Shown: positions 1 to 64,000 of the stretch, piece after piece
Position numbering within the stretch: the first letter of the stretch is position 1
Layout of the letters: every line of letters begins with the position of its first letter
Origin: Tanticharoenia sakaeratensis NBRC 103193
Lineage (GTDB): Bacteria; Pseudomonadota; Alphaproteobacteria; Acetobacterales; Acetobacteraceae
NCBI RefSeq assembly: GCF_000963885.1
Contig: NZ_BALE01000048.1
Location: 62,001-126,000 of the forward strand
Reading direction: 5' to 3'
Length of the DNA: 64,000 nt
Notes under the pieces: generated by a model
The model's database searches: none
Seen by the model: only the letters and a program-made list of their open reading frames with translations
Told to the model about the DNA's origin: nothing
Position numbers and translations under genes: made by a program

Positions 1-1056
1 GAAGCCCAGCAGCGCCACGAGCAGGACCGCCACGTAGCCCGAAGCCGCCCAGGCCAGCACCGAAAGCACGGCGCCCAGCCCGCAGCAGACCTCCATGTAG
101 CGCTCCTGCGACAGAAGACGCGGAGTTACGACGAGGCCCAGCAGATAGCCCGCCAGCATGGCGCCGAGCGTGAGGGCCGTGAAGAACTTGGTCTGGTCCA
201 GCGGCAGGCCGAAGCCCTGCCCGTAGGTCCCGATCGCATCCCCCGCCATGACCTCGACGCCGACATAGAGGAACATGACCGCAATACCCGGCCAGAGCCT
301 CGCCGGGATCGCGGCGCCGGACAGACGCGCGTTCACCGTCTCGACCTCGAGATCGGGCAGCGAGGATCGCAGGACCACCACAGCCGCGATCACGAGCAGG
401 ATCGCCATCCCGAGATAGGGCGCATGCAGCGCGCGGGTGAATCCGCCGAGGATCGCCCGGTGGGTCTCGGGGTCAGGTGCCGCGGCCAGACGGGCCGCCA
501 CTCCGCCGACATCGCGCATGACGAGCAGACCCAGCACGATGGGCGCCACCATGCCCGCGAACTTGTTGCACACGCCCATGATCGCGATGCGCTGCGCCGC
601 GCGCTCCGGCGGCCCCAGCAGGCTGACATAGGGGTTGATGGCGACCTGGAGGAGCGCAAGCCCGGCGCCCAGAACCAGCAATCCGGCCAGCGCGCCGGAA
701 TAGCTCTGCCAAGCAATGAACTGCGCGAAGATCGCAACGCCTGCCGCCATTACGACCAGCGCGAGTGCCAGTCCGCGCTTGAGACCGGTCCGGCGCGCAA
801 CGGCGGACGCCGGAAGCGAGAACAGAAGATAGGAGAGATAGAACACCATCGGCACGAGGAAAGCGTTCAGGTCCGTCAGGTGGAACGCCACCCGGACGAA
901 GGAGATCAACGGCCCGTTCAGCCACGTCACGAAGCCGATGACAAAAAAAAGCCCGGCCATGAGCGCCAGCGGCACCCATCCGTAGGCGCCTGCCGGGCCC
1001 ATGCCGGACCTCGCGGGCGGGGCGATCGGGCGCCCCGATGTGGCGGCCCGCGTCAT
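1..1056 (-). CDS. MFS transporter, FucP/GluP-like (C-terminus outside window)
   Basis: Inner-membrane sugar transporter of the major facilitator superfamily, closest in feel to the L-fucose/glucose-galactose:H+ symporters. The reading frame opens at ATG 1056 and is still open at base 1, so 352 codons are visible and the C-terminus is missing. The N-terminus reads MTRAATSGRPIAPPAR, followed by a first membrane helix containing GLFFVIGFVTWLNGPLI, the FucP-type TM1. The segment LLQVAINPYVSLLGPPERA matches the FucP TM4 region, and about nine to ten hydrophobic segments can be read. Its start overlaps the stop of the gmhA-like gene (ATGA), so the two are probably co-translated. The substrate cannot be read from sequence. 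Confidence 0.85.
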   Translation of the reverse strand, partial: MTRAATSGRPIAPPARSGMGPAGAYGWVPLALMAGLFFVIGFVTWLNGPLISFVRVAFHLTDLNAFLVPMVFYLSYLLFSLPASAVARRTGLKRGLALALVVMAAGVAIFAQFIAWQSYSGALAGLLVLGAGLALLQVAINPYVSLLGPPERAAQRIAIMGVCNKFAGMVAPIVLGLLVMRDVGGVAARLAAAPDPETHRAILGGFTRALHAPYLGMAILLVIAAVVVLRSSLPDLEVETVNARLSGAAIPARLWPGIAVMFLYVGVEVMAGDAIGTYGQGFGLPLDQTKFFTALTLGAMLAGYLLGLVVTPRLLSQERYMEVCCGLGAVLSVLAWAASGYVAVLLVALLGF

Positions 1057-1688
1057 GGCACGCCGGCGCGTGGGCAAAGTGCGCGCTCCACCAGACCACA
1101 GACGACATGCGCCGCCGTGATGTGAAGTTGCTGGACGATCGGCGTCCAGTCCGAAGTGGCTTTCAACATGATGTCAGCCTCCAGCTCCGGCGCCGGGTTG
1201 GCGCAGGTGAATGCCACGGCAAGGACGCCCATCTCGCGCGCGGTTTCGAGCGCGCGCAGGACGTTGGGCGACCGACCCGACGTCGTGATGCCGAGAAAGA
1301 CGTCCCCGGGCCGTCCGAGAGCCGCGACCTGGCGCGCGAACAGCTCGGAAAACCCATAGTCGTTGCCGATCGCGGTCATGCTCGACGAATCGGTGGTCAG
1401 GGCGATCGCGGCGAGCGGGCGCCGGTCGTACATCAGGCGCGCCGTGAACTCGCCCGCGATATGCTGCGCATCGGCGGCACTGCCCCCGTTGCCTGCGACC
1501 AGCAGCTTGCCGCCCGCGGCCAGGGACTGCGTAATCCGCCCGGCCAGTTCGTGCATGACCGCGATCGCCGCCGTATCCTGCGCGAAATGCGCCATGCCCT
1601 CGGCCGACTGGCGCAGGAAATCGGAGACGAACCGTTCGTCGGTTTCGTTCGGCGACAGGATGGTCGACTGCGGCGCGAGATCGTTCAT
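1053..1688 (-). CDS. gmhA: D-sedoheptulose 7-phosphate isomerase (GmhA-like SIS protein)
   Basis: Cytosolic SIS-domain isomerase, 211 residues; the family converts sedoheptulose 7-phosphate to D-glycero-D-manno-heptose 7-phosphate for LPS heptose. The family signature is clear: LLVAGNGGSAADAQHIAGEF near residue 60, and a sugar-phosphate loop GITTSGRSPNVLRAL near residue 120. The C-terminal helix QQLHITAAHVVCGLVE carries the His expected of GmhA. The length is a little above the usual 190-200 because of an N-terminal extension. It is coupled (ATGA) to the FucP-like transporter downstream. Pairing with a sugar importer leaves room for a related sugar-phosphate isomerase, but GmhA is the best reading. 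Confidence 0.85.
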   Translation of the reverse strand: MNDLAPQSTILSPNETDERFVSDFLRQSAEGMAHFAQDTAAIAVMHELAGRITQSLAAGGKLLVAGNGGSAADAQHIAGEFTARLMYDRRPLAAIALTTDSSSMTAIGNDYGFSELFARQVAALGRPGDVFLGITTSGRSPNVLRALETAREMGVLAVAFTCANPAPELEADIMLKATSDWTPIVQQLHITAAHVVCGLVERALCPRAGVP

Positions 1689-1751
1689 CCTGCCCTTCTA
1701 GCACAGCCCTGCGCGCCGCACAGACGGCGCCGGGAGAGGGTCTATTCAGGT

Positions 1752-3185
1752 TCAGCCATGGGTCAGCGTGGCTGCCGCATGCTGGGGAGCATGCTGGCGG
1801 TCGACGGGCGCGAACGTGCCGTTGCGCAGACGCGCTTCCAGTTCCTCGAGCGAATGGCCGCGCGTTTCGGGCACGTATCGCAGCACGAAGAAGAAGGCGA
1901 ACGCATTTACGGCCGCGAACAGGAGGAACGTGCCGCCCGCGCCCAGCATCTGCACCAGCGACAGCGTGGTCAGCGAGATGACGAAGTCAGCGCCCCAGTG
2001 GCTGGCGGCAACCAGGCTCGTTCCCTTGCCGCGGCACGAGAGCGGATACACCTCGGCGCCGACCAGCCAGATCGCAACCGACAGGCTCCCGGTATTGAAC
2101 ACGGTATAGGCGACGATCGCGACGACCTTGATCCAGATGCCGATTCCGCCATTCGCACCGAAGACGAAGGCAGCGCCCAGCACGATCAGGGAAATCACGG
2201 CGCCCGGCAGCAGGCGCAGCAGCAGCGCGCGACGCCCCCAGGCATCCACCGCCCAGCCGCCGAACATGGTGGCGACCGTCATGGCAACGCCGATGGCGAT
2301 CGACGTCAGGAGCGCGGACTGCTCTCCGATCCCGGCACCCGCGAAGATCGTCGGCGCATAGTACAGGACGGCGTTGATGCCCGTGAGCTGACACAGCAGC
2401 GCGATACCGACGGACGCGACCAGCGCAGGCCTCACCCAGTCGCTCAGCACTTCCGACCATGGTGCCCGCACGTCGTGCGCGGCCTCGATGTCCGCCAGTT
2501 CCTTGTCAGCGGCTTCCTGACTGCCGCGCAGCCGGACGAGTACGGCCCGGGCACCTTCCATGTCGCCCCGCATGGCAAGCCAGCGCGGCGAGTTCGGCAG
2601 GAAGATCATGCCCATGAACAGGATCAGCGCGGGCAGCATGCCCATGCCGAACATCCACCGCCAGCTGTCATGTCGCAGCAGGTAGCCCGTGATGAACGAA
2701 ATCGTGACACCCAGCACGACCGCGAGCTGAAAGCCCACGACGAGCTGCCCGCGGCGATGCGGAGGCGAGACCTCGGCGATATAGACCGGCACGATCTGGG
2801 ACGCAGCGCCGATGGCCAGGCCCAGCACCAGACGCGACACGATCAGCATCCAGACGGCATGCGCGCTCGCAACCATCGCGGTGCCGAGGAGGAACAGGGC
2901 CGCAGCTACCATGACCGTGCGCCTGCGGCCCGCGCGGTCCGAGATCGGCGCGGCCCCCAGACAGCCGAACAGCGCGCCCAGGATGATCGCGGACGTCACG
3001 ACCTGGGCCGACATCGTGGAGAGATGGAAATCCCGGGTGAGCTGCAGCAGGGCCGCCGAGATGATTCCGGTATCGTATCCGAAGAGCAGCCCGCCGGTCG
3101 CCGCGACGGCCGCGATCACGTTCGTCAGCATCGGGCTGTGGGGCTTGGGTCCGGATGTCTCGGATGTTTGCTGCGCAACGTACAT
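1752..3185 (-). CDS. Sugar porter family MFS transporter
   Basis: Proton-coupled sugar transporter of 477 residues, twelve membrane segments. Family motifs visible in order: the TM2-TM3 loop DRAGRRR; LPNSPRWLAMRG in the central loop (PESPR variant, with N for E); QLTGINAVLYYAPTIF in TM7, as in GalP/XylE/GLUT; and VPETRGHSLEELE at the end (PETKG motif). The ORF starts at 3185; an internal Met at the start of TM1 (MLTNVIAAVAATGG) is an alternative. It lies 63 bp upstream of gmhA on the same strand, so the three genes may form a sugar-uptake unit. The specific sugar is not predictable. Confidence 0.9.
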   Translation of the reverse strand: MYVAQQTSETSGPKPHSPMLTNVIAAVAATGGLLFGYDTGIISAALLQLTRDFHLSTMSAQVVTSAIILGALFGCLGAAPISDRAGRRRTVMVAAALFLLGTAMVASAHAVWMLIVSRLVLGLAIGAASQIVPVYIAEVSPPHRRGQLVVGFQLAVVLGVTISFITGYLLRHDSWRWMFGMGMLPALILFMGMIFLPNSPRWLAMRGDMEGARAVLVRLRGSQEAADKELADIEAAHDVRAPWSEVLSDWVRPALVASVGIALLCQLTGINAVLYYAPTIFAGAGIGEQSALLTSIAIGVAMTVATMFGGWAVDAWGRRALLLRLLPGAVISLIVLGAAFVFGANGGIGIWIKVVAIVAYTVFNTGSLSVAIWLVGAEVYPLSCRGKGTSLVAASHWGADFVISLTTLSLVQMLGAGGTFLLFAAVNAFAFFFVLRYVPETRGHSLEELEARLRNGTFAPVDRQHAPQHAAATLTHG

Positions 3186-3366
3186 AAGGCAGCCGGCTCC
3201 TCTTACGCTTGGGGCATCGGGTTGATCATGGCTGCTGTAACAGCCAAATCCCGGCGCCGCTCGCTCACGAGTGCGTCGATCTGCACAATTACGCGTGATG
3301 TATGAAAGGATTTCGTGTGTTTTTCGGGCGTTATGCGGTGCCCGAAGCCGAGGCCGCGAGCGCCCC

Positions 3367-4125
3367 CTACTCGAAAATCCGGCCGATCAGCGAGGCCGCC
3401 GCCCCGATACCGCCGGCTTCCGCCACGTCGGTCACGGCTTCCGAGCCCAGATAGGGTGCAAGCGCATGCGCGAGATTCGGCATCGTCAGCGTCTGCAGCC
3501 AGATCCGCCCCGGACCCGTCAGACGCGCCATGAAGAACCCGTCCCCGCCGAACAGCTTGTTGCGGATGCCCGGCAGCATGGTGATGTCGAAGTTCACCCG
3601 CTCCTCGAACATGCCGACATGGCCCGGATGCACGTCGAGCTGTTCGCCGGGCGCCAGGTCGTAGCTGACGATTTCGCCGCCGAGCGTCGTCCAGAAACGG
3701 CCGTAACCCGAGACGCGCTGCAGGCGGAAGCCGTCGCCGCCGAAGATGCCGGCGCCCAGCCGCCGCTGGAAGCCGAGTTCCAGGCGCACGCCATCCGTAC
3801 CCGCGATGTAGCCATGACGATGGATCATGTACGACCCGCCGCCATCGACCGTGTGTTCGACGATATGCCCGGGGATCTTGGCGGCGAATGACACCATGCC
3901 GGGGCCGCCCTCGGCCGAGAACTCGGTCATGAATATGCCGCCGCCCGCGAGTGCGCGGGACATGACGCCGAGGAAGCCGCTGGCACCCGCGCCCGACGTC
4001 GTGGTGCGCAGCATCACGTTGGGCGTCTTCCAGGACAGCTCGCCCGTCTCGGCGAACAGTTTCTCTCCCGGCTCGAGACGGATGCTCAGAACGGGAAGCG
4101 TGGTTCCGTCGATCTTGCTCTGCAT
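3367..4125 (-). CDS. TIGR00266/AIM24 family protein
   Basis: Protein of 252 residues from ATG 4125 (MQSKIDGTTLPVLSIRL); an upstream in-frame start at 4167 would overlap the divergent gene's leader and is less likely. It has the TIGR00266/AIM24 pattern: LEPGEKLFAETGELSW, then a Gly/Ala-rich GASGFLGVMSRALAGGG, then repeated beta-strand units ending with LAPGEQLDVHPGHVGMFE and a second Gly-rich element near the C-terminus. Eukaryotic AIM24 is mitochondrial; the role of the bacterial members is unknown. No signal peptide is visible. It is transcribed divergently from the glycosyltransferase at 4198. Confidence 0.85.
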   Translation of the reverse strand: MQSKIDGTTLPVLSIRLEPGEKLFAETGELSWKTPNVMLRTTTSGAGASGFLGVMSRALAGGGIFMTEFSAEGGPGMVSFAAKIPGHIVEHTVDGGGSYMIHRHGYIAGTDGVRLELGFQRRLGAGIFGGDGFRLQRVSGYGRFWTTLGGEIVSYDLAPGEQLDVHPGHVGMFEERVNFDITMLPGIRNKLFGGDGFFMARLTGPGRIWLQTLTMPNLAHALAPYLGSEAVTDVAEAGGIGAAASLIGRIFE

Positions 4126-4197
4126 GGGAACACCCGGCCATAGATTGTCCGCGCCATCGTGGCACAAACGATACGTACGTTAGAAGAGGTCCGGTTC

Positions 4198-5130
4198 ATG
4201 GCCGAGGTCAGGGTCATCATGATGCAGCGCGACGAGGGCGATACCCTTGCGCGCTGGATTGCGCATTATGGCGGCCTGTTCGGCCTGCCCAACCTGTCGA
4301 TCATGGACAATGGCAGCACCGATCCGTTCACGCTCGCGCTCCTGCGCGAGGCGGAACTGGGGGGTGCGAAGATCTACTGGGGCTTCGATACCCCGCACGA
4401 CTTCCACAACAAGGGCGGCCATTTCGGCAACATCGTCATCCACTGGGATGCGGAATACGCCTACGATTTCGCCCTGCCCGTCGACTGCGACGAGATCCTC
4501 GCGGTCTTTACCGACGAGGGGCTGAGCACGGAACACGAGGCGATCCACGCTGAGTTCGACCGGCTGCTCGGCATGAAGACGAGTCTGCGGATCGACATGT
4601 CGCTGTTCAACGTGCCGGAGCGGCCGGGCTGGTTCGCGCCGGTGCGCCACTTCCACAAGGGCTTCCTGGCAAGTCGCACGATCGAGATCATCGACAACGG
4701 CCACCACGAGCCGATCTCACGCGCGGCACCCGGTTTCGAGACCACGCGCTTCACATACCTTCACAACCACAACAGCGCCTACGCCGCCTGGCGCAAGAAG
4801 CTGCGGCGCAAGTTCCCGGCAGGCGTCGACCCCGACGATCCCGAGGCCATCCGCGCCTATGAAGCGCAGCCTCGTGCGGAAGGCGCCCATCTGATGCGGG
4901 CGTGGACGATGAGCCGCAAGGCCTATCTCGGACAGTACGATGCTGACCTGCTGATCCATCATGGGGACGGCGGGACGTTTACCATGCTGCAGCGTCCGCA
5001 GGACGGTCTGCATGCCTGGGACAATGACGCCTATCGGGACGCGAACCCCGATGTCCGGGGTTATGCCCTGACCGCGCTGCACCACTACGTGCGCTACGGT
5101 TTTCTGGAAGGCCGGCCGCTCACGCTCTAG
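4198..5130 (+). CDS. Glycosyltransferase family 2-like protein with C-terminal NPDV module
   Basis: Predicted cytosolic glycosyltransferase, 310 residues. ATG 4198 is preferred over the longer frame because AGAGG lies just upstream and the fold begins at once (MAEVRVIMMQRDEGDTL). The N-terminal half has the GT2_4/GT92-like pattern: RDEGDTLARWIAHY, then LSIMDNGSTDP, then FALPVDCDEILA as the acidic metal-binding element. The last 35 residues (about 275-310) form one copy of the module seen five times in the giant glycosyltransferase at 14515: W-N-A-Y----NPDV----ALHHYVRYGFLEGRPL. Acceptor and donor are unknown; an exopolysaccharide or glycan role is likely. Confidence 0.8.
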   Translation: MAEVRVIMMQRDEGDTLARWIAHYGGLFGLPNLSIMDNGSTDPFTLALLREAELGGAKIYWGFDTPHDFHNKGGHFGNIVIHWDAEYAYDFALPVDCDEILAVFTDEGLSTEHEAIHAEFDRLLGMKTSLRIDMSLFNVPERPGWFAPVRHFHKGFLASRTIEIIDNGHHEPISRAAPGFETTRFTYLHNHNSAYAAWRKKLRRKFPAGVDPDDPEAIRAYEAQPRAEGAHLMRAWTMSRKAYLGQYDADLLIHHGDGGTFTMLQRPQDGLHAWDNDAYRDANPDVRGYALTALHHYVRYGFLEGRPLTL

Positions 5131-5350
5131 GCCATCCCAAGGTCAGGCGAGCAGGGATTACGGCACTCGCGCGCTGTTCCAGCGTCTCTGGCCCAACCTG
5201 CCGATATTTTTTGGACTGGCCAAACGCATTTCGGCCCCCGGGCACCTTGATTCGAGGCGCTCGGGAGCCGTTTGTTCATACTGCGGAGGGTTACCCCCTC
5301 CGGTCAGTCCGTTCTGAAGCGACCACGCCTGAACGTGGTGCGGGCCTGCT

Positions 5351-6658
5351 TCAGGCCGCGCGACGCGGACCGCCACCCTGACGGCCGCGGCCGCCCGAAT
5401 GGCCGCCGCCGGGGCGCGGACCGCGCGGGCCACCACCACCACCGTTACGCGGCGGGCCGCCACGACCACGGCCGCCGCCGCCACCGAGAACCGGCGGACG
5501 CATGGTGGAGTTCTGGGCCGCTTCCGAATGATACGGATGGTCCGTCACCACCGCGACCGACTTGCCGATCGTCTTTTCGATGTCACGCAGCCAGGCGCGC
5601 TGCTCGGGATCGCACAGGCTGACAGCCCAGCCCTCACGGCCGGCACGGGCGGTGCGGCCGATGCGGTGGACATAGCTTTCCGGCACGTTCGGCAGGTCGT
5701 AGTTGAACACGTGGCTCACGTCGTCCACGTCGATGCCGCGGGCCGCGATGTCGGTCGCCACCAGAACCTTCACCGATCCGGCGCGGAAGCCGTTCATCGC
5801 CCGCTCGCGCGCGCCCTGGCTCTTGTTGCCGTGGATGGCTTCCGACGGAATGCCGTTCTTGTTCAGGAATTCGGCAACCTTGTTCGCCTCATGCTTCATC
5901 AGCGTGAAGACGACGGCGCGTACGACCTTGGGATTGTCGACCAGCAGCAGTGTCGCTGCCTTCTTGTTCTCCGCTTCGACGAACATCACCGCCTGGCGGA
6001 TCCGGTCGACGGTGGAGGACGGCGGCGTGACCTCGACGGTGGCCGGGTCGCGCAGCAGGCTGTGTGCAAGTTCCTCGATCGACTTCGGCATCGTTGCCGA
6101 GAACAGCAGCGTCTGACGCTCGCGCGGCAGCTGGGCCACGATCCGGCGGATGTCGCGCACGAAGCCCATGTCGAGCATGCGGTCGGCCTCGTCCAGCACG
6201 AGCACTTCAAGCTGCGACAGATCGATATGGCCCTGGCCCATCAGGTCCAGCAGGCGGCCCGGAGCCGCCACCAGCACATCGACGCCGCGACGCATGGCCT
6301 CGACCTGACGGCCCTGGCCGACGCCACCGAAGATCACGGCATGGCTCAGGCGCATATGCTTGGCATAGGCCTTGAAGCTGTCGTCGATCTGGGCGGCGAG
6401 TTCACGCGTCGGTGCCAGCACGAGGGCGCGCGCACCCTTGGCGGGCGCAGGCTTCCGATCGGTCAGCAGGCGATGAAGAATGGGGAGCGCGAAGGCGGCC
6501 GTCTTGCCGGTGCCGGTCTGTGCGAGGCCGAGCAGGTCGCGGCCTTCGAGCAGGTGCGGGATCGCGCCGGCCTGAATGGGAGTGGGGGTGACATAGCCTT
6601 CGTCGGCCAGCGCGCGCTGGATCGGTTCGGCGAGGTGCAGTTGGGCGAACGTCGTCAT
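5351..6658 (-). CDS. rhlE: DEAD-box ATP-dependent RNA helicase (RhlE type)
   Basis: RNA helicase of 435 residues from ATG 6658 (MTTFAQLHLAEPIQRAL); the reading frame is open upstream to 6787 without a family match. Motifs in order: Q motif TPTPIQ near 25, Walker A AQTGTGKT near 45, PTRELA near 80, DEAD near 150, SAT near 185, and the C-terminal HRIGRTARAG near 335. The last 60 residues are a Gly/Arg-rich RGG-like tail, as in RhlE paralogues that act on ribosome assembly or RNA decay. The gene stands alone; a 478-bp gene-free stretch lies upstream. Confidence 0.9.
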   Translation of the reverse strand: MTTFAQLHLAEPIQRALADEGYVTPTPIQAGAIPHLLEGRDLLGLAQTGTGKTAAFALPILHRLLTDRKPAPAKGARALVLAPTRELAAQIDDSFKAYAKHMRLSHAVIFGGVGQGRQVEAMRRGVDVLVAAPGRLLDLMGQGHIDLSQLEVLVLDEADRMLDMGFVRDIRRIVAQLPRERQTLLFSATMPKSIEELAHSLLRDPATVEVTPPSSTVDRIRQAVMFVEAENKKAATLLLVDNPKVVRAVVFTLMKHEANKVAEFLNKNGIPSEAIHGNKSQGARERAMNGFRAGSVKVLVATDIAARGIDVDDVSHVFNYDLPNVPESYVHRIGRTARAGREGWAVSLCDPEQRAWLRDIEKTIGKSVAVVTDHPYHSEAAQNSTMRPPVLGGGGGRGRGGPPRNGGGGGPRGPRPGGGHSGGRGRQGGGPRRAA

Positions 6659-7136
6659 GGGGTGCGCCTCCTGGCGCAGGACGATCCAATGACAACCTGC
6701 CCGGCCATTACCATGCCGGGGGTGGAGCCGGATCGATCCGAATTCTGGAGTGAGTGGAGACATCGGACCCGGCCACAGAAGCGGCACAGGCGGCGCGTCA
6801 GCGCCCGTCGTGACATTGGTCGCAGGCCCCCGGAGGAGCCCGGCCTGCGCCCGACACGCGGCAGAAATGACGCCGCGCCCGGGGCTGATATAGCGGTACG
6901 GGCCGCATCATACAAGTATAATGCTCGCGCGCATGGGAAAGGTCGCGCCGTCAGCGCAGTCGCGCGTGGCTGCGACGATATTGCACGCGCCCTGACGCCT
7001 GCGTTTCCGCCGGGGGGCAATCGTTTCGATCACCCTTGATGCTGGCAACGGGCCGGCAGGGTGTTCCTGCCCTTCCAGAATACGCCCCCCGAGGTCCGGC
7101 CGCGCGTGCCGACCCCGGGAAACCGTCGCGCCGGGA
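6659..7136. other. Gene-free stretch upstream of the helicase gene
   Basis: About 480 bp between the RhlE start and the nitroreductase stop. Short open frames here are extensions or antisense frames of neighbours. It must hold the helicase promoter and leader, and cold-regulated helicases often have long leaders, but I see no clear promoter, riboswitch or terminator. Confidence 0.4.
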
Positions 7137-7742
7137 TCAGAAGCGGTCGTGAATCACGACGTCGCTGTCCGGGATGCGGCCGCCATGCGGCGGAAGCTCG
7201 CCCGTGCCCTTGCCGATGGCCACGAACATCACCAGCACATGATCCTTCGGCAGGCGGACGATCTCGGCCACGCGCTCGAAATCGAAACCGTCCATCGGGC
7301 AGGTGTCGTAGCCATAGGCACTTGCGGCCATCATCAGCGCATAGGCACCCATGCCGGCGGACCGGAACGCTTCGTCCCGCTGCATGCTCGGGTTGTTTTC
7401 ATAATACTGGGTAATCATGCCGACATATTTCTCGCGCATGCCCTCCGGCGCATCCTTCCAGTAGCGTGCCGGATCCTTGGCGTAGGCATGCATGTCCGCA
7501 CAGATCAGGACGAGCGCCGAGGACTCCTCGATCTGCGGCTGGTTCCAGGAGGCCGCCTTGATCTCGGCGCGCACCGCCGGATCGCGCACGACGAGAAAGC
7601 GCCAGTTCTGGATGTTGAAGGCGGTCGGCGCGTAACGCGCGGCATGAAGGATCGCGTTCAGCGTCTCCTCCGGGATCTGGTGCGACGCGTCGAAACGCTT
7701 GGTCGCACGCCGCGCGCGCATGGTGTCCAGAATGTCAGTCAT
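7137..7742 (-). CDS. Nitroreductase family FMN-dependent oxidoreductase
   Basis: Cytosolic FMN flavoprotein of 201 residues using NAD(P)H. The N-terminal FMN-phosphate motif is visible in MRARRATKRFDASHQIP (R-x-x-x-R-F), followed by ILHAARYAPTAFNIQNWRF, the family's S/N-x-Q-x-W/P-like signature. A second FMN contact is in GMGAYALMMAASAYGYDTCPMDGFD, the usual dimer and ring-contact helix. Length is normal for NfnB/RutE-like members. The gene is alone on minus. The substrate (nitroaromatic, quinone or aldehyde) cannot be assigned. Confidence 0.88.
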   Translation of the reverse strand: MTDILDTMRARRATKRFDASHQIPEETLNAILHAARYAPTAFNIQNWRFLVVRDPAVRAEIKAASWNQPQIEESSALVLICADMHAYAKDPARYWKDAPEGMREKYVGMITQYYENNPSMQRDEAFRSAGMGAYALMMAASAYGYDTCPMDGFDFERVAEIVRLPKDHVLVMFVAIGKGTGELPPHGGRIPDSDVVIHDRF

Positions 7743-7896
7743 GAGATTTCGTCCTGCCTTGGAAGCGTGGAGAATGCGGCAATTCGATCACGTGGGATCA
7801 TGGTTGTAAACCGGGCCGTCGCAATCCGCAGCCCGTCGTTCCCCGTCATGAACCGCAGCGAAACATCCGGCAGACATGCCTGCAGAGGGGCGAATA

Positions 7897-8922
7897 TCAG
7901 TGCGGGGCCGGAAAGGGCCTGAGCACGTTTTCAAACATGTCGATACACGCAGCCCAGGTGTATTGCTCCGCGTAGGGCCGACATGCCGCGCGATCCGCCT
8001 TCAGGGCCGCAAGACAGGCTGCGCGCAGGTCCGAGCCAACCGCGCCGATCCGGGCGCCACCCTTTCCAACGATATCGCGTGGTCCCGTAACGTCGAAACC
8101 CGCGACCGGCGTGCCGCAGGCGAGCGATTCCAGCAGGACGAGGCCGAACGTGTCGGTCAGGCTGGGAAACACGAACACGTCGCCGCCCGCGAATGCGGAT
8201 GCGAGGTCCCGATCCTGCAGGCGGCCGGTGAAGATCGTATCGGGAAAGCGTCGCTGAAGTGCCGCGCGCTGCGGACCGTCGCCGACGACGATTTTCGTCC
8301 CCGGCAGATCGAGCGACAGGAAGGCCTCGATGTTCTTCTCGACGGCGACACGTCCGACATTGATGAACACTGGTCCCGGCACATTGAATGCCTTCGTCCA
8401 GTCGTGCCGATGCGTGGGGGAGAACCGCTCCAGATCGACGCCGCGGGTCCAGGGCGTGAGCTTCGTGAAGCCCCGGGCCGCGAGATCGTCGCGCAGGCTG
8501 GCCGTCGCGACCAGCGTGGCCTCTCCGGCATTATGGAAGCGCTTCAGGATTTCATGACACGGGCCGATCCCGAATTTCAGGCGTGCCTGCACATATTCGG
8601 GAAAGCGCGTGTGATAGGACGTGGTGAACGGCAGCCCGCGTCTGCGCGCCCAGCGCCAGGCCGCCCAGCCGATCGGGGCTTCCGTCACGATATGCAGGAC
8701 CTGCGGGCGGAATGCCTTTACGATCCGTGCGAAAGTCGGGCCCGGCCATGTTGCCAGACGGATTTCCGGATAGGTCGGGCATGGAACGGTGTGAAACCGG
8801 TCGGGGCCCACGACCTCGACCTCGTGCCCCCGCGCGCGCAGCCCGTCGACGACTGTCGACATGGTGCGCACGACGCCGTTCACCTGCGGTAGCCAGGCGT
8901 CTGTCGCTATCAGAATCCGCAC
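7897..8922 (-). CDS. Glycosyltransferase family 4 (MgtA-like)
   Basis: GT-B glycosyltransferase, 341 residues, probably acting at the inner face of the membrane. The N-terminus MRILIATDAWLPQVNGVVRT and HEVEVVGPDRFHTVPCPTYPE are typical of the GDP-mannose-dependent or diacylglycerol-glycosylating GT4 group. The sugar-nucleotide site is in VFVFPSLTDTFGLVLLESLACGTPVAGFDVTGPRDI (E-x7-E motif), written here as VFPSLTDTFG ... ESLACG. It lies 6 bp after the LpxH-like phosphatase on the same strand. With that gene and the divergent lipid kinase it forms a likely glycolipid set. Confidence 0.85.
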   Translation of the reverse strand: MRILIATDAWLPQVNGVVRTMSTVVDGLRARGHEVEVVGPDRFHTVPCPTYPEIRLATWPGPTFARIVKAFRPQVLHIVTEAPIGWAAWRWARRRGLPFTTSYHTRFPEYVQARLKFGIGPCHEILKRFHNAGEATLVATASLRDDLAARGFTKLTPWTRGVDLERFSPTHRHDWTKAFNVPGPVFINVGRVAVEKNIEAFLSLDLPGTKIVVGDGPQRAALQRRFPDTIFTGRLQDRDLASAFAGGDVFVFPSLTDTFGLVLLESLACGTPVAGFDVTGPRDIVGKGGARIGAVGSDLRAACLAALKADRAACRPYAEQYTWAACIDMFENVLRPFPAPH

Positions 8923-8928
8923 GCTGTC

Positions 8929-9849
8929 TTACCTTTTTGAAAGCAGGGGCCAGGCCGGAATCGGGGTTTCGCGCGTCTCGTCCGGTGAGGCCGTCGCCAT
9001 GACCAGTGCCGGCACCTGAGCCGGATCGGACGGCGACGGAGCCTGATGGAACCAGCGTCCGCCCTCGCTCCAGGAGCTCCGCATGAGCGAGGTCCATTCC
9101 ACCAGCGAAAAATGACCCTGCGCGTCCTCGACGAGGGCGGTACAGCTTTCCACCCAGTCTCCGGAATTCATGTAGGTCATGCCGTCGATTTCCCGGATTT
9201 CGGCATGGTGGATATGCCCGCAGATGACGCCATCGGCGCCGTGCTGCCGCGCTTCGCGGGCGAGCGCATGTTCGAACCGGTCGATCGCCTTGACCGCGCC
9301 CTTCACCCGCTTCTTGGCCCATTTCGAAAAGGATCGATATGGCAATCCGAGTTTGCGACGGACGACGTTGATCCAGCGATTGAGGAACAGGGCAAACGTA
9401 TAGGCGTGATCGCCCAGGATGGCGAGGATCGGTGCGCATCGCACAACGCTGTCGAATTCGTCGCCATGCATGACCAGGTATTTGCGCCCGTCTGCCGCGA
9501 CATGTTCGGCCCGCGCACAAAGCCGGACGGACGCGATCTTCAGTTCCATCGGCAACCAGCGGCGAAAGATTTCGTCGTGGTTGCCGGGAATGTAAATGAC
9601 CTCGGTGCCGCGCCGCGCGAGATTGAGGATCAGCCGCAACAGCTCGTCATGGGCCTCGTCCCAGAACCACGACCGGCGCAGACGCCATCCGTCGATGATG
9701 TCGCCTACGAGATAAAGCTTCTCGCATGTGACGGATTTCAGGAAATCGGCGGCAAGGACTGCCCGGCTTCCGCGCGTGCCGAGATGGATATCCGACATGA
9801 AGATCGACCGGTAAATCGTTCGATCCGACGCAGGACTGTCGAAGCTCAT
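8929..9849 (-). CDS. Metallophosphoesterase, LpxH/UDP-2,3-diacylglucosamine diphosphatase-like
   Basis: Calcineurin-like phosphoesterase, 306 residues from ATG 9849. All dinuclear metal motifs are present: SDIHLGTRGS near residue 20, GDIIDGWRLRR near 50, GNHDEIFRRW near 85, HGDEFD near 130, and GHIHHAEIREIDG near 215. This set and spacing match the LpxH-like family that removes UMP from UDP-diacylglucosamine in lipid A synthesis. Alphaproteobacteria often use LpxI instead, so this paralogue could act on another lipid-linked substrate. It is upstream of and 6 bp from the GT4 gene, consistent with a shared lipid pathway. Confidence 0.85.
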   Translation of the reverse strand: MSFDSPASDRTIYRSIFMSDIHLGTRGSRAVLAADFLKSVTCEKLYLVGDIIDGWRLRRSWFWDEAHDELLRLILNLARRGTEVIYIPGNHDEIFRRWLPMELKIASVRLCARAEHVAADGRKYLVMHGDEFDSVVRCAPILAILGDHAYTFALFLNRWINVVRRKLGLPYRSFSKWAKKRVKGAVKAIDRFEHALAREARQHGADGVICGHIHHAEIREIDGMTYMNSGDWVESCTALVEDAQGHFSLVEWTSLMRSSWSEGGRWFHQAPSPSDPAQVPALVMATASPDETRETPIPAWPLLSKR

Positions 9850-10033
9850 CGCGCACCGCTTTCGTCTTGCCGCAGGTCCTGAAACGCCCTTGTCCTCTAG
9901 ACGATCGGTCCTGCGTTGCGCATGACAGTTTGATGATTTGCCGTTTTCACAACTGTTGCGGTCCGGACGGATCGGGCATCTGGACAGCCATATCGAAGCC
10001 GGTCGCCGGACGGCGGCAGGCAGAAGGTGTCGC

Positions 10034-10906
10034 ATGTTCGTAATTCACAACCCGACTGCCGGGCGGCGCAACACGCGCAGGCTCATCGCCGTGATCGAGG
10101 CGCTCAAGCGTCTGGGCGCACCGGTGACACTGATGGAAACGCGGTATGGCGGGCATGCCACCCTCCTTGCGCGGGAAGCGGCCGCCTCGGGCGCAGACAT
10201 GGTGGTCGCAGCCGGCGGTGACGGCACGATCGCCGAAACGGTTGCGGGTCTTGTCGGAACGGGCGCGCGGCTCGGGGTGATCCCGCTCGGTACCGCCAAC
10301 GTGCTGGCGCATGAATTCGGCCTGCCTGAGAATGCAGCGGCCCTGGCGGCGATCCTGCACGGGCGGCACGATACGCCGCTCTGGCCCGGCATGCTGACGA
10401 CGAACGCCGGATCGAAACCGTTCATCCAGATGGTCGGGGCCGGATTCGACGCGCATGTCGTTCACACGATCGACCTGCGGCTGAAGCGGCAGCTCGGGCG
10501 CAGCGCATATGTGTATCAGACACTGCGCGAACTGCGCCGCTATCACTATCCGCAGATCGTGGTGACGGTGGACGGCGTGGAACACGAAGCCGCCAGCGTC
10601 ATCGTCAGCAAGGGCAGGCTCTATGGCGGGCCCTACATGCTGGCGCCGATCGCACGACCCGGCGAGCGCGGTTTCGCCGTCACCCTGTTCAGGGACGGGG
10701 GCCCGCTGGCAGCCCTGCGCGCAGGGGCCGCCCTGCCGCGAGGACGGCTCGGCCGGCTGCCGGGTGTTACCCTGCTGCAGGCCTCACGGCTCGACATCAC
10801 GGCGCCTGCGGGCCTGCCGGTCCAGGCGGACGGCGACCCAGCCGGATTACTGCCGCTCTCGGTCCATGATGCGTCCGAGCCCGTATTGCTCGCCGTGGGC
10901 CGGTAG
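10034..10906 (+). CDS. Diacylglycerol kinase family lipid kinase (YegS/BmrU-like)
   Basis: Lipid or sphingoid-base kinase of 290 residues. ATG 10034 is chosen because AGAAGG lies just upstream and the family N-terminus follows (MFVIHNPTAGRRNTRR). The ATP-binding signature AAGGDGTIAETVAGL is near residue 65, then GVIPLGTANVLAHEFGLP near 90; the C-terminal beta domain contains VIVSKGRLYGGPYMLAP. It diverges from the LpxH-like and GT4 genes and probably shares their membrane-lipid role. The exact lipid is unknown. Confidence 0.87.
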   Translation: MFVIHNPTAGRRNTRRLIAVIEALKRLGAPVTLMETRYGGHATLLAREAAASGADMVVAAGGDGTIAETVAGLVGTGARLGVIPLGTANVLAHEFGLPENAAALAAILHGRHDTPLWPGMLTTNAGSKPFIQMVGAGFDAHVVHTIDLRLKRQLGRSAYVYQTLRELRRYHYPQIVVTVDGVEHEAASVIVSKGRLYGGPYMLAPIARPGERGFAVTLFRDGGPLAALRAGAALPRGRLGRLPGVTLLQASRLDITAPAGLPVQADGDPAGLLPLSVHDASEPVLLAVGR

Positions 10907-11150
10907 GTTTCCGGGATCAGGGACGGCTTGCAGACATGGAGCATCGAGCAGTCGGCAACGAACCAGTCAGGCAGACCCGGACGCTTCCGTGGTCGATATC
11001 CCCGAAAAGGGAATGTCGGTCGCCAGCCTCCGGCACGACACGGCTGCTCCCCGTTCTTTCCGGCCAATCTGAAGTGAACGTGTAGCGGAAACGCCTTGCT
11101 GCCGGTCCCACGCTCTTGCCTCTGACTCGCCGCTCCTTCAATGCGACTGA

Positions 11151-12341
11151 ATGATCGTGTCCCGCGCCAGGCTCTGGAAGTATGTTCGCGCCTGCCTTGT
11201 CTCTCCGGCAGGAGGCGCAATCGCGCTGCTGCTGGCGTCCCTTGCGGGCTTCGCCCTGATGAACTCGCCATGGTCCGGCGACTATGTGGCCCTGACATCC
11301 CGCCCGATGAGGATCTCGTTTCTGGGTCCGCGCGGACCGGATACCGTCGCCGCATGGGTGTCCGACGGACTGATGACCTTCTTCTTTCTGGTCGTCGTTC
11401 TCGAAATCAAGAAAGAGATCGTCTCGGGTCATCTCTCGTCCTGGCGCAAGGTCTCGCTTCCGCTCATCGGAGCGCTGGGCGGCATGGTCGTCCCGGCCTT
11501 GACGTATAGTCTGGTCACCCACGGGCATGCAGAGGCTGCGCGAGGCTGGGCTATTCCTGTCGCCACCGATGCCGCCTTCACCCTTCCGGTCATTCTCGCC
11601 CTTGGCCGGCGGGTTTCAGCCGGGGCAAGAACATGGCTGATGGCCCTGGCCATTTTCGACGATGTGCTGGGCATCGGCGTGATCGCCCTGTTTTACGGCG
11701 CGCCTCTGGACTGGCCCGCGTTGACGGCAGCGGTCGTGATCACGGCGGCGTTGATCCTGGCAAACAGGGCGGGGATCAGAGCGCTCGGCTACTATGCCGT
11801 CGGCGGCATGCTTCTCTGGGCGGCCCTTCTGGGATCGGGGCTGCATCCGACGCTTGCAGGCGTCATCACCGGGCTGTGCCTGCCCGCGGTCCCGTCCGGG
11901 ACGGGTGCCGGGCCGACGCCTCTCGAGGCAACGGCATCCGCCTTGACGCCCATTGTGACATGGGTAGTTCTGCCCCTGTTCGGTTTCATCAGCGTGGGCG
12001 TGTCCCTCGCCGGGACCACGTTCGGGATGGTGCTGACGCCGGTTCCGCTCGGAATCATGCTGGGACTGCTTGTCGGCAAACCGGTCGGCGTCCTCGGGAC
12101 GACGCTTCTCGCGGCCCGCCTGAAGATTGCCGTGCTGCCTGCCACGACATCCTTCTCGACGCTGTTCGGGCTCTCGTTACTCTGCGGCATCGGCTTCACC
12201 ATCAGCCTGTTTATCGCAGGACTGGCGTTCGATGGTTCGGCCCTCATCATGCCTGCAAAGATCGGAATATTTTCGGGGTCCGTTCTTTCGGCGCTGGCAG
12301 GATGGCTGTGGCTGCGTTTCGTACCTGCCAAAAAAGCCTGA
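11151..12341 (+). CDS. nhaA: Na+/H+ antiporter NhaA
   Basis: Inner-membrane sodium/proton antiporter, 396 residues, normal length for NhaA. The ion-binding residues are present: ATDAAFTLPV in TM4 (Asp corresponding to E. coli Asp133) and ALAIFDDVLGIGVIALFY in TM5, where DD corresponds to Asp163/Asp164. The N-terminal VVVLEIKKEIVSGHL, typical of the TM2 end, is also clear. It exchanges Na+ for H+ for pH and sodium balance. The gene appears monocistronic, with about 240 bp upstream. No regulator (NhaR) is adjacent. Confidence 0.93.
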   Translation: MIVSRARLWKYVRACLVSPAGGAIALLLASLAGFALMNSPWSGDYVALTSRPMRISFLGPRGPDTVAAWVSDGLMTFFFLVVVLEIKKEIVSGHLSSWRKVSLPLIGALGGMVVPALTYSLVTHGHAEAARGWAIPVATDAAFTLPVILALGRRVSAGARTWLMALAIFDDVLGIGVIALFYGAPLDWPALTAAVVITAALILANRAGIRALGYYAVGGMLLWAALLGSGLHPTLAGVITGLCLPAVPSGTGAGPTPLEATASALTPIVTWVVLPLFGFISVGVSLAGTTFGMVLTPVPLGIMLGLLVGKPVGVLGTTLLAARLKIAVLPATTSFSTLFGLSLLCGIGFTISLFIAGLAFDGSALIMPAKIGIFSGSVLSALAGWLWLRFVPAKKA

Positions 12342-12448
12342 TATCCAGGGTCGCAAGGGATCGGGCGCCGTTCTCGAGCGTTACATCCGGCCAGGAATAA
12401 CGGATGCGACGATGTCGAGGCCTGCCCTTGCCCTCGACGACGTGCCGC

Positions 12449-13048
12449 CTATCGCCTGCGCAGCAGAAAGACCGCCTGTTCGCCAAACAGGTTGGCGAGC
12501 CGGATCGAGCGCTTCCAGGGCGCGCGCTCGCCGTCCTCATCCACGGCGAGCCAGCGGTCGACGACGTATCCTTCCTGTTTGCACAGCGCCAGGAAGTCGC
12601 GGATCGTGCAGGGATGGATGTTGGGCGTCTCGTACCAGGGCGTGTGCCAGACAGCCGTCATGGGCATGCGGCCCGACGTGAGGAGCTGCAGGCGCAGCCG
12701 CCAGTGGCCGAAATTGGGGAACGATACCACGGCGTGGCGGCCGATGCGCAGCATCTGGCGCAGCACCTCCGCCGGGCGCTCGACGGCCTGCAGCGTGCGC
12801 TGCAAAACGACATAATCGAAGGAATCGTCCGGGTAATGCGCAAGGTCATGGTCGGCATCGCCATGCATGACCGGCAGGCCATGCGCGATCGAGCGCGTCA
12901 CTTCGCCCATGTCGATCTCGATGCCGCGCGCATCGCATCCGCGCGTGCGGAACAGGTGATCGATCAGCGCGCCGTCGCCGCTGCCGACGTCCAGAACGCG
13001 GGTCTTCGGCGCGATCATCTGCGCGATCAGGCGCTGGTCGAGGCGCAT
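12449..13048 (-). CDS. metW: Methionine biosynthesis protein MetW
   Basis: Methyltransferase-fold partner of MetX, 199 residues. The SAM-binding motif I is VLDVGSGDGALIDHL near residue 18; the family signature SFPNFGHWRLRLQLL lies near 108, followed by AVWHTPWYETPNIHPCTI. MetW forms a complex with MetX and is needed for efficient homoserine acylation in proteobacteria. The gene starts 3 bp after the metX stop, so the pair is one operon. Confidence 0.94.
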   Translation of the reverse strand: MRLDQRLIAQMIAPKTRVLDVGSGDGALIDHLFRTRGCDARGIEIDMGEVTRSIAHGLPVMHGDADHDLAHYPDDSFDYVVLQRTLQAVERPAEVLRQMLRIGRHAVVSFPNFGHWRLRLQLLTSGRMPMTAVWHTPWYETPNIHPCTIRDFLALCKQEGYVVDRWLAVDEDGERAPWKRSIRLANLFGEQAVFLLRRR

Positions 13049-13051
13049 CCG

Positions 13052-14254
13052 TCAGATCCCTAGGCCGGCATGCTCGGCGGCGCCGCCGATGAAGCCGCGT
13101 ATGGTGCGATCGAGATCGGGTTCGTCGAGCAGGAATGCGTCATGCCCGCGATCGCTGTCGATCTCGACGAACGAGACGTTGGCCCCGGCGCGATTGAGCG
13201 CGCGCGCGAGCGTGCGGGACTGGGAAGTCGGAAACAGCCAGTCGGAGGTGAACGAGACCACGCAGAACCGGATCGGCGTGCGGGCGAAAGCGCTCGACAG
13301 GTCGCCGTTGTGATCGGCGCCGAGGTCGAAATAATCCATCGCGCGGGTGATGGTGAGATACGAGTTGGCGTCGAAGCGGCGCACGAAGCTCGATCCCTGA
13401 TGGCGCAGGTAGCTTTCGACCTCGAACATCTCGCCGAACAGCGATCCGCGCGCGATCCCGCCCGAAGGTTCGTGCCGGATACGGCGGCCGAACTTCCGTG
13501 TCAGCGCCTCTTCGGACAGGTAGGTGATGTGCGCCATCATCCGCGCGACCGCGAGTCCGCGGGCCGGCACGGCACCCTGCTCCCGATAATGACCGTTGTG
13601 CCAGTCCGGATCCGCGAAGATCGCCTGTCGGCTGACTTCGTTGAACGCGATGTTCTGCGCGGAATGGAAGGATGCGGTGGCGATCGGCATGGCGGCGAAG
13701 ACACGCTCGGGGAAATCCGCAGCCCATTGCAGCACCTGCATGCCGCCCATCGACCCGCCGATGACGGCAAACAGGCGCGTGATCCCCAGATGTTCGACCA
13801 GCATCGCCTGTGCCTGGACCATGTCGCGGATCGTCACGGGCGGGAATTCCGTGCCCCACAGGGTCGCGTCATCATGGCTGCGCGCCGTACAGGGCCCCGA
13901 ACTGCCCATGCAGCCGCCCAGCACGTTGACGCAGATGACGAAGAAGCGATCGGTGTCGATCGGCCGGCCCGGCCCGACCATGCGCGCCCACCATCCGGGC
14001 TTGCCGGTCAGCGGATGCGGCTCGGCCACATATTGGTCCGCCGTCAGCGGATGACAGACCAGAATCGCGTTGGAGGCATCGGGCGCGAGCGTGCCGTAGG
14101 CCCGATAGGCCACGCGCAGGGGCGACAGATGGACACCGCATTCAAGGTCGAGGCCCTGATCGAAGACGACGCTGTCATGTTCGGACACCACGAAACCGCC
14201 CGCTGGAGAAGGGGACGTTCGGGTGACGGCGGCGGTGTGCGGGGACGTGCTCAA
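13052..14254 (-). CDS. metX: Homoserine O-acyltransferase MetX
   Basis: First committed enzyme of methionine synthesis, acylating homoserine, 400 residues, alpha/beta-hydrolase fold. The nucleophile elbow is [15 protein letters not shown] near residue 165; [16 protein letters not shown] and PGKPGWW-like [13 protein letters not shown] are family hallmarks; the catalytic Asp and His are in SDWLFP and DRGHDAFL near the C-terminus. The listed start at 14254 is TTG (TTGAGCACG) with no strong ribosome site; a GTG about 24 codons in (VSEHDSVVF) is an alternative. I looked for a SAM-II riboswitch between 14255 and 14400 and did not find its conserved core. Confidence 0.93.
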
Positions 14255-14377
14255 GATGGCGCGGGCTTATCCGGAGAACGGGTGGAAACGGCGTGGCGCA
14301 CGGTATGGCATCGCATGCGTCAGGCCGCAATCGGCCGGGCCGGGAGGCGGCCATGCCGTGACATGCGTTCGCCTCGA

Positions 14378-14393
14378 TTAATCAAACTTTAAC
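14378..14393 (+). promoter_or_regulatory. Candidate CtrA-type box upstream of the giant glycosyltransferase
   Basis: TTAATCAAACTTTAAC is an exact TTAA-N7-TTAAC match to the alphaproteobacterial CtrA full site. It lies 122 bp before the glycosyltransferase start, in an AT-rich leader that also holds two TTAAC half-sites downstream. CtrA regulation in this organism is inferred only from the motif. Confidence 0.4.
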
Positions 14394-14514
14394 GTATTGC
14401 AATTTTCTTTACGTTGGATTAACGAATGGTGACATTTCTGTGCATCGAGTGAATTTTTAACTTCCCGCTTTTCAGTCACCCCGACATTCCAGACGGAAAT
14501 TCGATCCGACCCTC

Positions 14515-17500
14515 ATGAGCCAGAAGCCGTACGGCCTTCCCGCGTCGAATCCTGGCCCGATCCAGGTTCTGGGCCATTCCGGGCTCTTCGATGCGAGCTA
14601 TTACGTGCAGCGGAATCCCGATCTGGCATCGCTCGGCCCCGGGGTCCTGGGGCATTACCACCATCACGGATGGCGCGAGGGCCGCAAGCCCAATGCCTAT
14701 TTCGACCCGTCCTGGTACCTCTCCGTCAATCGCGACGTCACGACCGATCCGCTGCTGCACTATGTCGAGATCGGCGAGCGTCAGGGCCGCCGTCCGATCG
14801 CGTGGTTCGATCCCGTCTGGTATGCGCAGGCTCATGTCGTGCCGGAAGGCATGCTTGCGCTCACCCACTTCCTGCGCAACCGGCATCGCCAGCACGTCCG
14901 CCCGATCCCGGAATTCGATCCGTCCTTCTATCTGAAGGAATATCCCGATGTCGCGGCATCGGGCCTCGATCCCCTGGAACACTACATGATCCAAGGCTTC
15001 CGCGAGGTGCGACGCCCCTTCGCGGGCTTCGATCCGCTGTTCTACCGCACGCGCTACCTGCGCCACGACCCCGACGCCAACCCGCTTTTGCATTTCCTGC
15101 AACATCGCGGCCGCCCCGGCATGCATCCGGCACTCCCCGAAGAAGAGACCACCATCCCGCGTGAGGTCGCGCGCCGCTCGCGTCCCGGCCCCTTCTTCGA
15201 GGAACGGCGTCCCCTGCCGCCGAGCGCCATGCGCCGCGCCCGCGTCCTGGCCTATTACCTGCCGCAGTTCCATTCGATCCCCGAGAACGACGCATGGTGG
15301 GGGACGGGCTTTACCGAATGGGTGAATGTCGCGCGCGGCCTGCCCCGCTTCGCCGATCATTACCAGCCCCGGACCCCGCGCGATCTCGGCCACTACACGC
15401 TGAACGAGCCCGGCCTGCTGCGCCGTCAGGCGGAGATGGCGCGCGACGCCGGGATCGAAGGCTTCATCTTCTATTTCTACTGGTTCAACGGCCGACGCCT
15501 GCTGGATTCTCCGCTCGAGATGCTGCTGGCGCATCCGGAGATCGACCTGCCGTTCTGCCTGATGTGGGCCAACGAGAGCTGGAGCCGGCGCTGGGACGGA
15601 TCGGAAGAGGATGTCCTGATCACGCAGGACTACAGGCTCGAGGACGAGATCGCGCTGGTGGAGACGCTGGTCCGGCACTTCGACGATCCGCGCTATATCC
15701 GCGTCGACGGCCGCCCACTTCTGATGATCTATCGCGCCGACGCGATTCCCGACGCACCGCGCGCCATCGCGCGCTGGCGGGCACTGTTCAAGGCGGGCCA
15801 CCGCATCGATCCCATCTTCATCATGGGCCAGGCATTCGGCTGCGACGATCCACGCCCCATGGGCATGGATGGCGCCATCGAGTTTCCGCCGCACAAGATC
15901 GCGAACGCCTGCCCCACGATCAATTCGACGCTGGATATTCTCGACGACGATTTCTCGGCCCAGGTCTATGACTACGCCGACATCGTGAATGCGTCCCTGT
16001 CCGCGTCGTCTCCGCCCTTCCCCCTGATCCGCACCGCGGCCCCCTCGTGGGACAACGATGCCCGCCGCCAGGGCAAGGGGCTGGTGATGCATGGCTCCAC
16101 GCCGGCGCTGTACGAGCGCTGGCTCGCAGGCCTGATCGAACAGGCTCGCGCGCGACCGTTCTTCGGCGAGCCGATCGTGTGCATCAACGCATGGAACGAA
16201 TGGGCGGAAGGAGCCTATCTCGAACCGGACCAGCATTTCGGCAGCGCCTATCTGAACGCGACCGGGCGTGCGAGTGCCGGGTTCGCCCGCGGCCTTGCAC
16301 GCGGCCGGATGCTGCTGATCGGCCATGACGCCTTCGAGGCCGGAGCCCAGCGCCTGCTCCTGCATATCGGACGCACCCTGAAGGCCCGACACGGTGTCGA
16401 CATCGCGTTCCTGCTGCTCGATGCGGGCGCCATGCTCGAGCGCTATCGCGCCGTGGCGCCCACCGAGATCGTGGATGCGAACGACCCGGCGCTCACATAC
16501 CGTCTGGACGCCCTCCGCGCGGAAGGGTTTGCAACCGCCCTGGTCAACAGCGCCGCCAGCAGCCCGGTCGCGGGCGCGCTGACCGCGGCCGGCATCGACT
16601 ACACGCTGCTGATCCATGAACTCCCGGGCCTGCTGCAGCGGCGAGGCCTGATGGATACCCTGCGCATCGCCTGCGAACGGGCGCGCGCGATCGTCGTGCC
16701 CGCGCGTGCGATCGCGGACCGGCTGGACGGTTTCGACGTGCTGGCGCCCGAGCAGGTCCCGCTCGTGATCCCGCAGGGGCTGTATCAGGACGTGCGGTTC
16801 TCGCCCGAAGCGCGTGCCCGCATCCGCTCGGAATTCCGCCTCGATGCGCAGGACCGGCTGGTTCTCGGCGCAGGCTACGGCGACATGCGCAAGGGCTTCG
16901 ACCTGTTCCTGCAGGCCTGGCGGCGGGCGTTCAGCGTGCGGCAGAAAGGGGTCGCCCGCACGCATTTCGTCTGGCTCGGCGCCATCGACGGTGCGCTTTA
17001 CGAGGGATTGGCGCCGGATATCGAATACGCGGTCAGCACGGGCACACTGCATCTGACCGGGCTGGTGGACGATGTCGCGTCCTATCTGAGTGCCGCCGAC
17101 GCCTTCGCGCTCACGTCGCGGGAGGATCCCTACCCCTCGGTCGTGCTGGAAGCGCTCGCGAGCGGATTGTCCTGCGTCGCCTTCGACCACAGCGGCGGCA
17201 TTCCGGATCTGCTGCGCGCCGAAACCGCTACGTTCGACATGCCGCATGCCGTGGTTCCGATGGGCGATCTGGCCCGCATGAACCGCGCGCTCACGACAGC
17301 CGTGCGCGCCGCGCGCCTGATCCCGAATGAAATGCGCGCCCGGATCTCCGATGCGGCCCGCGCGCGCTTCGCGTTCGGGCATTATACCGAGCAGCTCCTT
17401 GCGATCGCGCAGCCCGAGCTGCCCCGGGTGTCGATCGTCGTGCTCTCCTATAACTACGCACGCTTCATGGCCGCGCGTCTTGCATCCCTGTTCGCCCAAG

Positions 17501-18315
17501 GGCTGCCGGTGCTCGAGATCGTGGTGCTCGACGATGCGTCGGCCGACGACAGCGTGGCGGTCGCCGAACAGACCGCGGAGGACTGGGGCCGCACGATCGA
17601 GATCGTGCGGTGCGCGCGCAATTCCGGCTCGGTCTTCGCGCAATGGCGTCATGCCGCCGAGATCGCGCGCGGCGACTGGATCTGGATCGCGGAAGCCGAC
17701 GACCTGTCCGAACCCGACCAGTTGCCGACCCTCTGCGCGGCCCTGTCGAACGCACCCGACGCGGTGATGGCGTTCTGCGACAGCCGTACGATCGACGGCG
17801 ATGGCGCGCGTCTGGGCGAAAGCTACAAGCCCTACTATGCCATCGCGGCCGATACCCTGCTCGACCATGACGGCGTGCATGACGGTCCTACCTTCGTCGC
17901 GCAGGCGCTGAGCGAGCGGAACCTGATCCTGAATGCGAGCAGCGCCCTGTTCGATCGCGCAGCGCTGCTTGCAGCACTCGACCGGTGTGCCGCAGATCTC
18001 GCGCATTTCAGGATCGCCGGAGACTGGCGCATCTATATCGAGCTGCTCGATCAGCCGGGCGCGCGCGTCGCCTACGTTTCGCGTGCCTGCAACATTCATC
18101 GCCGCCACCACGTGTCCGCAACCCACAGCCTGAATGCGCGTGACCATTGCGCGGATGTCGCAGCGATTCATGCCCTGCTGGACCGCCGCCTCACGCCCGA
18201 TATCCAGCGCCGCCTTCGACAGGAGAGCTACCGCACCGAAATCGCGCGGCAGCTGGGCGTAACGCCGCCTCCGGTGCGGCGCTCGCGGAAGCGGGCGCGT
18301 GCGGACGGTTCCTAA
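14515..18315 (+). CDS. Four-part glycosyltransferase: NPDV repeats, WbsX-like, GT4 and GT2 domains
   Basis: Very large predicted polysaccharide-building enzyme, 1266 residues, no signal peptide. Residues 24-205 are five tandem modules of about 35 residues, each starting FDP-WY or FD-YY and containing NPDL/YPDV, HY and G-REGR-P. Residues 240-580 match WbsX-like glycosyltransferases: AYYLPQFHSIPENDAWWG, GFTEWVNV, then LMWANESWSRRWDG and NAWNEWAEGAYLEPD. Residues 590-960 are a GT-B (GT4) domain with GYGDMRKGFDLFLQAW and SREDPYPSVVLEALASG. Residues 968-1250 are a GT2 domain with VSIVVLSYNYARF, VVLDDASADDS and WIAEADDLSEPD. Start ATG 14515 has only a weak ribosome site. Likely role is exopolysaccharide, O-antigen or rhamnan-like assembly. 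Confidence 0.85.
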   Translation: MSQKPYGLPASNPGPIQVLGHSGLFDASYYVQRNPDLASLGPGVLGHYHHHGWREGRKPNAYFDPSWYLSVNRDVTTDPLLHYVEIGERQGRRPIAWFDPVWYAQAHVVPEGMLALTHFLRNRHRQHVRPIPEFDPSFYLKEYPDVAASGLDPLEHYMIQGFREVRRPFAGFDPLFYRTRYLRHDPDANPLLHFLQHRGRPGMHPALPEEETTIPREVARRSRPGPFFEERRPLPPSAMRRARVLAYYLPQFHSIPENDAWWGTGFTEWVNVARGLPRFADHYQPRTPRDLGHYTLNEPGLLRRQAEMARDAGIEGFIFYFYWFNGRRLLDSPLEMLLAHPEIDLPFCLMWANESWSRRWDGSEEDVLITQDYRLEDEIALVETLVRHFDDPRYIRVDGRPLLMIYRADAIPDAPRAIARWRALFKAGHRIDPIFIMGQAFGCDDPRPMGMDGAIEFPPHKIANACPTINSTLDILDDDFSAQVYDYADIVNASLSASSPPFPLIRTAAPSWDNDARRQGKGLVMHGSTPALYERWLAGLIEQARARPFFGEPIVCINAWNEWAEGAYLEPDQHFGSAYLNATGRASAGFARGLARGRMLLIGHDAFEAGAQRLLLHIGRTLKARHGVDIAFLLLDAGAMLERYRAVAPTEIVDANDPALTYRLDALRAEGFATALVNSAASSPVAGALTAAGIDYTLLIHELPGLLQRRGLMDTLRIACERARAIVVPARAIADRLDGFDVLAPEQVPLVIPQGLYQDVRFSPEARARIRSEFRLDAQDRLVLGAGYGDMRKGFDLFLQAWRRAFSVRQKGVARTHFVWLGAIDGALYEGLAPDIEYAVSTGTLHLTGLVDDVASYLSAADAFALTSREDPYPSVVLEALASGLSCVAFDHSGGIPDLLRAETATFDMPHAVVPMGDLARMNRALTTAVRAARLIPNEMRARISDAARARFAFGHYTEQLLAIAQPELPRVSIVVLSYNYARFMAARLASLFAQGLPVLEIVVLDDASADDSVAVAEQTAEDWGRTIEIVRCARNSGSVFAQWRHAAEIARGDWIWIAEADDLSEPDQLPTLCAALSNAPDAVMAFCDSRTIDGDGARLGESYKPYYAIAADTLLDHDGVHDGPTFVAQALSERNLILNASSALFDRAALLAALDRCAADLAHFRIAGDWRIYIELLDQPGARVAYVSRACNIHRRHHVSATHSLNARDHCADVAAIHALLDRRLTPDIQRRLRQESYRTEIARQLGVTPPPVRRSRKRARADGS

Positions 18316-18475
18316 GATCGGATCTGTTCATACCCGGGCACAGATGAGGCCCTTGTCCTGCGTTTTACCCGTTGTCCTGATCCGATCCCGCCCGTTCGTT
18401 GAGGCGACAGGCACGCAGACCAGTCGGACGAACCTCCATGCCCGCCGCAGCCCGGCGCGCCTGTGAGCGGGTTGT

Positions 18476-18652
18476 TCAGGTGCGCCGCTGGTAGGTACCA
18501 AGGATGAGCAGCGCCAGACCGATCAGGCCCAGCGTCATCGCCAGCGCATAATGCGGCGCAGCGCCCGTCTCCAGGGCAACGACGCTGCCGCACTCGACGA
18601 GGATGGACGATATCAGCAGCGCGCGTCTGCCGGCCCCGATGTTGTTCTTCAT
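18476..18652 (-). CDS. Small two-helix membrane protein, function unknown
   Basis: A 58-residue frame from ATG 18652 (MKNNIGAGRRALLISS). It reads as two hydrophobic helices: LLISSILVECGSVVAL and YALAMTLGLIGLALLILG, ending in QRRT. A longer start at 18694 exists. I recognise no family; the membrane pattern and good codon use argue for a real gene, but without homologues this is uncertain. Confidence 0.45.
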   Translation of the reverse strand: MKNNIGAGRRALLISSILVECGSVVALETGAAPHYALAMTLGLIGLALLILGTYQRRT

Positions 18653-18761
18653 GCCGGCATCTGACCACAGTTTGCCCGGCCGGGTAACATCCATCGATGC
18701 AGGTCCAGTGCCGTATGCGCCCGTGGGCCCTGAGCGTTACCGCAGCGATGGCGCCTTCGTC

Positions 18762-19052
18762 TCACATTCCAGCGGAAGAGGCTCCGACGCCAAGCCCTGT
18801 ACCGCCAAGGCCGGTGACGCCCATGCTTCCTGCCGGAGTAGAACCATAGCCACGGCCCGATCCAAATCCGGAACCCACCGAAACCCGTCCATGCGGCTTC
18901 CTGTCGCCTGCGGTATCCGGGCGTGAGGACAAATCGGCGTCCGTATATTTTGCATGCAGGAGGGCTGCGCGTTCATCGACCGGTTTCCGGGCCGGATGGG
19001 AGCAGGCGCCAAGCGCCAGGGCCGCTCCCAGGAACAGGATTGGATACTTCAT
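18762..19052 (-). CDS. Small Gly-rich lipoprotein
   Basis: Predicted lipoprotein of 96 residues. ATG 19052 has GAGG 5 bases upstream. The signal MKYPILFLGAALALGACSHP ends in a clear lipobox (LGAC), so the mature protein would begin at Cys16-17 and be membrane-anchored. The mature region is polar, then Gly/Ser-rich (GSGFGSGRGYGS, GLGGTGLGVGASS) with no known domain. It resembles the Gly-rich lipoprotein at 19669 in design but not in sequence. Confidence 0.65.
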   Translation of the reverse strand: MKYPILFLGAALALGACSHPARKPVDERAALLHAKYTDADLSSRPDTAGDRKPHGRVSVGSGFGSGRGYGSTPAGSMGVTGLGGTGLGVGASSAGM

Positions 19053-19606
19053 GCCCTCGGATCGTCCGCCTTTCACCGCGTTGTCCATAACCATCCCGGC
19101 TGCACCGGTTCTATTGCCATCCTGCGCACGCTTTCGAACGATGCCCGGAAATGCAGATAGTGGCTCGTACCGAAGACCCGCCAGCCTGGTTCATGGCAGC
19201 GTCTTTTGGAAATCCGTGCCCGGGATCCCCTCGTTAGAGCATGCGCCCAGGGCTTGCAGACAGACCACTGGTCAACCCAAGGTGTAACCGAATGTCGCCA
19301 GCGTAATAGCAGATCGATCAGGTGGGTCGCTGGCATGGCTTCAATGCTGAGGATGCCCGATTCGTGCGCGGCACTGCGCGGTGAGCCTCAGAAAAGCCGG
19401 TCTGCCGATGCCCGCACACGGCGCCGCTCGCGCCGAACGGACATGACCAGCCTCGGCTTGCGAAAGCCATTACGCGGCCAAACCGGGACAGCGCTCCCCA
19501 ACCTGTTGATCCATCCAGAAGCCAGCGGTGCCACTAACAGGATCGGAATGTCGAAGGCAGGCCCGGCTTGAGCAAACGCGCGCCAACGCCGGGCCCTGAA
19601 CGCAAA
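19053..19606. other. Gene-free stretch
   Basis: About 550 bp between two small lipoprotein genes. Several short frames exist on both strands but none has a ribosome site, recognisable domain or plausible composition. It contains the promoter region of the lipoprotein at 18762. I see no transposase remnant or RNA gene. Confidence 0.4.
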
Positions 19607-19635
19607 CTGGCGCATGGGCTGGGCCCATGCGCCAG
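19607..19635 (-). terminator. Perfect 13-bp hairpin downstream of the Gly-rich lipoprotein
   Basis: CTGGCGCATGGGC (19607-19619) pairs exactly with GCCCATGCGCCAG (19623-19635) across a 3-base loop. It lies 33 bp after the stop of the lipoprotein gene at 19669; on the minus strand the stem is followed by TTTGCG. A short T-run makes it a moderate intrinsic-terminator candidate. Confidence 0.6.
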
Positions 19636-19668
19636 AAATATTTGCCGGCAGAAGGCCGTCAGAGCGTA

Positions 19669-19911
19669 TCAGTAGCCGCCCTGTCCGCCGCCGGGGCCAC
19701 CCCGGCCGCCGCCATTGCCGCCGCCCTGACCACCAGGACCGTTTCCAAAGCCCTGACCACCACCAGGGCCAGCATTGCCGCCACCCTGCCCGTAGCCGCC
19801 ACGGCCCCCTCCTTGTCCGCCCTGACCGCCATGCGGGCCCCACCATGGGCCACAGGCACCGAGAGACAGGGTACTGATCATACCCACAGCAAGCAGGATC
19901 GAACGTTTCAT
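19669..19911 (-). CDS. Gly-rich lipoprotein, 80 residues
   Basis: Predicted lipoprotein: MKRSILLAVGMISTLSLGAC is a type II signal with lipobox LGAC (Cys20). The remaining 60 residues are almost only Gly, Gln, Pro, Arg and Asn (GQGGGRGGYGQGGGN type), a low-complexity envelope peptide. Function unknown. A strong hairpin terminator follows at 19607. GGC-repeat composition makes the frame assignment less certain, but the signal and lipobox support it. Confidence 0.6.
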   Translation of the reverse strand: MKRSILLAVGMISTLSLGACGPWWGPHGGQGGQGGGRGGYGQGGGNAGPGGGQGFGNGPGGQGGGNGGGRGGPGGGQGGY

Positions 19912-20166
19912 CGTGTCAGGGGTCCTTGTGTGAGTTTCCCAAAGTCGAACCCACCATCACAAGGTGGCTACAATGCGCCACCCCGGTAACAGTCTGAAAC
20001 CTGCGTGGCAGGCGCCGGCTGGCTGCCGTGCAAGACCCCCGGGGCCGCCTTTCCCCGTGATCTGCGGAACTGTTTTCCAAGAGACGGCCGGTGAATGATT
20101 ACAGAGAGCTTTACACTCGCCTGCCTGCATAATGCGGGTCGCAGCACCCAAACGTTGCCTGCCGTC

Positions 20167-20349
20167 TCAGAAGACTGTGCCCGGCGTCGGTTCGCGCATC
20201 GGCGGCGGGTCTGACGGAGGCGGCGGTGTGATCGGACCGGGCGGATCGCCCTCCGGCAGCGGCGTCGGCGGGACCGGCGGGCCACCGGGAGGCGAGGGTG
20301 GCGTGCCCGGAATGTCGTCGGTCTCGAAGTTTCCGAATATGTCCAGCAT
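20167..20349 (-). CDS. Short Pro-rich protein, function unknown
   Basis: A 60-residue frame, MLDIFGNFETDDIPGTPP followed by about 40 residues dominated by Pro with Gly, Asp and Glu and ending PREPTPGTVF-like (MREPTPGTVF). No membrane segment or domain. Short acidic/Pro-rich proteins of this sort are common hypotheticals in alphaproteobacteria. GC-rich composition could make this a chance frame. Confidence 0.4.
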   Translation of the reverse strand: MLDIFGNFETDDIPGTPPSPPGGPPVPPTPLPEGDPPGPITPPPPSDPPPMREPTPGTVF

Positions 20350-20410
20350 GTATCTGCTCCGTTACTGGCACAGACTCAGCAGGGTGTTCGGCACGCCCGT
20401 TTCAAGGCGT

Positions 20411-20674
20411 CTAGCGAAGCTGACTATCTTTGTTACCGCGACGATTGATCCCGCCGGCCACGGGCCGACCATCCCGCTCCGACTGGCAGGCGACGCAAAG
20501 CTTCACGCCCGGCACGGCCTGACGACGCCGCTCGGGTATCTCATCGCCACATTCCTGGCAGTGGGTCTCGCTCTCGCCCCTGGGCATCCGGGCACGCGCC
20601 GCTGTCACGGCGTCGGCCACCGTATCGTCGATCTGATCCTGAACGGCTCCATCGGGAGCCCATCCGCTTGCCAT
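20411..20674 (-). CDS. DksA/TraR-family C4 zinc-finger protein (YbiI-like)
   Basis: An 87-residue protein with a single C4 zinc finger: CQECGDEIPERRR, then CVACQSERD (C-x2-C-x17-C-x2-C). The N-terminal helix has DQIDDTVADAVTAARARMP. It belongs to the short DksA/TraR group (YbiI-like) that may bind RNA polymerase through the secondary channel, but the acidic coiled-coil tip of true DksA is too short here. It stands alone on minus, with Pro-rich and YnfA genes as neighbours. Confidence 0.85.
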   Translation of the reverse strand: MASGWAPDGAVQDQIDDTVADAVTAARARMPRGESETHCQECGDEIPERRRQAVPGVKLCVACQSERDGRPVAGGINRRGNKDSQLR

Positions 20675-20890
20675 TGAAGAACCCTCCCCTCGCGCGTCAC
20701 CGGGACGTGATACGTGGGTCTTCCGGACGTGGTTTCAATCGGTGCGTGCCATCGCGGAAACAGGCCGGCCTTGCGTGCGGGATGCGGGACTGCCGCCCAG
20801 CTTCCGATACGGCAGCCGCCTTGCCGACGCCCGGGAAAGCCTGAAACCAAAGCTTGAGGCTTCTGCTGTAGGCCGCATATCGGCTAAGCC

Positions 20891-21223
20891 ATGCCGATGC
20901 TGACCGCCGCCATCTATATTCCCGCGGCCCTGGCCGAGATCGCCGGATGCTTCTCGTTCTGGGCCTGGCTGCGGATGGGCAGGACGCCGCTCTGGCTCGT
21001 GCCGGGCGCCCTGTCGCTCGCCGCCTTTGCATGGCTTCTGACGCTCAGCCCCGCGGATAACGCCGGGCGGGCTTATGCCATCTATGGCGGCGTCTATATC
21101 GTCGCGAGCCTGATCTGGTCATGGGGCGTCGATGGCGTTCGCCCGGATCGCTGGGACACGCTGGGCGCCGCGATCTGCCTGGCAGGCGCTGGCATCATCC
21201 TTCTCGGCCCGCGCGGCTCCTGA
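20891..21223 (+). CDS. YnfA/UPF0060 family membrane protein
   Basis: Small inner-membrane protein of 110 residues with four hydrophobic helices, standard for UPF0060. Family features: [17 protein letters not shown] near residue 12, [22 protein letters not shown] near 65, and [18 protein letters not shown] at the end. Members have been linked to SMR-like small multidrug efflux, but the substrate is not established. Monocistronic. Confidence 0.9.
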
Positions 21224-21354
21224 TTGGCCTCTGAATACACGGGCCGCCGGAAGGCTTGTCCCGGCGTTTTCCATCGAAGCCATTCGCACACCGCGCATTT
21301 CCCGGGTGGTCGAACCGGTGACCAAGGCGTACAGATGAACGGCGGAGGGCCGGA

Positions 21355-21555
21355 ATGTGCGGCCGGGAGCCGGGGAGCGAATGCGTGTTCACAATCGGGG
21401 CCGTTGGCACAGGTGTCGTTCTCGCCGTGCTCGTCGGATTGTTTTTCTGGCTCGATGATCGCGTCGAAAACAAACTCGACGAAAACGAGGCGAAGCCGGA
21501 CCCCGAAGCCGATGCCGAGTTCGAGCACACGATGCAGGACATCGAGAAAGAGTAG
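21355..21555 (+). CDS. Small single-span membrane protein, function unknown
   Basis: A 66-residue frame: short N-terminus, one strong membrane helix (TIGAVGTGVVLAVLVGLFFWL) and a very acidic cytosolic tail (DENEAKPDPEADAEFEHTMQDIEKE). No family recognised. The helix plus charged tail pattern suggests a real small protein. The start could also be an internal codon closer to the helix. Confidence 0.5.
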   Translation: MCGREPGSECVFTIGAVGTGVVLAVLVGLFFWLDDRVENKLDENEAKPDPEADAEFEHTMQDIEKE

Positions 21556-21857
21556 TTCCACGCGCTGTGATCAGGGTGCTTCAGGACGAGACAGGCGCAT
21601 GTTCGCCGTTCGCGATTTCCGTGAGGCCCGTACCCGCCCGCAGTCGCTCAACACTTGAGTATGCGGCACTGCTGACGGATCAGGCGGCGTCAGTCAGGCA
21701 AACCTGTGCAACATGGTTTGCTGATCCTGCGGCACACAGTCAGAAGAAGTAGATGAAAGTGGCCGAATAGACGCGAGACCAACGATAACCTGCAAACTGC
21801 AAGTACATCGGGTTACGCCGGGACCATTCTTACAAATTGTCGGATTTGCACATCAAG
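21556..21857. other. Gene-free chromosomal flank of the integrated element
   Basis: About 300 bp between the small membrane gene and the left repeat of the element. No convincing gene. It would lie directly downstream of tRNA-Phe in a strain lacking the element. Confidence 0.4.
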
Positions 21858-21873
21858 TGGTGCCCAAGGGCGG
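21858..21873. repeat. attachment-site direct repeat, left copy
   Basis: TGGTGCCCAAGGGCGG, identical to 36924-36939, the 3' end of tRNA-Phe including CCA. Outside the 16 bp the two flanks differ, so this is the crossover core duplicated on integration. The integrase gene begins 148 bp to the right. Confidence 0.85.
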
Positions 21874-22021
21874 CCGGAAACCGGTGATTCCCGGTGGCTC
21901 TGACTGTTCTGAAACCCTCAGTCTTCTGCTATATTTTCTCCATGCTGATTCTCTCGTTGTATCCCCCCGAATCGGGTAAGCGCATGCCTCAAGAGGGGCG
22001 AGCTGGCGGGCAAGTCTGGTT

Positions 22022-23218
22022 GTGAGTCTGGTTCTGCCAAACAGGCTGACCGCGCGGCAGGTGGCGGCCCTGAAAGAGGGCGCGCTGTGTGATGGCGGCA
22101 ACCTCTGGGCCGTTGCTCGCGGCACGTCGAAGACATGGATGTTCCGCTACACCAGCCCCATCACCGGCAAGCGCCGCGAGATGGGTCTTGGCCCGGTCTT
22201 CGATGTCCCGCTCGCGGAAGCGCGCCGGCTCGCGACCGATGCTCGTCAGGCGATACGTGAAGGCTTCGACCCTATCACGCGCCGGGATCAGCTCAAGGCT
22301 CAGCGGAAGCGAGAGGCCGGCCAACGCTTCCGCGACGTGGCCGATCGCTACATCGACGACCAGGCCCCGGGCTGGCGCGACCCACGGCGGCCGCATAACT
22401 GGCGTCGGTCGCTGGAGATCCACGCCTACGAGCACATCGGCGACAAGGCCGTCACGCATATCCACACGGACGACGTTCTCGCCATCCTGCGGCCCATCTG
22501 GGCGACGACGAACGAGACAGCCGACAAGCTGCGGGGACGCATCGAGCGCATCCTCGATTATGCGCGTACGCACGGCTGGCGGGAGGGCGAGAACCCAGCT
22601 CGATGGCGGGGACATCTGGCGCACATCCTCCCGAAGCCCTCCACGGTCGCGAAGGTCAAGCATCACGCTGCTGTGGAGCGGAAGGACATTGCCCGCGTCA
22701 TGACCGCCTTGGCGTCAGCCAACTCCATGGGCGCGCTGGCGGTGCGGTTCCTCTGCCTGACCGCGACGCGGTCCGGCGAGGCACGCGGTGCGACCTGGGG
22801 CGAGATCGACCTGGGCGCGCGGATCTGGACTATCCCGGCGCATCGCATGAAGGGCGGCCGTGAGCATCGCGTGCCGCTATCGGATGGCACCATGACCATC
22901 CTCGGTGCTGTCCTGCCGCTACGCGATCCGAAGCGCGGAGATCTGGTGTTCCCCGGTGGCAGGCCGGGCAAGCCACTCTCGGACGTGGCGCTGTCCAAGG
23001 CCCTGCATCTGGCGGCCGGGACCAAGGGCGTCACCGTGCACGGCCTGCGGTCCACGTTCCGCGATTGGGTGGCCGAGGAGACGGACTATCCCCGGGAGGT
23101 GGCCGAGATGGCCCTGGCACATGCTATTGGAGATCGGGTTGAGGCGGCCTATCGGCGTGGGGATCTGTTCGAGAAGCGACGGGAGATGATGGGGGCGTGG
23201 GACCTATTCCTCCGCTAG
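22022..23218 (+). CDS. int: P4-type tyrosine integrase
   Basis: Site-specific tyrosine recombinase of 398 residues that should integrate and excise this element at tRNA-Phe. The N-terminus is the DUF4102-type arm-binding domain (NRLTARQVAALKEGALCDGG). Catalytic residues are all present: Arg250 in TATRSGEARG, Lys277, His340 and Arg343 in VHGLRSTFRDW, His367 in ALAHAIGDRVEAAY, and nucleophile Tyr377. The start is GTG 22022; no better ATG exists in frame. It reads inward from the left repeat and should be functional by sequence. Confidence 0.93.
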   Translation: MSLVLPNRLTARQVAALKEGALCDGGNLWAVARGTSKTWMFRYTSPITGKRREMGLGPVFDVPLAEARRLATDARQAIREGFDPITRRDQLKAQRKREAGQRFRDVADRYIDDQAPGWRDPRRPHNWRRSLEIHAYEHIGDKAVTHIHTDDVLAILRPIWATTNETADKLRGRIERILDYARTHGWREGENPARWRGHLAHILPKPSTVAKVKHHAAVERKDIARVMTALASANSMGALAVRFLCLTATRSGEARGATWGEIDLGARIWTIPAHRMKGGREHRVPLSDGTMTILGAVLPLRDPKRGDLVFPGGRPGKPLSDVALSKALHLAAGTKGVTVHGLRSTFRDWVAEETDYPREVAEMALAHAIGDRVEAAYRRGDLFEKRREMMGAWDLFLR

Positions 23219-23228
23219 GATTACTCCT

Positions 23229-23831
23229 CTAGAAGCTGGATGCTCCTCCATCGACGAAACGCGTTAGAAACGGCAAAAAAGGCGTAATGATTGGCATGCA
23301 TGAACTTGACGCCGCAATCAGCTTTTGAAACGCGGTGGCGCGCGCCTGTTTTGTTTCTGAATGCTTTATATCGTCAATGTATCGTATCAGAGAAATTAAT
23401 TCTCCATGCTCCAAACCTGACGATGATAAAGAATCTCTTAGTCTATCAAAACTTACATTGTCACCAACAATATTAGTAGAAGAGTCCGAAGATGAAATAT
23501 TTACTCTAGCCCCATCACCGCTTACCTTTATGTCGTAATGCCCACCTTGGTGCCGAGGAAATGAATCTTTTCGGCGTAGACGAACTTGATAATGCGCTGG
23601 GAATCCACTTTTCGTTTCGAAAAATTTGGGATCAACAACTGTAAATACGTCTTCCCGTCCATTTGGCAATGGGAGCCTTATTTCGTCACCCACACGTACA
23701 TCCGCGTTTTTAACATCATCTATTATTATTAAATCATTCCCTCCGTATCCATCAACCGTACATCTCAGTTCTCCGCTTGGAGACACGACATCGATTTGTT
23801 TTGGTAGATGGAGAGATCTCCAAGGAGACAT
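23229..23831 (-). CDS. AT-rich accessory protein of unknown function
   Basis: A 200-residue protein on the strand opposite to the integrase, ending 10 bp from the integrase stop. It is plainly more AT-rich than its neighbours. The N-terminal half reads as a beta domain (VVSPSGELRCTVDGYG, VGDEIRLPLPNGREDVF, HYQVRLRRKDSFP), the middle is Ser/Asn-rich (ARVNISSSDSSTNIVGD), the C-terminal third is helical and ends in a hydrophobic stretch (CMPIITPFLPFLTRFV). I recognise no named family; similar small proteins occur in prophage cargo positions. Possible defence or immunity gene, by position only. Confidence 0.7.
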   Translation of the reverse strand: MSPWRSLHLPKQIDVVSPSGELRCTVDGYGGNDLIIIDDVKNADVRVGDEIRLPLPNGREDVFTVVDPKFFETKSGFPAHYQVRLRRKDSFPRHQGGHYDIKVSGDGARVNISSSDSSTNIVGDNVSFDRLRDSLSSSGLEHGELISLIRYIDDIKHSETKQARATAFQKLIAASSSCMPIITPFLPFLTRFVDGGASSF

Positions 23832-23913
23832 ATCAGCGTCCTACATTCTCAGTGCTTGCGATTTTAATGGCGACAGTCTGCAATCTTCAAGCGGGATTTT
23901 GTCAGGCGTCGGC

Positions 23914-24162
23914 TTACTCTTTAACTTCCGCCGTCTTCAACCGCACCCCAGCCCCACCCCCGTTTTCCGGCACGAACTCTACCCCGGCGGCCTCTAAGGC
24001 AGAGCGGATGGCGGCGAGGGTGCGGGGATGAGGCGCCCGCTTCCCAGCTTCAAAATCGGCAAGAGTAGCCACCGCGACCTGGGCAGCCTTGGCCAGCTCG
24101 TCTCGCTTCATGCGCAGCATGGCTCGCGCGCCCAGGCACTGCTCAGCTTTTATATCTGACAT
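23914..24162 (-). CDS. XRE-family helix-turn-helix repressor
   Basis: An 82-residue DNA-binding protein with one HTH: LGARAMLRMKRDELAKAAQV then VATLADFEAGKRAPHPRTLA. This is the short Cro/C-protein-like layout, with a C-terminal extension AAGVEFVPENGGGAGVRL typical of the group. It is divergent from the early gene run starting at 24293, and repeats overlap both starts (24149-24208). Probable master repressor of the element. Confidence 0.88.
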   Translation of the reverse strand: MSDIKAEQCLGARAMLRMKRDELAKAAQVAVATLADFEAGKRAPHPRTLAAIRSALEAAGVEFVPENGGGAGVRLKTAEVKE

Positions 24163-24208
24163 TGGCTCTCACGATTGACATATACCCATGTCAGTCTTTA
24201 TATCTGAC
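24149..24208. promoter_or_regulatory. Operator cluster between the XRE gene and the early operon
   Basis: Two exact copies of TTTATATCTGAC lie at 24149-24160 and 24197-24208, 48 bp apart. Between them is the perfect dyad TGACAT-N6-ATGTCA at 24176-24193. The left repeat covers the XRE start codon and the right repeat overlaps the forward -10 region. This is a typical layout for autoregulated repression. Confidence 0.65.
24175..24204 (+). promoter_or_regulatory. Early-operon promoter candidate
   Basis: Consensus -35 TTGACA at 24175-24180 and a -10-like TATATC at 24199-24204, spacing 18. The dyad at 24176 overlaps the -35 element, so repressor binding would block it. It reads toward the gene at 24293. 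Confidence 0.6.
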
Positions 24209-24292
24209 TTCGGCGACAAAAGCCAACACGGCCGGACGGGAAGGTTGCAGCTCCCGCGCCCGGCCTAACCCCAACCGAGAGGATCCTCGGCT

Positions 24293-24490
24293 ATGGCTGA
24301 AAACGGCTATACCACGACGGCCGCGAACGTGCGGCACGTTACTCCTGGCAGAATTGCCCTCGCCTGCGTGGCTGGCACGCTCGAGGCGCTGGGCGTCGGC
24401 GCGCTGGCAGTGATCACACTCCTGACGTTCCTGCATCCGGATCACCCCATCAGCCACGCGGTTGAGTGCGTGATGGAGGCGAGCCGATGA
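24293..24490 (+). CDS. Small membrane protein, first gene of the early run
   Basis: A 65-residue protein with one or two hydrophobic segments (IALACVAGTLEALGVGALAVITLLTFL) and no family match. It has GAGAGGA upstream and its stop overlaps the next start (ATGA). It is the first gene after the repressed promoter. Confidence 0.65.
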   Translation: MAENGYTTTAANVRHVTPGRIALACVAGTLEALGVGALAVITLLTFLHPDHPISHAVECVMEASR

Positions 24491-24798
24491 GCGCCCCTCT
24501 CACGCTGCCCGATCAGGCCCGCGCCGCCTGCCGCCGGATCGACGGGGCATGGCACCTGCTCATCTGTCTGCAAGAGCGGGCAGACCACATCGCGGAATGG
24601 GTGAGAATTACCGAAAATAAACTGGCTCATAATGAGCCAGTTTCTCGAGCCAAGGAAGGACGAGGAAATACCGGCGGCGTTCGGGCCGCCGTTCGGGAAC
24701 TCGGGATCGAACGAAATGAGGCCCAGCGCGCCGTCAAGATCGCAGGGATATCAGAGGAGGCCCGTGCGGCAGCCGATGAGGCCGGGAGGGATGCATAA
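24487..24798 (+). CDS. Early element protein with ParB-like segment
   Basis: A 103-residue protein. ATG 24487 gives a 4-base overlap with the previous gene, so it is preferred to the upstream in-frame start. The C-terminal half (VRAAVRELGIERNEAQRAVKIAGISEEARAAADEAG) is like the helix-turn-helix segment of ParB-type and phage regulatory proteins. The N-terminal half is helical and unrecognised. The role is probably DNA-linked, but unproven. Confidence 0.65.
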   Translation: MSAPLTLPDQARAACRRIDGAWHLLICLQERADHIAEWVRITENKLAHNEPVSRAKEGRGNTGGVRAAVRELGIERNEAQRAVKIAGISEEARAAADEAGRDA

Positions 24799-25043
24799 TG
24801 AGTGCCCACCTGACGTACACGCCCGCGCGGATCGACGCGATCGACCAGGCCGCGCTTGAGCTATCGCACCTTGGCGCGTTGCTGGAATGGACCGGACACG
24901 CCGTAACCATAGCCGACATCGAACTGGAAGGACCGGGCCTGTCGCGTCTCGGCTGCGCGCTGCAATGGGCGGGCGGCGAGATCGAACGTCGCTGCGCGAT
25001 TATCAACAAAGCCACGTCGAACGTCGGGGAGTGGAAGCCGTGA
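24798..25043 (+). CDS. Small conserved-looking early protein, paralogue of the 25413 gene
   Basis: An 81-residue protein starting at ATG 24798, overlapping the previous stop by one base. The N-terminal TPARIDAIDQAALELSHLG resembles TPDRIIAIEAAAEEVGIIG of the protein at 25413, and both end in an ER-AI helix, so they look like diverged duplicates. No function known. Confidence 0.6.
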   Translation: MSAHLTYTPARIDAIDQAALELSHLGALLEWTGHAVTIADIELEGPGLSRLGCALQWAGGEIERRCAIINKATSNVGEWKP

Positions 25044-25252
25044 TAGATCCCGGAACCCTGACCGCCGACGAAAAAGAAGCGATCCATGACCGCCGGTCGC
25101 CCACGACTGCGCTGCATGACTGCAAGCACATGGCGGCCCTGCTGTGCGAGCTGGCGCGCAGCGATCGGGACATTCAGGAAGCCCCGTCCGTGTTCTGGCT
25201 TGCGAACCGGCTGTGCGACCGCCTCGACCAGCTAGAGGACAGCACGCCATGA
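25040..25252 (+). CDS. Small early protein, function unknown
   Basis: A 70-residue frame using GTG 25040, which overlaps the previous stop (GTGA). Sequence is helical and charged (LTADEKEAIHDRRSPTTALHD, LANRLCDRLDQLEDSTP). No domain recognised. The tight overlap on both sides is the main support. Confidence 0.55.
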   Translation: MIDPGTLTADEKEAIHDRRSPTTALHDCKHMAALLCELARSDRDIQEAPSVFWLANRLCDRLDQLEDSTP

Positions 25253-25416
25253 CCCGGCGCACCTGTCCGCCGTTCCTGCGCCGGCATCCTGTGGTCCGTG
25301 GCGTGGCGCTGCTGGTTCTGCTGCCCGTCACGAACGGCATCCTTCGGTTCTGCAACTGGTGGATGTCCGCCGTCGCGCCGTGGGTGCTGGCCATCGCACG
25401 TGAGGGCAGAGCATGA
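25249..25416 (+). CDS. Small membrane protein, function unknown
   Basis: A 55-residue protein starting in a 4-base overlap (ATGA). It has a basic N-terminus (MTRRTCPPFLRRHP), a hydrophobic segment GVALLVLLPVTNGILRF, and a second weak one SAVAPWVLAI. No family known. Confidence 0.55.
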   Translation: MTRRTCPPFLRRHPVVRGVALLVLLPVTNGILRFCNWWMSAVAPWVLAIAREGRA

Positions 25417-25601
25417 CCCGCACCCGTCCCTGCACGCCTGATCGCATCATTGCGATCGAAGCGGCCGCCGAGGAGGTCGGAATCATCGGCAACATCGTCG
25501 CGGCGATTGGAACGGGCGGAAAGGCTCTGCCCGACGAGCTGGAATGGCTGGCCGGGCATCTGGAGCGGTGTCACGTGGCGATCCTGGATGCGCTACGATG
25601 A
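25413..25601 (+). CDS. Small early protein, paralogue of the 24798 gene
   Basis: A 62-residue protein in ATGA overlap with the previous gene. Composition and the TPDRIIAIEAAAEE start resemble the 81-residue protein at 24798. C-terminal helix ELEWLAGHLERCHVAILDAL. Function unknown. Confidence 0.55.
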   Translation: MTRTRPCTPDRIIAIEAAAEEVGIIGNIVAAIGTGGKALPDELEWLAGHLERCHVAILDALR

Positions 25602-25634
25602 TCGTCGAATTTGACTGCATGGAAAGCCAACAAG

Positions 25635-26396
25635 ATGACCGAGTCACTGGGAAATCACAGGGAATCAAAGAGAGCGCGGCCCATGATCTACGTGCCTCGC
25701 GGGTTCACGCCACTGAAAACGTGCGTCGTGTCTCTCGCCCAGCGGCGCAGGCCGGATCTGCCATTCTCGGACTACCTGCTCTATCTCGATGCCCAGTTGA
25801 TGACTGCCTTTGATCCTCATCGCACTGCGCGTGGCTACGATCCTTTCTGTGACGCACCCAGCAGCAAAGCGATGCACAATGTCTCTCTGATGGAGCAGGT
25901 CTACTGCTTCACCAACCTGGGGCATGCGCGCAACGATCTTCGCTTGGCTCTGGCAGAAAATGAAATGCCAGCCGTTGGCATGCTGGCAGATGGGGACCTT
26001 CATGAAATCCCACAGAAATATTGGCGAACAGATGCCGGGGCATGGCGCCTTCAGTTTGTCGACCGGAAAGACGACTATATCCATGTCTTTATCAACACAG
26101 ATACTTTCCAGAAGTGGCTTGAAGGCGGCGGTGCGGAAGAAGCAGTCGAGGACAGCAGCGCGCCGAAAATGTCTGCCGATACCAGAAGGCACGTCATGGA
26201 GTTGCTGATGCGCGCGCTGGAAACGCCAGATGGGCGCAACACCCCCAAGCCGCAGCATTTCGCCCGCGTCCAGATGACCACCGCCATCACAAATTCCGAT
26301 TTTAATTCGATCTGGGCGGAAATTGCAAAAAAGCCAGGATACGAAGGAATGGTCAAAGCTGGCAGAAAACCGAGAAGAACAATTGATGATGTCTAA
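25635..26396 (+). CDS. Element protein of unknown function, 253 residues
   Basis: I list ATG 25635; a TTG at 25611 and an ATG at 25684 (MIYVPRGFTPLKTCVV) are alternatives, and the last begins the better-conserved-looking part. No motif is recognisable. The middle contains KYWRTDAGAWRLQFVDRKDDYIHVFI, a beta-rich stretch, and the end reads FNSIWAEIAKKPGYEGMVKAGRKPRRT, a basic tail. The codon pattern resembles that of the preceding early genes, but base composition drops toward the 3' end. It ends in a strong AT-rich dyad (26394-26416). Confidence 0.65.
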   Translation: MTESLGNHRESKRARPMIYVPRGFTPLKTCVVSLAQRRRPDLPFSDYLLYLDAQLMTAFDPHRTARGYDPFCDAPSSKAMHNVSLMEQVYCFTNLGHARNDLRLALAENEMPAVGMLADGDLHEIPQKYWRTDAGAWRLQFVDRKDDYIHVFINTDTFQKWLEGGGAEEAVEDSSAPKMSADTRRHVMELLMRALETPDGRNTPKPQHFARVQMTTAITNSDFNSIWAEIAKKPGYEGMVKAGRKPRRTIDDV

Positions 26397-26416
26397 TTAA
26401 TTAGAGAAATTAATTA
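26394..26416. repeat. Perfect AT-rich inverted repeat before the Xis-like gene
   Basis: TAATTAATT at 26394-26402 and AATTAATTA at 26408-26416, loop of 5. It covers the stop codon of the upstream gene and is followed by an AT-rich leader with a six-T run at 26435. It could be an operator, an Xis/integrase arm site or a weak terminator. Confidence 0.5.
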
Positions 26417-26514
26417 TCATCTTAATTGTTGTGATTTTTTCTTTCGATTCAACGCCTTACAACATGAGCAACACCGAGCGTCTCGGTGGCCAGTTTTACC
26501 TCTTGGAGGATTTC

Positions 26515-26718
26515 ATGACGAGACAGGAGCCCCTGGGTGCCTACGCGTCGATCGCCGACGTGCAGCGCCACACCAGTTTGAGCCGTCCGACGATCTATCG
26601 ACTGATCGAACGGGGCGCGTTTGAAGCAATCAAAGTCGGGCGCAACACGCGGATCGTGACCGCCTCGGTCGAGGCGTATTTTGCAAGCCTGCCGCGGTTG
26701 CCTGCGAAGGCAGCCTGA
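26515..26718 (+). CDS. AlpA/excisionase-type helix-turn-helix protein
   Basis: A 67-residue DNA-binding protein. ATG 26515 has an excellent GGAGGA 5 bases upstream. It shows the MerR/Xis-like winged HTH: SIADVQRHTSLSRPTIYRLIERGAF then AIKVGRNTRIV. AlpA-type proteins activate the integrase or act as directionality factors in P4-like elements; here it sits well inside the element, upstream of the replication genes, so either role fits. Confidence 0.85.
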   Translation: MTRQEPLGAYASIADVQRHTSLSRPTIYRLIERGAFEAIKVGRNTRIVTASVEAYFASLPRLPAKAA

Positions 26719-26853
26719 AAAAGAAAATCGCCAGCCCGCGATAAGCGGACCAGCGACCCAATAACCAACCACCAAGAGCATCAGCACGTTCTTGGTATGC
26801 GGTTCCGGGTCGGAAGTCCACAGAAATCGTAGCTGGCACATAGGAAAAGTGCC

Positions 26854-27108
26854 ATGCCGAGCTTGAAAAAGCGCGGGCGCCCGAGCTGCGTCCGCATGAT
26901 GGATGATACCCGCACACTGCGCGGCCGAAAGGCGATCGCGGCGGCCCTTGGCTTGCCTGTCGATGGCTCCGGCTGGCGCCTGGGCGAGCGTCGGGTGCGT
27001 TACCTGGAGGACCGGCACGGTCTGCCCGTCTGCCGTGACGCCCGTACGGTCTGCCTGTCGATGCCTGCCCTTCTGCAATGGCAGAGCGCGCAGGAGGCCG
27101 CACGATGA
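26854..27108 (+). CDS. Small DNA-binding-like element protein
   Basis: An 84-residue basic protein (MPSLKKRGRPSCVRMM start) containing RKAIAAALGLPVDGSGWRLGERRVRYLEDRHGLPVC, which reads like a helix-turn-helix followed by a beta wing. No named family. It overlaps the next start (ATGA). About 135 bp of gene-free sequence precede it. Confidence 0.6.
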   Translation: MPSLKKRGRPSCVRMMDDTRTLRGRKAIAAALGLPVDGSGWRLGERRVRYLEDRHGLPVCRDARTVCLSMPALLQWQSAQEAAR

Positions 27109-27539
27109 TCCCCCTGCACAATCCAATCTACACTGGCCAGGTGAACGGCCGCGCTGTGCGGTTCTTCCGTGCGCCTAACGGTGTCGTGGCATTGCCGTGG
27201 CATTCGGTCGCCGATCTGGTCAGCGCTGCCGGCCTGCCGTTGGACGCTCAACGCGTGTTCATCGACGCGACGCGCTCTGGCCCGTTTCAGGATGCCGTGC
27301 GCACCGTCAACACCGACGCCGGCAAGTGCCTGATCGCCCCGCACTTTGTGGCACAGGGCACGATCGGCGCATTCAAGAAGACCGGATTCCTTCCGGATAA
27401 TGATGAATTCGACACGGCTTTTTGCCTCGCCGGTTGTGAAGCCGCGAATGTGCTGCACGAGGGCTTGAGCCCGGCAGAGCGCATGCGGGCCGTCATCCAG
27501 ATGGGGCGCAATCATCTTGGCCTGGAGGATGAGGAATGA
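27105..27539 (+). CDS. Element protein of unknown function, 144 residues
   Basis: The start ATG 27105 overlaps the previous stop. N-terminus VNGRAVRFFRAPNGVVALPWHSVADLV resembles the first part of phage antirepressor/Bro-N-like domains (x-F-R--NG-v-LPW---D), but the match is short. The rest (DTAFCLAGCEAANVLHEGLSPAERMRAV) is helical. Could be a regulator of the element. The next gene again overlaps by 4 bases. Confidence 0.6.
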   Translation: MIPLHNPIYTGQVNGRAVRFFRAPNGVVALPWHSVADLVSAAGLPLDAQRVFIDATRSGPFQDAVRTVNTDAGKCLIAPHFVAQGTIGAFKKTGFLPDNDEFDTAFCLAGCEAANVLHEGLSPAERMRAVIQMGRNHLGLEDEE

Positions 27540-27757
27540 CTCCGGACCCGACCAAGCTGGATCTGCTCGAGACAGGTTTTGCGACCTTGGCTCGCTACGT
27601 GCGCTCGAAAGAGCCGAACCTTCCGTTACGCGAAGTCACCCTGTCGGTGATTTTGTCTCAGACTGCCTTCGTTCTTGCCGTGGCCGAAGCAGAGGGATTT
27701 TCACGCGAAATCGACTCTCTGATCGAGCATGGACGCGCGACGCGAGGTGCGGCATGA
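27536..27757 (+). CDS. Small element protein, function unknown
   Basis: A 73-residue helical protein in ATGA overlap with genes on both sides. Sequence LREVTLSVILSQTAFVLAVAEAEGFSREIDSL. No family recognised; support is from tight packing in the operon. Confidence 0.55.
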   Translation: MTPDPTKLDLLETGFATLARYVRSKEPNLPLREVTLSVILSQTAFVLAVAEAEGFSREIDSLIEHGRATRGAA

Positions 27758-28011
27758 GCGCCGGTCCGGAAACAGCAGGTCTGCAGCGCGCCGCCGAGAT
27801 CTGCGATCAGTTTGAGAGCGAGAATTTCGCGGTCTCACTCGATTTTCAGAAGTCATCCGTCAGCAATCCGGATTTTCGGGTGCTCGGCGGCGACGGGTCG
27901 TGGTCGCTGTCTTTCGCTGACCATGCTCACATCCATTGCTGCAAGGCACACGCAGCGCGGGAGATCGCAGCGTTTATCAGGCGCATGATTGATGAAGGGA
28001 GTGAGCATTGA
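27754..28011 (+). CDS. Small element protein, function unknown
   Basis: An 85-residue protein from ATG 27754 (overlap ATGA). It contains a beta-like middle (FRVLGGDGSWSLSFADHAHIHC) and a C-terminal helix. Its stop overlaps the TTG start of the primase gene, so it is probably translated together with it. Confidence 0.55.
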   Translation: MSAGPETAGLQRAAEICDQFESENFAVSLDFQKSSVSNPDFRVLGGDGSWSLSFADHAHIHCCKAHAAREIAAFIRRMIDEGSEH

Positions 28012-30083
28012 ACACCCCCTTCACCATTGACAGCCTGGCATCTGCGCACCGCTGGGTTGCCTGGCAGAACGAAGACGCGCACGGCCGGGTCACGAAAGTG
28101 CCCTATTCGCCACTCGGTGGTCGCGCGCATGCTGACAAGCCGCGCACCTGGGGCACGCGGGATGCAGCCGAGATCCAGCTAGGCAAGTTGCCGCGCCCGC
28201 ACACCCTCGGTGGCCTGGGCATCGAGCTGGGCGCGCACGAGGACGGCATAGCGATCGGCGGCGTAGATCTCGACACCTGCCGCAATCCCGAAACCGGTGA
28301 AATCTCTGCCTGGGCTCGGCAAGTGATTGATCTGTTCGATTCCTATTGCGAGGTTTCGCCGTCCGGAACAGGAGCCAAGATCTTCTTTGCCTTCGACCCG
28401 GGCGATCTTTCGGCGATCCGGCAGGCGATGGGCGGCAGGGACACCGGTCGTCAGTTCAAGGTGAGTTCGACGGGCAACCACCCGGAAGGGCTCGAAATCT
28501 ATATCGGCGGTCGCTACTTCGCGGTGACAGGAGACCTGCTACACGGCAGCACGCCGGAAATCCGCCCTGTCAGCGTGGCGACGATCGCAACCCTGGTGCA
28601 GCAGATCGGGCCAGCCCTTTCGGCACAGAAGCAGTCCTACACGCTCAAATCGCTCGTGTCGCAGCCAGCCGGCGACGGCAGCCGCAGCGCCATGGCCTTC
28701 AAGGTTGCGGCTCAGACGGTGCGCGCCGGTGGGGACTTTGAGGATTTCGTGAGCGGCTTGGATGCAGACCCGAACACAGCCTCGTGGAAGGCCGAGAAAG
28801 GGCACGTGAACGGCGATCGGGAATTGCTGCGGACATGGGAGCGCGCCGCCCAGATGGTGGCGGATAGCCCCAAGCGACAGCGTCCACGGCACGACTGGCT
28901 GGGCAAGCTCGAACTCGACACCAACTCCGAGCCCCGCGGGAACCTCGCGAATGGCATGATCGCACTGCGCGAGGCGCCGGAGTTGGCACGGCTGTTCGCT
29001 TATGACGAAATGCTCGGTGCGCCGATCTTGCAAGCGCCGGTGCCGAGTGGGGTTGTTCAGCACAATGAGCAGGACTTCGCGCCACGCCCGGTGCGAGATG
29101 CCGACGTTTCCGCAGTGCAGGAATGGTTGCAACTCAACGGCGTCGGCAAGATCTCCAAGGATACGACGCACCAAGCGGTTGACCTGCGGGCGACAGAACG
29201 CGGCTTCCATCCAGTGCGCGGCTGGCTCCAATCCTTGCGATGGGACGGCACGGAGCGGCTTGCAGGCTGGCTGAGCACCTATCTCGGCGCCGAGGACACG
29301 CCCTATGCACGGGGCATCGGACGCATGTTCATGATCGCCATGGTAGCGCGCGTCATGCAGCCGGGCTGCAAGGCAGATTATATGATGATCCTGGAAGGCA
29401 AACAGGGCCTGCGGAAATCGACCGCCTGCGCGATCCTCGGTGGCGAGTGGTTCAGCGACAACCTTCCGGACATCCGGTCGGCTGGCAAAGATGTGCCGCA
29501 GCATATCAACGGCAAATGGCTGATCGAGGTCGCCGAGATGTCGGCGCTCGACAAGTCCGAGGCGGCTGCGCTCAAAGCGTTCATCACCCGAGCGGTTGAG
29601 CGGTATCGTCCCAGCTTCGGGCGAAAGGAAATCATCCAGCCCCGCCAGTGCGTGTTCATCGGCACAACGAACAAGGAAGCCTATCTGCGTGACGAGACCG
29701 GAGGTCGACGGTTCTGGCCCGTGAAGGTCAACCGCATCGATACGGATGCGCTCAGCCGGGACCGGGCCCAGTTGTTCGCGGAGGCGGTCGCCGCGTTTCA
29801 GGCTCGCGAGAAGTGGTGGCCGGACTCGGGATTTGAGGCAGACCACATCGCCCCCCAGCAGGAGGCGCGATACGAGGCGGATGCCTGGGAGGAGGCCGTG
29901 TCTGGATATCTTGCGGGGAAGCGTAGGGTGATGCTGCTTGAGGTCGCAAGAGATGGACTGTTCATCGACACGCCTAAGCTGGGAACACACGATCAGCGTC
30001 GGATCTCAGCCATCCTGGAGCGGATGGGGTGGCAGAGGGGAGTCAAGACGAACAGCGGAGTCCCATGGTTGCGGGTGAGATAA
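28008..30083 (+). CDS. Primase-polymerase/VapE-type replication protein
   Basis: Replication protein of 691 residues, the core of the element. The N-terminal part is an archaeo-eukaryotic primase-like domain: HRWVAWQNEDAHGRVTKVPYSP, the acidic GVDLDTCRN (metal-binding D-x-D) near 85, and SPSGTGAKIFFAF near 118. The C-terminal part is a VapE-type helicase: ADYMMILEGKQGLRKSTACA (Walker A, about 455-475), GKWLIEVAEMSALDKSE (Walker B), FIGTTNKEAYLRDETGGRRFWPV (sensor 1 and arginine finger area). Start is TTG 28008, overlapping the previous stop (TTGA). VapE-type proteins are hallmarks of phage satellites. The probable origin lies 630 bp downstream. Confidence 0.88.
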   Translation: MNTPFTIDSLASAHRWVAWQNEDAHGRVTKVPYSPLGGRAHADKPRTWGTRDAAEIQLGKLPRPHTLGGLGIELGAHEDGIAIGGVDLDTCRNPETGEISAWARQVIDLFDSYCEVSPSGTGAKIFFAFDPGDLSAIRQAMGGRDTGRQFKVSSTGNHPEGLEIYIGGRYFAVTGDLLHGSTPEIRPVSVATIATLVQQIGPALSAQKQSYTLKSLVSQPAGDGSRSAMAFKVAAQTVRAGGDFEDFVSGLDADPNTASWKAEKGHVNGDRELLRTWERAAQMVADSPKRQRPRHDWLGKLELDTNSEPRGNLANGMIALREAPELARLFAYDEMLGAPILQAPVPSGVVQHNEQDFAPRPVRDADVSAVQEWLQLNGVGKISKDTTHQAVDLRATERGFHPVRGWLQSLRWDGTERLAGWLSTYLGAEDTPYARGIGRMFMIAMVARVMQPGCKADYMMILEGKQGLRKSTACAILGGEWFSDNLPDIRSAGKDVPQHINGKWLIEVAEMSALDKSEAAALKAFITRAVERYRPSFGRKEIIQPRQCVFIGTTNKEAYLRDETGGRRFWPVKVNRIDTDALSRDRAQLFAEAVAAFQAREKWWPDSGFEADHIAPQQEARYEADAWEEAVSGYLAGKRRVMLLEVARDGLFIDTPKLGTHDQRRISAILERMGWQRGVKTNSGVPWLRVR

Positions 30084-30106
30084 GACATCTACTTATTATA
30101 AATCTC

Positions 30107-30697
30107 TCAGAATCGCTCATCGCGGAAATCGCGCAACCTCAGTGCCGGCTCGAATAAAACCGAAAGCTTTTTATCGAGAATATCTAAAAGTTCGAAATCC
30201 AGTTCGGATGCTTCTTTTGCAAGCTTGGACTGATCGATCGCCGCCTGGTGGCTCAGGATTGCCGGTTCGTAAGCTCGGAGTGATCTAGAAAGTGCAAATG
30301 ATTTTATAACTTTGTGTCTTATTTCCAGTATCTTATTCGCGCACTCGCGCTCGAAAATAAAGCGCGCTTGTTCACTAGACGCCCTCATTCGTTCAATCTT
30401 GACCGGAAATTCTGCGTCTAACTTATCGGAGAAGACCGCATGGGCGATGGCAGCATGAAACGCCTCGTAGACTTCAAAGCGTCTATCAAACAAGTCTGTT
30501 ACTATTTTTTCTTCAGCTATTGTTTTCTGCCGCTTAGCAATACGTCGTTGTTGATCAGCAATAAACAACGTGCCGCCGCCGACCATAAACGCGACGAACG
30601 CGTTCAGAAGTGATTCAGCTTTGATCCCGAAAAAAGTCACAGCGCCCGGCGCGGCCGCGCATGCTGCTTCTGCCAGTGGGTGTGGAGCGATCATCAA
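30107..30697 (-). CDS. AT-rich membrane-anchored protein of unknown function
   Basis: A 196-residue protein opposite in strand to its neighbours and clearly AT-richer. One N-terminal membrane helix (SLLNAFVAFMVGGGTLFIAD) is followed by a basic stretch and a long helical cytosolic region (RRFEVYEAFHAAIAHAVF, LDFELLDILDKKLSVLF). No catalytic motif. Position between the replication gene and the origin, reversed orientation and composition mark it as cargo, possibly a defence or exclusion gene, which is not shown. Confidence 0.7.
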   Translation of the reverse strand: MMIAPHPLAEAACAAAPGAVTFFGIKAESLLNAFVAFMVGGGTLFIADQQRRIAKRQKTIAEEKIVTDLFDRRFEVYEAFHAAIAHAVFSDKLDAEFPVKIERMRASSEQARFIFERECANKILEIRHKVIKSFALSRSLRAYEPAILSHQAAIDQSKLAKEASELDFELLDILDKKLSVLFEPALRLRDFRDERF

Positions 30698-30711
30698 ATT
30701 GCCAACGCTAG

Positions 30712-30737
30712 GTGACGCAGTGACGCATAGTGACGCA
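30712..30737. repeat. Iteron triplet, forward orientation
   Basis: Three copies of GTGACGCA at 30712-30719, 30720-30727 and 30730-30737. They face a matching inverted triplet at 30793-30817 across 55 bp. Confidence 0.85.
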
Positions 30738-30792
30738 CTTTCTTATAGTGGGGGTCTGTCGAAGTCTTACGCTATACCGCTCTATAGGGAAG

Positions 30793-30818
30793 TGCGTCAC
30801 CTGCGTCATGTGCGTCAC
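30793..30818. repeat. Iteron triplet, reverse orientation
   Basis: TGCGTCA (reverse complement of TGACGCA) at 30793-30799, 30802-30808 and 30811-30817; the first and third extend to TGCGTCAC. Spacing of 9 bp between starts. Confidence 0.85.
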
Positions 30819-31014
30819 TGTCTGGGAACGCAGAGACACCCTTCCCCTTTCAAAAATCGCCACTGACCCGCGCGAGAACGTTTCGACGGTTATCGAAATG
30901 AGAAACGCGAGCCCGCGTGCGCTTTTCTCCTGGGCAGGAACGCAGACCCCACAGCGCCGAGGAACAAACCCGGAAACCCGTTGAATCCCCATCGGGGGCA
31001 ACGAGCGCCGACTG

Positions 31015-31023
31015 TTATCCACA
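31015..31023 (+). promoter_or_regulatory. DnaA box
   Basis: TTATCCACA, exact consensus DnaA box, in the gene-free region of the element. Confidence 0.6.
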
Positions 31024-31052
31024 GAGTTATGAGGCGAGTTCTCCACGTGAAC

Positions 31053-31061
31053 TGTGGGTAA
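31053..31061 (-). promoter_or_regulatory. DnaA box, opposite orientation
   Basis: TGTGGGTAA, i.e. TTACCCACA on the minus strand, one mismatch from consensus, 30 bp from the first box. Confidence 0.5.
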
Positions 31062-31231
31062 TGTGGCAGTGTCGTGACAGACATTCGCGCGGAGAAACGG
31101 CGGAAAATAGCCGTTTATTAAGATTCCGCGAGTCAATACGGAAAATGCGCTTGCGCCAGCCGGGCTGCTGGGCTTTCGCCTGCGCGCGATCCATTCACAG
31201 TGTATCCAGCGACTCGCTGATGCTTCTCAGC

Positions 31232-31347
31232 GTCTCAATAAACCTTGCTCTACTGAGACGTCTCATTGCGTCCGGAAAAGCGCGTTCAAAAGGTTGTCTG
31301 TTGACTTTTGAGACGGACGCCGATCATAGTCTAAGACGTTTTGAGAC
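31232..31347. repeat. TGAGAC repeats upstream of the resolvase (res/operator candidates)
   Basis: GTCTCA at 31232-31237; perfect 12-bp palindrome TGAGACGTCTCA at 31254-31265; TTTTGAGACG at 31306-31315; GTCTAAGAC at 31329-31337; TTTTGAGAC at 31339-31347. The paired and single half-sites next to a serine recombinase gene suggest a res site and/or autoregulatory operators. Confidence 0.65.
31301..31330 (+). promoter_or_regulatory. Resolvase promoter candidate
   Basis: TTGACT at 31301-31306 and CATAGT at 31325-31330, spacing 18. The third and fourth TGAGAC-type repeats overlap it. Confidence 0.45.
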
Positions 31348-31359
31348 ATGAGGCCCGCC

Positions 31360-31917
31360 ATGCGCATCGGATACGCCCGCACCAGCACCATCGAACAGGA
31401 CGCCGGCCTTAATGGCCAGGTGCGTGAGCTGGACGCGGCAGGGTGCGAGAAGATCTTCCGCGAGAAGGTCAGTGGCACGAAGACCGACCGTCCGCAGCTC
31501 CAGGCAGCGCTCGACCATCTGCGTGACGGTGACACGCTGGTCATCACCAAGCCCGACCGTATGGCCCGCTCGACGGCCGATCTGCTGGCCTTCGTGAAGG
31601 CCGTGCAGGCCAAAGGCGCATCGCTGGTCATCCTGTCCATGGGTGGCCAGATGCTCGATACCGGCAACCCCACCTCCAAGCTGATGTTGACCATGCTGGC
31701 GGCCGTGGCCGAGTTCGAGCGCGACCTGATGCTGGAGCGGCAGCGCGAGGGCATTGCCAAGGCGCAGGCCGAGGGCCGTTACAAGGGCCGGCCGCGCAGT
31801 GCGCTGCTCAAGGCGGACCAGGTGCGGGCACTCAAAGCCGAAGGGCTCAGGCCGGCTGAGATCGCCAAGCGCCTCGAGATCTCCCGTGCGTCTGTCTATC
31901 GGGCGTTAGAAGCGTAA
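31360..31917 (+). CDS. Serine recombinase (resolvase/invertase family)
   Basis: Small serine recombinase of 185 residues. ATG 31360 has GAGG 6 bases upstream; the upstream ATG 31348 is an alternative. N-terminal catalytic domain: RIGYARTSTIEQDAGL with the nucleophile Ser at about residue 8-9, FREKVSGTKTDRPQLQAAL, and ITKPDRMARSTADLL with the catalytic Arg pair. The C-terminal HTH is GLRPAEIAKRLEISRASVYRAL. All family features are intact. It may resolve multimers of the replicating element; with its TGAGAC sites it could also be a separate insertion. Confidence 0.9.
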   Translation: MRIGYARTSTIEQDAGLNGQVRELDAAGCEKIFREKVSGTKTDRPQLQAALDHLRDGDTLVITKPDRMARSTADLLAFVKAVQAKGASLVILSMGGQMLDTGNPTSKLMLTMLAAVAEFERDLMLERQREGIAKAQAEGRYKGRPRSALLKADQVRALKAEGLRPAEIAKRLEISRASVYRALEA

Positions 31918-32055
31918 CTCTCTGTCTGTATCGGGTAATCGCCAGACATATCGGACCGCTTTTATCAGTCCGACAATAAAACGAATTGCCAGAAGAAGTG
32001 CTCGGGATCGGCTGACCTGCTTGTTATTGTTGCACGATGAAGCACGAGCGAGCCC

Positions 32056-32277
32056 ATGCCGTCCGCACATAACGCACAGACGCCCGAATGCATGTCCATG
32101 CGCGAGGCAGCACGCCGCGTTGGGATCAGCGCCGCCACGCTGTGCCGCGTGATTGCGCGTGGCACCGGACCCCGCTCCGTGCAGATCGGCAGGCGCCGTC
32201 TGATCCGTGCCGATCACCTTGCAGAATGGCTCGACCAGCGTTCGACGGCGCCGGTCGCATCGGATACCGCATCATGA
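32056..32277 (+). CDS. Excisionase-family helix-turn-helix protein
   Basis: A 73-residue protein with a MerR/Xis-like winged HTH: SMREAARRVGISAATLCRVIARGTGPRSVQIGRRRLIRADHLAEWL. It is the second such protein in the element, besides 26515. Here it heads the packaging gene run (next start overlaps, ATGA), so it may control late genes rather than excision. Confidence 0.8.
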   Translation: MPSAHNAQTPECMSMREAARRVGISAATLCRVIARGTGPRSVQIGRRRLIRADHLAEWLDQRSTAPVASDTAS

Positions 32278-32558
32278 GTCACACCACAGCCCTCGAGCAG
32301 CAGGCCCAGCACTTTGGTCTGCGCGACATGGATCTTCTGAAACTGGCCAAGCCGGGGCTGTCCCCAAAAGACGCCCTGACCGACCTGGTCACACGCTATC
32401 CGGGCGCATTCGCCCGTCCCCTGAACGGCATGTCTCGCGAGCAATATGCAGCGGCCCGGAAGCAGTTTCTCGACGGCGCCTATAGCAACGGCCTGAAACG
32501 GGTCGAGGCAGCGCACATGGAGAAGCTGGAAGCCAAATACCGGAGTATCCATCGGTGA
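32274..32558 (+). CDS. Element protein of unknown function, 94 residues
   Basis: Starts ATG 32274 in a 4-base overlap. Charged helical sequence (LKLAKPGLSPKDALTDLVTRYPGAF, REQYAAARKQFLDGAY, HMEKLEAKYRSIHR). No recognised domain; similar short proteins sit before terminase genes in many prophages. Confidence 0.6.
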   Translation: MSHTTALEQQAQHFGLRDMDLLKLAKPGLSPKDALTDLVTRYPGAFARPLNGMSREQYAAARKQFLDGAYSNGLKRVEAAHMEKLEAKYRSIHR

Positions 32559-33052
32559 GTGCCGAGACACACGCGCTACAGCAGCAGGTCCAAGCCGCCT
32601 ATCAGGCCGCCCGCGCCCGTGAGAATGCGCCCTGGCAAATCCTCGACAGCCGCTGGAACGTTACCCGGCACCGGATCGGCCAGTCTCGGCAGCGGCAATG
32701 CCCCGTCAACAGTGCGGAAGATCGCGATGCCGCTGCACGCGAGCAGCAGTGGCTTGAGGACGCTTTGGCAGAGTTCAGGCGCTGGCGCGACATGCCTGCC
32801 GATCGGATGGCAGCCGCTGCGCACACAGCCATGACCCCTACACAGGAGCCCGCATCCGCCGATCAGACGGCTCGCGTCCTGTTCGATGGGCTGCATGCGC
32901 GGGGTATCCGGATCGAGGTCGGCCACAAGGACCGGATCAGTGTCTGCCCGGCGCGCCTGCTCACCGACGCTGACAAGGCGCAACTGACCACGCTCCGGGT
33001 CGAGATCGCGACCATCTGGCGGCAGCGCAACGACGTCTGGACGGTCGGCTGA
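32555..33052 (+). CDS. Element protein with C-terminal TubC-docking-like segment
   Basis: A 165-residue protein using GTG 32555 (overlap GTGA with the previous stop). The N-terminal two thirds is helical and charged. Residues about 107-155 read TARVLFDGLHARGIRIEVG, then RISVCPARLLTDADKAQL, then TLRVEIATIWRQR, a pattern close to the TubC N-terminal docking domain (L--G-----------LT------L---K-ei). That domain is also found in isolated proteins of mobile elements. Function unknown. Confidence 0.6.
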   Translation: MSAETHALQQQVQAAYQAARARENAPWQILDSRWNVTRHRIGQSRQRQCPVNSAEDRDAAAREQQWLEDALAEFRRWRDMPADRMAAAAHTAMTPTQEPASADQTARVLFDGLHARGIRIEVGHKDRISVCPARLLTDADKAQLTTLRVEIATIWRQRNDVWTVG

Positions 33053-33122
33053 AAAATGGACGTTTCCCCCCTTTATCCAATCGTCCGGGCGCTCAAATTC
33101 GACGTTATCGGGAGCGCCTGAA

Positions 33123-33620
33123 ATGGGTCGCGTCTGCTCCATCTGCACGCATCCCCGGCGCCGCGACATCGACCGTCTGCTGGTCAATCCGACCCTGAGC
33201 ATGCGGGAGGTCGCACAGGCCATTCCCGGCGTCGGTGAAAAGAGCCTCGAGCGCCATCGCAACAACCATCTGATGCCACGCATCCAGAAAGCCGAGGGCT
33301 TGACCCGCGAGGAAGTCGGGGAGGCGGTCGGCCTGGTCGGACAGATGGACGAGCTGCGCGAGCGTGCCATGGAATTGCTCGACAAGGCAGAAGACAGCGG
33401 CGACCTGCGCACTGCCATCGCGGCGATCCGCGAGGCCCGAGGCGTGCTGGACAGTCTCGCGCGCCTGTCAGGCGAGGGCAGCAGACCGGGAACGGTCATC
33501 AACGTCTTCAATGCGCCCGCCTGGGTGTCCGTGCAGACGAACATCATGGCAGCGCTCATGCCTTTTCCGGATGCGCGGCAGGCTGTCGTGAAGGCGCTGG
33601 AAGGCGTCACCAGTGACTGA
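33123..33620 (+). CDS. Small terminase-like protein
   Basis: A 165-residue protein with an N-terminal Cys/His-type motif and HTH (CSICTHPRRRDIDRLLVNP, LSMREVAQAIPGVGEKSLERHRNNHL), a helical middle, and a short C-terminal segment. This is a common architecture for proteins placed just before large terminases, so I read it as the DNA-recognition (small) subunit. It overlaps the start of the ATPase gene by 8 bases. The call rests largely on position. Confidence 0.65.
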   Translation: MGRVCSICTHPRRRDIDRLLVNPTLSMREVAQAIPGVGEKSLERHRNNHLMPRIQKAEGLTREEVGEAVGLVGQMDELRERAMELLDKAEDSGDLRTAIAAIREARGVLDSLARLSGEGSRPGTVINVFNAPAWVSVQTNIMAALMPFPDARQAVVKALEGVTSD

Positions 33621-34386
33621 CGCACCCGGGGACATCGCACGGGAACTGCGGCATGCACTGGACCCCGTGGCGTTCTCGGTCGAGCGGTTGGGGTTTGTCC
33701 CGGACGCCTGGCAAGCCGATGTCCTGCGCTCGCCCAGTCGGCGCATTCTGCTGAACTGCACCCGGCAGGCGGGCAAGACGAGCACGACAGCCGTTCTGGC
33801 ACTGCACACGGCCATTTATCAGCCGCGCGCCCTCATTCTCCTGTTCTCGAAGGCGCAGCGGCAGAGTTCCGAGCTTCTGGCGAAGATCCACGGGCACATC
33901 AACACGATGCAGCAGCCTCCAAACCTTGTGAAAGAGGCAGCCACCGAGTTGAAGTTGCTGAACGGCTCGCGCATCGTGTCCCTGCCGGGCGACGGCGACA
34001 GCATCCGAGGCTATTCCGCTCCCAGCCTGATTGTCGAGGACGAGGCAGCCTTCGTCAGTGACGAGCTGTACGAAGCATTTTTGCCGATGCTGGCCACCAG
34101 CAACGGGCGTCTGGTCCTGATGAGCACGCCGAACGGCAAGCGTGGTCACTTCTATCATGCCTGGGCTGGACTTTCGTCAAAATGGCAGCGCGAGAGCGTC
34201 ACCGCAGATCAGGTCAGCCGGATCAGCGCCGACTACATCGACGAGATGCGGTCGGAATACGGACCGTGGAAATTCCGGCAGGAATTCTACTGCAAATTTG
34301 TCGAGGCCGACGATCAGTTTTTCTCCGATGCGGCAATCGAGCGGGCGTTTTCCCGCGATGTTCCGCTCCTGCAACTCGCTTTTTGA
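33613..34386 (+). CDS. Large terminase, ATPase part
   Basis: A 257-residue protein from GTG 33613. It is the packaging motor half of a terminase: Walker A LLNCTRQAGKTSTTAVLAL near residue 55, and Walker B LIVEDEAAFVSDELYEAF near 135, then LMSTPNGKRGHFYHAW (motif III). The frame ends FSRDVPLLQLAF at TGA 34384. The nuclease half follows in the same reading frame 15 bp later. Together they are about 510 residues, a normal TerL length, so a single ancestral gene split by a stop is likely. Confidence 0.85.
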   Translation: MTDAPGDIARELRHALDPVAFSVERLGFVPDAWQADVLRSPSRRILLNCTRQAGKTSTTAVLALHTAIYQPRALILLFSKAQRQSSELLAKIHGHINTMQQPPNLVKEAATELKLLNGSRIVSLPGDGDSIRGYSAPSLIVEDEAAFVSDELYEAFLPMLATSNGRLVLMSTPNGKRGHFYHAWAGLSSKWQRESVTADQVSRISADYIDEMRSEYGPWKFRQEFYCKFVEADDQFFSDAAIERAFSRDVPLLQLAF

Positions 34387-34401
34387 GGACGCCCCCTCAT
34401 C

Positions 34402-35145
34402 ATGGGCTTTTGGAACACGACACATGCTCAAGGTTCGGAATGGGCCGAGGATCGCTCGGAAATCACAGCCGGACGCCTGACCGGGTATGTCGTCGGCCTC
34501 GACCTCGGCAAAAGCCAGGATTTCACGGCACTGTGCGTTGCCGAGATCTGGGCATGTGAACGTCTTCGCTGGCAGCGGGCGAAGTTCGAGGCTCTGGCGC
34601 AGGTCACGCGGCGTATTCCAACGCACCGCTACCGCGTCGTGAACGTGCATCGTTACCCACGGGGCACGCCTTATCCCGAAATCGGACGATCGGTGCAGAA
34701 AGTCATCCACCAGTTGCCGACGCAGGAAGATGACGCGGCCCTGTTCGTCGACAAGACCGGCGTGGGCGCGCCCGTGGTCGATGCCATGCGGGAGGCTGGG
34801 CTGCGGCTGACCGGGGTCAGCATCACGGGCGGGAGCCGCGTAAACCGTATCTCAGGCCAGGATGTGAACGTGCCGAAGTCGGTGCTGGCGTCCGCGCTCG
34901 ACATTGCGTTGGCTGAGGATCGTCTGGAGTTGACCAGTCAGGCTGACGCATCAAACGCCCTTCGGGCCGAGTTGCAGGGCTTCCGCGTGAAGAAGACGGT
35001 CCACGGAAACGAGACCATGGAAGCGTGGCGCGAAGGTCTGCACGACGATCTGGTGCTCGCAACGGCACTCGCTATCTGGGGCGCTGACAACCGACCGCAG
35101 CCTGCACGCTACACCACTGCATATGCCGGGTTCATGGGACGATGA
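34402..35145 (+). CDS. Large terminase, RNase H-like nuclease part
   Basis: A 247-residue protein, separated from the ATPase half by one TGA and four sense codons, same frame. The nuclease acidic residues are visible: YVVGLDLGKSQDFTALCV near 32, ALFVDKTGVGAPVVDAM near 115, and EGLHDDLVLATALAIWG near 218. TGAGGA at the upstream stop could serve as a ribosome site for ATG 34402, so separate translation is possible. Either a truly two-gene terminase or a nonsense-interrupted one. Confidence 0.82.
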   Translation: MGFWNTTHAQGSEWAEDRSEITAGRLTGYVVGLDLGKSQDFTALCVAEIWACERLRWQRAKFEALAQVTRRIPTHRYRVVNVHRYPRGTPYPEIGRSVQKVIHQLPTQEDDAALFVDKTGVGAPVVDAMREAGLRLTGVSITGGSRVNRISGQDVNVPKSVLASALDIALAEDRLELTSQADASNALRAELQGFRVKKTVHGNETMEAWREGLHDDLVLATALAIWGADNRPQPARYTTAYAGFMGR

Positions 35146-35192
35146 CGATGATCTGTCTTGTACCCTGGTCAACCCCGTACTACCGTCGCGCC

Positions 35193-35543
35193 ATGCGCAA
35201 GCCTGCTGCCCTCTGCCTCGCCCTGCTGTCCCTCTCCGGTTGCGTCGCGTGGAGCGGTCGCATGCCTGGTACGACCGACGCCCACTGCATGCGCATGATG
35301 ATGCGGCACGGCGCGGGCAACGCCGGCCCGCTCGACTTCACCGGTGCCGCAAGCCGCTGTGTGCAGTTCGCCCACCCTGTCACCGAGGGTGATAATCCCC
35401 CCTATGCGCCGCTTGACCTGCGAGATGACCCGGCCTTGCAGGCCATGGCCGAGAACCCGGCCGTCAACGATGCCGGATATCCGTTCATCCCCCGCAATTC
35501 CACGACCCCGCGTGTCGGCGCGCGCTGGCAGATCGTTCACTGA
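35193..35543 (+). CDS. Small lipoprotein of the packaging region
   Basis: A 116-residue protein from ATG 35193, MRKPAALCLALLSLSGC, a type II signal with lipobox LSGC (Cys17). The upstream start at 35142 would place an odd hydrophobic leader and is less likely. The mature part is short and without domain. A phage lipoprotein (Rz1-like or exclusion) is possible; nothing supports a specific role. Confidence 0.65.
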   Translation: MRKPAALCLALLSLSGCVAWSGRMPGTTDAHCMRMMMRHGAGNAGPLDFTGAASRCVQFAHPVTEGDNPPYAPLDLRDDPALQAMAENPAVNDAGYPFIPRNSTTPRVGARWQIVH

Positions 35544-35551
35544 GAGGCAGC

Positions 35552-36472
35552 ATGTCCGGAACTCTAAACTTCTCGGCGGCCGTGGGCGCGATTGCCAATA
35601 TCAGCGCAAGTGATCCCGTCATCGTTGGCACCGTGTCTCTGACGGGCATGGAGGTGCCTTCGGAACTGACGGTCGGCGGCCAGCAGAAGCTTGTTATCCA
35701 CAGGCTCCCGGGTGGCGAGGAACTGATCGATGTCGCAGGCAACGACCCTGATCGGCTGGAACTGCATGGCTATTTCGTCGGCCCCTATGCCTACGCCCGC
35801 GCCCAGGAATTGGAAGGCATCCGCAAGCAGGGCCTTCCTGTTACGTTCTCGGTCGCCGGGCTGTCGTGGCGCGTGTTCGTCGCGGCCTACCAGTATACCT
35901 ACCAGTCCAAGGGCGCGGTGATCCCGTACCGGTTGACACTCGAACGGCAGGAAACGGCACGCAACAAGGTGCCAGCCACAACGAAGGAGCAGTCACAATC
36001 AGTCGGCAACGACATCGGGACTGCCCTCACCTCGCTCGCCGGAGCGGTGGGCAATATCTCGCAGACGGCAAGCGACTTCACCGGGCAGGCGCAGACGGTC
36101 ATCGGGCAGGTGACGCCGATTGCTAACCTGGTCGGAGCGGGATCAGTCGTGGCGAAAGCTCAGAATGCCCTGGAACAGGCGCAAGCCGTCACGACGGCAG
36201 GCACAGACCTCGGCTCCGCTCCGGCTGGGCTCGCAACCTTGCAAGACAACCTGAGCGCGGCCGGTGACAGCCTGACGACGGCAATCCAGGCAACGGGCCA
36301 GAACCTCGAGAACATCCAGTTCGACGGTTCGGCGGCTAGTTTACTGGCCATGGCGCAGAACGCGCAGATCCAGTCAGCGGCGGCCGATGCCGGCGCTCTC
36401 GTCAACCGGGCGAACCGTAATGCAACGACGGCAGGAGGGGGCACGCAGACCGACCCGCTGGTGCATTCATGA
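35552..36472 (+). CDS. Phage tail/baseplate-like protein
   Basis: A 306-residue protein with GAGG upstream. The N-terminal 130 residues look like a phage tail-associated beta domain: MEVPSELTVGGQQKLVIHRLPGG, LELHGYFVGPYAYARAQELEGIRKQGLPVTF, VFVAAYQYTYQSKGAVIPYRLTLE; this is the pattern of baseplate/tail proteins that contain a LysM-less XkdP-like domain. From 150 on it is Ala/Gln/Thr-rich and helical (fibre or tape-like). It is the only recognisable virion-type gene. Identity is inferred from pattern. Confidence 0.6.
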   Translation: MSGTLNFSAAVGAIANISASDPVIVGTVSLTGMEVPSELTVGGQQKLVIHRLPGGEELIDVAGNDPDRLELHGYFVGPYAYARAQELEGIRKQGLPVTFSVAGLSWRVFVAAYQYTYQSKGAVIPYRLTLERQETARNKVPATTKEQSQSVGNDIGTALTSLAGAVGNISQTASDFTGQAQTVIGQVTPIANLVGAGSVVAKAQNALEQAQAVTTAGTDLGSAPAGLATLQDNLSAAGDSLTTAIQATGQNLENIQFDGSAASLLAMAQNAQIQSAAADAGALVNRANRNATTAGGGTQTDPLVHS

Positions 36473-36735
36473 TCGGACCTGCAGACCGTAGGATTTACAC
36501 TGACCCCACCGAATGGGGCGAGCAGATCGGAAGGGACTTTGCCCACCTGGAGAGCGGCCAGATGCAGGCGGACCTTGAAGGTCTGGTGTCCTTCAACCGC
36601 GCTCGCCTTCAGGGGATCGGGGCATATCCGGCTGACATCGAGCGGTTCCTCGACGTGATGTCCAAATCAGCAACAGCGTTTTATGCGGTCTATCGTGCCC
36701 CGCCCGAAACGCCCCCCTGCGATCCTCAACCCTGA
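36469..36735 (+). CDS. Small protein downstream of the tail-like gene
   Basis: An 88-residue protein in ATGA overlap with the tail-like gene. Helical (EWGEQIGRDFAHLESGQMQADLEGL, DIERFLDVMSKSATAFYAVY). No family recognised. Last gene of the element; the following 190 bp to the tRNA are gene-free. Confidence 0.55.
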   Translation: MIGPADRRIYTDPTEWGEQIGRDFAHLESGQMQADLEGLVSFNRARLQGIGAYPADIERFLDVMSKSATAFYAVYRAPPETPPCDPQP

Positions 36736-36923
36736 GATAATGGATTTGCCTGCCGAGCTGCCGAATAGCACGCCGCATACAGAGGCTCTGAAAAGCTAGT
36801 AAGTGTCTCTTACAGCGTCCCTACGGCCCCGGCTAGATCGGTCGTCAAGAGGGGCGCAGTGGCGGGCGGACTTTGCCGCCAGAGCGCTAAGTCTCTGTTA
36901 TTACACTGATTTTTTGAGAAAAA

Positions 36924-36939
36924 TGGTGCCCAAGGGCGG
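36924..36939. repeat. attachment-site direct repeat, right copy (in tRNA-Phe)
   Basis: TGGTGCCCAAGGGCGG, identical to 21858-21873; on the minus strand it is the last 16 bases of tRNA-Phe including CCA. Confidence 0.85.
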
Positions 36940-36999
36940 AATCGAACCACCGACACTGCGATTTTCAGTCGCATGCTCTACCAACTGAGCTACTTGGGC
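36924..36999 (-). tRNA. tRNA-Phe (anticodon GAA)
   Basis: 76-nt tRNA on the minus strand, acceptor stem GCCCAAG/CTTGGGC, CCA encoded. The D arm is GCTCAGTTGGTAGAGC, the anticodon stem-loop TGCGACTGAAAATCGCA gives GAA, and the T arm is GTCGG TGGTTCGATTC CCGCC-like with GGTTCGATTCC. It is intact because the element carries the 3' end. It follows yacG on the same strand. Confidence 0.97.
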
Positions 37000-37027
37000 A
37001 CCGGGCGCTGTGCGGCGCTGGGTGGGA

Positions 37028-37231
37028 TTAGCCCACGTCGTTGTCGGGATCAAGCCGGGCAGGTGCGGATTTTTGCATCGCCTCGGCAATATCGTCCGGA
37101 CGGGTCGCCGGCACGCGGTAGGAACCGCCGAACCAGCGGCCCAGATCGACATCGGCGCAGCGCTGGGAGCAGAAGGGACGGAATGCAGGATCGGTGGGGC
37201 GCTTGCAGATCGGGCAGCGTGCCTGGCTCAT
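37028..37231 (-). CDS. yacG: DNA gyrase inhibitor YacG
   Basis: A 67-residue zinc protein from ATG 37231 (MSQARCPICKRP). Four cysteines in CPICKRP ... FCSQRCADVDLGRWF match YacG, an endogenous gyrase inhibitor in E. coli. The start overlaps the RNase E/G-like stop (ATGA). It is the last gene of the hisG-to-yacG run and sits directly before tRNA-Phe. Confidence 0.9.
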   Translation of the reverse strand: MSQARCPICKRPTDPAFRPFCSQRCADVDLGRWFGGSYRVPATRPDDIAEAMQKSAPARLDPDNDVG

Positions 37232-38304
37232 GGCGCGAAACTCCATCGGGACATCGAACAATCTGGATCGGGCAGCAGACGCAAGGGTGCGCCATACTCC
37301 GTGGCGAAGGCCGCGAGCGTATCGGGATCGGCCTCGAGTGCCCGGACCACCGATGGCGCTGCCCGGAATGTGGGCGCTCCCGTGCCGTTTCTGGCAGTGT
37401 GCTCGCGCAGTATGCGGCGCAGGGCATCCAGACCGATACCATGTGGGCTGTGTAGCATCTCATGCAACGGCGGCCGCACGCGCGGGCGCACGATTTCCAG
37501 CAGGCCGAGCGCGGTCGCACCGAGGCATTCCGGGGACAGTGGATCGTCCGCAAGGGCCGCGCGCATCGGCGTTGCCAGCGCCTGCCGCTTGCGCGTGCCA
37601 AGCCCCGCCGGATCGATCAGGATTGCGCCCGAGAGGTTGCGCAGGCGGATCTGGGCCGCAAGCACGGGCAGCGCTGCCGCATTGGCCGCGAACTGGGCCT
37701 GCGCGCCGCCCCGGCCGGTATCGTCCGACCAGTCGAGATCGATCGCGACCAGCGCCTTCGTCGGCTCGATCGTCGCGCGCACGCCGCCCGGGAGCATGAC
37801 GTCCGGTGCGCCGAGCGCCTCGACCTCGGCATCGGTCGCGGCATCGAACGCCGCGGCACTGCGCACGATGCGAGGCCGCAAGACACGCGGCAGGGTCGCG
37901 ATCACGGCGGCAGCGTCGACGACGATCTCCGCATCCGGATACTGTTCGGCAAGTCGTTCCAGCGGCGACGGGCCACGCCGCAACAACGCCAATGCGTCGC
38001 CCGGCGGCTCGTCCAGGCGCATCAGACGCACGCCCTTGCCGCCCTGTGCCGCGCGGCTCACACGCACGACCACGCGCATGCCCTCGGTCAGCATTTCCCT
38101 GGTTGGCAGGAAACCGGATCGCTCGCCCGGAAGCGTGACGAACGCGCCGCCCATCGCGGGCGCGCAGGTCTGCACGACGCCGGAAAACACGTCGCCGATC
38201 CCGTCCGGCGCGCCCGGGCGCCAGATGACGTAGTCCGCAAGCGCCGCATCACGTTCGACTGCGATGCGCACCTCGCCGGGGCTGCACGCGGCGAGGATCC
38301 GCAT
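37228..38304 (-). CDS. Ribonuclease E/G family protein, short form
   Basis: A 358-residue member of the RNase E/G family; start ATG 38304 overlaps the maf stop (TGATG). The N-terminal S1-like region is YVIWRPGAPDGIGDVFSGVV and GAFVTLPGERSGFLP. The catalytic Asp pair is visible in KALVAIDLDWSDDTGRG and SGAILIDPAGLGTRKRQ. I see no C-terminal CPxCxG zinc-link of E. coli RNase E/G, so oligomer form or activity may differ. The alphaproteobacterial maf-rng-yacG order is as expected. Confidence 0.85.
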   Translation of the reverse strand: MRILAACSPGEVRIAVERDAALADYVIWRPGAPDGIGDVFSGVVQTCAPAMGGAFVTLPGERSGFLPTREMLTEGMRVVVRVSRAAQGGKGVRLMRLDEPPGDALALLRRGPSPLERLAEQYPDAEIVVDAAAVIATLPRVLRPRIVRSAAAFDAATDAEVEALGAPDVMLPGGVRATIEPTKALVAIDLDWSDDTGRGGAQAQFAANAAALPVLAAQIRLRNLSGAILIDPAGLGTRKRQALATPMRAALADDPLSPECLGATALGLLEIVRPRVRPPLHEMLHSPHGIGLDALRRILREHTARNGTGAPTFRAAPSVVRALEADPDTLAAFATEYGAPLRLLPDPDCSMSRWSFAP

Positions 38305-38903
38305 CAGACCAGGAACTGGCCCGGCTGGCCGCGCAGCAGCTGCGCCGTTTCGAACAGGGGCAGGCCCATGACAGCCGAGTGGCTGCCGCCGAGATAGCGT
38401 ATATGGGCGGCTGCGGCGCCCTGGATGGCATAGCCGCCAGCCTTGCCCGACCAGTCGCCGTTTTCGATCAGGGCTGCGATCTGCGCATCCGTCAGGCGAT
38501 GGAACGTCACGGCACTTTCCACGACGCGGCTCGCCTTGCGGCCTTCGGGAAAGGCCGCACTCGGGCACAGCGCGATAGCCGTGACGACGGTATGCCGCCG
38601 CCCCGACATCAGGGACAGGCAGGCCCGCGCGCTGTCGGCGTCGGTCGCCTTGGGCAGCATCCGGCGCCCGACGGTCACGATCGTATCGGCGGCCAGCACG
38701 AGGGCCGGCTCGTCGGTCCGCTCGGCGACCGCGCGTGCCTTCTCCGTCGCCAGACGCAGGGCGCAGGGGCGCGCCAGCTCGCCGGGGCGTGCACGTTCAT
38801 CGATATCGGGGTGGGCGATCCTGTCCGGCACCAGACCGATCTGGGCGAGCAGTTCGGAACGCCGGGGCGATGCGGAGGCGAGGATCAGCGCCGGGCGGCG
38901 CAT
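38304..38903 (-). CDS. maf: Maf-family nucleoside triphosphate pyrophosphatase
   Basis: A 199-residue house-cleaning NTP pyrophosphatase. Start ATG 38903 (MRRPALILASASPRRSELL) gives the family signature SASPRR directly. VLAADTIVTVGRRMLPKATD and SGKAGGYAIQGAAAAHIRYLGGSHSAVMGLPL (EKAGxYGIQG-type region) are present, with AADT as the metal Asp. It removes non-canonical nucleotides. Co-translated with the RNase E/G gene. Confidence 0.92.
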   Translation of the reverse strand: MRRPALILASASPRRSELLAQIGLVPDRIAHPDIDERARPGELARPCALRLATEKARAVAERTDEPALVLAADTIVTVGRRMLPKATDADSARACLSLMSGRRHTVVTAIALCPSAAFPEGRKASRVVESAVTFHRLTDAQIAALIENGDWSGKAGGYAIQGAAAAHIRYLGGSHSAVMGLPLFETAQLLRGQPGQFLV

Positions 38904-38916
38904 CGACTCTGCGACC

Positions 38917-39135
38917 TTACTTGAAGCGGAAGGTGATGCGACCCTTCGACAGGTCATAAGGCGTCATCTCGACGTTGACGCGGTCGCCGGCCAGCACGCG
39001 GATGCGGTTCTTGCGCATCTTGCCGCTGGTGTGGGCCAGGATCGTGTGCTCGTTGTCGAGGGTCACGCGAAACATCGCGTTGGGCAGCAGTTCCGTGACG
39101 GTGCCGCTGAATTCGATCATGTCTTCTTTAGACAT
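38917..39135 (-). CDS. infA: Translation initiation factor IF-1
   Basis: A 72-residue essential protein of one OB fold: [47 protein letters not shown], and [20 protein letters not shown]. Length and sequence are standard for IF-1, which binds the 30S A site. It is 13 bp before maf. Confidence 0.98.
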
Positions 39136-39317
39136 TGTGTCCTTCGTGTGGGGCTATGAGTTCGGGCGCGGAAAGTGAAGCGCATGCGCGGACTGCCTGC
39201 CCCGGGGCCGGACGCGCGGATAATCTGAAAGCGAGAGGGCGGTTATGTGCGGACTGCGCGGCAGTTCGTCAAGCTTTACCGCAGAAAGCCGCGCGAGTTC
39301 CCTTCGTATCGTCGCGA

Positions 39318-40625
39318 TCAGCCGCCGTTCCAGCCGAGCGCATCGAGCCGGGCCGACAGGCTGAGCGCATGGGCATCCAGCCCCTCCGCCCGCGCTAGCG
39401 CGACACCGGCGGGACCGACGCGCAGCAGCGCATCCTCGCTGGCGGCGATCGTCGTCGTGCGCTTGAGGAAGTCGAACACCGAAAGCCCGGAGGCGAACCG
39501 CGCCGTCCGGCTGGTCGGCAGGACATGGTTCGGACCGCCGACATAATCGCCGACCGCTTCGGGGCAGAACCGCCCCATGAAGATCGCGCCGGCATGATGC
39601 ACGGTTGCCGCGAAGCCTTCCGGATCGGCCGTCATGACCTGAAGATGCTCCGGCGCCAGACGATCGACGATCGAGGCCGCCTGCCCCCAGTCCGACACGA
39701 TCACGACCGCGCCATGATCCGCCCAGGACCGCCCGGCGATGGCCGCGCGTGGCAGGGTCTTGAGCACGTCGTCCACGGCGGCGGCCACCGCGTCACCGAA
39801 CGCCGCATCGTCCGTGATGAGAACGGCCTGCGCCAGTTCGTCATGCTCGGCCTGGGCCAGCAGGTCGAGCGCCGTGAAATACGGATCGTTGCTGCCGTCC
39901 GCGACCACCACGACTTCCGAGGGTCCCGCGATACTGTCGATGCCGACATGGCCGAAGACCTGACGCTTGGCCTCGGCGACATAGGCGTTCCCCGGCCCCA
40001 CGATCCGGTCCACGCCCGCGATCGTCGCCGTTCCGTAGGCCAGGGCGCCCACGGCCTGCGCGCCGCCGACCCGATAGATTTCGTCGACGCCTGCCACCCT
40101 TGCCGCAGCCAGAACCAGCGGGTTCAGCACGCCGCCCGGCGTCGGCACGCACATGGCGATCCGCGCAACGCCTGCGACCTTCGCCGGAAGCGCGTTCATC
40201 AGCACGGACGAGGGGTAGGCCGCCTTGCCGCCCGGCACATACAGGCCGACCGAGTCCAGGGCGGTCCAGCGCATGCCGAGCGTCAGACCGGCCTCGTCGG
40301 TGTATTTCAGGTCGGACGGCAGCTGCGCGCGGTGAAACGCCTCGATCCGCGCGGCCGCGAGCTTCAGCGCATCCAGCAGCTCGGGCGTCGTGCTTTCATA
40401 GGCCTGCGTGATCTCATCGGGCGTCACACGCAGGGCGTCGGGCGTGAGTGCCAGGCGGTCGAACCGCTCGGTATAGCGGCACAAGGCCGTATCGCCTTCC
40501 GCGCGGACAGCCGCGAGAATCTCGCGGACAGGCGCCCCGACCCCGGTCTCATCCGGTGCGCGGGCGTCGAGCAGGGCGGCGAAGCCCGCCTCGAAATCCG
40601 CGGCGCGGGCGTCGAGCCGCCTCAT
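39318..40625 (-). CDS. hisD: Histidinol dehydrogenase
   Basis: The last enzyme of histidine synthesis (histidinol to histidine, NAD-dependent, zinc), 435 residues. Family signatures: GLYVPGGKAAYPSSVLMNALPAKVAGV near 130, VGGAQAVGALAYGTATI near 195, then IDSIAGPSEVVVVADG and the zinc His pair in PEHLQVMT and PNHVLPTSRTARF. Starts in a 4-base overlap with the hisG stop. Confidence 0.96.
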   Translation of the reverse strand: MRRLDARAADFEAGFAALLDARAPDETGVGAPVREILAAVRAEGDTALCRYTERFDRLALTPDALRVTPDEITQAYESTTPELLDALKLAAARIEAFHRAQLPSDLKYTDEAGLTLGMRWTALDSVGLYVPGGKAAYPSSVLMNALPAKVAGVARIAMCVPTPGGVLNPLVLAAARVAGVDEIYRVGGAQAVGALAYGTATIAGVDRIVGPGNAYVAEAKRQVFGHVGIDSIAGPSEVVVVADGSNDPYFTALDLLAQAEHDELAQAVLITDDAAFGDAVAAAVDDVLKTLPRAAIAGRSWADHGAVVIVSDWGQAASIVDRLAPEHLQVMTADPEGFAATVHHAGAIFMGRFCPEAVGDYVGGPNHVLPTSRTARFASGLSVFDFLKRTTTIAASEDALLRVGPAGVALARAEGLDAHALSLSARLDALGWNGG

Positions 40626-41380
40626 GACAGCCCCCCCTCGGCGCGCACCGCGTCACGGGAGCCCGCGCTTACCGCATCGCGGAACCGGGCGATCAGGGCG
40701 CCGATCTCTTCCGGCCGGGTCTTGAGCGCGACCCGGTTGACGATCAGGCGCGACGTCACCTGCGCGATGACTTCGGTCTCGCGCAGGCCGTTGGCCTTCA
40801 GCGTCGATCCGGTATCGACCAGATCGACGATCACCTGCGCCAGATCCAGATTGGGGGCCAGTTCCATCGCGCCATTGAGATGCACGATGTCGGCGTTGAT
40901 CCCGCGCGAGGCGAAATGACGGCGCGCGATGTTGGGATACTTGGTCGCAACGCGGATGCGCGAGGCGCGCGCGGTCATGTCATCCTCCTCCGCGTCCGAG
41001 ATGCCGTGCGGACGCGCGACCGAGACGCGGCAGCCGCCGATGCCCAGATCCAGCGGCGCATAGATGTCCGGATAATCGAATTCCATCAGCACGTCCGCGC
41101 CACAGACACCGATCTGCGCACCGCCATAGGCCACGAACGTCGCCACATCGAAGGAGCGCACACGCACGACGTCGATACCCGGATGCGCCGTCGGAAAGCG
41201 CAGCTTGCGGCTGCTCTCGTCCAGACAATCCGCGCTCGGCGACAGTCCGGTATGCTTCAGGACAGGCGCCAGCGCCTTGAGAATGCGGCCTTTCGGCAGC
41301 GCCAGCACCAGCGGCGCGTCGCTCACGTTTTCGTCCGTCGGGCTCGGTCGGGTCGCACTGTGCGTCAGGATATCGGTCAT
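40622..41380 (-). CDS. hisG: ATP phosphoribosyltransferase (short form)
   Basis: The first enzyme of histidine synthesis, 252 residues from ATG 41380 (MTDILTHSATRPSPTD); the frame extends upstream without family match. LALPKGRILKALAPVL near 30 and VRSFDVATFVAYGGAQIGVCGAD near 80 are the catalytic-domain hallmarks; DLVDTGSTLKANGL is the PRPP-binding loop. No ACT regulatory domain follows, so this is the short form, which normally needs HisZ; hisZ is not in the window. Confidence 0.94.
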   Translation of the reverse strand: MTDILTHSATRPSPTDENVSDAPLVLALPKGRILKALAPVLKHTGLSPSADCLDESSRKLRFPTAHPGIDVVRVRSFDVATFVAYGGAQIGVCGADVLMEFDYPDIYAPLDLGIGGCRVSVARPHGISDAEEDDMTARASRIRVATKYPNIARRHFASRGINADIVHLNGAMELAPNLDLAQVIVDLVDTGSTLKANGLRETEVIAQVTSRLIVNRVALKTRPEEIGALIARFRDAVSAGSRDAVRAEGGLS

Positions 41381-41813
41381 CGTTCTTCCTCGGGCGGCCG
41401 ACGCCATACCATGCAAACCCCGCCTCCGAACAGGCGGCACCGGCCCGATGCGGCCCTGACAGTCATGCATGGCGGCCCGCGGCATCTCGGACAGGGGGAC
41501 AATCACAGGTCATCGCGCGTCCGGCACCACGATGTGCGGTGCCGTACAGGGCCGCACTCTGTCGTGTCCTGCATGCCGACGGGCCCGTCGTTGCCCGTGC
41601 ACCAAACGAGGGCTGTCTGCGTTGTCATCCGCAGACCGCACGATCCAGCCGGCCCGCTTCGTCAAAGATCCGGGCCCGGGTTGCCGGCGCGGTCGAAATC
41701 CACCGTCGCCTGCCGGTTTGCAAGCCCGCTTCATGTCCGTGCGCGCGGGTGCACTCGATCCCCCGGTGCTGTCGCACGAGAGCGTCAGATCATGTCGCCC
41801 AGGAGATTTACCG
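41381..41813. other. Gene-free divergent intergenic region
   Basis: About 430 bp between hisG (minus) and the SPFH gene (plus). No supported gene. AGGAG at 41801 is the ribosome site of the SPFH gene. No attenuator or riboswitch was recognised before hisG. Confidence 0.4.
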
Positions 41814-42716
41814 ATGGCGTCACGTCGTAGCCGGTCCGATTCATCGGGCCTCTTCAATCCCGCATCCGGCGGGATCGTGGTTCTCTGCGGGCTTGCGGCG
41901 TGGGCATCGCTTGCATTCGCAGGACCGGCCCGTGCGCCCTGGGTTGCCGTTCCATGGGGCCTGATCGCGATCGCGGCTGTTCTGGGCATCCGCATGTGCC
42001 GCACCTGGGAGCGGGCGGTCGTCCTGCGTCTGGGCAGGATCAGGGGCGTCTATGGACCCGGCCTGTTCCTGATCGTGCCTTTCGTGGATCAGATCGCCAG
42101 CATCGTGGATGGCCGGATCCGCACGATCCCGGTCCATACGGAACGGACCCTGACCCGCGATACGACCCCGATCGACGTCGATGCCGTGGTGTTCTGGATC
42201 GTGCATGACCCGATGCATGCCGTGACCCAGCTCGACGATTATGCCGACGCCGTCGAGCTGGTCGCGCTGACCACGCTGCGCGAAGTGGTCGGCAGCATGA
42301 ACCTGGCCAGCCTGCTGGAGGACCGGCGGCGCATTGATGACGAACTGCGCGCGCTGATTGCCGAAAAGATCGCTGCCTGGGGCATCACGGTCCAGTCGGT
42401 CGAGATCCGCGACGTGACCCTGCCGGCCAATCTGCAGGACGCAATGAGCCGTCAGGCGCAGGCCGAGCGCGAACGGGCGGCACGAGTGACGCTGGCAGCC
42501 GCCGAGCGGGCCGTGGCCCTCGAACTCGCCGAGGCCGCCAAGACCTACGATGCCTCGCCGACCGCGCTGCAGTTGCTGCAGATCAACCGGATCTACGAGA
42601 TGAACAAGGACCGCGGCACGACGATCCTGCTGCCGACAAGCATGGCTGACAGCATGGCCAATCTTGCGGCGACGTCGGTGGCCATGCAGGCGGCAGCGGA
42701 CAAGAGCGGGGCCTGA
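41814..42716 (+). CDS. SPFH/band-7 (stomatin-like) membrane protein
   Basis: A 300-residue membrane protein with AGGAG 8 bases before ATG 41814. Two N-terminal membrane helices (IVVLCGLAAWASLAFAG, WVAVPWGLIAIAAVLGI) are followed by a band-7 domain: ERAVVLRLGRIRGVYGPGLFLIVPFVD, TIPVHTERTLTRDTTPIDVDAVVFW, then the coiled-coil EIRDVTLPANLQDAMSRQAQAERERAA. Stomatin-like proteins organise membrane microdomains. No NfeD partner is adjacent. Confidence 0.92.
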   Translation: MASRRSRSDSSGLFNPASGGIVVLCGLAAWASLAFAGPARAPWVAVPWGLIAIAAVLGIRMCRTWERAVVLRLGRIRGVYGPGLFLIVPFVDQIASIVDGRIRTIPVHTERTLTRDTTPIDVDAVVFWIVHDPMHAVTQLDDYADAVELVALTTLREVVGSMNLASLLEDRRRIDDELRALIAEKIAAWGITVQSVEIRDVTLPANLQDAMSRQAQAERERAARVTLAAAERAVALELAEAAKTYDASPTALQLLQINRIYEMNKDRGTTILLPTSMADSMANLAATSVAMQAAADKSGA

Positions 42717-42754
42717 GCGCGATCGCCGGCCGCAAGCGGCATGTGGCCGGTCTG

Positions 42755-43732
42755 TCAGACCGGCCCGTGCAACAGAACCAGCCGCGACCGCCCGTAATCG
42801 ACCACCATGTCGAAATGGCTCAGGATATTGGCCCCGATCGCGCCATGGATCTCGCGATCCATCCACTCTCCCATGCCGGACGTGCCGAAATTCCTGTCCG
42901 GCCGTTCGGTGAACCAGACCGGACCGACCGTATAGGGTCCGAACGTCACCTTTGGCACCTCGATCAGCCGTGTATGAAACAGACCATCGCCATCCGGCAC
43001 GATCCGCCAGTCGGGATGGCGGCGGTGCCATTCATTCATGATGCTGGTCGTGATGTAGGATGTCGTGCCTTCGCCATGGACCTGAGGTGTATGCGCCACG
43101 CCCTCGCCCGCCAGTGTCGGCATGGCCGTCGCACCCGTGTCCAGCAGCATGGCGATCTGCTGCGCGTCGACCGTCATGCTGACGCTCGGATAGGGCGCAT
43201 TGCGTTTCCCCGCCGCGTCTCGCGGAAATCCAAGAGGGATGAATGGCACCTCGGGCGGCATCCACTGCGGCGGCTCGACCGACAGGCGGTGTGCGGGATA
43301 ATCGAAATGCCAGGCCTCGAACGTGCTCAGATACCCAGCGCCGAGCAGGCCGTCTCCGGCGAGACCGAGTTTGTCCGAAAGCACCATCGCCGGGGCATGA
43401 CACGCTCCTGCATGCATGCTGACCGGGAGACCGGATGTCACATCGAACATCGACGCAGGCACGACCGATACGGCAGGCGCGCCATCGGCACAGGAGCGAG
43501 GCACCAGTCCTGCGCGGCGCACCGCGTCCGCCGTGAGCAGGAACATGCCATTGCCACCCCCGCCGCCCGTATCGACCATCAGGCGCAGCGGCACACCACG
43601 GGATGTCTTGGGAACAGCGATGAAATGCCCGGCCTCGTAGTCGGTCGGAACGAGGGTTTCGTCCGATGTCGCAGCCGCTGCCGGCAAGAGGAACAGGCAT
43701 GTCCCGGTCAACAAGATGGCGATACGGCGCAC
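42755..43732 (-). CDS. Secreted aspartyl-protease-like (retropepsin-fold) protein
   Basis: A 325-residue protein exported by a signal peptide. GTG 43732 has GGAG upstream and gives VRRIAILLTGTCLFLLPAAAA, a good signal; a longer start at 43801 is less likely. Two aspartic-protease-like active-site motifs are visible: RLMVDTGGGGGNG near residue 50 and AMLLDTGATAMPT near 190, in a duplicated layout. Whether it is an active protease or a degenerate one is unclear. It is monocistronic on minus and divergent from the GMC operon. Confidence 0.7.
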   Translation of the reverse strand: MRRIAILLTGTCLFLLPAAAATSDETLVPTDYEAGHFIAVPKTSRGVPLRLMVDTGGGGGNGMFLLTADAVRRAGLVPRSCADGAPAVSVVPASMFDVTSGLPVSMHAGACHAPAMVLSDKLGLAGDGLLGAGYLSTFEAWHFDYPAHRLSVEPPQWMPPEVPFIPLGFPRDAAGKRNAPYPSVSMTVDAQQIAMLLDTGATAMPTLAGEGVAHTPQVHGEGTTSYITTSIMNEWHRRHPDWRIVPDGDGLFHTRLIEVPKVTFGPYTVGPVWFTERPDRNFGTSGMGEWMDREIHGAIGANILSHFDMVVDYGRSRLVLLHGPV

Positions 43733-43911
43733 TGTTCTTCTCCGGAGCAAGACTGCATTCACACCAGCCCCACACAAATCGGAAAGACAACGTTCTGTCA
43801 CGTGCCCCTTCAGGGAGATGACGCCTGCCGATCGACATCACGGGACATCCGGCGGGAACCCGCGCCCTGCGATTCTTGTTAGCCGGGGCATGCTCCAGTA
43901 GGGACGACTAG

Positions 43912-45060
43912 ATGGCCGCCTCCGAACCTGCCCTGCCGCTCACCTTGATCTGCCTTCAGCCAGCCGGCCGGCGCGGTCCGGACTGGGGCACGCTCGCCGC
44001 CCACATCTCCCCGAATCCGATGCTGCATCTGGCGGAAACCGTGGAGGCCGCGCGGGCAGCGGCCGCCAATGGTGATGCGTTCGCGTTGGCGGCTGCCGGC
44101 GCGGATGCGGCGGCCGCCATGATCCTGACGGATAAACTGATCGAGGCCGGTATCGCACCGCGTGCCCTTCTGCTTCTGGCGCCTGTCATGGCCCAGGGTG
44201 CCGCGCGGCCCGACATGGTCGGACTGCCGACGCTCGTCGTCGCCGTTCACGGCGAGACACCGAGCAGCCCCGAGACGCTGCGCGCGCGGCTCATGCCTCA
44301 CCTGCCATACGGGCGGCTGCTGGCCCATGACGGGCCTGACGACACCCTGATCCTGCGTCATGGAAAGGCCATCGGCGCAGCATTTTCGGAGATCCTGATG
44401 ACCGATACCGGACCGATCGAGACCGGGCCTGCAATCGACCCGGCCTTCGCGGCCCTGCTTGCCTCCGACCACGTCTCGCAGCGCACGCGTGAAGTGATGG
44501 AACAGCGCGCGAAGCCCGATTTCCAGGCATATGCCCCAAAGGCGCTGACGCCGGAAGCGCTTGCGATCCTGCGTGCGGCCACACTGCGCGTTCTGCCGCA
44601 GGAGGGCGTGTTCGACACCGATCCGATCGACCTTGCCGCCCGTATCGACACCCGTCTGGCCACGACCGGCGACGGCTGGCGCTTTGCCGAATTGCCGCCT
44701 GATGCGCAGGCCTACGAGCAGGCGCTGCACACGCTCGACCGGGCCGCGATGGCCCGCAACGGCGGCCCCTTCGTGGTCGTCGATGCGGCAGCACAGGACG
44801 ATCTCCTGACCCGTGCCTCGGACGGCACCCTTGAAGCCGAAGGGCTGTCGGCAGCGCAGATGCAGCTCTGGTTCACTGACCTGCGGGCGGACTGCGTGCA
44901 GACTTTCATCACGCATCCCGCGACGATGGGCCGCCTCGGTATCGACAGCATCGCCAATGGTGGAGATCCCGTGCATCAGGGCTTTGCCGAAATCGGGCTT
45001 GGCCAGCGTGCGGACTGGGAACCGACCGGACGCGCCTCTCTCGGCGGAGACGTCGCATGA
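43912..45060 (+). CDS. Gluconate 2-dehydrogenase subunit 3-like protein fused to a degenerate hydrolase domain
   Basis: A 382-residue protein. Residues about 200-380 match the small (gamma) subunit of FAD-dependent gluconate/sugar dehydrogenases: EALAILRAATLRVLPQEG, EQALHTLDRAAMARNGGPF, AQDDLLTRASDG, WFTDLRADCVQTFITHPATMG. Residues 1-160 look like an alpha/beta-hydrolase fold (LTLICLQPAGRRGPDWGTLA, PRALLLLAPVMAQGAARPDMVGLPTLVVAVHG), but the nucleophile elbow reads AAAGADAAAAMI with no GxSxG. No signal peptide. It overlaps the GMC gene by 4 bases. Confidence 0.75.
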   Translation: MAASEPALPLTLICLQPAGRRGPDWGTLAAHISPNPMLHLAETVEAARAAAANGDAFALAAAGADAAAAMILTDKLIEAGIAPRALLLLAPVMAQGAARPDMVGLPTLVVAVHGETPSSPETLRARLMPHLPYGRLLAHDGPDDTLILRHGKAIGAAFSEILMTDTGPIETGPAIDPAFAALLASDHVSQRTREVMEQRAKPDFQAYAPKALTPEALAILRAATLRVLPQEGVFDTDPIDLAARIDTRLATTGDGWRFAELPPDAQAYEQALHTLDRAAMARNGGPFVVVDAAAQDDLLTRASDGTLEAEGLSAAQMQLWFTDLRADCVQTFITHPATMGRLGIDSIANGGDPVHQGFAEIGLGQRADWEPTGRASLGGDVA

Positions 45061-46592
45061 GCGCGGCGGGATTTGACAACCGCGAGGCCGTCGATGTCGT
45101 CGTCATCGGGACCGGCGCCGGCGGTGCGCCGCTAATTGCCGAACTGGCACAGGCCGGACGCAGCGTCGTAGCTCTCGAAGCCGGCCCGTCTTTCGAGCCG
45201 AAGCGCTTCACGCCGGACGAGCCGACAGCGAGCGAAATCTACTGGCTGCATGAGCGTCTTTCAGGCGGCGAGACCCCGCAGGCCTTCGGCGGCAACAACA
45301 GCGGCACGGGTGTCGGCGGATCGCTGCTGCATTATGGCGCGTTCATGCCGCGCATGGACCCACGCGACTTCACGCTGCACAGCGAAACCGGCAAGGGCGT
45401 GGACTGGCCGTTCGGGGCCGACGAGCTCATGCCGTGGATCGCGCGTGTGGAAGCGGAGATCGGCGTCTCGGGCCCGACACCCTACCCCTGGGGCGTTCCG
45501 CGCACCTATGCCTATGCGCCGCCAACCCGCAACGCGCCTGCGCAGATCATGGCACGCGGGTGTGAAACCCTTGGGATCACCTGCAAGGACGCGCCGGCTG
45601 CCGTTATCACGGCCGAGCGGGACCAGCCGGAATTCGGCGTGCGTCATGCGTGCGTCAACTGCGGCGCGTGCCATCAGGGCTGCCGGAACGACGCGAAATC
45701 CGGTGTACACAACACGTATCTTCCGGTCGCACGCGCGCATGGCGCGGACATCCGCCCGGGCTGCATGGCGACGGGGATCGTGCTCGACGGGCGCGGCCGT
45801 GTCGAAGCCGTGATCTATGTGGAAGGCGGCGTCGAGAAGCGTCAGGCCTGCCGCGCGCTCGTTCTGGCGGCCGGTGCCGTCGAGACCGCGCGTCTGCTGT
45901 TGCACACGGGGCTTGCTAATTCGTCCGATCAGGTCGGCCGCAATTACATGACGCATGTCTCGACGCAGGTATGGGGCACGTTCGACGAGGAAACGCGCCC
46001 CAATCACGGCTATCCGTCGGCGCTCATCACGGAAGACATGATGCGGCCTGCGGACGCGGATTTCGTCGGCGGCTATCTGATGCAGTCTCTCGGCATGATG
46101 CCGGCCACATGGGGCAGTCTCGTCGCCCGTGCGCGGGGCCTCTGGGGCCCGGGGCTGACGCGTTATCTGCGGCATTACAATCACGTGGCGGGCCTGGGCA
46201 TCAACGGTGAGTGCCTGCCGCGTCCGGAAAACCGCGTGACGCTGTCGGCGGAGCGGGATGCAATGGGTCTTCCCAAGCCGCGTATCGACCACAGCTATGG
46301 TCCCAACGAAATCGCAATGCACAACCATGCGACCCGTGTCATGACGCGGATCTGGGAAGCGGCGGGCGCGCGCGATATCTGGGCGGCGGATCGCGCGGCA
46401 CACATGATCGGTACGTGCCGCATGGGCACCGACGCCTCGACGTCCGTCGTCGATCCGCATGGTCGCAGTCACGATATCGACAATCTCTGGATCTGCGATC
46501 ATTCGATCTTCCCGTCGGCGGCCGCGGCCAATCCGGCCCTGACCATCATGGCGCTCAGCCTGCGCACGGCGCAGGCGATACAGCAGTCATAG
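45057..46592 (+). CDS. GMC-family FAD oxidoreductase (large subunit)
   Basis: A 511-residue flavoprotein, the catalytic subunit of a gluconate-2-dehydrogenase-type sugar or alcohol dehydrogenase. FAD motif DVVVIGTGAGGAPLIAELAQ near 15 is intact; GGNNSGTGVGGSLLHYGA is the GMC signature. HACVNCGACHQGCRNDAKSG holds a Cys-rich motif of the kind that binds a 3Fe-4S cluster in FAD-GDH. The C-terminal AHMIGTCRMG (catalytic His) and NPALTIMAL (second residue Asn) are present. The multi-haem cytochrome partner is not in the window, so the electron acceptor is unknown. It is co-translated with the small subunit. Confidence 0.87.
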   Translation: MSAAGFDNREAVDVVVIGTGAGGAPLIAELAQAGRSVVALEAGPSFEPKRFTPDEPTASEIYWLHERLSGGETPQAFGGNNSGTGVGGSLLHYGAFMPRMDPRDFTLHSETGKGVDWPFGADELMPWIARVEAEIGVSGPTPYPWGVPRTYAYAPPTRNAPAQIMARGCETLGITCKDAPAAVITAERDQPEFGVRHACVNCGACHQGCRNDAKSGVHNTYLPVARAHGADIRPGCMATGIVLDGRGRVEAVIYVEGGVEKRQACRALVLAAGAVETARLLLHTGLANSSDQVGRNYMTHVSTQVWGTFDEETRPNHGYPSALITEDMMRPADADFVGGYLMQSLGMMPATWGSLVARARGLWGPGLTRYLRHYNHVAGLGINGECLPRPENRVTLSAERDAMGLPKPRIDHSYGPNEIAMHNHATRVMTRIWEAAGARDIWAADRAAHMIGTCRMGTDASTSVVDPHGRSHDIDNLWICDHSIFPSAAAANPALTIMALSLRTAQAIQQS

Positions 46593-47364
46593 GCGAAGGG
46601 CACGCGGGCTTCGGAAAGCTCTCCGGACAGGCACTGGCGATGACTGGAACGCAGAATGCACCGCGTTCTCAACGCCTGCCCGGGGCGAGGTCTCCCAAAT
46701 CCGCGCAGGTCAGGTTGCGCCACGATTTTCGCGCCCTCTGCCGCATTTCAGCGTGAAAAAAATCGACGGCGCCTCTGCCATGGGCGCCATGTGCGGTCGC
46801 CACCACGATTCATCTGGTGGTGCTCATTTTCCCGTCACAGACAGGAATTTACGCAGTTCTCTGCCTGTCTGATATTCGAATGACAGGCGTCTATGGCCGA
46901 CATTCTTGTCCGACCGAAATTCGATGCTTTTCGGCTTTCTCTTACAAGATTCGCAGGCTCATATCCGACATCCTGAAGGCCACGCGCATTCGTCGAAGCG
47001 CTAAACTTGCTCCAGACAGACGAACGCGCAAGGGCCGCCCCACCTCTGTGGCCTATGGCGCATGGAAACTATCCTGCGACTTCTTCCTGTCATGCCACTT
47101 TTCCCGCATCGGAAGGTTGCCATCGCGCGTGGACCCGTCTCAGGCGCCTTACGGCAGACCATATCCCTGGCATGTGGATGCGCCATATCGGCGCGTCATC
47201 GCGATCTTCGCGGAGAATATCCGGAAGCGTGCGTTCAGGAAATTTTTCGCTCATGCAGCGGCAACCCTTTAAACGGCGGTCCTGCATGACGATGGTTCGT
47301 AGCGGCATATCGCATGCCCAGTGTGAGGACACTGCAACCCTGAGCATTGCACAGGAGCGCAATC
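46593..47364. other. Gene-free stretch after the GMC operon
   Basis: About 770 bp with only short, unconvincing frames. Two hairpins are visible: CACCAC/GTGGTG (46801-46822) and CAGACAGG at 46838 pairing with CCTGTCTG at 46864, neither followed by a T-run. AGGAG at 47353 belongs to the next gene. Confidence 0.4.
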
Positions 47365-47868
47365 ATGGGCCTCTTTTCCAAAGACATCGAGTCGATGAAC
47401 GATCTGTTCGTTCATCAACTGCAAGACGTCCTCTATGCGGAAAGGCGTATTATCAAGGCCTTGCCGAACATGATCGACAAGGCGTCATCGCCGGAGCTCA
47501 AGAACGGGCTGCAACACCATCTCGATGAGTCGGGACACCATGTCGAACGTCTGGAAAAGGTGTTCCAGATGTATAACGCGCAGGTCGAAACGGTAAAATG
47601 TCCTGCGATCGACGGGATCATCGACGAAGCAGATGAAGTATCGGGAGAGGTCGCGGACAACAGCGTCCTGGATGCCGCCATCATTTCCTCGGCACAGGCC
47701 GTCGAACACTATGAAATCGCGCGATACGGAACGCTGGTGGCATGGGCGACCCAGCTCGGGCGTCCGGATTGCGCAAGCCTGTTGCGCGAGACCCTCGAGG
47801 AGGAGAAGGCAGCCGATCAACGGCTGACCCAGATGGCCGAACAGAGCATCAATCCGCTCGCGGCATGA
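47365..47868 (+). CDS. DUF892 (YciE/YciF-like) ferritin-fold protein
   Basis: A 167-residue protein; AGGAG lies 7 bases before ATG 47365. It reads as a four-helix ferritin-like protein: MNDLFVHQLQDVLYAERRIIKAL, HHLDESGHHVERLEKVF, SAQAVEHYEIARYGTLVAWA, SLLRETLEEEKAADQRL. The E-x-x-H/E pairs typical of a dinuclear metal site are present. Family members are stress-induced; the enzymatic role is unsettled. A hairpin follows at 47877. Confidence 0.9.
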   Translation: MGLFSKDIESMNDLFVHQLQDVLYAERRIIKALPNMIDKASSPELKNGLQHHLDESGHHVERLEKVFQMYNAQVETVKCPAIDGIIDEADEVSGEVADNSVLDAAIISSAQAVEHYEIARYGTLVAWATQLGRPDCASLLRETLEEEKAADQRLTQMAEQSINPLAA

Positions 47869-47876
47869 CGTTTCAA

Positions 47877-47903
47877 GGTCCGCCTCGCCAGCCGAGGCGG
47901 ACC
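47877..47903 (+). terminator. Strong hairpin after the DUF892 gene
   Basis: GGTCCGCCTCG pairs exactly with CGAGGCGGACC over a 5-base loop, 9 bp after the stop. There is no T-run, so it is terminator-like or a 3' stabilising hairpin. Confidence 0.6.
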
Positions 47904-48458
47904 ATCCTCCGATCGATCATGCAGGTGACGCAATCCGACCGGGGATTGTCAGGTTGCAATGCTGGAAGTTCCGGATGCATCCGAAACATGCATGTGCGGA
48001 TCGAGGGAAAAGCCTGAGACGGCGGAAGCCGGTTCGGCTTCTGTCACAACGAGAGCCGTCCCGGATATGGCTGGCACCATCAGCTCGCCGGTCACGCCTG
48101 TCCGCGTCGCAATAAACGCCGCACGGCGAGACAGCCCGGCGCGGTCACGCAGAAACATGCCATGCGTCAACGCCGGGCGTTCATCCCGATCAATTTCGGA
48201 CATCCAGTGGTTGCCTGTGACACTCGCCCGGAGCCGTATCTGAGCGCGCCTGCCTGTCGATCGTCACTTTCCCGGCGCGCCGCCCGACTGCCTACGGCGT
48301 CCAGCCAGAGCGCGATCATGGCTCCGGAAACCGCCCGCGCTTCGAAGGCAAGGCCGGAATGCTCTGTCTTGCCTCCCTGATTGCATTGTTCGCCGTATGC
48401 CGCTCGGGAACTTGCAAGACGGCATGTCGCTCTTCCTACCATCTGATGGAGGAAAGAT
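47904..48458. other. Gene-free stretch before the DUF4126 gene
   Basis: About 550 bp. The only frame of note is a minus-strand one of 84 codons (47949-48203) with no good ribosome site, listed among the rejected items. GGAGG just before 48459 belongs to the next gene. Confidence 0.35.
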
Positions 48459-48917
48459 ATGCTTGCGTCGTTTTTGATGGGCCTCGTCGGCGGCCAGCGC
48501 GCGATGACACCGCTGGCTGCGGTTTCAATCGCGGCCGCACGCGGCAAACTGCCGGAAGACGATACGCCCGGATTCATGGCCCATCCGTTGGTCGCAGTCG
48601 GTGCAACGCTTCTGGCGATCGCCGAACTGGCTGGCGACAAGCAGAAGACGGCACCCGATCGGATCGTCCCCATCGGCCTTGCGGCCCGCTTCGTCACGTC
48701 GGCGATCGCAGGCGCGGTGCTGGCGCCGCGTCGGCAACGCTGGCTTGGTGCCGGCGTCGGCGGAGTGACGGCCGTGGTGGCGTCCTATCCCGGTTGGCGC
48801 GCCCGCATGGCCTTCATCCCGAAATACGGTCAGACACCGAGCGGGCTGGTCGAGGACATGCTCGTAATCCTGAGCGCCGCCGGCGTCATCACAATGGTCG
48901 AGAGATCGGGCGAATAA
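48459..48917 (+). CDS. DUF4126 family membrane protein
   Basis: A 152-residue protein with GGAGG ahead of ATG 48459. It reads as a DUF4126 protein: MLASFLMGLVGGQRAMTPLAAV, then MAHPLVAVGATLLAIAELAGDK, AARFVTSAIAGAVLAP, and several helices rich in Gly/Ala. Function unknown; predicted inner-membrane with about four spans. Monocistronic. Confidence 0.8.
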   Translation: MLASFLMGLVGGQRAMTPLAAVSIAAARGKLPEDDTPGFMAHPLVAVGATLLAIAELAGDKQKTAPDRIVPIGLAARFVTSAIAGAVLAPRRQRWLGAGVGGVTAVVASYPGWRARMAFIPKYGQTPSGLVEDMLVILSAAGVITMVERSGE

Positions 48918-48983
48918 CATACCTGCAAAAAAGCACGCCCCGGTCAGGCGGCATCATCGGGTCGGACGATGCCTCGGGCGCCA

Positions 48984-49982
48984 TCACCGAAGACGGTGCG
49001 CGCCGCACAATACCAGCACGTCCCCGGCATCCGGCGCGCGCTCGTCAGCAATCGCCGCGAGGTTGGCAATCATGCGGCGGACCGTGACCGCATAGGTTTC
49101 AGCCGCCGTGCCGCCGATATGCGGCGTCGTCACGATCCTGTCTGCGTGGCACAAGGGATTATCCTGAGGGACCGGTTCCTCGGCAAAGACATCGAAGGCC
49201 GCTCCGCCGAGATGGCCGGATGATACCGCCTCGGCCACTGCAGCCTCGTCCACGAGGCCACCGCGCGCGGTGTTGACCAGCAGGGCGCCGGGCTTCATGC
49301 GGGCGAGTGCCGCGCCGTCGATCATCCAGCTCGTGTCCGGCGTCAACGCGCAATGCAGCGAAATGATGTCGGACGTCGCGATCAGTGTCTCGCGATCCAC
49401 GAACCGCGCGTTCAAGGCCGTCTCGACATCGGACGGAACCGGCGTCCGCTTGGTGTAGAGGATCGTGCAGCCGAACCCGGACAGCATCCGTGCGACCGAC
49501 TGCCCGATCGCACCGAAACCGATCAGTCCCACCGTCTTGCCTGACAACAGTCCGCATCGCGGTGCAAGCTGTGGTTTCAGCCAGTGTCCCTCCTGCAGGC
49601 CCATGTGGCCTGCGACCAGATTGCGCCCGAGTGCAAGCATCAGGCCGACGGTCGTCTCCGCAACCGGAACGGCGTTGCTGCCCGTCGTACGCAGGACGTG
49701 CACGCCGCAGCGCCGGGCGGCTTCAAGATCGATCGCATCATACCCCACGCCCCATTTGTGCACCGCGCGGAGCCCGGCCTGTGCGCCGTGCTCGAACAGC
49801 GCGGCCGTCACGGGCGCATCGCCCGTGATCGCGAACGGCGCGGATGCGATTGCGTCCCTCTGATCGTCCGGCGACCGACTTTTCGCGGCACTGGCCGTCC
49901 AGCCGTCGGGCAGTTGCGCGCGAAAACGCGCCAGCGACGCCTCGGGCAGGGGATCCAGAATGACGATAGAGTATTCGGTCAC
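48984..49982 (-). CDS. D-2-hydroxyacid dehydrogenase family protein
   Basis: A 332-residue NAD(P)-dependent dehydrogenase. GTG 49982 is preferred because it overlaps the upstream stop (TAGTG) and gives a full-length protein (VTEYSIVILDPLPEASL). The Rossmann motif is VGLIGFGAIGQSVARML near residue 145; the catalytic Arg is in VNTARGGLVDEA, Glu in FAEEPVPQ and His in TTPHIGGTAAE. Substrate is an unknown 2-hydroxy or 2-keto acid. It is translated directly after the gamma-glutamyltransferase, so the two act together. Confidence 0.88.
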   Translation of the reverse strand: MTEYSIVILDPLPEASLARFRAQLPDGWTASAAKSRSPDDQRDAIASAPFAITGDAPVTAALFEHGAQAGLRAVHKWGVGYDAIDLEAARRCGVHVLRTTGSNAVPVAETTVGLMLALGRNLVAGHMGLQEGHWLKPQLAPRCGLLSGKTVGLIGFGAIGQSVARMLSGFGCTILYTKRTPVPSDVETALNARFVDRETLIATSDIISLHCALTPDTSWMIDGAALARMKPGALLVNTARGGLVDEAAVAEAVSSGHLGGAAFDVFAEEPVPQDNPLCHADRIVTTPHIGGTAAETYAVTVRRMIANLAAIADERAPDAGDVLVLCGAHRLR

Positions 49983-51619
49983 TATTTCTGTCCTTCCACG
50001 GGCACCTGACCGGGCCAGAACCGCACACCGGGCCGCGCAGGGCCGCCACCGATACCGATTGCCGCGCCGTCCGCGCGCCAGCAGGCGGCCCCGGTCAACG
50101 ACCCATCGGCCCCGAATCCGATTGCGTTCATGCCGCCGCCGATATGCGGCACGACGCGCGGCACATTGCCGGAAGCGGCCAATCCATCCGCCAGCGTCGC
50201 CAGCCCCCGCTCCAGTTCGACCGGACCGCCGTCGGTCCACAGGCGCGGCGCCTCGATCGCTTCCTGCAGATCCATGCCGTGATCGATCAGGTTGACGATC
50301 GCCTGCAGGGCGGACGGAAAAATGCGCGTGCCACCCGGCAGGCCGAGCGCCCAAGCCATGCGCCCGTCCTGTCGCACCATCATGGGCGCCATCGAGGTCG
50401 GCACGCGCTTGCCGGGCTGAATCGACAGGGCACGGCCGGGATTGGGATCGAAATTGCACATGTAGTTGTTGGGGATGATTCCCGTCCCCGGCACGGCGAA
50501 ACGCGCGCCGAACAGTCCATTGATCGTGTGCGTCGCACAGACGACCATGCCGTCCGCGTCGGCCACCGTGACATGGGTCGTATCCGCGCTCTCGTAAGGC
50601 ATGGGGCGATCGGGCGGTCTTGCCATGCAGGCGCGGGCATGATCGAGCGAGACCAGCCGCTCGACCGGCACGTCCACGAACGCCGGGTCGCCACTGTAGC
50701 GGCGCCGGTCGGCAAAGGCCGCGCGCATGACCTCGACCAGACGGACCGCCTGTTCGGGGCTGCCGAACGGTGCGGGGTCCATGAAGCTGAGCATGTTGAG
50801 CATCTGCACGATATGCACGCCCGATGACGCAGGCGGCGGCGGACCCACGATCTCGTATCCGCGATAAGTGCCGATCACGGGCGCACGCTCTATCACGCGG
50901 TAGCGTTGCAGATCGTCCAGCATCAGCCTGCCCGGCGCGTCGCTTTTTGCCAGCACGTCGATCAGCGCCGTCCCAAGCGCACCACCATACAGGGCGTGCG
51001 CTCCTTCGGACGCAATCAGGCGCAGGCTGTCGGCCGCTTCGGCCTGCACGACGCGTGCACCGGCCGCAATGGGCGTGCCATCCGGCAGGAACAGGCGCGC
51101 CAGGACCGGATCCCGCGCCAGATCGGCCTGCGCGTCCAGCACTGCGCCCGAAAGATAGGGGGTCGCGGCAAATCCGCGCTCGGCCAGGGCGATCGCAGGT
51201 GCGACCACATCTTCAAACGGCAGTCGCCCGAAGCGGGCATGCACCGCGCACCATCCCGCCAGATTTCCCGGGACCGCGACGGAGGACGGACCGAGCCGGT
51301 TCAGGGCACCGCGCACGTCCATCGAGTCCGGCCCTTCGGGCTCGTAAAGATCGGGGCGCATGGCAGCCCCCGCGCAGGACAGCGCGTCGAAGACGACATG
51401 CGTGCCGTTGGGTGCGCGCACATGGGTCAGGCCGCCGCCCGCGATGCCCACCATCATCGGTTCCACCACGCACAGCGCGAACAATGTCGCCACTGCCGCG
51501 TCGGCCGCGTTGCCGCCGGATGCCAGGATGTCCGCGCCGGCGGCCGCTGCACGCGGTTGATTGGCGACGAGCATGCCGCGACGGGCCGTGACCGGGGATT
51601 TCTCGCATGGGATTCGCAT
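49982..51619 (-). CDS. Gamma-glutamyltransferase family protein
   Basis: An Ntn-hydrolase-type protein of 545 residues from ATG 51619. It has GGNAADAAVATLFALCVVEPMMVGIAGGG (the family's GGNAxDAAVA motif), DLQRYRVIERAPVIGTYRGYEI, and the autoprocessing site ADTTHVTVADADGMVV, where the second or first Thr becomes the nucleophile. No clear signal peptide is seen, so it is probably cytosolic, unlike periplasmic E. coli GGT. It shares a bidirectional promoter region with the amidase at 51688 and overlaps the dehydrogenase downstream. Confidence 0.88.
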   Translation of the reverse strand: MRIPCEKSPVTARRGMLVANQPRAAAAGADILASGGNAADAAVATLFALCVVEPMMVGIAGGGLTHVRAPNGTHVVFDALSCAGAAMRPDLYEPEGPDSMDVRGALNRLGPSSVAVPGNLAGWCAVHARFGRLPFEDVVAPAIALAERGFAATPYLSGAVLDAQADLARDPVLARLFLPDGTPIAAGARVVQAEAADSLRLIASEGAHALYGGALGTALIDVLAKSDAPGRLMLDDLQRYRVIERAPVIGTYRGYEIVGPPPPASSGVHIVQMLNMLSFMDPAPFGSPEQAVRLVEVMRAAFADRRRYSGDPAFVDVPVERLVSLDHARACMARPPDRPMPYESADTTHVTVADADGMVVCATHTINGLFGARFAVPGTGIIPNNYMCNFDPNPGRALSIQPGKRVPTSMAPMMVRQDGRMAWALGLPGGTRIFPSALQAIVNLIDHGMDLQEAIEAPRLWTDGGPVELERGLATLADGLAASGNVPRVVPHIGGGMNAIGFGADGSLTGAACWRADGAAIGIGGGPARPGVRFWPGQVPVEGQK

Positions 51620-51687
51620 CGCGCGAGCATAGCCACGAACACAGACGCCACGCGACAGGAAGCATGTCCCGTGGCAGGAAGGTCGGC

Positions 51688-53034
51688 ATGAAGACTCTGC
51701 TGCATACCGCACGTGCGCTGGCCGACGGATCCCTGCGCGCCCGCGACCTGATCGAGGACAGTCTCGCCCGGATCGCCGATCCGCAGGGCGAAGGCGCGCG
51801 CACGTTCATGAGCGTCGATACCGGTCGTGCCCGTGCGCAGGCGGACCGGGTGGATGCATGCCGAAATTCCGGCCGCGCCGAACTCTCGCTTGCAGGCATT
51901 CCGGTCTCGGTGAAGGACCTGTTCGACCAGGCAGGCCATGTCACGAAGGCCGGATCACGCGTGCTGGAGGATGCGCCGGCCGCGACTGCCGATGCGCCGG
52001 CCATTGCACGCCTGACGGATGCGGGCGCGATCGCGCTCGGGCGCACCGTGATGACGGAATTCGCGTTTTCGGGCGTCGGCATCAATCCGCATTACGGCAC
52101 GCCCGCCAATCCGTACGCGCGTGCCGAACGGCGCATTCCGGGTGGGTCCTCTTCAGGTGCTGCCGTATCGGTTTCGGACGGCATGGCGCTGCTCGGGGTC
52201 GGCAGCGATACCGGGGGATCGTGCCGGATACCAGCGGCCCTGTGCGGTGTGGTCGGGGTCAAGCCGACGCAGGCGCTCATCCCGCGCACGAGCACGGTAC
52301 CGCTTTCGACGACGCTGGACACGGTCGGGGCCTTTGCCGCAAGCGTCGCCTGCGCCCGCCTCGGAACTAGGGCCATGGCCGGACAGGACATCGACCTTGC
52401 CGATCCGCCGGTAGCCGATCTCCATCGTCTGCGGCTCGGCGTGCTGACGGATTATGTGCTGGGCGGCATGGATGCGGACGTGTCCGCGGCGTGGGAGCGG
52501 ACGCTGTCCCGCCTGTCGGCCCGTGGCGCCGATCTGCGCCCCTGCCCCTTTCCGGAACTGAACACTCTGCCGCAGCTCAATGCACGCGGTGGTTTTCCGG
52601 CACCTGAATCACTCACGTGGCACCGCGCATTGGTAGAGCGGATGCCGGAACGATACGATCCGTTCGTGCTGAAGCGCATCCTGCGCGGAGGGGAGCAGTC
52701 GGCCGTCGATTATATCGACCTGCTGGCTGGCCGTGCCCGGCTGATGGCGACCGCCGTTGCCCGCATGGCAGGGTTCGACGCCCTGCTGATGCCGACGGTT
52801 CCGATCGTGGCGCCCACGATTGCCGCGCTGGAAGCCGACGAAGATCGCTATGTCGCCACGAACCTTCTGCTGCTGCGCAATCCGACGGTCGTGAACATCC
52901 TCGATCTGTGCGCGATCTCCCTGCCCTGCCACCTGGCGGGCACGGCGCCGGTCGGCCTCAGCGTGATCGGCGCGAAGGGCGGAGACGAAGACCTGTTCGC
53001 CGTTGCGGGCGCCATCGAGACGGCTCTTCGCTGA
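51688..53034 (+). CDS. Amidase signature family enzyme
   Basis: A 448-residue hydrolase, ATG 51688 with AGGAAGG upstream. The catalytic triad is visible: Lys76 in IPVSVKDLFDQAG, cis-Ser near 154-156 in GGSSSGAAVSV, and nucleophile Ser178 in GSDTGGSCRIPAA. The Gly/Ser-rich signature is complete. It is divergent from the gamma-glutamyltransferase and could handle an amide of the same pathway; the substrate is not predictable. Confidence 0.9.
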   Translation: MKTLLHTARALADGSLRARDLIEDSLARIADPQGEGARTFMSVDTGRARAQADRVDACRNSGRAELSLAGIPVSVKDLFDQAGHVTKAGSRVLEDAPAATADAPAIARLTDAGAIALGRTVMTEFAFSGVGINPHYGTPANPYARAERRIPGGSSSGAAVSVSDGMALLGVGSDTGGSCRIPAALCGVVGVKPTQALIPRTSTVPLSTTLDTVGAFAASVACARLGTRAMAGQDIDLADPPVADLHRLRLGVLTDYVLGGMDADVSAAWERTLSRLSARGADLRPCPFPELNTLPQLNARGGFPAPESLTWHRALVERMPERYDPFVLKRILRGGEQSAVDYIDLLAGRARLMATAVARMAGFDALLMPTVPIVAPTIAALEADEDRYVATNLLLLRNPTVVNILDLCAISLPCHLAGTAPVGLSVIGAKGGDEDLFAVAGAIETALR

Positions 53035-53130
53035 GACATTTTTCGATATCATGTCTTTTTATGACAGGTCTTGTGCCCTGCCTTGGCGCGCCCACGTGCA
53101 AAAGTGGCAATCAACCAAGGGAGAATTGCC

Positions 53131-53295
53131 ATGTCGCATAAAGGTCATGCCCACAAGCACACCCCGGCCCGACATAAGCCCCCGACGTACGGCGCCGCAC
53201 ATTATGTGACTCTTTCCGGACGGCATGCCGGTCCCAGACCGTCCGAAGTCGTTGAAACGCAGGAGGTTCGTCCCAGACGACCTAAATCGAAATAG
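53131..53295 (+). CDS. Small basic His/Lys-rich protein
   Basis: A 54-residue protein with GGGAG 8 bases upstream of ATG 53131: MSHKGHAHKHTPARHKPPTYG then RPSEVVETQEVRPRRPKSK. Very basic, His-rich at the N-terminus. No family known. It is followed by a strong hairpin shared with the convergent transporter gene. Confidence 0.6.
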   Translation: MSHKGHAHKHTPARHKPPTYGAAHYVTLSGRHAGPRPSEVVETQEVRPRRPKSK

Positions 53296-53304
53296 CTGAA
53301 TTCC

Positions 53305-53332
53305 GCGCGTCTCGCCCTGCGGCGGGACGCGC
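53305..53332. terminator. Bidirectional terminator-like hairpin
   Basis: GCGCGTCTCGCC and GGCGGGACGCGC form a 12-pair stem with one G-U wobble and a CTGC loop, between two convergent genes (53295 and 53348). Confidence 0.5.
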
Positions 53333-53347
53333 TCCCCTCAGGACATG

Positions 53348-54550
53348 TCAGATCGTGGCTTCCCGGGGGTGAACAGAGCGGCCGTTACGCCGCACCACCA
53401 TGACCGCGATGCTGCCCCCCGTCAGGGCAAGGGCCGCAAACAGCAGATAGCTCGTCCAGAGCGTCGTTGAAAAATAGACGTATGGCACCAGCACTGACGA
53501 GACCGAGATGAACTGACCGACCATGCCGGCGACAGCGCCGCGGTTCCGGTCCTCGCCCGCCACGACGGGCAACAGCGACATCCCCGCACCACTCAGCCCG
53601 CTATAGGCGAACGTCCACAGGAACAGTCCGAGCGATGCCGTCACGATGGTGCTCGTCGGCTGCAGCAGGACGATCTGGGCCGCGATGCCGACGATCGCCA
53701 TAGCGATGAACATGATGCGCGACCGGCGCGGCGTGCCGGCGCACAGACTGACGATGAACCCGCCGATCAGCATGACGATAATCTTGATGAGTGCGACATC
53801 CGCGGATGACGCAGCGAGGCTTACATGATGCACGCGGGCAAGGTAGCCGGGCGCGATCAGGCTCGTGCCGTAGGCGATGCCGTTCGGCAGCGCCACGGCG
53901 ATGCCGAGTGCGGCCACCAGAAGTGCCGAGGGCCGACCGTGCAGGCCGGGCCGGAGCTGCGACTGCGCGACCGGCGCGAGTTCGCGCAGCATCGCCATGC
54001 CGACAGCCAGCACGACGAACATCAGCGCGATATGCGTGAGGAACGCCTCGCCCCAGTTTCCGCCATGCAGGAACGGTATCGCCAGCAGCAATCCCCCCGA
54101 ATAGCCGGCCGGTGAAAACGTGGACCAGAATGCCAGTGCCTTCGCGCGGCGTTCCTCGGGCAGATATGTCATGAACAGGACCGGCGGGCTCGACGTCGCG
54201 AACGCGAATCCCGCGCCGCACAACATCAGCCCGAGCCGGAACGGCCAGACACCCGGCATGCCCACGGCAACCGCATCGCCCGCAATCGTAATGGCGATCG
54301 ACAGGACAAAGGCGCGCCGGACGCCGATCCGGTCCACTACCATGCCGAACAGGAACGAGGCCATGGCCGCCGGCACGGCGAAGAACGATAGTCCGGAGCC
54401 GATCGCGCCGGGCGAGACATGTTCCGAGGCCGCGATCGGCCCGATCAGCGGCACGACGATACCGAGGATCGACATCGACGCGGCGGCATAAAGATAGATC
54501 ACGAGAATCAGACCGACCTGAAACCAGATCGTGTCGGCAGCGCGCGTCAT
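53348..54550 (-). CDS. MFS transporter, last gene of the folate-linked operon
   Basis: Inner-membrane transporter, 400 residues, about twelve membrane helices (e.g. LILVIYLYAAASMSILGIVVPL, LGIAVALPNGIAYG). Loop motif VDRIGVRRAF follows TM2. The substrate is unknown. The gene follows the lipase-like gene by 66 bp on the same strand and so belongs to the run nqo-folD-metF-lipase-MFS. Confidence 0.85.
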   Translation of the reverse strand: MTRAADTIWFQVGLILVIYLYAAASMSILGIVVPLIGPIAASEHVSPGAIGSGLSFFAVPAAMASFLFGMVVDRIGVRRAFVLSIAITIAGDAVAVGMPGVWPFRLGLMLCGAGFAFATSSPPVLFMTYLPEERRAKALAFWSTFSPAGYSGGLLLAIPFLHGGNWGEAFLTHIALMFVVLAVGMAMLRELAPVAQSQLRPGLHGRPSALLVAALGIAVALPNGIAYGTSLIAPGYLARVHHVSLAASSADVALIKIIVMLIGGFIVSLCAGTPRRSRIMFIAMAIVGIAAQIVLLQPTSTIVTASLGLFLWTFAYSGLSGAGMSLLPVVAGEDRNRGAVAGMVGQFISVSSVLVPYVYFSTTLWTSYLLFAALALTGGSIAVMVVRRNGRSVHPREATI

Positions 54551-54616
54551 GTGGTCAGTTCCTCATTCATTCGTATCGACGCGGGACGCGGCCCGGTGCC
54601 GCGATCGCAGGGTCGG

Positions 54617-55930
54617 TCAGCGGTTCCAGGGAATGCCGGGTGTTGCGGCTTCGACCGGCCCCGGGCGGCTGATGGCGCGGCACGTGTTTTCCGGATGGTG
54701 CCCCGCAAGAACGGCCCGGACGAACGGCACCGAGTCTGCGAGCGAGGCATTCACGGTGCCGTTATGCGTGAGCCCGGGATAGCGCTTCCAGACAACATTC
54801 GTTCCGGCATCGCACATGGCGGCCACCGCATTATACTGCCCGTTCACGCCCGCTTCGCCGTCTGCCAGCCCCGTCCCGGCGAAGACGGGCATGCCGATAT
54901 GTCCGTCCGGGATGAGAAAGGCGGTCGTGCGCGTCTCTTCGTACGATTTCAGTCCGGGACCGAACAGTGTTTTCGCATCGACATGGTTGCGGTCGGCGTA
55001 GTCGAACAGGTCGTGCAGACAGGCCGTGCGGGCGACCTGTGACATGGCAATGCCGTTCGCCGTCAGCGCGACGCGGTCATCCGTTTCAGGATGCAGACTC
55101 TGGTCCGTCCCCTCGACGCGCAACATCGCAAACGCCGCATCCATCTGCCCGGGATCGGTATAGACATTGGGGAGCGGCACATGGGCCGGATGGGCCGGGA
55201 TCGCGAATTCCGCCACAAGCCCGGTTGCGACGACCGCACGGACATGAAGCTCCGGCGCATAATGCGGCGCGACCCAGGCCGCGCCGAGAGCCGCCCCTGA
55301 TCCCTGCGACTGGCCGACCAGCACGATCCGGTTGCGCAGCAGGGGCCCGAAGGCAGCAAGCGACGCCCGCACCGCATCGAGCGCACTATAGGCTTCCGGA
55401 CGATACAGCAGATACGGATGCGGACCCGGCGTGCCGAGGCCCTGGTAGTCGGTCGCGACGACCGCAAACCCCTCCTTCAGCCAGCGCCCGAGATAGGCGC
55501 GGTCGCGCGAGGCATAGCCACGCCAGGACGGCGCGCAGACATCGGCGATCCCGGTGGTCCCATGTTCCCACGCCACCACTGGCCAACCGCCTTTCGGCGT
55601 CGGACCGTCGGGTATGAGCACCTGCCCCGAGACCGCGACCGGCGTGCCGGTGCCGACGCCGCTGGTCGAGCTGTAGAGAATGCGAATGCCGCGCGCCGTG
55701 TTCGGCGGCAGTTTCGCAAGCGCCATATCCTCCTGCCGGATCAGCACGCCGGGTTTCGGCATAACGATGCCGGCCCGGTAGAAATCACTGACACCGCCAT
55801 CCCCATACAGCTGCGCGACACGGGGTGATGCCTGCCGTGCATGGACCGGCGGCACGTGAGACGCAGGCGAGGATGCACAGGCGGACACCCCCAGAAGAGC
55901 CAGCACCGACAGGAATCGTGACACCGACAT
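54617..55930 (-). CDS. Secretory-lipase-like lipoprotein (alpha/beta hydrolase)
   Basis: A 437-residue exported esterase/lipase. ATG 55930 gives MSVSRFLSVLALLGVSACAS, a lipoprotein signal with Cys18 lipobox; upstream starts add a basic, unlike leader. The nucleophile elbow is LVGQSQGSGAALGAA (Ser208) and WEHGTTGIADVCAPSW, GLGTPGPHPYL match secretory lipases (LIP family). The Asp/His are in DGEAGV and YPGLTHNGTVNAS regions. It lies 4 bp after the MetF-like gene. A role in releasing the catabolised substrate from an ester is inferred. Confidence 0.8.
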   Translation of the reverse strand: MSVSRFLSVLALLGVSACASSPASHVPPVHARQASPRVAQLYGDGGVSDFYRAGIVMPKPGVLIRQEDMALAKLPPNTARGIRILYSSTSGVGTGTPVAVSGQVLIPDGPTPKGGWPVVAWEHGTTGIADVCAPSWRGYASRDRAYLGRWLKEGFAVVATDYQGLGTPGPHPYLLYRPEAYSALDAVRASLAAFGPLLRNRIVLVGQSQGSGAALGAAWVAPHYAPELHVRAVVATGLVAEFAIPAHPAHVPLPNVYTDPGQMDAAFAMLRVEGTDQSLHPETDDRVALTANGIAMSQVARTACLHDLFDYADRNHVDAKTLFGPGLKSYEETRTTAFLIPDGHIGMPVFAGTGLADGEAGVNGQYNAVAAMCDAGTNVVWKRYPGLTHNGTVNASLADSVPFVRAVLAGHHPENTCRAISRPGPVEAATPGIPWNR

Positions 55931-55934
55931 GCGC

Positions 55935-56867
55935 TCAGCTCGCTCTCTGTGATGAACCGGAAGTTTCTTGATGATCGCCCGTTCGCGCGCCTTCGGCATC
56001 GTGCGTTCGCGCGCCTTCGGCGCGACGCCAAACCAGCGTCCGCGCCACGGCGCCGAACGGGAAAAAGTGCAGACCCGACAACAATGTGGACGGATCGGCT
56101 GCGGCGTGAGCGGCAAGCGGGTCGATCAGGATGGCCGGATCGCTCGGCAGGAACCATCGGTGCAGACGCCGCTTCTGCGCCTGCATGAATCGCAGCGAGG
56201 GGCCGATGCCGCACACCAGACCATAGCGCACCAAAATGCGCGGCGAGACGAGCCCATGCAGCCCGACGCGCACCGGCAGATGCACGCCCGCTGCACGCAG
56301 CGACCGCTCCCACGCAATGATCGGCGCGGCCTCGAATGCGAACTGCGTGACGATTTCCATCGTCAGCCCCTGCGCCCTGGCCACGGCCTGCTTGTGCAGA
56401 AGCGAGGCATGCGGCGGCCCGGCAGGCGCCTCGGGATGTCCTTCGGGATGACCGGCCACGAACACGTGCCGGATGCCCGTCTCCGACAGGATCTCCGTTC
56501 GCAGGACGTCATGCGTGTCGGCGAAGTCACCCGCCGGATGCGGCAGTCCGCCTGCGACAAGCAGGACATGCGAAACGCCGGCCTCCGAGACGAGCGCCCT
56601 GCACAGATCGCGCAGTTGCGCCGCATCGCGCAGACCACGGGCCGCAAGATGCGGGACTGGCACGAAGCCGCGACGCGCAAGATGCACGCTGGCAGCGATC
56701 GTCTCCGCAGGGTTCGCGTCCCTCAAGGCAGTCACGAACACGGCCGCACCCGGCTCCAGCCCGGCCAGTGCGTCCTTCGGCGACAGGATCGTCCCCGGCG
56801 TCGTCTCGAGCGAGCTGGCTCCGATCCAGCGGGCACGCAGGTCGGCGGCCTGAGGTGACAGAATCAT
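55935..56867 (-). CDS. Methylenetetrahydrofolate reductase-like protein (MetF family)
   Basis: A 310-residue TIM-barrel flavoprotein. Pattern: GAAVFVTALRDANPAETIAASVHLARRGFVPVPHLAARGLRD, HVLLVAGGLPHPAGDF (FAD/folate region), RHVFVAGHPEGHPEA, MEIVTQFAFEA, VRVGLHGLVSPRILVRYG. These are MetF-family marks, although key E. coli residues could not be aligned by eye. It starts inside the FolD stop (ATGA). In folate catabolism it would oxidise 5-methyl-THF to methylene-THF, feeding FolD. Confidence 0.75.
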   Translation of the reverse strand: MILSPQAADLRARWIGASSLETTPGTILSPKDALAGLEPGAAVFVTALRDANPAETIAASVHLARRGFVPVPHLAARGLRDAAQLRDLCRALVSEAGVSHVLLVAGGLPHPAGDFADTHDVLRTEILSETGIRHVFVAGHPEGHPEAPAGPPHASLLHKQAVARAQGLTMEIVTQFAFEAAPIIAWERSLRAAGVHLPVRVGLHGLVSPRILVRYGLVCGIGPSLRFMQAQKRRLHRWFLPSDPAILIDPLAAHAAADPSTLLSGLHFFPFGAVARTLVWRRAEGARTHDAEGARTGDHQETSGSSQRAS

Positions 56868-57718
56868 GATCCGCTCCGGGCCTGCGCACAGTCGAGCAGG
56901 TTCTGCAGCAGCATCGCGCGCGTCATCGGGCCGAAGCTCGCCCCGGGCGGCGTGATCCAGCCCGCGACGTCCGCTGCGTCAGGGGCGACGTCTCCCGCCA
57001 GCACACCGTTCGGCCAGGACATGCCGATATCCAGCACCGCGCTGCCCGGCTTGAGGTCCGACGCCATGATGAGACCCGCGCTGCCGGCCGCCGCGATCAC
57101 GATGTCGGCCCGACGCAGCGCGCCGCCGAGATCCCGTGTGCCACGATGCAGCAGCGTCACCTCCGCATTGGCCACAAATCCGGAAAACAGAAGCGACGCC
57201 GGTCTTCCGACCAGACGACCACGCCCGACGATCGCCATGCGCGCACCGGCCGTCGCAATCTCCGCACGGGCCAGCAGCCACGCGATCGCGCGCACGGTGC
57301 AGGGCACGATGGCAGGTGCACGGCTGGTCAGTGCCAGCGTGTTACGGGGCGTCAGGCCGTCCACGTCCTTTTCGGGCGTGATGGCCGCGATGACGGCCTC
57401 CGCGTGGAGGTGCGCCGGCAACGGCAGTTGCACCATGACGCCATCGACGGCCGTATCGGTGCAGGCGGCGCGCACCGCGGCAAGCAGCGTGTCCTGTGTC
57501 GTCCCCGGTGGCAGCGACACAATGCGCATCGCAATGCCCGCGCGAGCACAATCCGCTTCCTTGCGCGCGACATATGTCCGTGTCGCGGCGTCCGCCCCCA
57601 CCATGACAAGCACCAGAGCAGGCGCCCGACCACGCGCCCCGACATCCCGTGCCTTGATGGCGGCATCGTCCATCAGGGCGCGGGCTTCATGGTCGATGTC
57701 GAACAGGCGTGCGGTCAT
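56864..57718 (-). CDS. folD: Bifunctional methylenetetrahydrofolate dehydrogenase/cyclohydrolase FolD (copy 1)
   Basis: A 284-residue protein. The active-site residues are present: Tyr49 and Lys53 in TYVARKEADC, Gln in DGVMVQLPLP, Asp in PEKDVDGLTP; the cofactor loop GRGRLVGRPASLL and the terminal FGPMTRAMLL (GGVGPMT variant GASFGPMT) are also there. It therefore should oxidise methylene-THF and hydrolyse methenyl-THF. It is 24 bp after the quinone reductase gene and overlaps metF-like. Confidence 0.9.
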   Translation of the reverse strand: MTARLFDIDHEARALMDDAAIKARDVGARGRAPALVLVMVGADAATRTYVARKEADCARAGIAMRIVSLPPGTTQDTLLAAVRAACTDTAVDGVMVQLPLPAHLHAEAVIAAITPEKDVDGLTPRNTLALTSRAPAIVPCTVRAIAWLLARAEIATAGARMAIVGRGRLVGRPASLLFSGFVANAEVTLLHRGTRDLGGALRRADIVIAAAGSAGLIMASDLKPGSAVLDIGMSWPNGVLAGDVAPDAADVAGWITPPGASFGPMTRAMLLQNLLDCAQARSGS

Positions 57719-57742
57719 GGGATTTTCGGAGCTCGGGATCGA

Positions 57743-58324
57743 TCAGAGACGGCGCAGGGCTTTCGCGACGCGGGTCTTGAAGGCCTCCCGTGAAGCTGGG
57801 GTCGTGTTGTTCATGTTGTAAAGTGCCAGATAGTCCACGCCGACACGTCTGTTCATTACGGCCCGCAGGAACCGCGTGCCGTTCTTGCGGGGCGGATCCC
57901 CCAGAATGAAGGCCCGGTGGCGCGGCGAGCCATAGGTCGTCACGGTCATGACCTTGCGGATGTTCGTGAAACCCGGCGACAATTTGCCGTCCACCAGCCT
58001 GAATGACACGTCCGGCAGGAACACGCGGTCGAGATAGCCCTTCAGGATCGCGGGCCATCCAAAATTCCACACCGGATGACACAGCACGAGCGCGTCAGCG
58101 GATTGAAGGCGGCGCACATATCCTGCCACGCGGCGCTGGTTGATGGCCGTGTCGTGATACTCGATCCGATCCTGCGCGCTCAGGACCGGATCGAATCCTT
58201 CACGGTAGAGATCGAGGTCGTCCACCTCATGCCCGGCTGCCTGCAATGTCGAGACGCACAGTGTGTGCAGCGCCGCATTGAAGCTGTCCTCCAGCGGATG
58301 AGCGTAGATGACATGGACCTTCAT
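57743..58324 (-). CDS. NAD(P)H-dependent oxidoreductase (flavodoxin fold, NQO-type)
   Basis: A 193-residue FMN/FAD flavoprotein from ATG 58324, MKVHVIYAHPLEDSFNAALH. YAHPLEDSFN and the central CHPVWNFGWPAILKGYLDRVF are family signatures of quinone reductase/MdaB proteins; VMTVTTYGSPR is the FAD contact. It is the first gene of the minus operon that continues with folD copy 1. A redox partner role is inferred. Confidence 0.88.
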   Translation of the reverse strand: MKVHVIYAHPLEDSFNAALHTLCVSTLQAAGHEVDDLDLYREGFDPVLSAQDRIEYHDTAINQRRVAGYVRRLQSADALVLCHPVWNFGWPAILKGYLDRVFLPDVSFRLVDGKLSPGFTNIRKVMTVTTYGSPRHRAFILGDPPRKNGTRFLRAVMNRRVGVDYLALYNMNNTTPASREAFKTRVAKALRRL

Positions 58325-58369
58325 GACCGGCGCATTCCCCTTGATCCGGACCGCGTCCTGGCTCAATTT

Positions 58370-58384
58370 GTTCGGAAATCGAAC
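58370..58384. promoter_or_regulatory. Candidate IclR operator between divergent operons
   Basis: GTTCGGAAATCGAAC is a perfect GTTCG-N5-CGAAC dyad, the same shape as the sites of PcaU/PobR-type IclR regulators (GTTCGATAATCG...). A third GTTCG half lies at 58389. It is 38 bp before the IclR gene and 46 bp before the divergent quinone reductase gene. Confidence 0.6.
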
Positions 58385-58421
58385 TCTTGTTCGTTTAATG
58401 ATTTTAGTCATAAGGGCCATC

Positions 58422-59216
58422 ATGGCGCAAGGATTTGTGCCTCTGCCGGAACAATCCGACGAGGAAGCCGAGACGCCGATCGACGAGACCGAGATCTCGC
58501 TCACGTTCGCCAAGGGGCTGGCCGTCCTGCGGGCTTTCGAAGGCGTGCGCGACGATCTCAGCATGGCCGATCTGGCCCGCCGGCTCGGTTTCACCCGCGC
58601 CGCGACCCGCAGGCTCGTGCGCACGCTCGAGATGCTCGGCTATGTCGCAGCCGATCGTCAGCGCTACCGGCTTACGGCGCGCGCATTGCGGCTGAGCGCC
58701 GGTTTCCTCCAGAGCCGTTCGGTCGGCCACCTGATCGCGCCCGTGCTGCAGGCGGAATCGGCACTGACGGACGAGCCCATTTCGCTGGCCTGTCTCGACG
58801 GGGAGGAAGCGGTCTATGCGGTGCATGTGCCGATCGACACACGGGCGGGAACCGCGGGCTATACGGTCGGGAGCAGCCTGCCGCTGGTCTCGACCGCCAT
58901 CGGCCATGCAATCCTTGCGCACATTCCCGTCGATCAGCGCAACAGGATGACGGCCATATCGGCCCTTGGCGACGCAGCACGCACGCAACTCGAAACCGAT
59001 CTCGCGACCGTCCGGGAACTCGGCTTTGCACAACGGCCGATTGCAGGATCGGACGGGCTGGTCGCACTGGCCGTGCCGGCCTTCACCACGGCGGAGGTGA
59101 TCGCAGGCGCGCTCAGCATCGTCCTGACGCCGGATCGGGTCGATCCCGAGCGGATCACCAGGGTGCTCCTGCCCGTCCTGCAACGCTGCGCGCGCTACAT
59201 CGCAACCGCGCTGTAA
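58422..59216 (+). CDS. IclR-family transcriptional regulator
   Basis: A 264-residue regulator. ATG 58422 has AAGGG upstream. N-terminal winged HTH (FAKGLAVLRAFEGVRDDLSMADLARRLGFTRAATRRLVRTLEMLGYV) followed by the C-terminal effector domain (GYTVGSSLPLVSTAIGHAILA, SDGLVALAVPAF). The PcaR/PobR subgroup often controls aromatic or methoxy-compound catabolism. It is divergent from the nqo operon and 16 bp from folD copy 2, so it likely controls both. Confidence 0.9.
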   Translation: MAQGFVPLPEQSDEEAETPIDETEISLTFAKGLAVLRAFEGVRDDLSMADLARRLGFTRAATRRLVRTLEMLGYVAADRQRYRLTARALRLSAGFLQSRSVGHLIAPVLQAESALTDEPISLACLDGEEAVYAVHVPIDTRAGTAGYTVGSSLPLVSTAIGHAILAHIPVDQRNRMTAISALGDAARTQLETDLATVRELGFAQRPIAGSDGLVALAVPAFTTAEVIAGALSIVLTPDRVDPERITRVLLPVLQRCARYIATAL

Positions 59217-59232
59217 ACGGAACATTCAGACC

Positions 59233-60138
59233 ATGACAATGGTTTTCGACGCGACTCCGCTTGCCGAACGGATGCTGACGGACATTGCCGCGCAGATGAA
59301 AGCTGCAGGCCTGCAGCCGGGCCTTGCGGTCCTGCAGGCGGCCGACAATGCCGGAGCCGCTGCCTACACGCGCCGCATCGTGGCCATGGCAGCGCTTGGC
59401 GGCGTCCGGTGCGTGCTGGAGGACGTGCCTGTCGGTGCCGATGCGCAAGCGTTTCAGGCGCAGCTTGCGCGGCTCGCGGCACGGGACGACGTCGACGGCG
59501 TGCTGGTCCAGTTTCCGACGCCCCGGGGCGTCGATCGCCGCATGATTACAGACCATCTGCCGCCGGAGCGGGATGTGGACTGCCTTCACCCGGTGCATCT
59601 CGGGTGCATCATGGCCGGGGACCCAGTGTATCAGCCTTGCACCGCGATGGCGGCTGTGTCGGTCGCGGCCTGCCTTGCGGGCGATCTGCGCGGCCTGCAC
59701 TGCGTGATCGTGGGGGCGTCTGCCGTGGTCGGACGACCGCTTTCAATGCGCCTGCTGGATCGGGGCGCTACGGTCAGCGTGACCCATCTCGATACGCGGG
59801 ACATTGCATCGGTCTGCCGAACGGCCGACGTGCTGTTCGCCGCTGCCGGTTCCGCAAATCTGGTGCGCCGCGACTGGATCCGGGCCGGGGCTGTCATCAT
59901 CGATATCGGCGTCAATCGCGATCCGGATACCGGCGCTCTGGTCGGCGACGTCCGCCTTGATGAAGCCGTCGGCCATGCACGTGCCATCACAGCCGTTCCG
60001 AACGGCGTGGGACCGCTGACGACGGCCTTCCTGATCGCTAACACGGCCCATGCCGCGTGTCTCCGGAACGGCTGCCGCTTCACCTATCCTGATATCGGCG
60101 CGATCCATCGCGCCCTGTCCGGCACGGTTTCCCTATAG
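59233..60138 (+). CDS. FolD paralogue lacking the catalytic lysine (copy 2)
   Basis: A 301-residue FolD-fold protein. Tyr45 and Gln (VQFPTP) and Asp (PERDVDCLHP) remain, as does the cofactor loop GASAVVGRPLS and GVGPLTTAFL. The residue at the position of E. coli Lys54 is Ile49 (AYTRRIVAM instead of YVxxK), so cyclohydrolase activity is doubtful. A dehydrogenase-only or altered role is possible. It is 16 bp after iclR and is probably co-transcribed with it. Confidence 0.8.
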   Translation: MTMVFDATPLAERMLTDIAAQMKAAGLQPGLAVLQAADNAGAAAYTRRIVAMAALGGVRCVLEDVPVGADAQAFQAQLARLAARDDVDGVLVQFPTPRGVDRRMITDHLPPERDVDCLHPVHLGCIMAGDPVYQPCTAMAAVSVAACLAGDLRGLHCVIVGASAVVGRPLSMRLLDRGATVSVTHLDTRDIASVCRTADVLFAAAGSANLVRRDWIRAGAVIIDIGVNRDPDTGALVGDVRLDEAVGHARAITAVPNGVGPLTTAFLIANTAHAACLRNGCRFTYPDIGAIHRALSGTVSL

Positions 60139-60221
60139 CGGCTGCCTTCCACCACGGCAAACGCTTGCCATCCGGAACGATCCGCCCCAAACATGACCGC
60201 ACCAGCCGCGCGGGATCATGC

Positions 60222-61601
60222 ATGGATCGCTCCCTCTCCGTTACCGACATGTCGCCCACGCTGGGCGAAAATCTGGCTTATGGCTGCGGCGATCTGTCGT
60301 CGAACCTGCTCTGGGGCGCATCCGGCGCGTTCCTGATGTATTTCTATACCGACGTCGCGCGGCTTCCCGCGCTCCAGGTTGCGACCCTGCTGCTGGTCGT
60401 GCGTATTTTCGACGCGCTGATCGACCCCTTGATCGGCTATGCCATCGACCGATCGCAAGGGCGACTGGTACGGCCGCTCATCAAGTACCTCGCGATCCCG
60501 TTCGGCGTCGTCGGGTTTCTGGCCTTCCTGCCGCTGCAGGGCAGCGACGCCCTCAAACTGGCGTGGGCCTATCTGACCTACATTGCGTTCGGCACCGTCT
60601 ATGCAGGGGTCAACACACCCTATGGCGTGCTCGGCAACATGATTGCACGCAACCGCACGGACCGCGTGGCACAGGCCGCCTTTCGCATGGTCGGCTGCCT
60701 GTGCGGGCAGCTGGCCATCGCGGGCCTGACCCTGCCTCTGGTGCACTGGTTCGGCCACGGAACCGATCTTTCGGCCCAGCGGGCCGGCTTTCCGCGCGCG
60801 ATGGCGCTTCTGGGCGTGGCAGGCGCCGCCCTGTGGTGGATCACGTATCGCTTCTGCCACGTCCGTCACGCGCCGGAACACAGCACGCATTCGCTGCGTG
60901 ATCTGCTGCGCGCCCTGATGCGGAACCGCCCCTGGGTCGTCTGCAATGTCGCGACCGTTTTTCTGTTCGTGAATATCTGCGCCTATGGCGGGTTCGCACT
61001 GTATTACGCCCATGTCGTCCTGCATCGCAGCACGGGATTCGGCAGCGTCCTTCTGACCATCACGACAGTGACCGGCATGGCAGGCTCGCTCCTGACCATC
61101 GCCCTCGCCCGGCGCTATGACCGGCGCGCGGTCCTGATCGGGTCGTTGATCGCGGAAATCGCGGGCCTGATCGTCATCGCATGTACCACGGGACAACTGG
61201 CCATCTTCCTGCCGGCCTTCGTTGTGATCGGCACGGCCGGCGGCATGCGATCGTCGCTGTTCTACTCGCTGATTTCCGATTCAATCGACTACGGCACGGC
61301 CCTGACCGGCGTGCGCTGCGCCGGCTTCGCCTATGCGTTCAACAGCCTCATCAGCAAGGTCGCCTTCGCGATTGCAGGAGCCCTGCTGGCGGAATGTCTG
61401 GCCGCCGGAGGCTACGATCCGGCCCGGACCTTCCAGCCGGCTTCGGTCGGCACCTGGATTTCAGCGGGCTTCGTGATCCTGCCTGCCATTTCCTCGGCCC
61501 TGTCGATCCCCCTCGTGCTGCTCTGCCCGTCCGATGCACGGCTGCACGGCGTCATCGCCGGTCATCGCGCCTCATTCAGGGCCGCGCCGAAGACGTCATA
61601 G
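60222..61601 (+). CDS. GPH-family sugar:cation symporter (MelB-like)
   Basis: Inner-membrane transporter of 459 residues. ATG 60222 is chosen; 60249 is an alternative. Family marks: LAYGCGDLSSNLLWGASGAFLMYFYTDV, RIFDALIDPLIGYAIDR near residue 65, GGMRSSLFYSLISDSIDYG at about 355 (the GPH family D-x2-E-like region). About 12 helices. It takes up a glycoside, pentoside or hexuronide, or a nucleoside. Its last 40 bp overlap the convergent nucleoside hydrolase. Confidence 0.88.
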   Translation: MDRSLSVTDMSPTLGENLAYGCGDLSSNLLWGASGAFLMYFYTDVARLPALQVATLLLVVRIFDALIDPLIGYAIDRSQGRLVRPLIKYLAIPFGVVGFLAFLPLQGSDALKLAWAYLTYIAFGTVYAGVNTPYGVLGNMIARNRTDRVAQAAFRMVGCLCGQLAIAGLTLPLVHWFGHGTDLSAQRAGFPRAMALLGVAGAALWWITYRFCHVRHAPEHSTHSLRDLLRALMRNRPWVVCNVATVFLFVNICAYGGFALYYAHVVLHRSTGFGSVLLTITTVTGMAGSLLTIALARRYDRRAVLIGSLIAEIAGLIVIACTTGQLAIFLPAFVVIGTAGGMRSSLFYSLISDSIDYGTALTGVRCAGFAYAFNSLISKVAFAIAGALLAECLAAGGYDPARTFQPASVGTWISAGFVILPAISSALSIPLVLLCPSDARLHGVIAGHRASFRAAPKTS

Positions 61602-62635
61602 AACCGGGCGACATCGACACCGGTCACGATCCGAACCGGAGGCCGTGTCCCGGGTGTCAGCGACGGGGCGCGCGCATGAGCACGGCCGTAGAACATGCCG
61701 CGCGCCGTCTCGACGTCCATTGTCGCCTGGACGGATGATGTCACGATCTCCGGGTGGATGGCGATCGCCATCGTCAACTCATCCCACATGGGACCACCGG
61801 TCACGGCATACCGATGAAAATAGGCTGATTGCCCGCTTCGCCCCTGTGCCGCGCGGCTGACAAGCTCCGGCGTCAACAGGACGGACAACGTAATGTCGCC
61901 GACATTGGTGATCCGGCTCCAGGGCGCCGACAGCACGATATGCGCGGCCTCCGGATCGAAAATCATGTTGAAGTCGGTATAGAAGTCGATCGCGTGACGC
62001 AGCTCCACGGCAATCTGCGCCTGATCGATATCGATCAGGCCGCCCATGAACACGAGCTGTTTCGCAAGCCCCGGAAAGGATGGATCGAGCGTAGTCGCCA
62101 GCGCCAGATCCGTCAGAGGCCCGCCCGCCACGATCGTGACCTGATGGGGATAGCGATGCACCGCCTCGATCATGGCGCGTGCAGCGGATTCGGGACGCAT
62201 CCGGATCGACGGCGCGCCCTCGACCAGCGTCGGCACAAGACGCGGGTCGTCCGGATGCGCGAAACGCTTCGGCGATGACGGCTGCCAGGCCCCTTTCCAC
62301 AGAAGGGTGCCGTATTGTGCCTCCCACGCCGTCATCTCGGATCGCGTTCGCAAAAGCGGGTGATCCGCGCCCGGATAAACCGCAACCGCGCCATGCCCGC
62401 TCAGTTCCAGAAAGCGCAGGAGATGGGCCGCGCCCTCGTCGCGCCATGCATCTCCCGTGACCGCACCGATCCCGACGATCGTGACGTCCGGATCGCCGAA
62501 TGCGGGATAGAGCGACTGGATGTTCGTCTCGCCCGGCCCCGAAAAATCGTTGTCCAGAAAGACCAATTCCCGCGCATGCGCGGGCATCGCCCACGCCATG
62601 CCGAACAGGGCAACACAAACCAGAAATTTTCGCAT
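61562..62635 (-). CDS. Periplasmic nucleoside hydrolase-like protein with altered metal motif
   Basis: A 357-residue protein with a signal peptide (MRKFLVCVALFGMAWAMPAHA). Fold features: VTIVAGGPLTDLALATTL, LAKQLVFMGGLIDI, TGGPMWDELTMAIAI, all as in inosine-uridine-preferring nucleoside hydrolases. The Ca2+ motif DxDxGxDD at the N-terminus reads DNDFSGPGETN, so two acidic positions differ. It starts in TGATG overlap with the TonB receptor gene. Activity on nucleosides is uncertain. Confidence 0.8.
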   Translation of the reverse strand: MRKFLVCVALFGMAWAMPAHARELVFLDNDFSGPGETNIQSLYPAFGDPDVTIVGIGAVTGDAWRDEGAAHLLRFLELSGHGAVAVYPGADHPLLRTRSEMTAWEAQYGTLLWKGAWQPSSPKRFAHPDDPRLVPTLVEGAPSIRMRPESAARAMIEAVHRYPHQVTIVAGGPLTDLALATTLDPSFPGLAKQLVFMGGLIDIDQAQIAVELRHAIDFYTDFNMIFDPEAAHIVLSAPWSRITNVGDITLSVLLTPELVSRAAQGRSGQSAYFHRYAVTGGPMWDELTMAIAIHPEIVTSSVQATMDVETARGMFYGRAHARAPSLTPGTRPPVRIVTGVDVARFYDVFGAALNEAR

Positions 62636-64000
62636 CAGAAATTATACTTCAGGGAGCCGCCGATGATTCGGGGGTCGTTGATATATCCGGTGTAGTTGTC
62701 GAAATCGAGCGCGCCGATCCCCACGACCTTGTTGGTGATGTTGCGGACGAAGACGGAGGCCTGATAATGCCGCTTCGTGTCGTCGAACGTCAGGCTGGCG
62801 CCCCCCAGAAGAAGGGCCTTGCCCTGAAACTCAACCGACTTGTAAAGCGTGAAATAATCCGTGCTGCGCCATGACCAGTCTGTCGCGAGGATGAGCCGCT
62901 GGGTCTGGTTCAGCGGGATGCGATAGCTGGCGTTCAGGTTCGCAACGAAGCGCGGAGCATAAGGCAGCGGATTGCCGTTGATCTCGGCAAGGCCTGTCTT
63001 GGAATCGACCGGATTGCGCAATGTGCAGCCAATGCCGCAATAGCTGGTTTCCAGACCCGGCGACTGGATCTCCGTGAAATTGTAGCTCATGTTACCGGCG
63101 ATCATCAGATTTTCGATCGGGTACGTTTCGATATTGAACTCGAAGCCACGGCCGATCGCATGCCGCGCATTCAGCAACTGGATCTGGTTGGACGTGCCGC
63201 CGGCGGCGGTCAGCTGCAAATTCTTGGTGTTCCACATGAACGCATCGCCTGAAAGCTGGACGCGCCCATGGGCAAGATTCGCCTTGTAGCCGAGCTCGAA
63301 GGACGTGTTTCGCTCGGCGGCGGCTTCCGAAATGTAGTTCTGGCTCGTCAGGCGGCCCTGGAAGCTGGGCGCCAGGAAGCCGGTTGCGGCCCGGAAATAG
63401 GCGCTCATGTTGGGCGTGATGTGATAATTGACGCTACCGTCCCAGCTGACGTTGTTCGATTCCGTGCTGTTGCCGAGCGAAAGTGGGCCATCCCCGCCGA
63501 AAATCCGGGTCGCTCCGAACCTCTTGAAATCGTATGTGTAGCGAATGCCGCCTGTCACGCTCAGGCTTTTGAGAATATTGTAGGTCAGCGAGTCGAAGAC
63601 GCCGACCGAATTCTCGTTCTGGCGCTGATTGGCAAGCTCGGTGGTCTTCATCGTCGTCGTGGAATAATCCGCGTCATAGTCGTCCAGAAATTCGTTGAAG
63701 TAATAGATTCCGCCCTGATTGAAGAATTTCCCGGTGTTGATGGTGTAGGCCCGGAGCTCTTCCGTCACCTGGCTGATTTTCGGCGCGGCCGTGCCTGTCT
63801 CCACGCTGAACGGCACGGTGCCGGGACTGCCGCCATCGATCGATCCGATCGATCCCAGCGATCCCTCGTCCCATGAACTGATGAACTGCAGACCGACATG
63901 GTCGAAATTCTTGGTGGCCTTGATATGACCGCCTGCGGTGGTGAGGTTCTGCGCGTTATCGCCATTCTGGGACACGTCGTTGATATCGTATCCGGACCGG
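62635..64000 (-). CDS. TonB-dependent receptor (N-terminus outside window)
   Basis: Outer-membrane beta-barrel receptor, 454 codons visible, still open at base 64000, so the plug and signal are missing. The visible part is the barrel: many strand pairs with alternating aromatic residues (NVSWDGSVNYHITPNMSAYFRAATGF, NTSFELGYKANLAHGRVQLSGDAF, NLNASYRIPLNQTQRLILATDWSWR) and the C-terminal IIGGSLKYNF ending in Phe. The start of the next gene overlaps its stop, so receptor and nucleoside hydrolase are co-translated. The ligand may be a nucleoside-like compound. Confidence 0.9.
   Translation of the reverse strand, partial: RSGYDINDVSQNGDNAQNLTTAGGHIKATKNFDHVGLQFISSWDEGSLGSIGSIDGGSPGTVPFSVETGTAAPKISQVTEELRAYTINTGKFFNQGGIYYFNEFLDDYDADYSTTTMKTTELANQRQNENSVGVFDSLTYNILKSLSVTGGIRYTYDFKRFGATRIFGGDGPLSLGNSTESNNVSWDGSVNYHITPNMSAYFRAATGFLAPSFQGRLTSQNYISEAAAERNTSFELGYKANLAHGRVQLSGDAFMWNTKNLQLTAAGGTSNQIQLLNARHAIGRGFEFNIETYPIENLMIAGNMSYNFTEIQSPGLETSYCGIGCTLRNPVDSKTGLAEINGNPLPYAPRFVANLNASYRIPLNQTQRLILATDWSWRSTDYFTLYKSVEFQGKALLLGGASLTFDDTKRHYQASVFVRNITNKVVGIGALDFDNYTGYINDPRIIGGSLKYNF

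Follow-up and report, generated by a model that had tools for sequence, protein, structure and literature searches.

Integration site, regulatory genes and replication module

All coordinates refer to the window, a 64,000-nt stretch of contig NZ_BALE01000048.1 from Tanticharoenia sakaeratensis NBRC 103193 (GCF_000963885.1). An integrated element of ∼15 kb spans positions 21858-36939 and carries a 16-bp repeat at each end. The repeat, TGGTGCCCAAGGGCGG, has copies in the window only at 21858 and 36924, and the longest exact match among 927 random pairs of like-sized stretches from the same window is 13. The left copy, attL (21858..21873), repeats the 3' end of tRNA-Phe, and the right copy, attR (36924..36939), lies within tRNA-Phe itself (36924..36999, minus strand), which is whole at the right end of the element.

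The 398-aa tyrosine integrase (22022..23218, plus strand) matches Pfam PF22022, PF13356 and PF00589, all over cut-off, and in seven acetic acid bacterial genomes the best homologue is 60-73% identical to it. Beside it are a 200-aa accessory gene (23229..23831, minus strand; phrog_16834) without a PADLOC match and an XRE repressor-like gene (23914..24162, minus strand; HTH_3, PF01381 over cut-off), a homologue of which occupies the same place in six relatives at 49-84% identity. Two 24-nt operator-like repeats start at 24143 and 24191 (24143..24214), and their core, TATATCTGAC, is also found near xre in two of the five relatives inspected (L191 and L195). Two AlpA-like genes are present on the plus strand, one excisionase-like (26509..26718; HTH_17, PF12728; phrog_66) and the other (32056..32277; HTH_17) having a weak match to the TerS family phrog_57 (E 4e-4). 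A conserved 153-aa gene of unknown role (27078..27539, plus strand) has 55-63% homologues at L190, L191 and L194, and a serine resolvase/invertase (31348..31917, plus strand; PF00239) has 68% homologues at L115 and L116. None of ten cargo proteins matched a defence system in PADLOC.

The replication gene is a primase-VapE helicase (28008..30083, plus strand; PF05272, E 5.2e-79; phrog_256). Downstream, six copies of TGACGCA, three per strand with a 55-bp centre, are found within 105 bp (30713..30817) and form a likely origin. When 400 random 1260-bp stretches were drawn from this window, the best 7-mer count was 4 in 14, 5 in none and 6 in six, the last six presumably being those that contain the iteron site itself.

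A first-pass annotation made from the sequence alone had claimed a 16-bp repeat at both ends with one copy in tRNA-Phe, an intact tyrosine integrase, AlpA/Xis and a primase-VapE, all of which hold on the evidence above, the second repeat copy being in the tRNA-Phe 3' end. Its XRE repressor with operator holds as a repressor-like gene with operator-like repeats, and its iteron origin holds as to the iterons, their role as origin being likely but inferred.

Packaging module

A TerS-like gene (33123..33620, plus strand) shows in alignments a CxxC..H start, an HTH and a helical hairpin, and its structure model has a pLDDT of 71. It has no family match of its own in Pfam or PHROGs, and none of the 54 matches in a fold search with the model falls below E 0.001; the TerS label is thus an inference resting on the place and make-up of the gene. 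In Thermus phage Riverbug the TerS-like homologue upstream of TerL is annotated as "hypothetical", and a different, downstream gene is called TerS.

The large terminase is encoded by two genes separated by 15 bp, the ATPase, TerLN (33613..34386, plus strand; PF03237 over cut-off; phrog_7579; matching the solved TerL ATPase domains 4zni and gp17), and the nuclease, TerLC (34402..35145, plus strand; PF17289 at cut-off; phrog_27743; matching the solved TerL nuclease domain 5m1f). Both halves retain their Walker-type and RNase-H-type motifs. A separate nuclease gene is present at 90 of 141 loci examined, in a different frame from the ATPase in 71; the two genes overlap at 48 of the 90, are 0-30 bp apart at 20, and have longer gaps at 22. 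This comparison of loci shows that the "split" TerL is naturally a two-gene form rather than damage, and to infer decay from it would be a mistake. A nonsense mutation is rejected because in relatives the nuclease gene is read in a different frame or is set apart by an intervening gene. Division by an intron is likewise not borne out, given the 15-bp gap here and mostly overlaps or small gaps elsewhere, a conclusion that does not extend to the 22 loci with longer gaps.

In the close group, pN/pS is 0.04-0.30 for TerLN (28 pairs) and 0.20-0.39 for TerLC (21 pairs), showing that both genes are under purifying selection; for the TerS-like gene it reaches up to 0.64. A. sicerae was excluded from the TerLC and TerS sets because its TerLC looks frameshifted. 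In a quick tree, the TerLN proteins of eight acetic acid bacterial elements form one clade with an SH-aLRT of 100. The element is uncommon among the genomes sampled, ATPase-only frames being found in 5 of 299 genomes of the family, this one included. Downstream of the split TerL, viral contigs have portal and head genes; the window element shows none, and a PHROGs scan of 25 ORFs found no match to capsid, portal or lysis families.

Tail-type genes and candidate helpers

A 133-aa gene (35142..35543, plus strand), whose start we read as lipoprotein-like, is 56% identical over 36-133 to a gene of the C54 prophage, the one preceding its tail306 homologue. The tail306 gene itself (35552..36472, plus strand; phrog_36820, E 1e-81) lies near attR and has 49% identity to a gene of phiKX1 located between the tape measure and a hub-like tail gene. 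Its pN/pS of 0.58 against both prophage copies leaves selection on tail306 unclear, its structure model is poor (mean pLDDT 52), and no relatives were found in viral contigs. Elements in other species carry a hub-like tail gene (A. sicerae) or tube-like and tape-measure-like genes (A. musti), and the tail genes of the three acetic acid bacterial elements resemble those of phiKX1, the tape-measure one weakly. Two phiKX1-like prophages are present in the same genome as the window element, matching 20 and 17 of the 30 phiKX1 proteins compared; they are candidate helpers only.

The remaining claims of the first-pass annotation concern these genes. A tail-like protein (by phrog_36820 and the phiKX1-type myophage homologue) and the absence of capsid, portal and lysis genes (25 ORFs, PHROGs) both hold. 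The small terminase-like gene holds in part, its label being unconfirmed by family or fold, and so does the split large terminase, for which two genes are confirmed but the splitting is a two-gene form. With these two qualifications the whole set of described features is confirmed.

Relatives in other acetic acid bacteria

Close relatives are found in seven acetic acid bacterial genomes with nearly the same gene order, and five of these are seen beside a tRNA gene. The shared layout runs from int to TerLC in nearly the same order and then to the tRNA, and this reduced layout recurs across several genera, with the tRNA gene differing, indicating that the element is not a one-off wreck. No portal or capsid was found in the relatives, in a scan that did not cover every relative ORF against phage families. 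Exact end repeats are present in six of seven elements tested: five from acetic acid bacteria, the one in the window among them, have repeats of 16-20 bp, and the Roseicella element has one of 50 bp; in the A. sicerae element a repeat was looked for and not found. A. sacchari and Novacetimonas were excluded from this test because their contigs hold no tRNA.

Two strains of A. estunensis differ at tRNA-Asn, where LMG 1626 has an element and AV380 has none. The flanks are 97% and 95% identical, and between them AV380 has a scar of ∼0.8 kb with int fragments. For the tRNA-Ala site of AV380, the right flank alone matched in LMG 1626, which makes that site uninformative. No primase match was found in the 8.8-kb LMG 1626 element. 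In N. maltaceti, the 94-aa and 165-aa genes lie downstream of TerLC, not upstream of TerS.

Comparison with known systems

Of the general features of a phage satellite, the element has its own mobility and replication genes without a full set of particle genes; for packaging in the particles of a helper phage there are helper candidates only. It resembles PICIs and SaPIs in size, specific att site, int, regulator, primase, an origin of two iteron sets and, as in some of them, terS (PMC6092414), and it satisfies the PICI criterion of a specific att site, int, primase and iteron origin 3' of the replication gene; it differs in having a complete TerL as two genes and a tail part. Gram-negative PICIs are transcribed in one direction only (PMC6092414), which is not the case here, the XRE gene, the 200-aa gene and a 196-aa gene being on the minus strand. 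Like cf-PICIs, some of which carry putative tmp genes (PMC12987554), the element has its own TerS and TerL, but cf-PICIs have genes for portal, protease and capsid as well (PMC10690885), none of which was found in the 25 ORFs. The Streptomyces satellites MulchRoom and MiniFlayer similarly have their own TerS and TerL but also portal and capsid, and no primase (PMC10690885).

The Vibrio cholerae PLE encodes its own TMP, TAC and hub for chimeric tails (PMC12987554), and some members of the group described here carry inner-tail-type genes, a likeness drawn by analogy without sequence comparison; the PLE helper, however, is the lytic phage ICP1. The word "terminase" is absent from the main text of that paper. 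Among isolated phages in the collection, the nearest TerL, with 44% over the ATPase part, belongs to Meiothermus phage MMP17 and Thermus phage Riverbug, which also have the TerS-like homologue directly upstream, but there TerL is a single protein of 415-417 aa and portal, head and tail genes follow. Jug phages also have terL in pieces, yet these are separated by group I introns with observed splicing (PMC12363816), in contrast to the small gaps or overlaps that prevail in the present group.

Interpretation and rival explanations

A tRNA-Phe location between repeats, an integrase, a repressor-like gene, a replication gene, iterons and a packaging module are all present at the locus, and their best explanation, which we regard as likely when taken together with a helper-phage scenario, is an integrated phage satellite. 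This reading is supported because relatives, located at different tRNA genes, share nearly the same order and yielded no portal or capsid, because the packaging genes are under selection, and because the co-resident phages are of the type of tail306. Excision, packaging and helper dependence have not been shown. The first-pass annotation had preferred a satellite to a decayed prophage, which is supported, and had suggested a type perhaps undescribed in acetic acid bacteria. The terms "phage satellite" and "phage-inducible chromosomal island" are both absent from the papers on these bacteria that were searched. We propose a new satellite family, one not found in the papers searched.

The alternative that the same annotation left standing, a split-TerL phage stripped of its head and most tail genes with the remainder drifting, is now weak and in our judgement very unlikely. 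In its favour, portal and head genes do follow the split TerL in viral contigs, a tail gene is present, the A. sicerae TerLC looks broken, and the AV380 scar with int fragments exists. Against it, the reduced layout is shared by several genera at different tRNA genes, TerLN forms a single well-supported clade, and purifying selection on TerLN and TerLC is at odds with the relaxed selection and haphazard loss that decay would entail; moreover, the tail gene is of a different phage type, that of phiKX1, in which the terminase is annotated as a single gene. The annotation had also proposed searching related genomes for the same gene order at tRNA-Phe; the order was found, nearly unchanged, at different tRNA genes, and had held that structural genes in the element of relatives, deleted only here, would refute a satellite; this was examined and did not refute it, with the ORFs of relatives incompletely scanned.

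It is also conceivable, though unlikely, that the TerL halves, or TerS, shield the cell by jamming a helper's portal and that the element itself spreads in some other way, as satellites do interfere with helper packaging and, via Tai systems, with tail assembly (PMC10690885, PMC11364771); however, retention of both motif-bearing halves and TerS exceeds what a jammer would be expected to need, and the cargo gave no PADLOC match. We similarly doubt that the element is merely a PICI that acquired a TerL and no separate family. The succession of int, AlpA, primase, two iteron sets and a TerS-like gene is the PICI plan, and the opposite-facing repressor gene recalls Gram-positive PICIs (PMC6092414), but the TerL halves occur throughout the close group as their own clade, and the PICIs described in the cited sources carry terS at most, cf-PICIs adding portal and capsid, a contrast of gene content rather than of PICI gene sequences.

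Under the satellite reading, an active phiKX1-like myophage would trigger excision, for which there are no excision or induction data, and the excised element would replicate from the iterons. Its own TerS and two-part motor are inferred to dock on procapsids made by the helper and fill them with satellite DNA, docking not having been shown, and, by analogy to the tape measure and hub of PLE satellites, tail306 may replace or join the helper's own copy to give a chimeric tail, which likewise has not been shown. A bolder reading, which as a whole we hold to be slightly more probably wrong than right, is that of a satellite class of ∼9-16 kb that has a complete, naturally two-subunit packaging motor, a choice of inner-tail parts (tail306, hub-like, tube-like, tape measure and chaperone) and no head, and has arisen more than once from split-TerL phages, both in acetic acid bacteria and, separately, in Magnetococcales, Nevskiaceae, Gemmatimonadota and Actinomycetota. 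Having no head of its own, such a satellite would therefore draw only the shell and outer tail from its helper.

If the satellite interpretation is true, satellites can redirect packaging with a whole motor and not only with TerS or a cutting site, satellite-made tail parts are not confined to PLEs, and a satellite with its candidate helper becomes available in acetic acid bacteria, which are used for vinegar and cellulose. With ATPase and nuclease in separate genes, the motor offers natural constructs for studying how pulling and cutting are coupled in TerL.

Element boundaries, gene content and putative origin

The candidate satellite element spans positions 21858–36939 (15,082 bp) in a host genome of 3.5 Mb belonging to the same family as Novacetimonas maltaceti, and has a GC content of 60.9% versus 65.4 and 65.6% in its flanks. 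The 16-mer TGGTGCCCAAGGGCGG occurs in the window only at 21858 and 36924, the latter copy being the 3' end of tRNA-Phe. Pfam and PHROGs matches comprise an integrase, an XRE regulator, two AlpA-like genes, a primase-VapE, a resolvase, the ATPase and nuclease of TerL, and a phage protein assigned to phrog_36820 (35552–36472, forward strand; hereafter tail306). None of the 25 window ORFs scanned with PHROGs matched capsid, portal or lysis families. The claims of the first-pass annotation concerning a 16-bp repeat at both ends with one copy in tRNA-Phe, the integrase, XRE, AlpA and primase-VapE genes, and the lack of capsid, portal and lysis genes thus held, the last among the ORFs scanned. Two reverse-strand cargo genes, 23229–23831 (200 aa) and 30107–30697 (196 aa), have no Pfam or PADLOC match; the second sits between the primase and the iterons.

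Five elements have repeated 7-mers downstream of the primase. In the window TGACGCA is found six times, some 630 bp past the primase and behind the 196-aa gene, with three copies per strand around a 55-bp centre, a plan much like that published for PICI origins (PMC6092414). Other 7-mers are present in five copies each in Gluconobacter japonicus, Acetobacter estunensis AV380 and A. musti, and in four in A. sacchari, a number that may arise by chance; none was found in A. estunensis LMG 1626, and no more than three copies in Roseicella and the ATPase-profile locus L032.

A two-gene large terminase

The window ATPase gene (33613–34386) ends just before the nuclease gene (34402–35145) in the identical frame, and both halves match solved structures, of the TerL ATPase and TerL nuclease domains, respectively. 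A nonsense mutation as the source of this split would be allowed by the same-frame layout alone, and is ruled against by the relatives and the PHROGs families. Because PHROGs has the two halves as separate families and the relatives carry two genes, including the four genomes first found (G188, G018, G284 and G165), the two-gene terminase is, as read from sequence, a natural form and not damage. The "split large terminase" of the first-pass annotation accordingly held as to two genes, the split itself being this natural form. In N. maltaceti (G188, identical to locus L115) an extra gene intervenes between the two.

The ATPase profile matched 141 loci, near-copies included, of which 61 are genomic and 80 viral, the latter being the best of at least 281 confirmed. 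A separate nuclease gene lies within 700 bp of the ATPase gene at 90 of the 141, in another frame at 71 of these; the junctions are overlaps (48), gaps of 0–30 bp (20) or longer gaps (22). TerL is fused at 19 loci, and the remaining 32 are partial or without a nearby nuclease match. Unlike the window's two genes, TerL of the nearest isolated phages is a single protein of 415–417 aa; in Jug phages terL is also in pieces, but through group I introns (PMC12363816).

Several variations were observed. A gene of 131–138 aa lies between the ATPase and nuclease genes of Novacetimonas and Acetobacter elements (L115:2430-2825, L120:4104-4517, L195:9272-9685), the L115 and L195 copies having no PHROGs match. 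At L123, L124, L129, L058, L059 and L043 two successive nuclease-profile genes stand 3' of the ATPase gene, possibly by nuclease duplication. The A. sicerae nuclease gene (L117:3881-4643) has an apparent frameshift near its start.

Ordinary phage, decayed prophage or satellite

Among 71 ORFs hand-picked from those lying 3' of split TerL on viral contigs, five portal families were matched by 7, 5, 4, 3 and 2 ORFs (one ORF may match several families), and other ORFs matched head families. Among 43 ORFs, mostly from genome contigs, the first 25 of 50 matched families included no portal family, and one major-head family and two of the head-tail adaptor type were each matched by a single ORF. Individual member ORFs were not identified for either set. 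Head-type matches were absent from the singly scanned rows of tRNA-bounded elements, a scan that did not include L120:4104-4517 and L124:12443-13033. Split TerL is therefore a property of many ordinary phages, whose motor the present elements retain without any head genes that could be found.

A drifting prophage would not be expected to give the TerL pN/pS values found, 0.04–0.30 for the ATPase half (28 pairs) and 0.20–0.39 for the nuclease half (21 pairs), and that reading is thus disfavoured, with the caveat that synonymous sites are close to saturation in many pairs. The TerS-like gene (33123–33620, forward strand) gave 0.05–0.64 (21 pairs). A quick tree of 132 rows groups the eight acetic acid bacterial elements in a single clade (SH-aLRT 100). 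Across the tree, fused and split forms of TerL are intermixed, and other satellite-like elements are scattered; support at deep forks is weak, and a single origin is not excluded.

Relatives in acetic acid bacteria

The genome-contig scan yielded 62 loci, seven of them at 76–82% identity: N. maltaceti, G. japonicus, A. sicerae, A. estunensis (two strains), A. musti and A. sacchari. ATPase-only frames occur in 5 of 299 family genomes, and at E 1e-20 in 2 of a second draw of 245 relatives, own genome included in both. Where the DNA reaches, the shared order is int, XRE (reverse), AlpA-like, primase, AlpA-like, 94-aa and 165-aa genes, TerS-like, TerL ATPase and TerL nuclease, except that in N. 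maltaceti the 94- and 165-aa genes lie behind the nuclease gene. No match was found for the primase, second AlpA or 94-aa gene in LMG 1626, or for the 94-aa gene in A. sacchari. The left halves of A. sicerae and A. musti are on another contig, and their linkage is assumed. For replication, the window and A. musti have a VapE-type gene and AV380 has a Prim-Pol and AAA_25 pair, which frame pairs in G. japonicus and A. sacchari resemble as frames only, without a domain scan.

An opposite-strand tRNA comes next in five relatives (Ala-CGC, Ser, Asn, Ala-GGC, Asn). A tRNA-linked exact repeat is present in six of seven elements tested, window counted, lying on the far side of int in G. japonicus (17 bp), AV380 (17), LMG 1626 (20), A. 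musti (18) and Roseicella (50); the search in A. sicerae gave none. Elements on one contig measure 8.8–15.1 kb. At the AV380 tRNA-Asn the LMG 1626 flanks are present (97% over 655 bp, 95% over 2.7 kb), separated by ∼0.8 kb with int fragments (L201:656-1480); the element is absent from this site, where a scar persists. Four Acetobacter elements carry a RuvC-like Holliday junction resolvase gene 3' of the TerL nuclease (L118:11867-12382, similarly L117, L119 and L120); the window element has none behind its nuclease gene.

Tail genes, candidate helpers and proposed mechanism

Tail306 has 49% identity to a phiKX1 gene placed between the tape measure and baseplate genes. Two more copies (52% and 45%) reside in own-genome prophages on contigs C54 and C47, which have matches to 20 and 17 of the 30 phiKX1 proteins used for comparison, including portal, coat and sheath, and have TerL frames of 443 and 445 aa (Pfam); phiKX1 TerL and TerS queries found no match there. 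The two prophages (C54:19-47 kb and C47:195-212 kb) are phiKX1-like myophages and include genes for portal, coat, sheath and baseplate. The gene ahead of tail306 resembles its counterpart in the C54 prophage. From TerL towards the tRNA, A. sicerae carries a member of the phiKX1 hub-like family (phrog_52) that is 82% and 81% identical to two other own-genome loci with phiKX1-like neighbours; the element end is unfixed and the gene's place inside it assumed. On the corresponding side of TerL, A. musti carries a 36% homologue of the gene that follows the sheath gene in phiKX1, a tube gene by position, together with a weakly matching gene of tape-measure type. The elements of Nevskiaceae and Nakamurella gave matches to tape-measure and tail-chaperone genes of other types, G. 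japonicus has too little space for a tail gene, and LMG 1626 gave no tail match. Five elements thus carry inner-tail-type genes, subject to the assumed A. sicerae placement and weak A. musti tape-measure matches. Chimeric tails with a satellite-encoded tape measure and hub are shown for PLE satellites, and putative tmp genes have been noted in PLE-like elements and cf-PICIs (PMC12987554, Nature 2026).

The site, genes, conservation, selection and co-resident phages are shown. By inference, a phiKX1-like phage would induce the element, Int and AlpA would excise it, it would replicate from the iterons, its own motor would fill helper procapsids, and tail306 may join a chimeric tail. Least secure in this scheme are the TerS label, what tail306 does, and helper use, for which proof is lacking.

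Searches of open-access literature (titles and abstract starts) returned no non-intron two-gene TerL, no capsid-less satellite with full TerL and no satellites of acetic acid bacteria, which, given partial coverage, is weak evidence of absence. Novelty rests on literature only, without sequence comparison to SatelliteFinder families, VEIMEs or tycheposons. The word "satellite" does not occur in the phiKX1 paper (PMC8566455), which was drawn on for comparison together with PMC12363816, PMC11389934, PMC12987554, PMC11364771, PMC10690885 and PMC6092414.

Distribution in wider hosts

Examination of nine loci gave tRNA-linked repeats in six: Roseicella (50 bp), Magnetococcales (51 bp), a Nevskiaceae MAG (51 bp), Gemmatimonadota (37 bp), Nakamurella (23 bp) and locus L124 (14 bp, near chance level). 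In the other three, L123, L153 and A. sicerae, none was detected. An integrase and split TerL lie inside each of the six repeat-bounded loci. Split TerL was also observed on contigs from bins of methanogenic archaea (Methanothrix, Methanosaeta and Methanoregula; L126, L134, L136 and L148).
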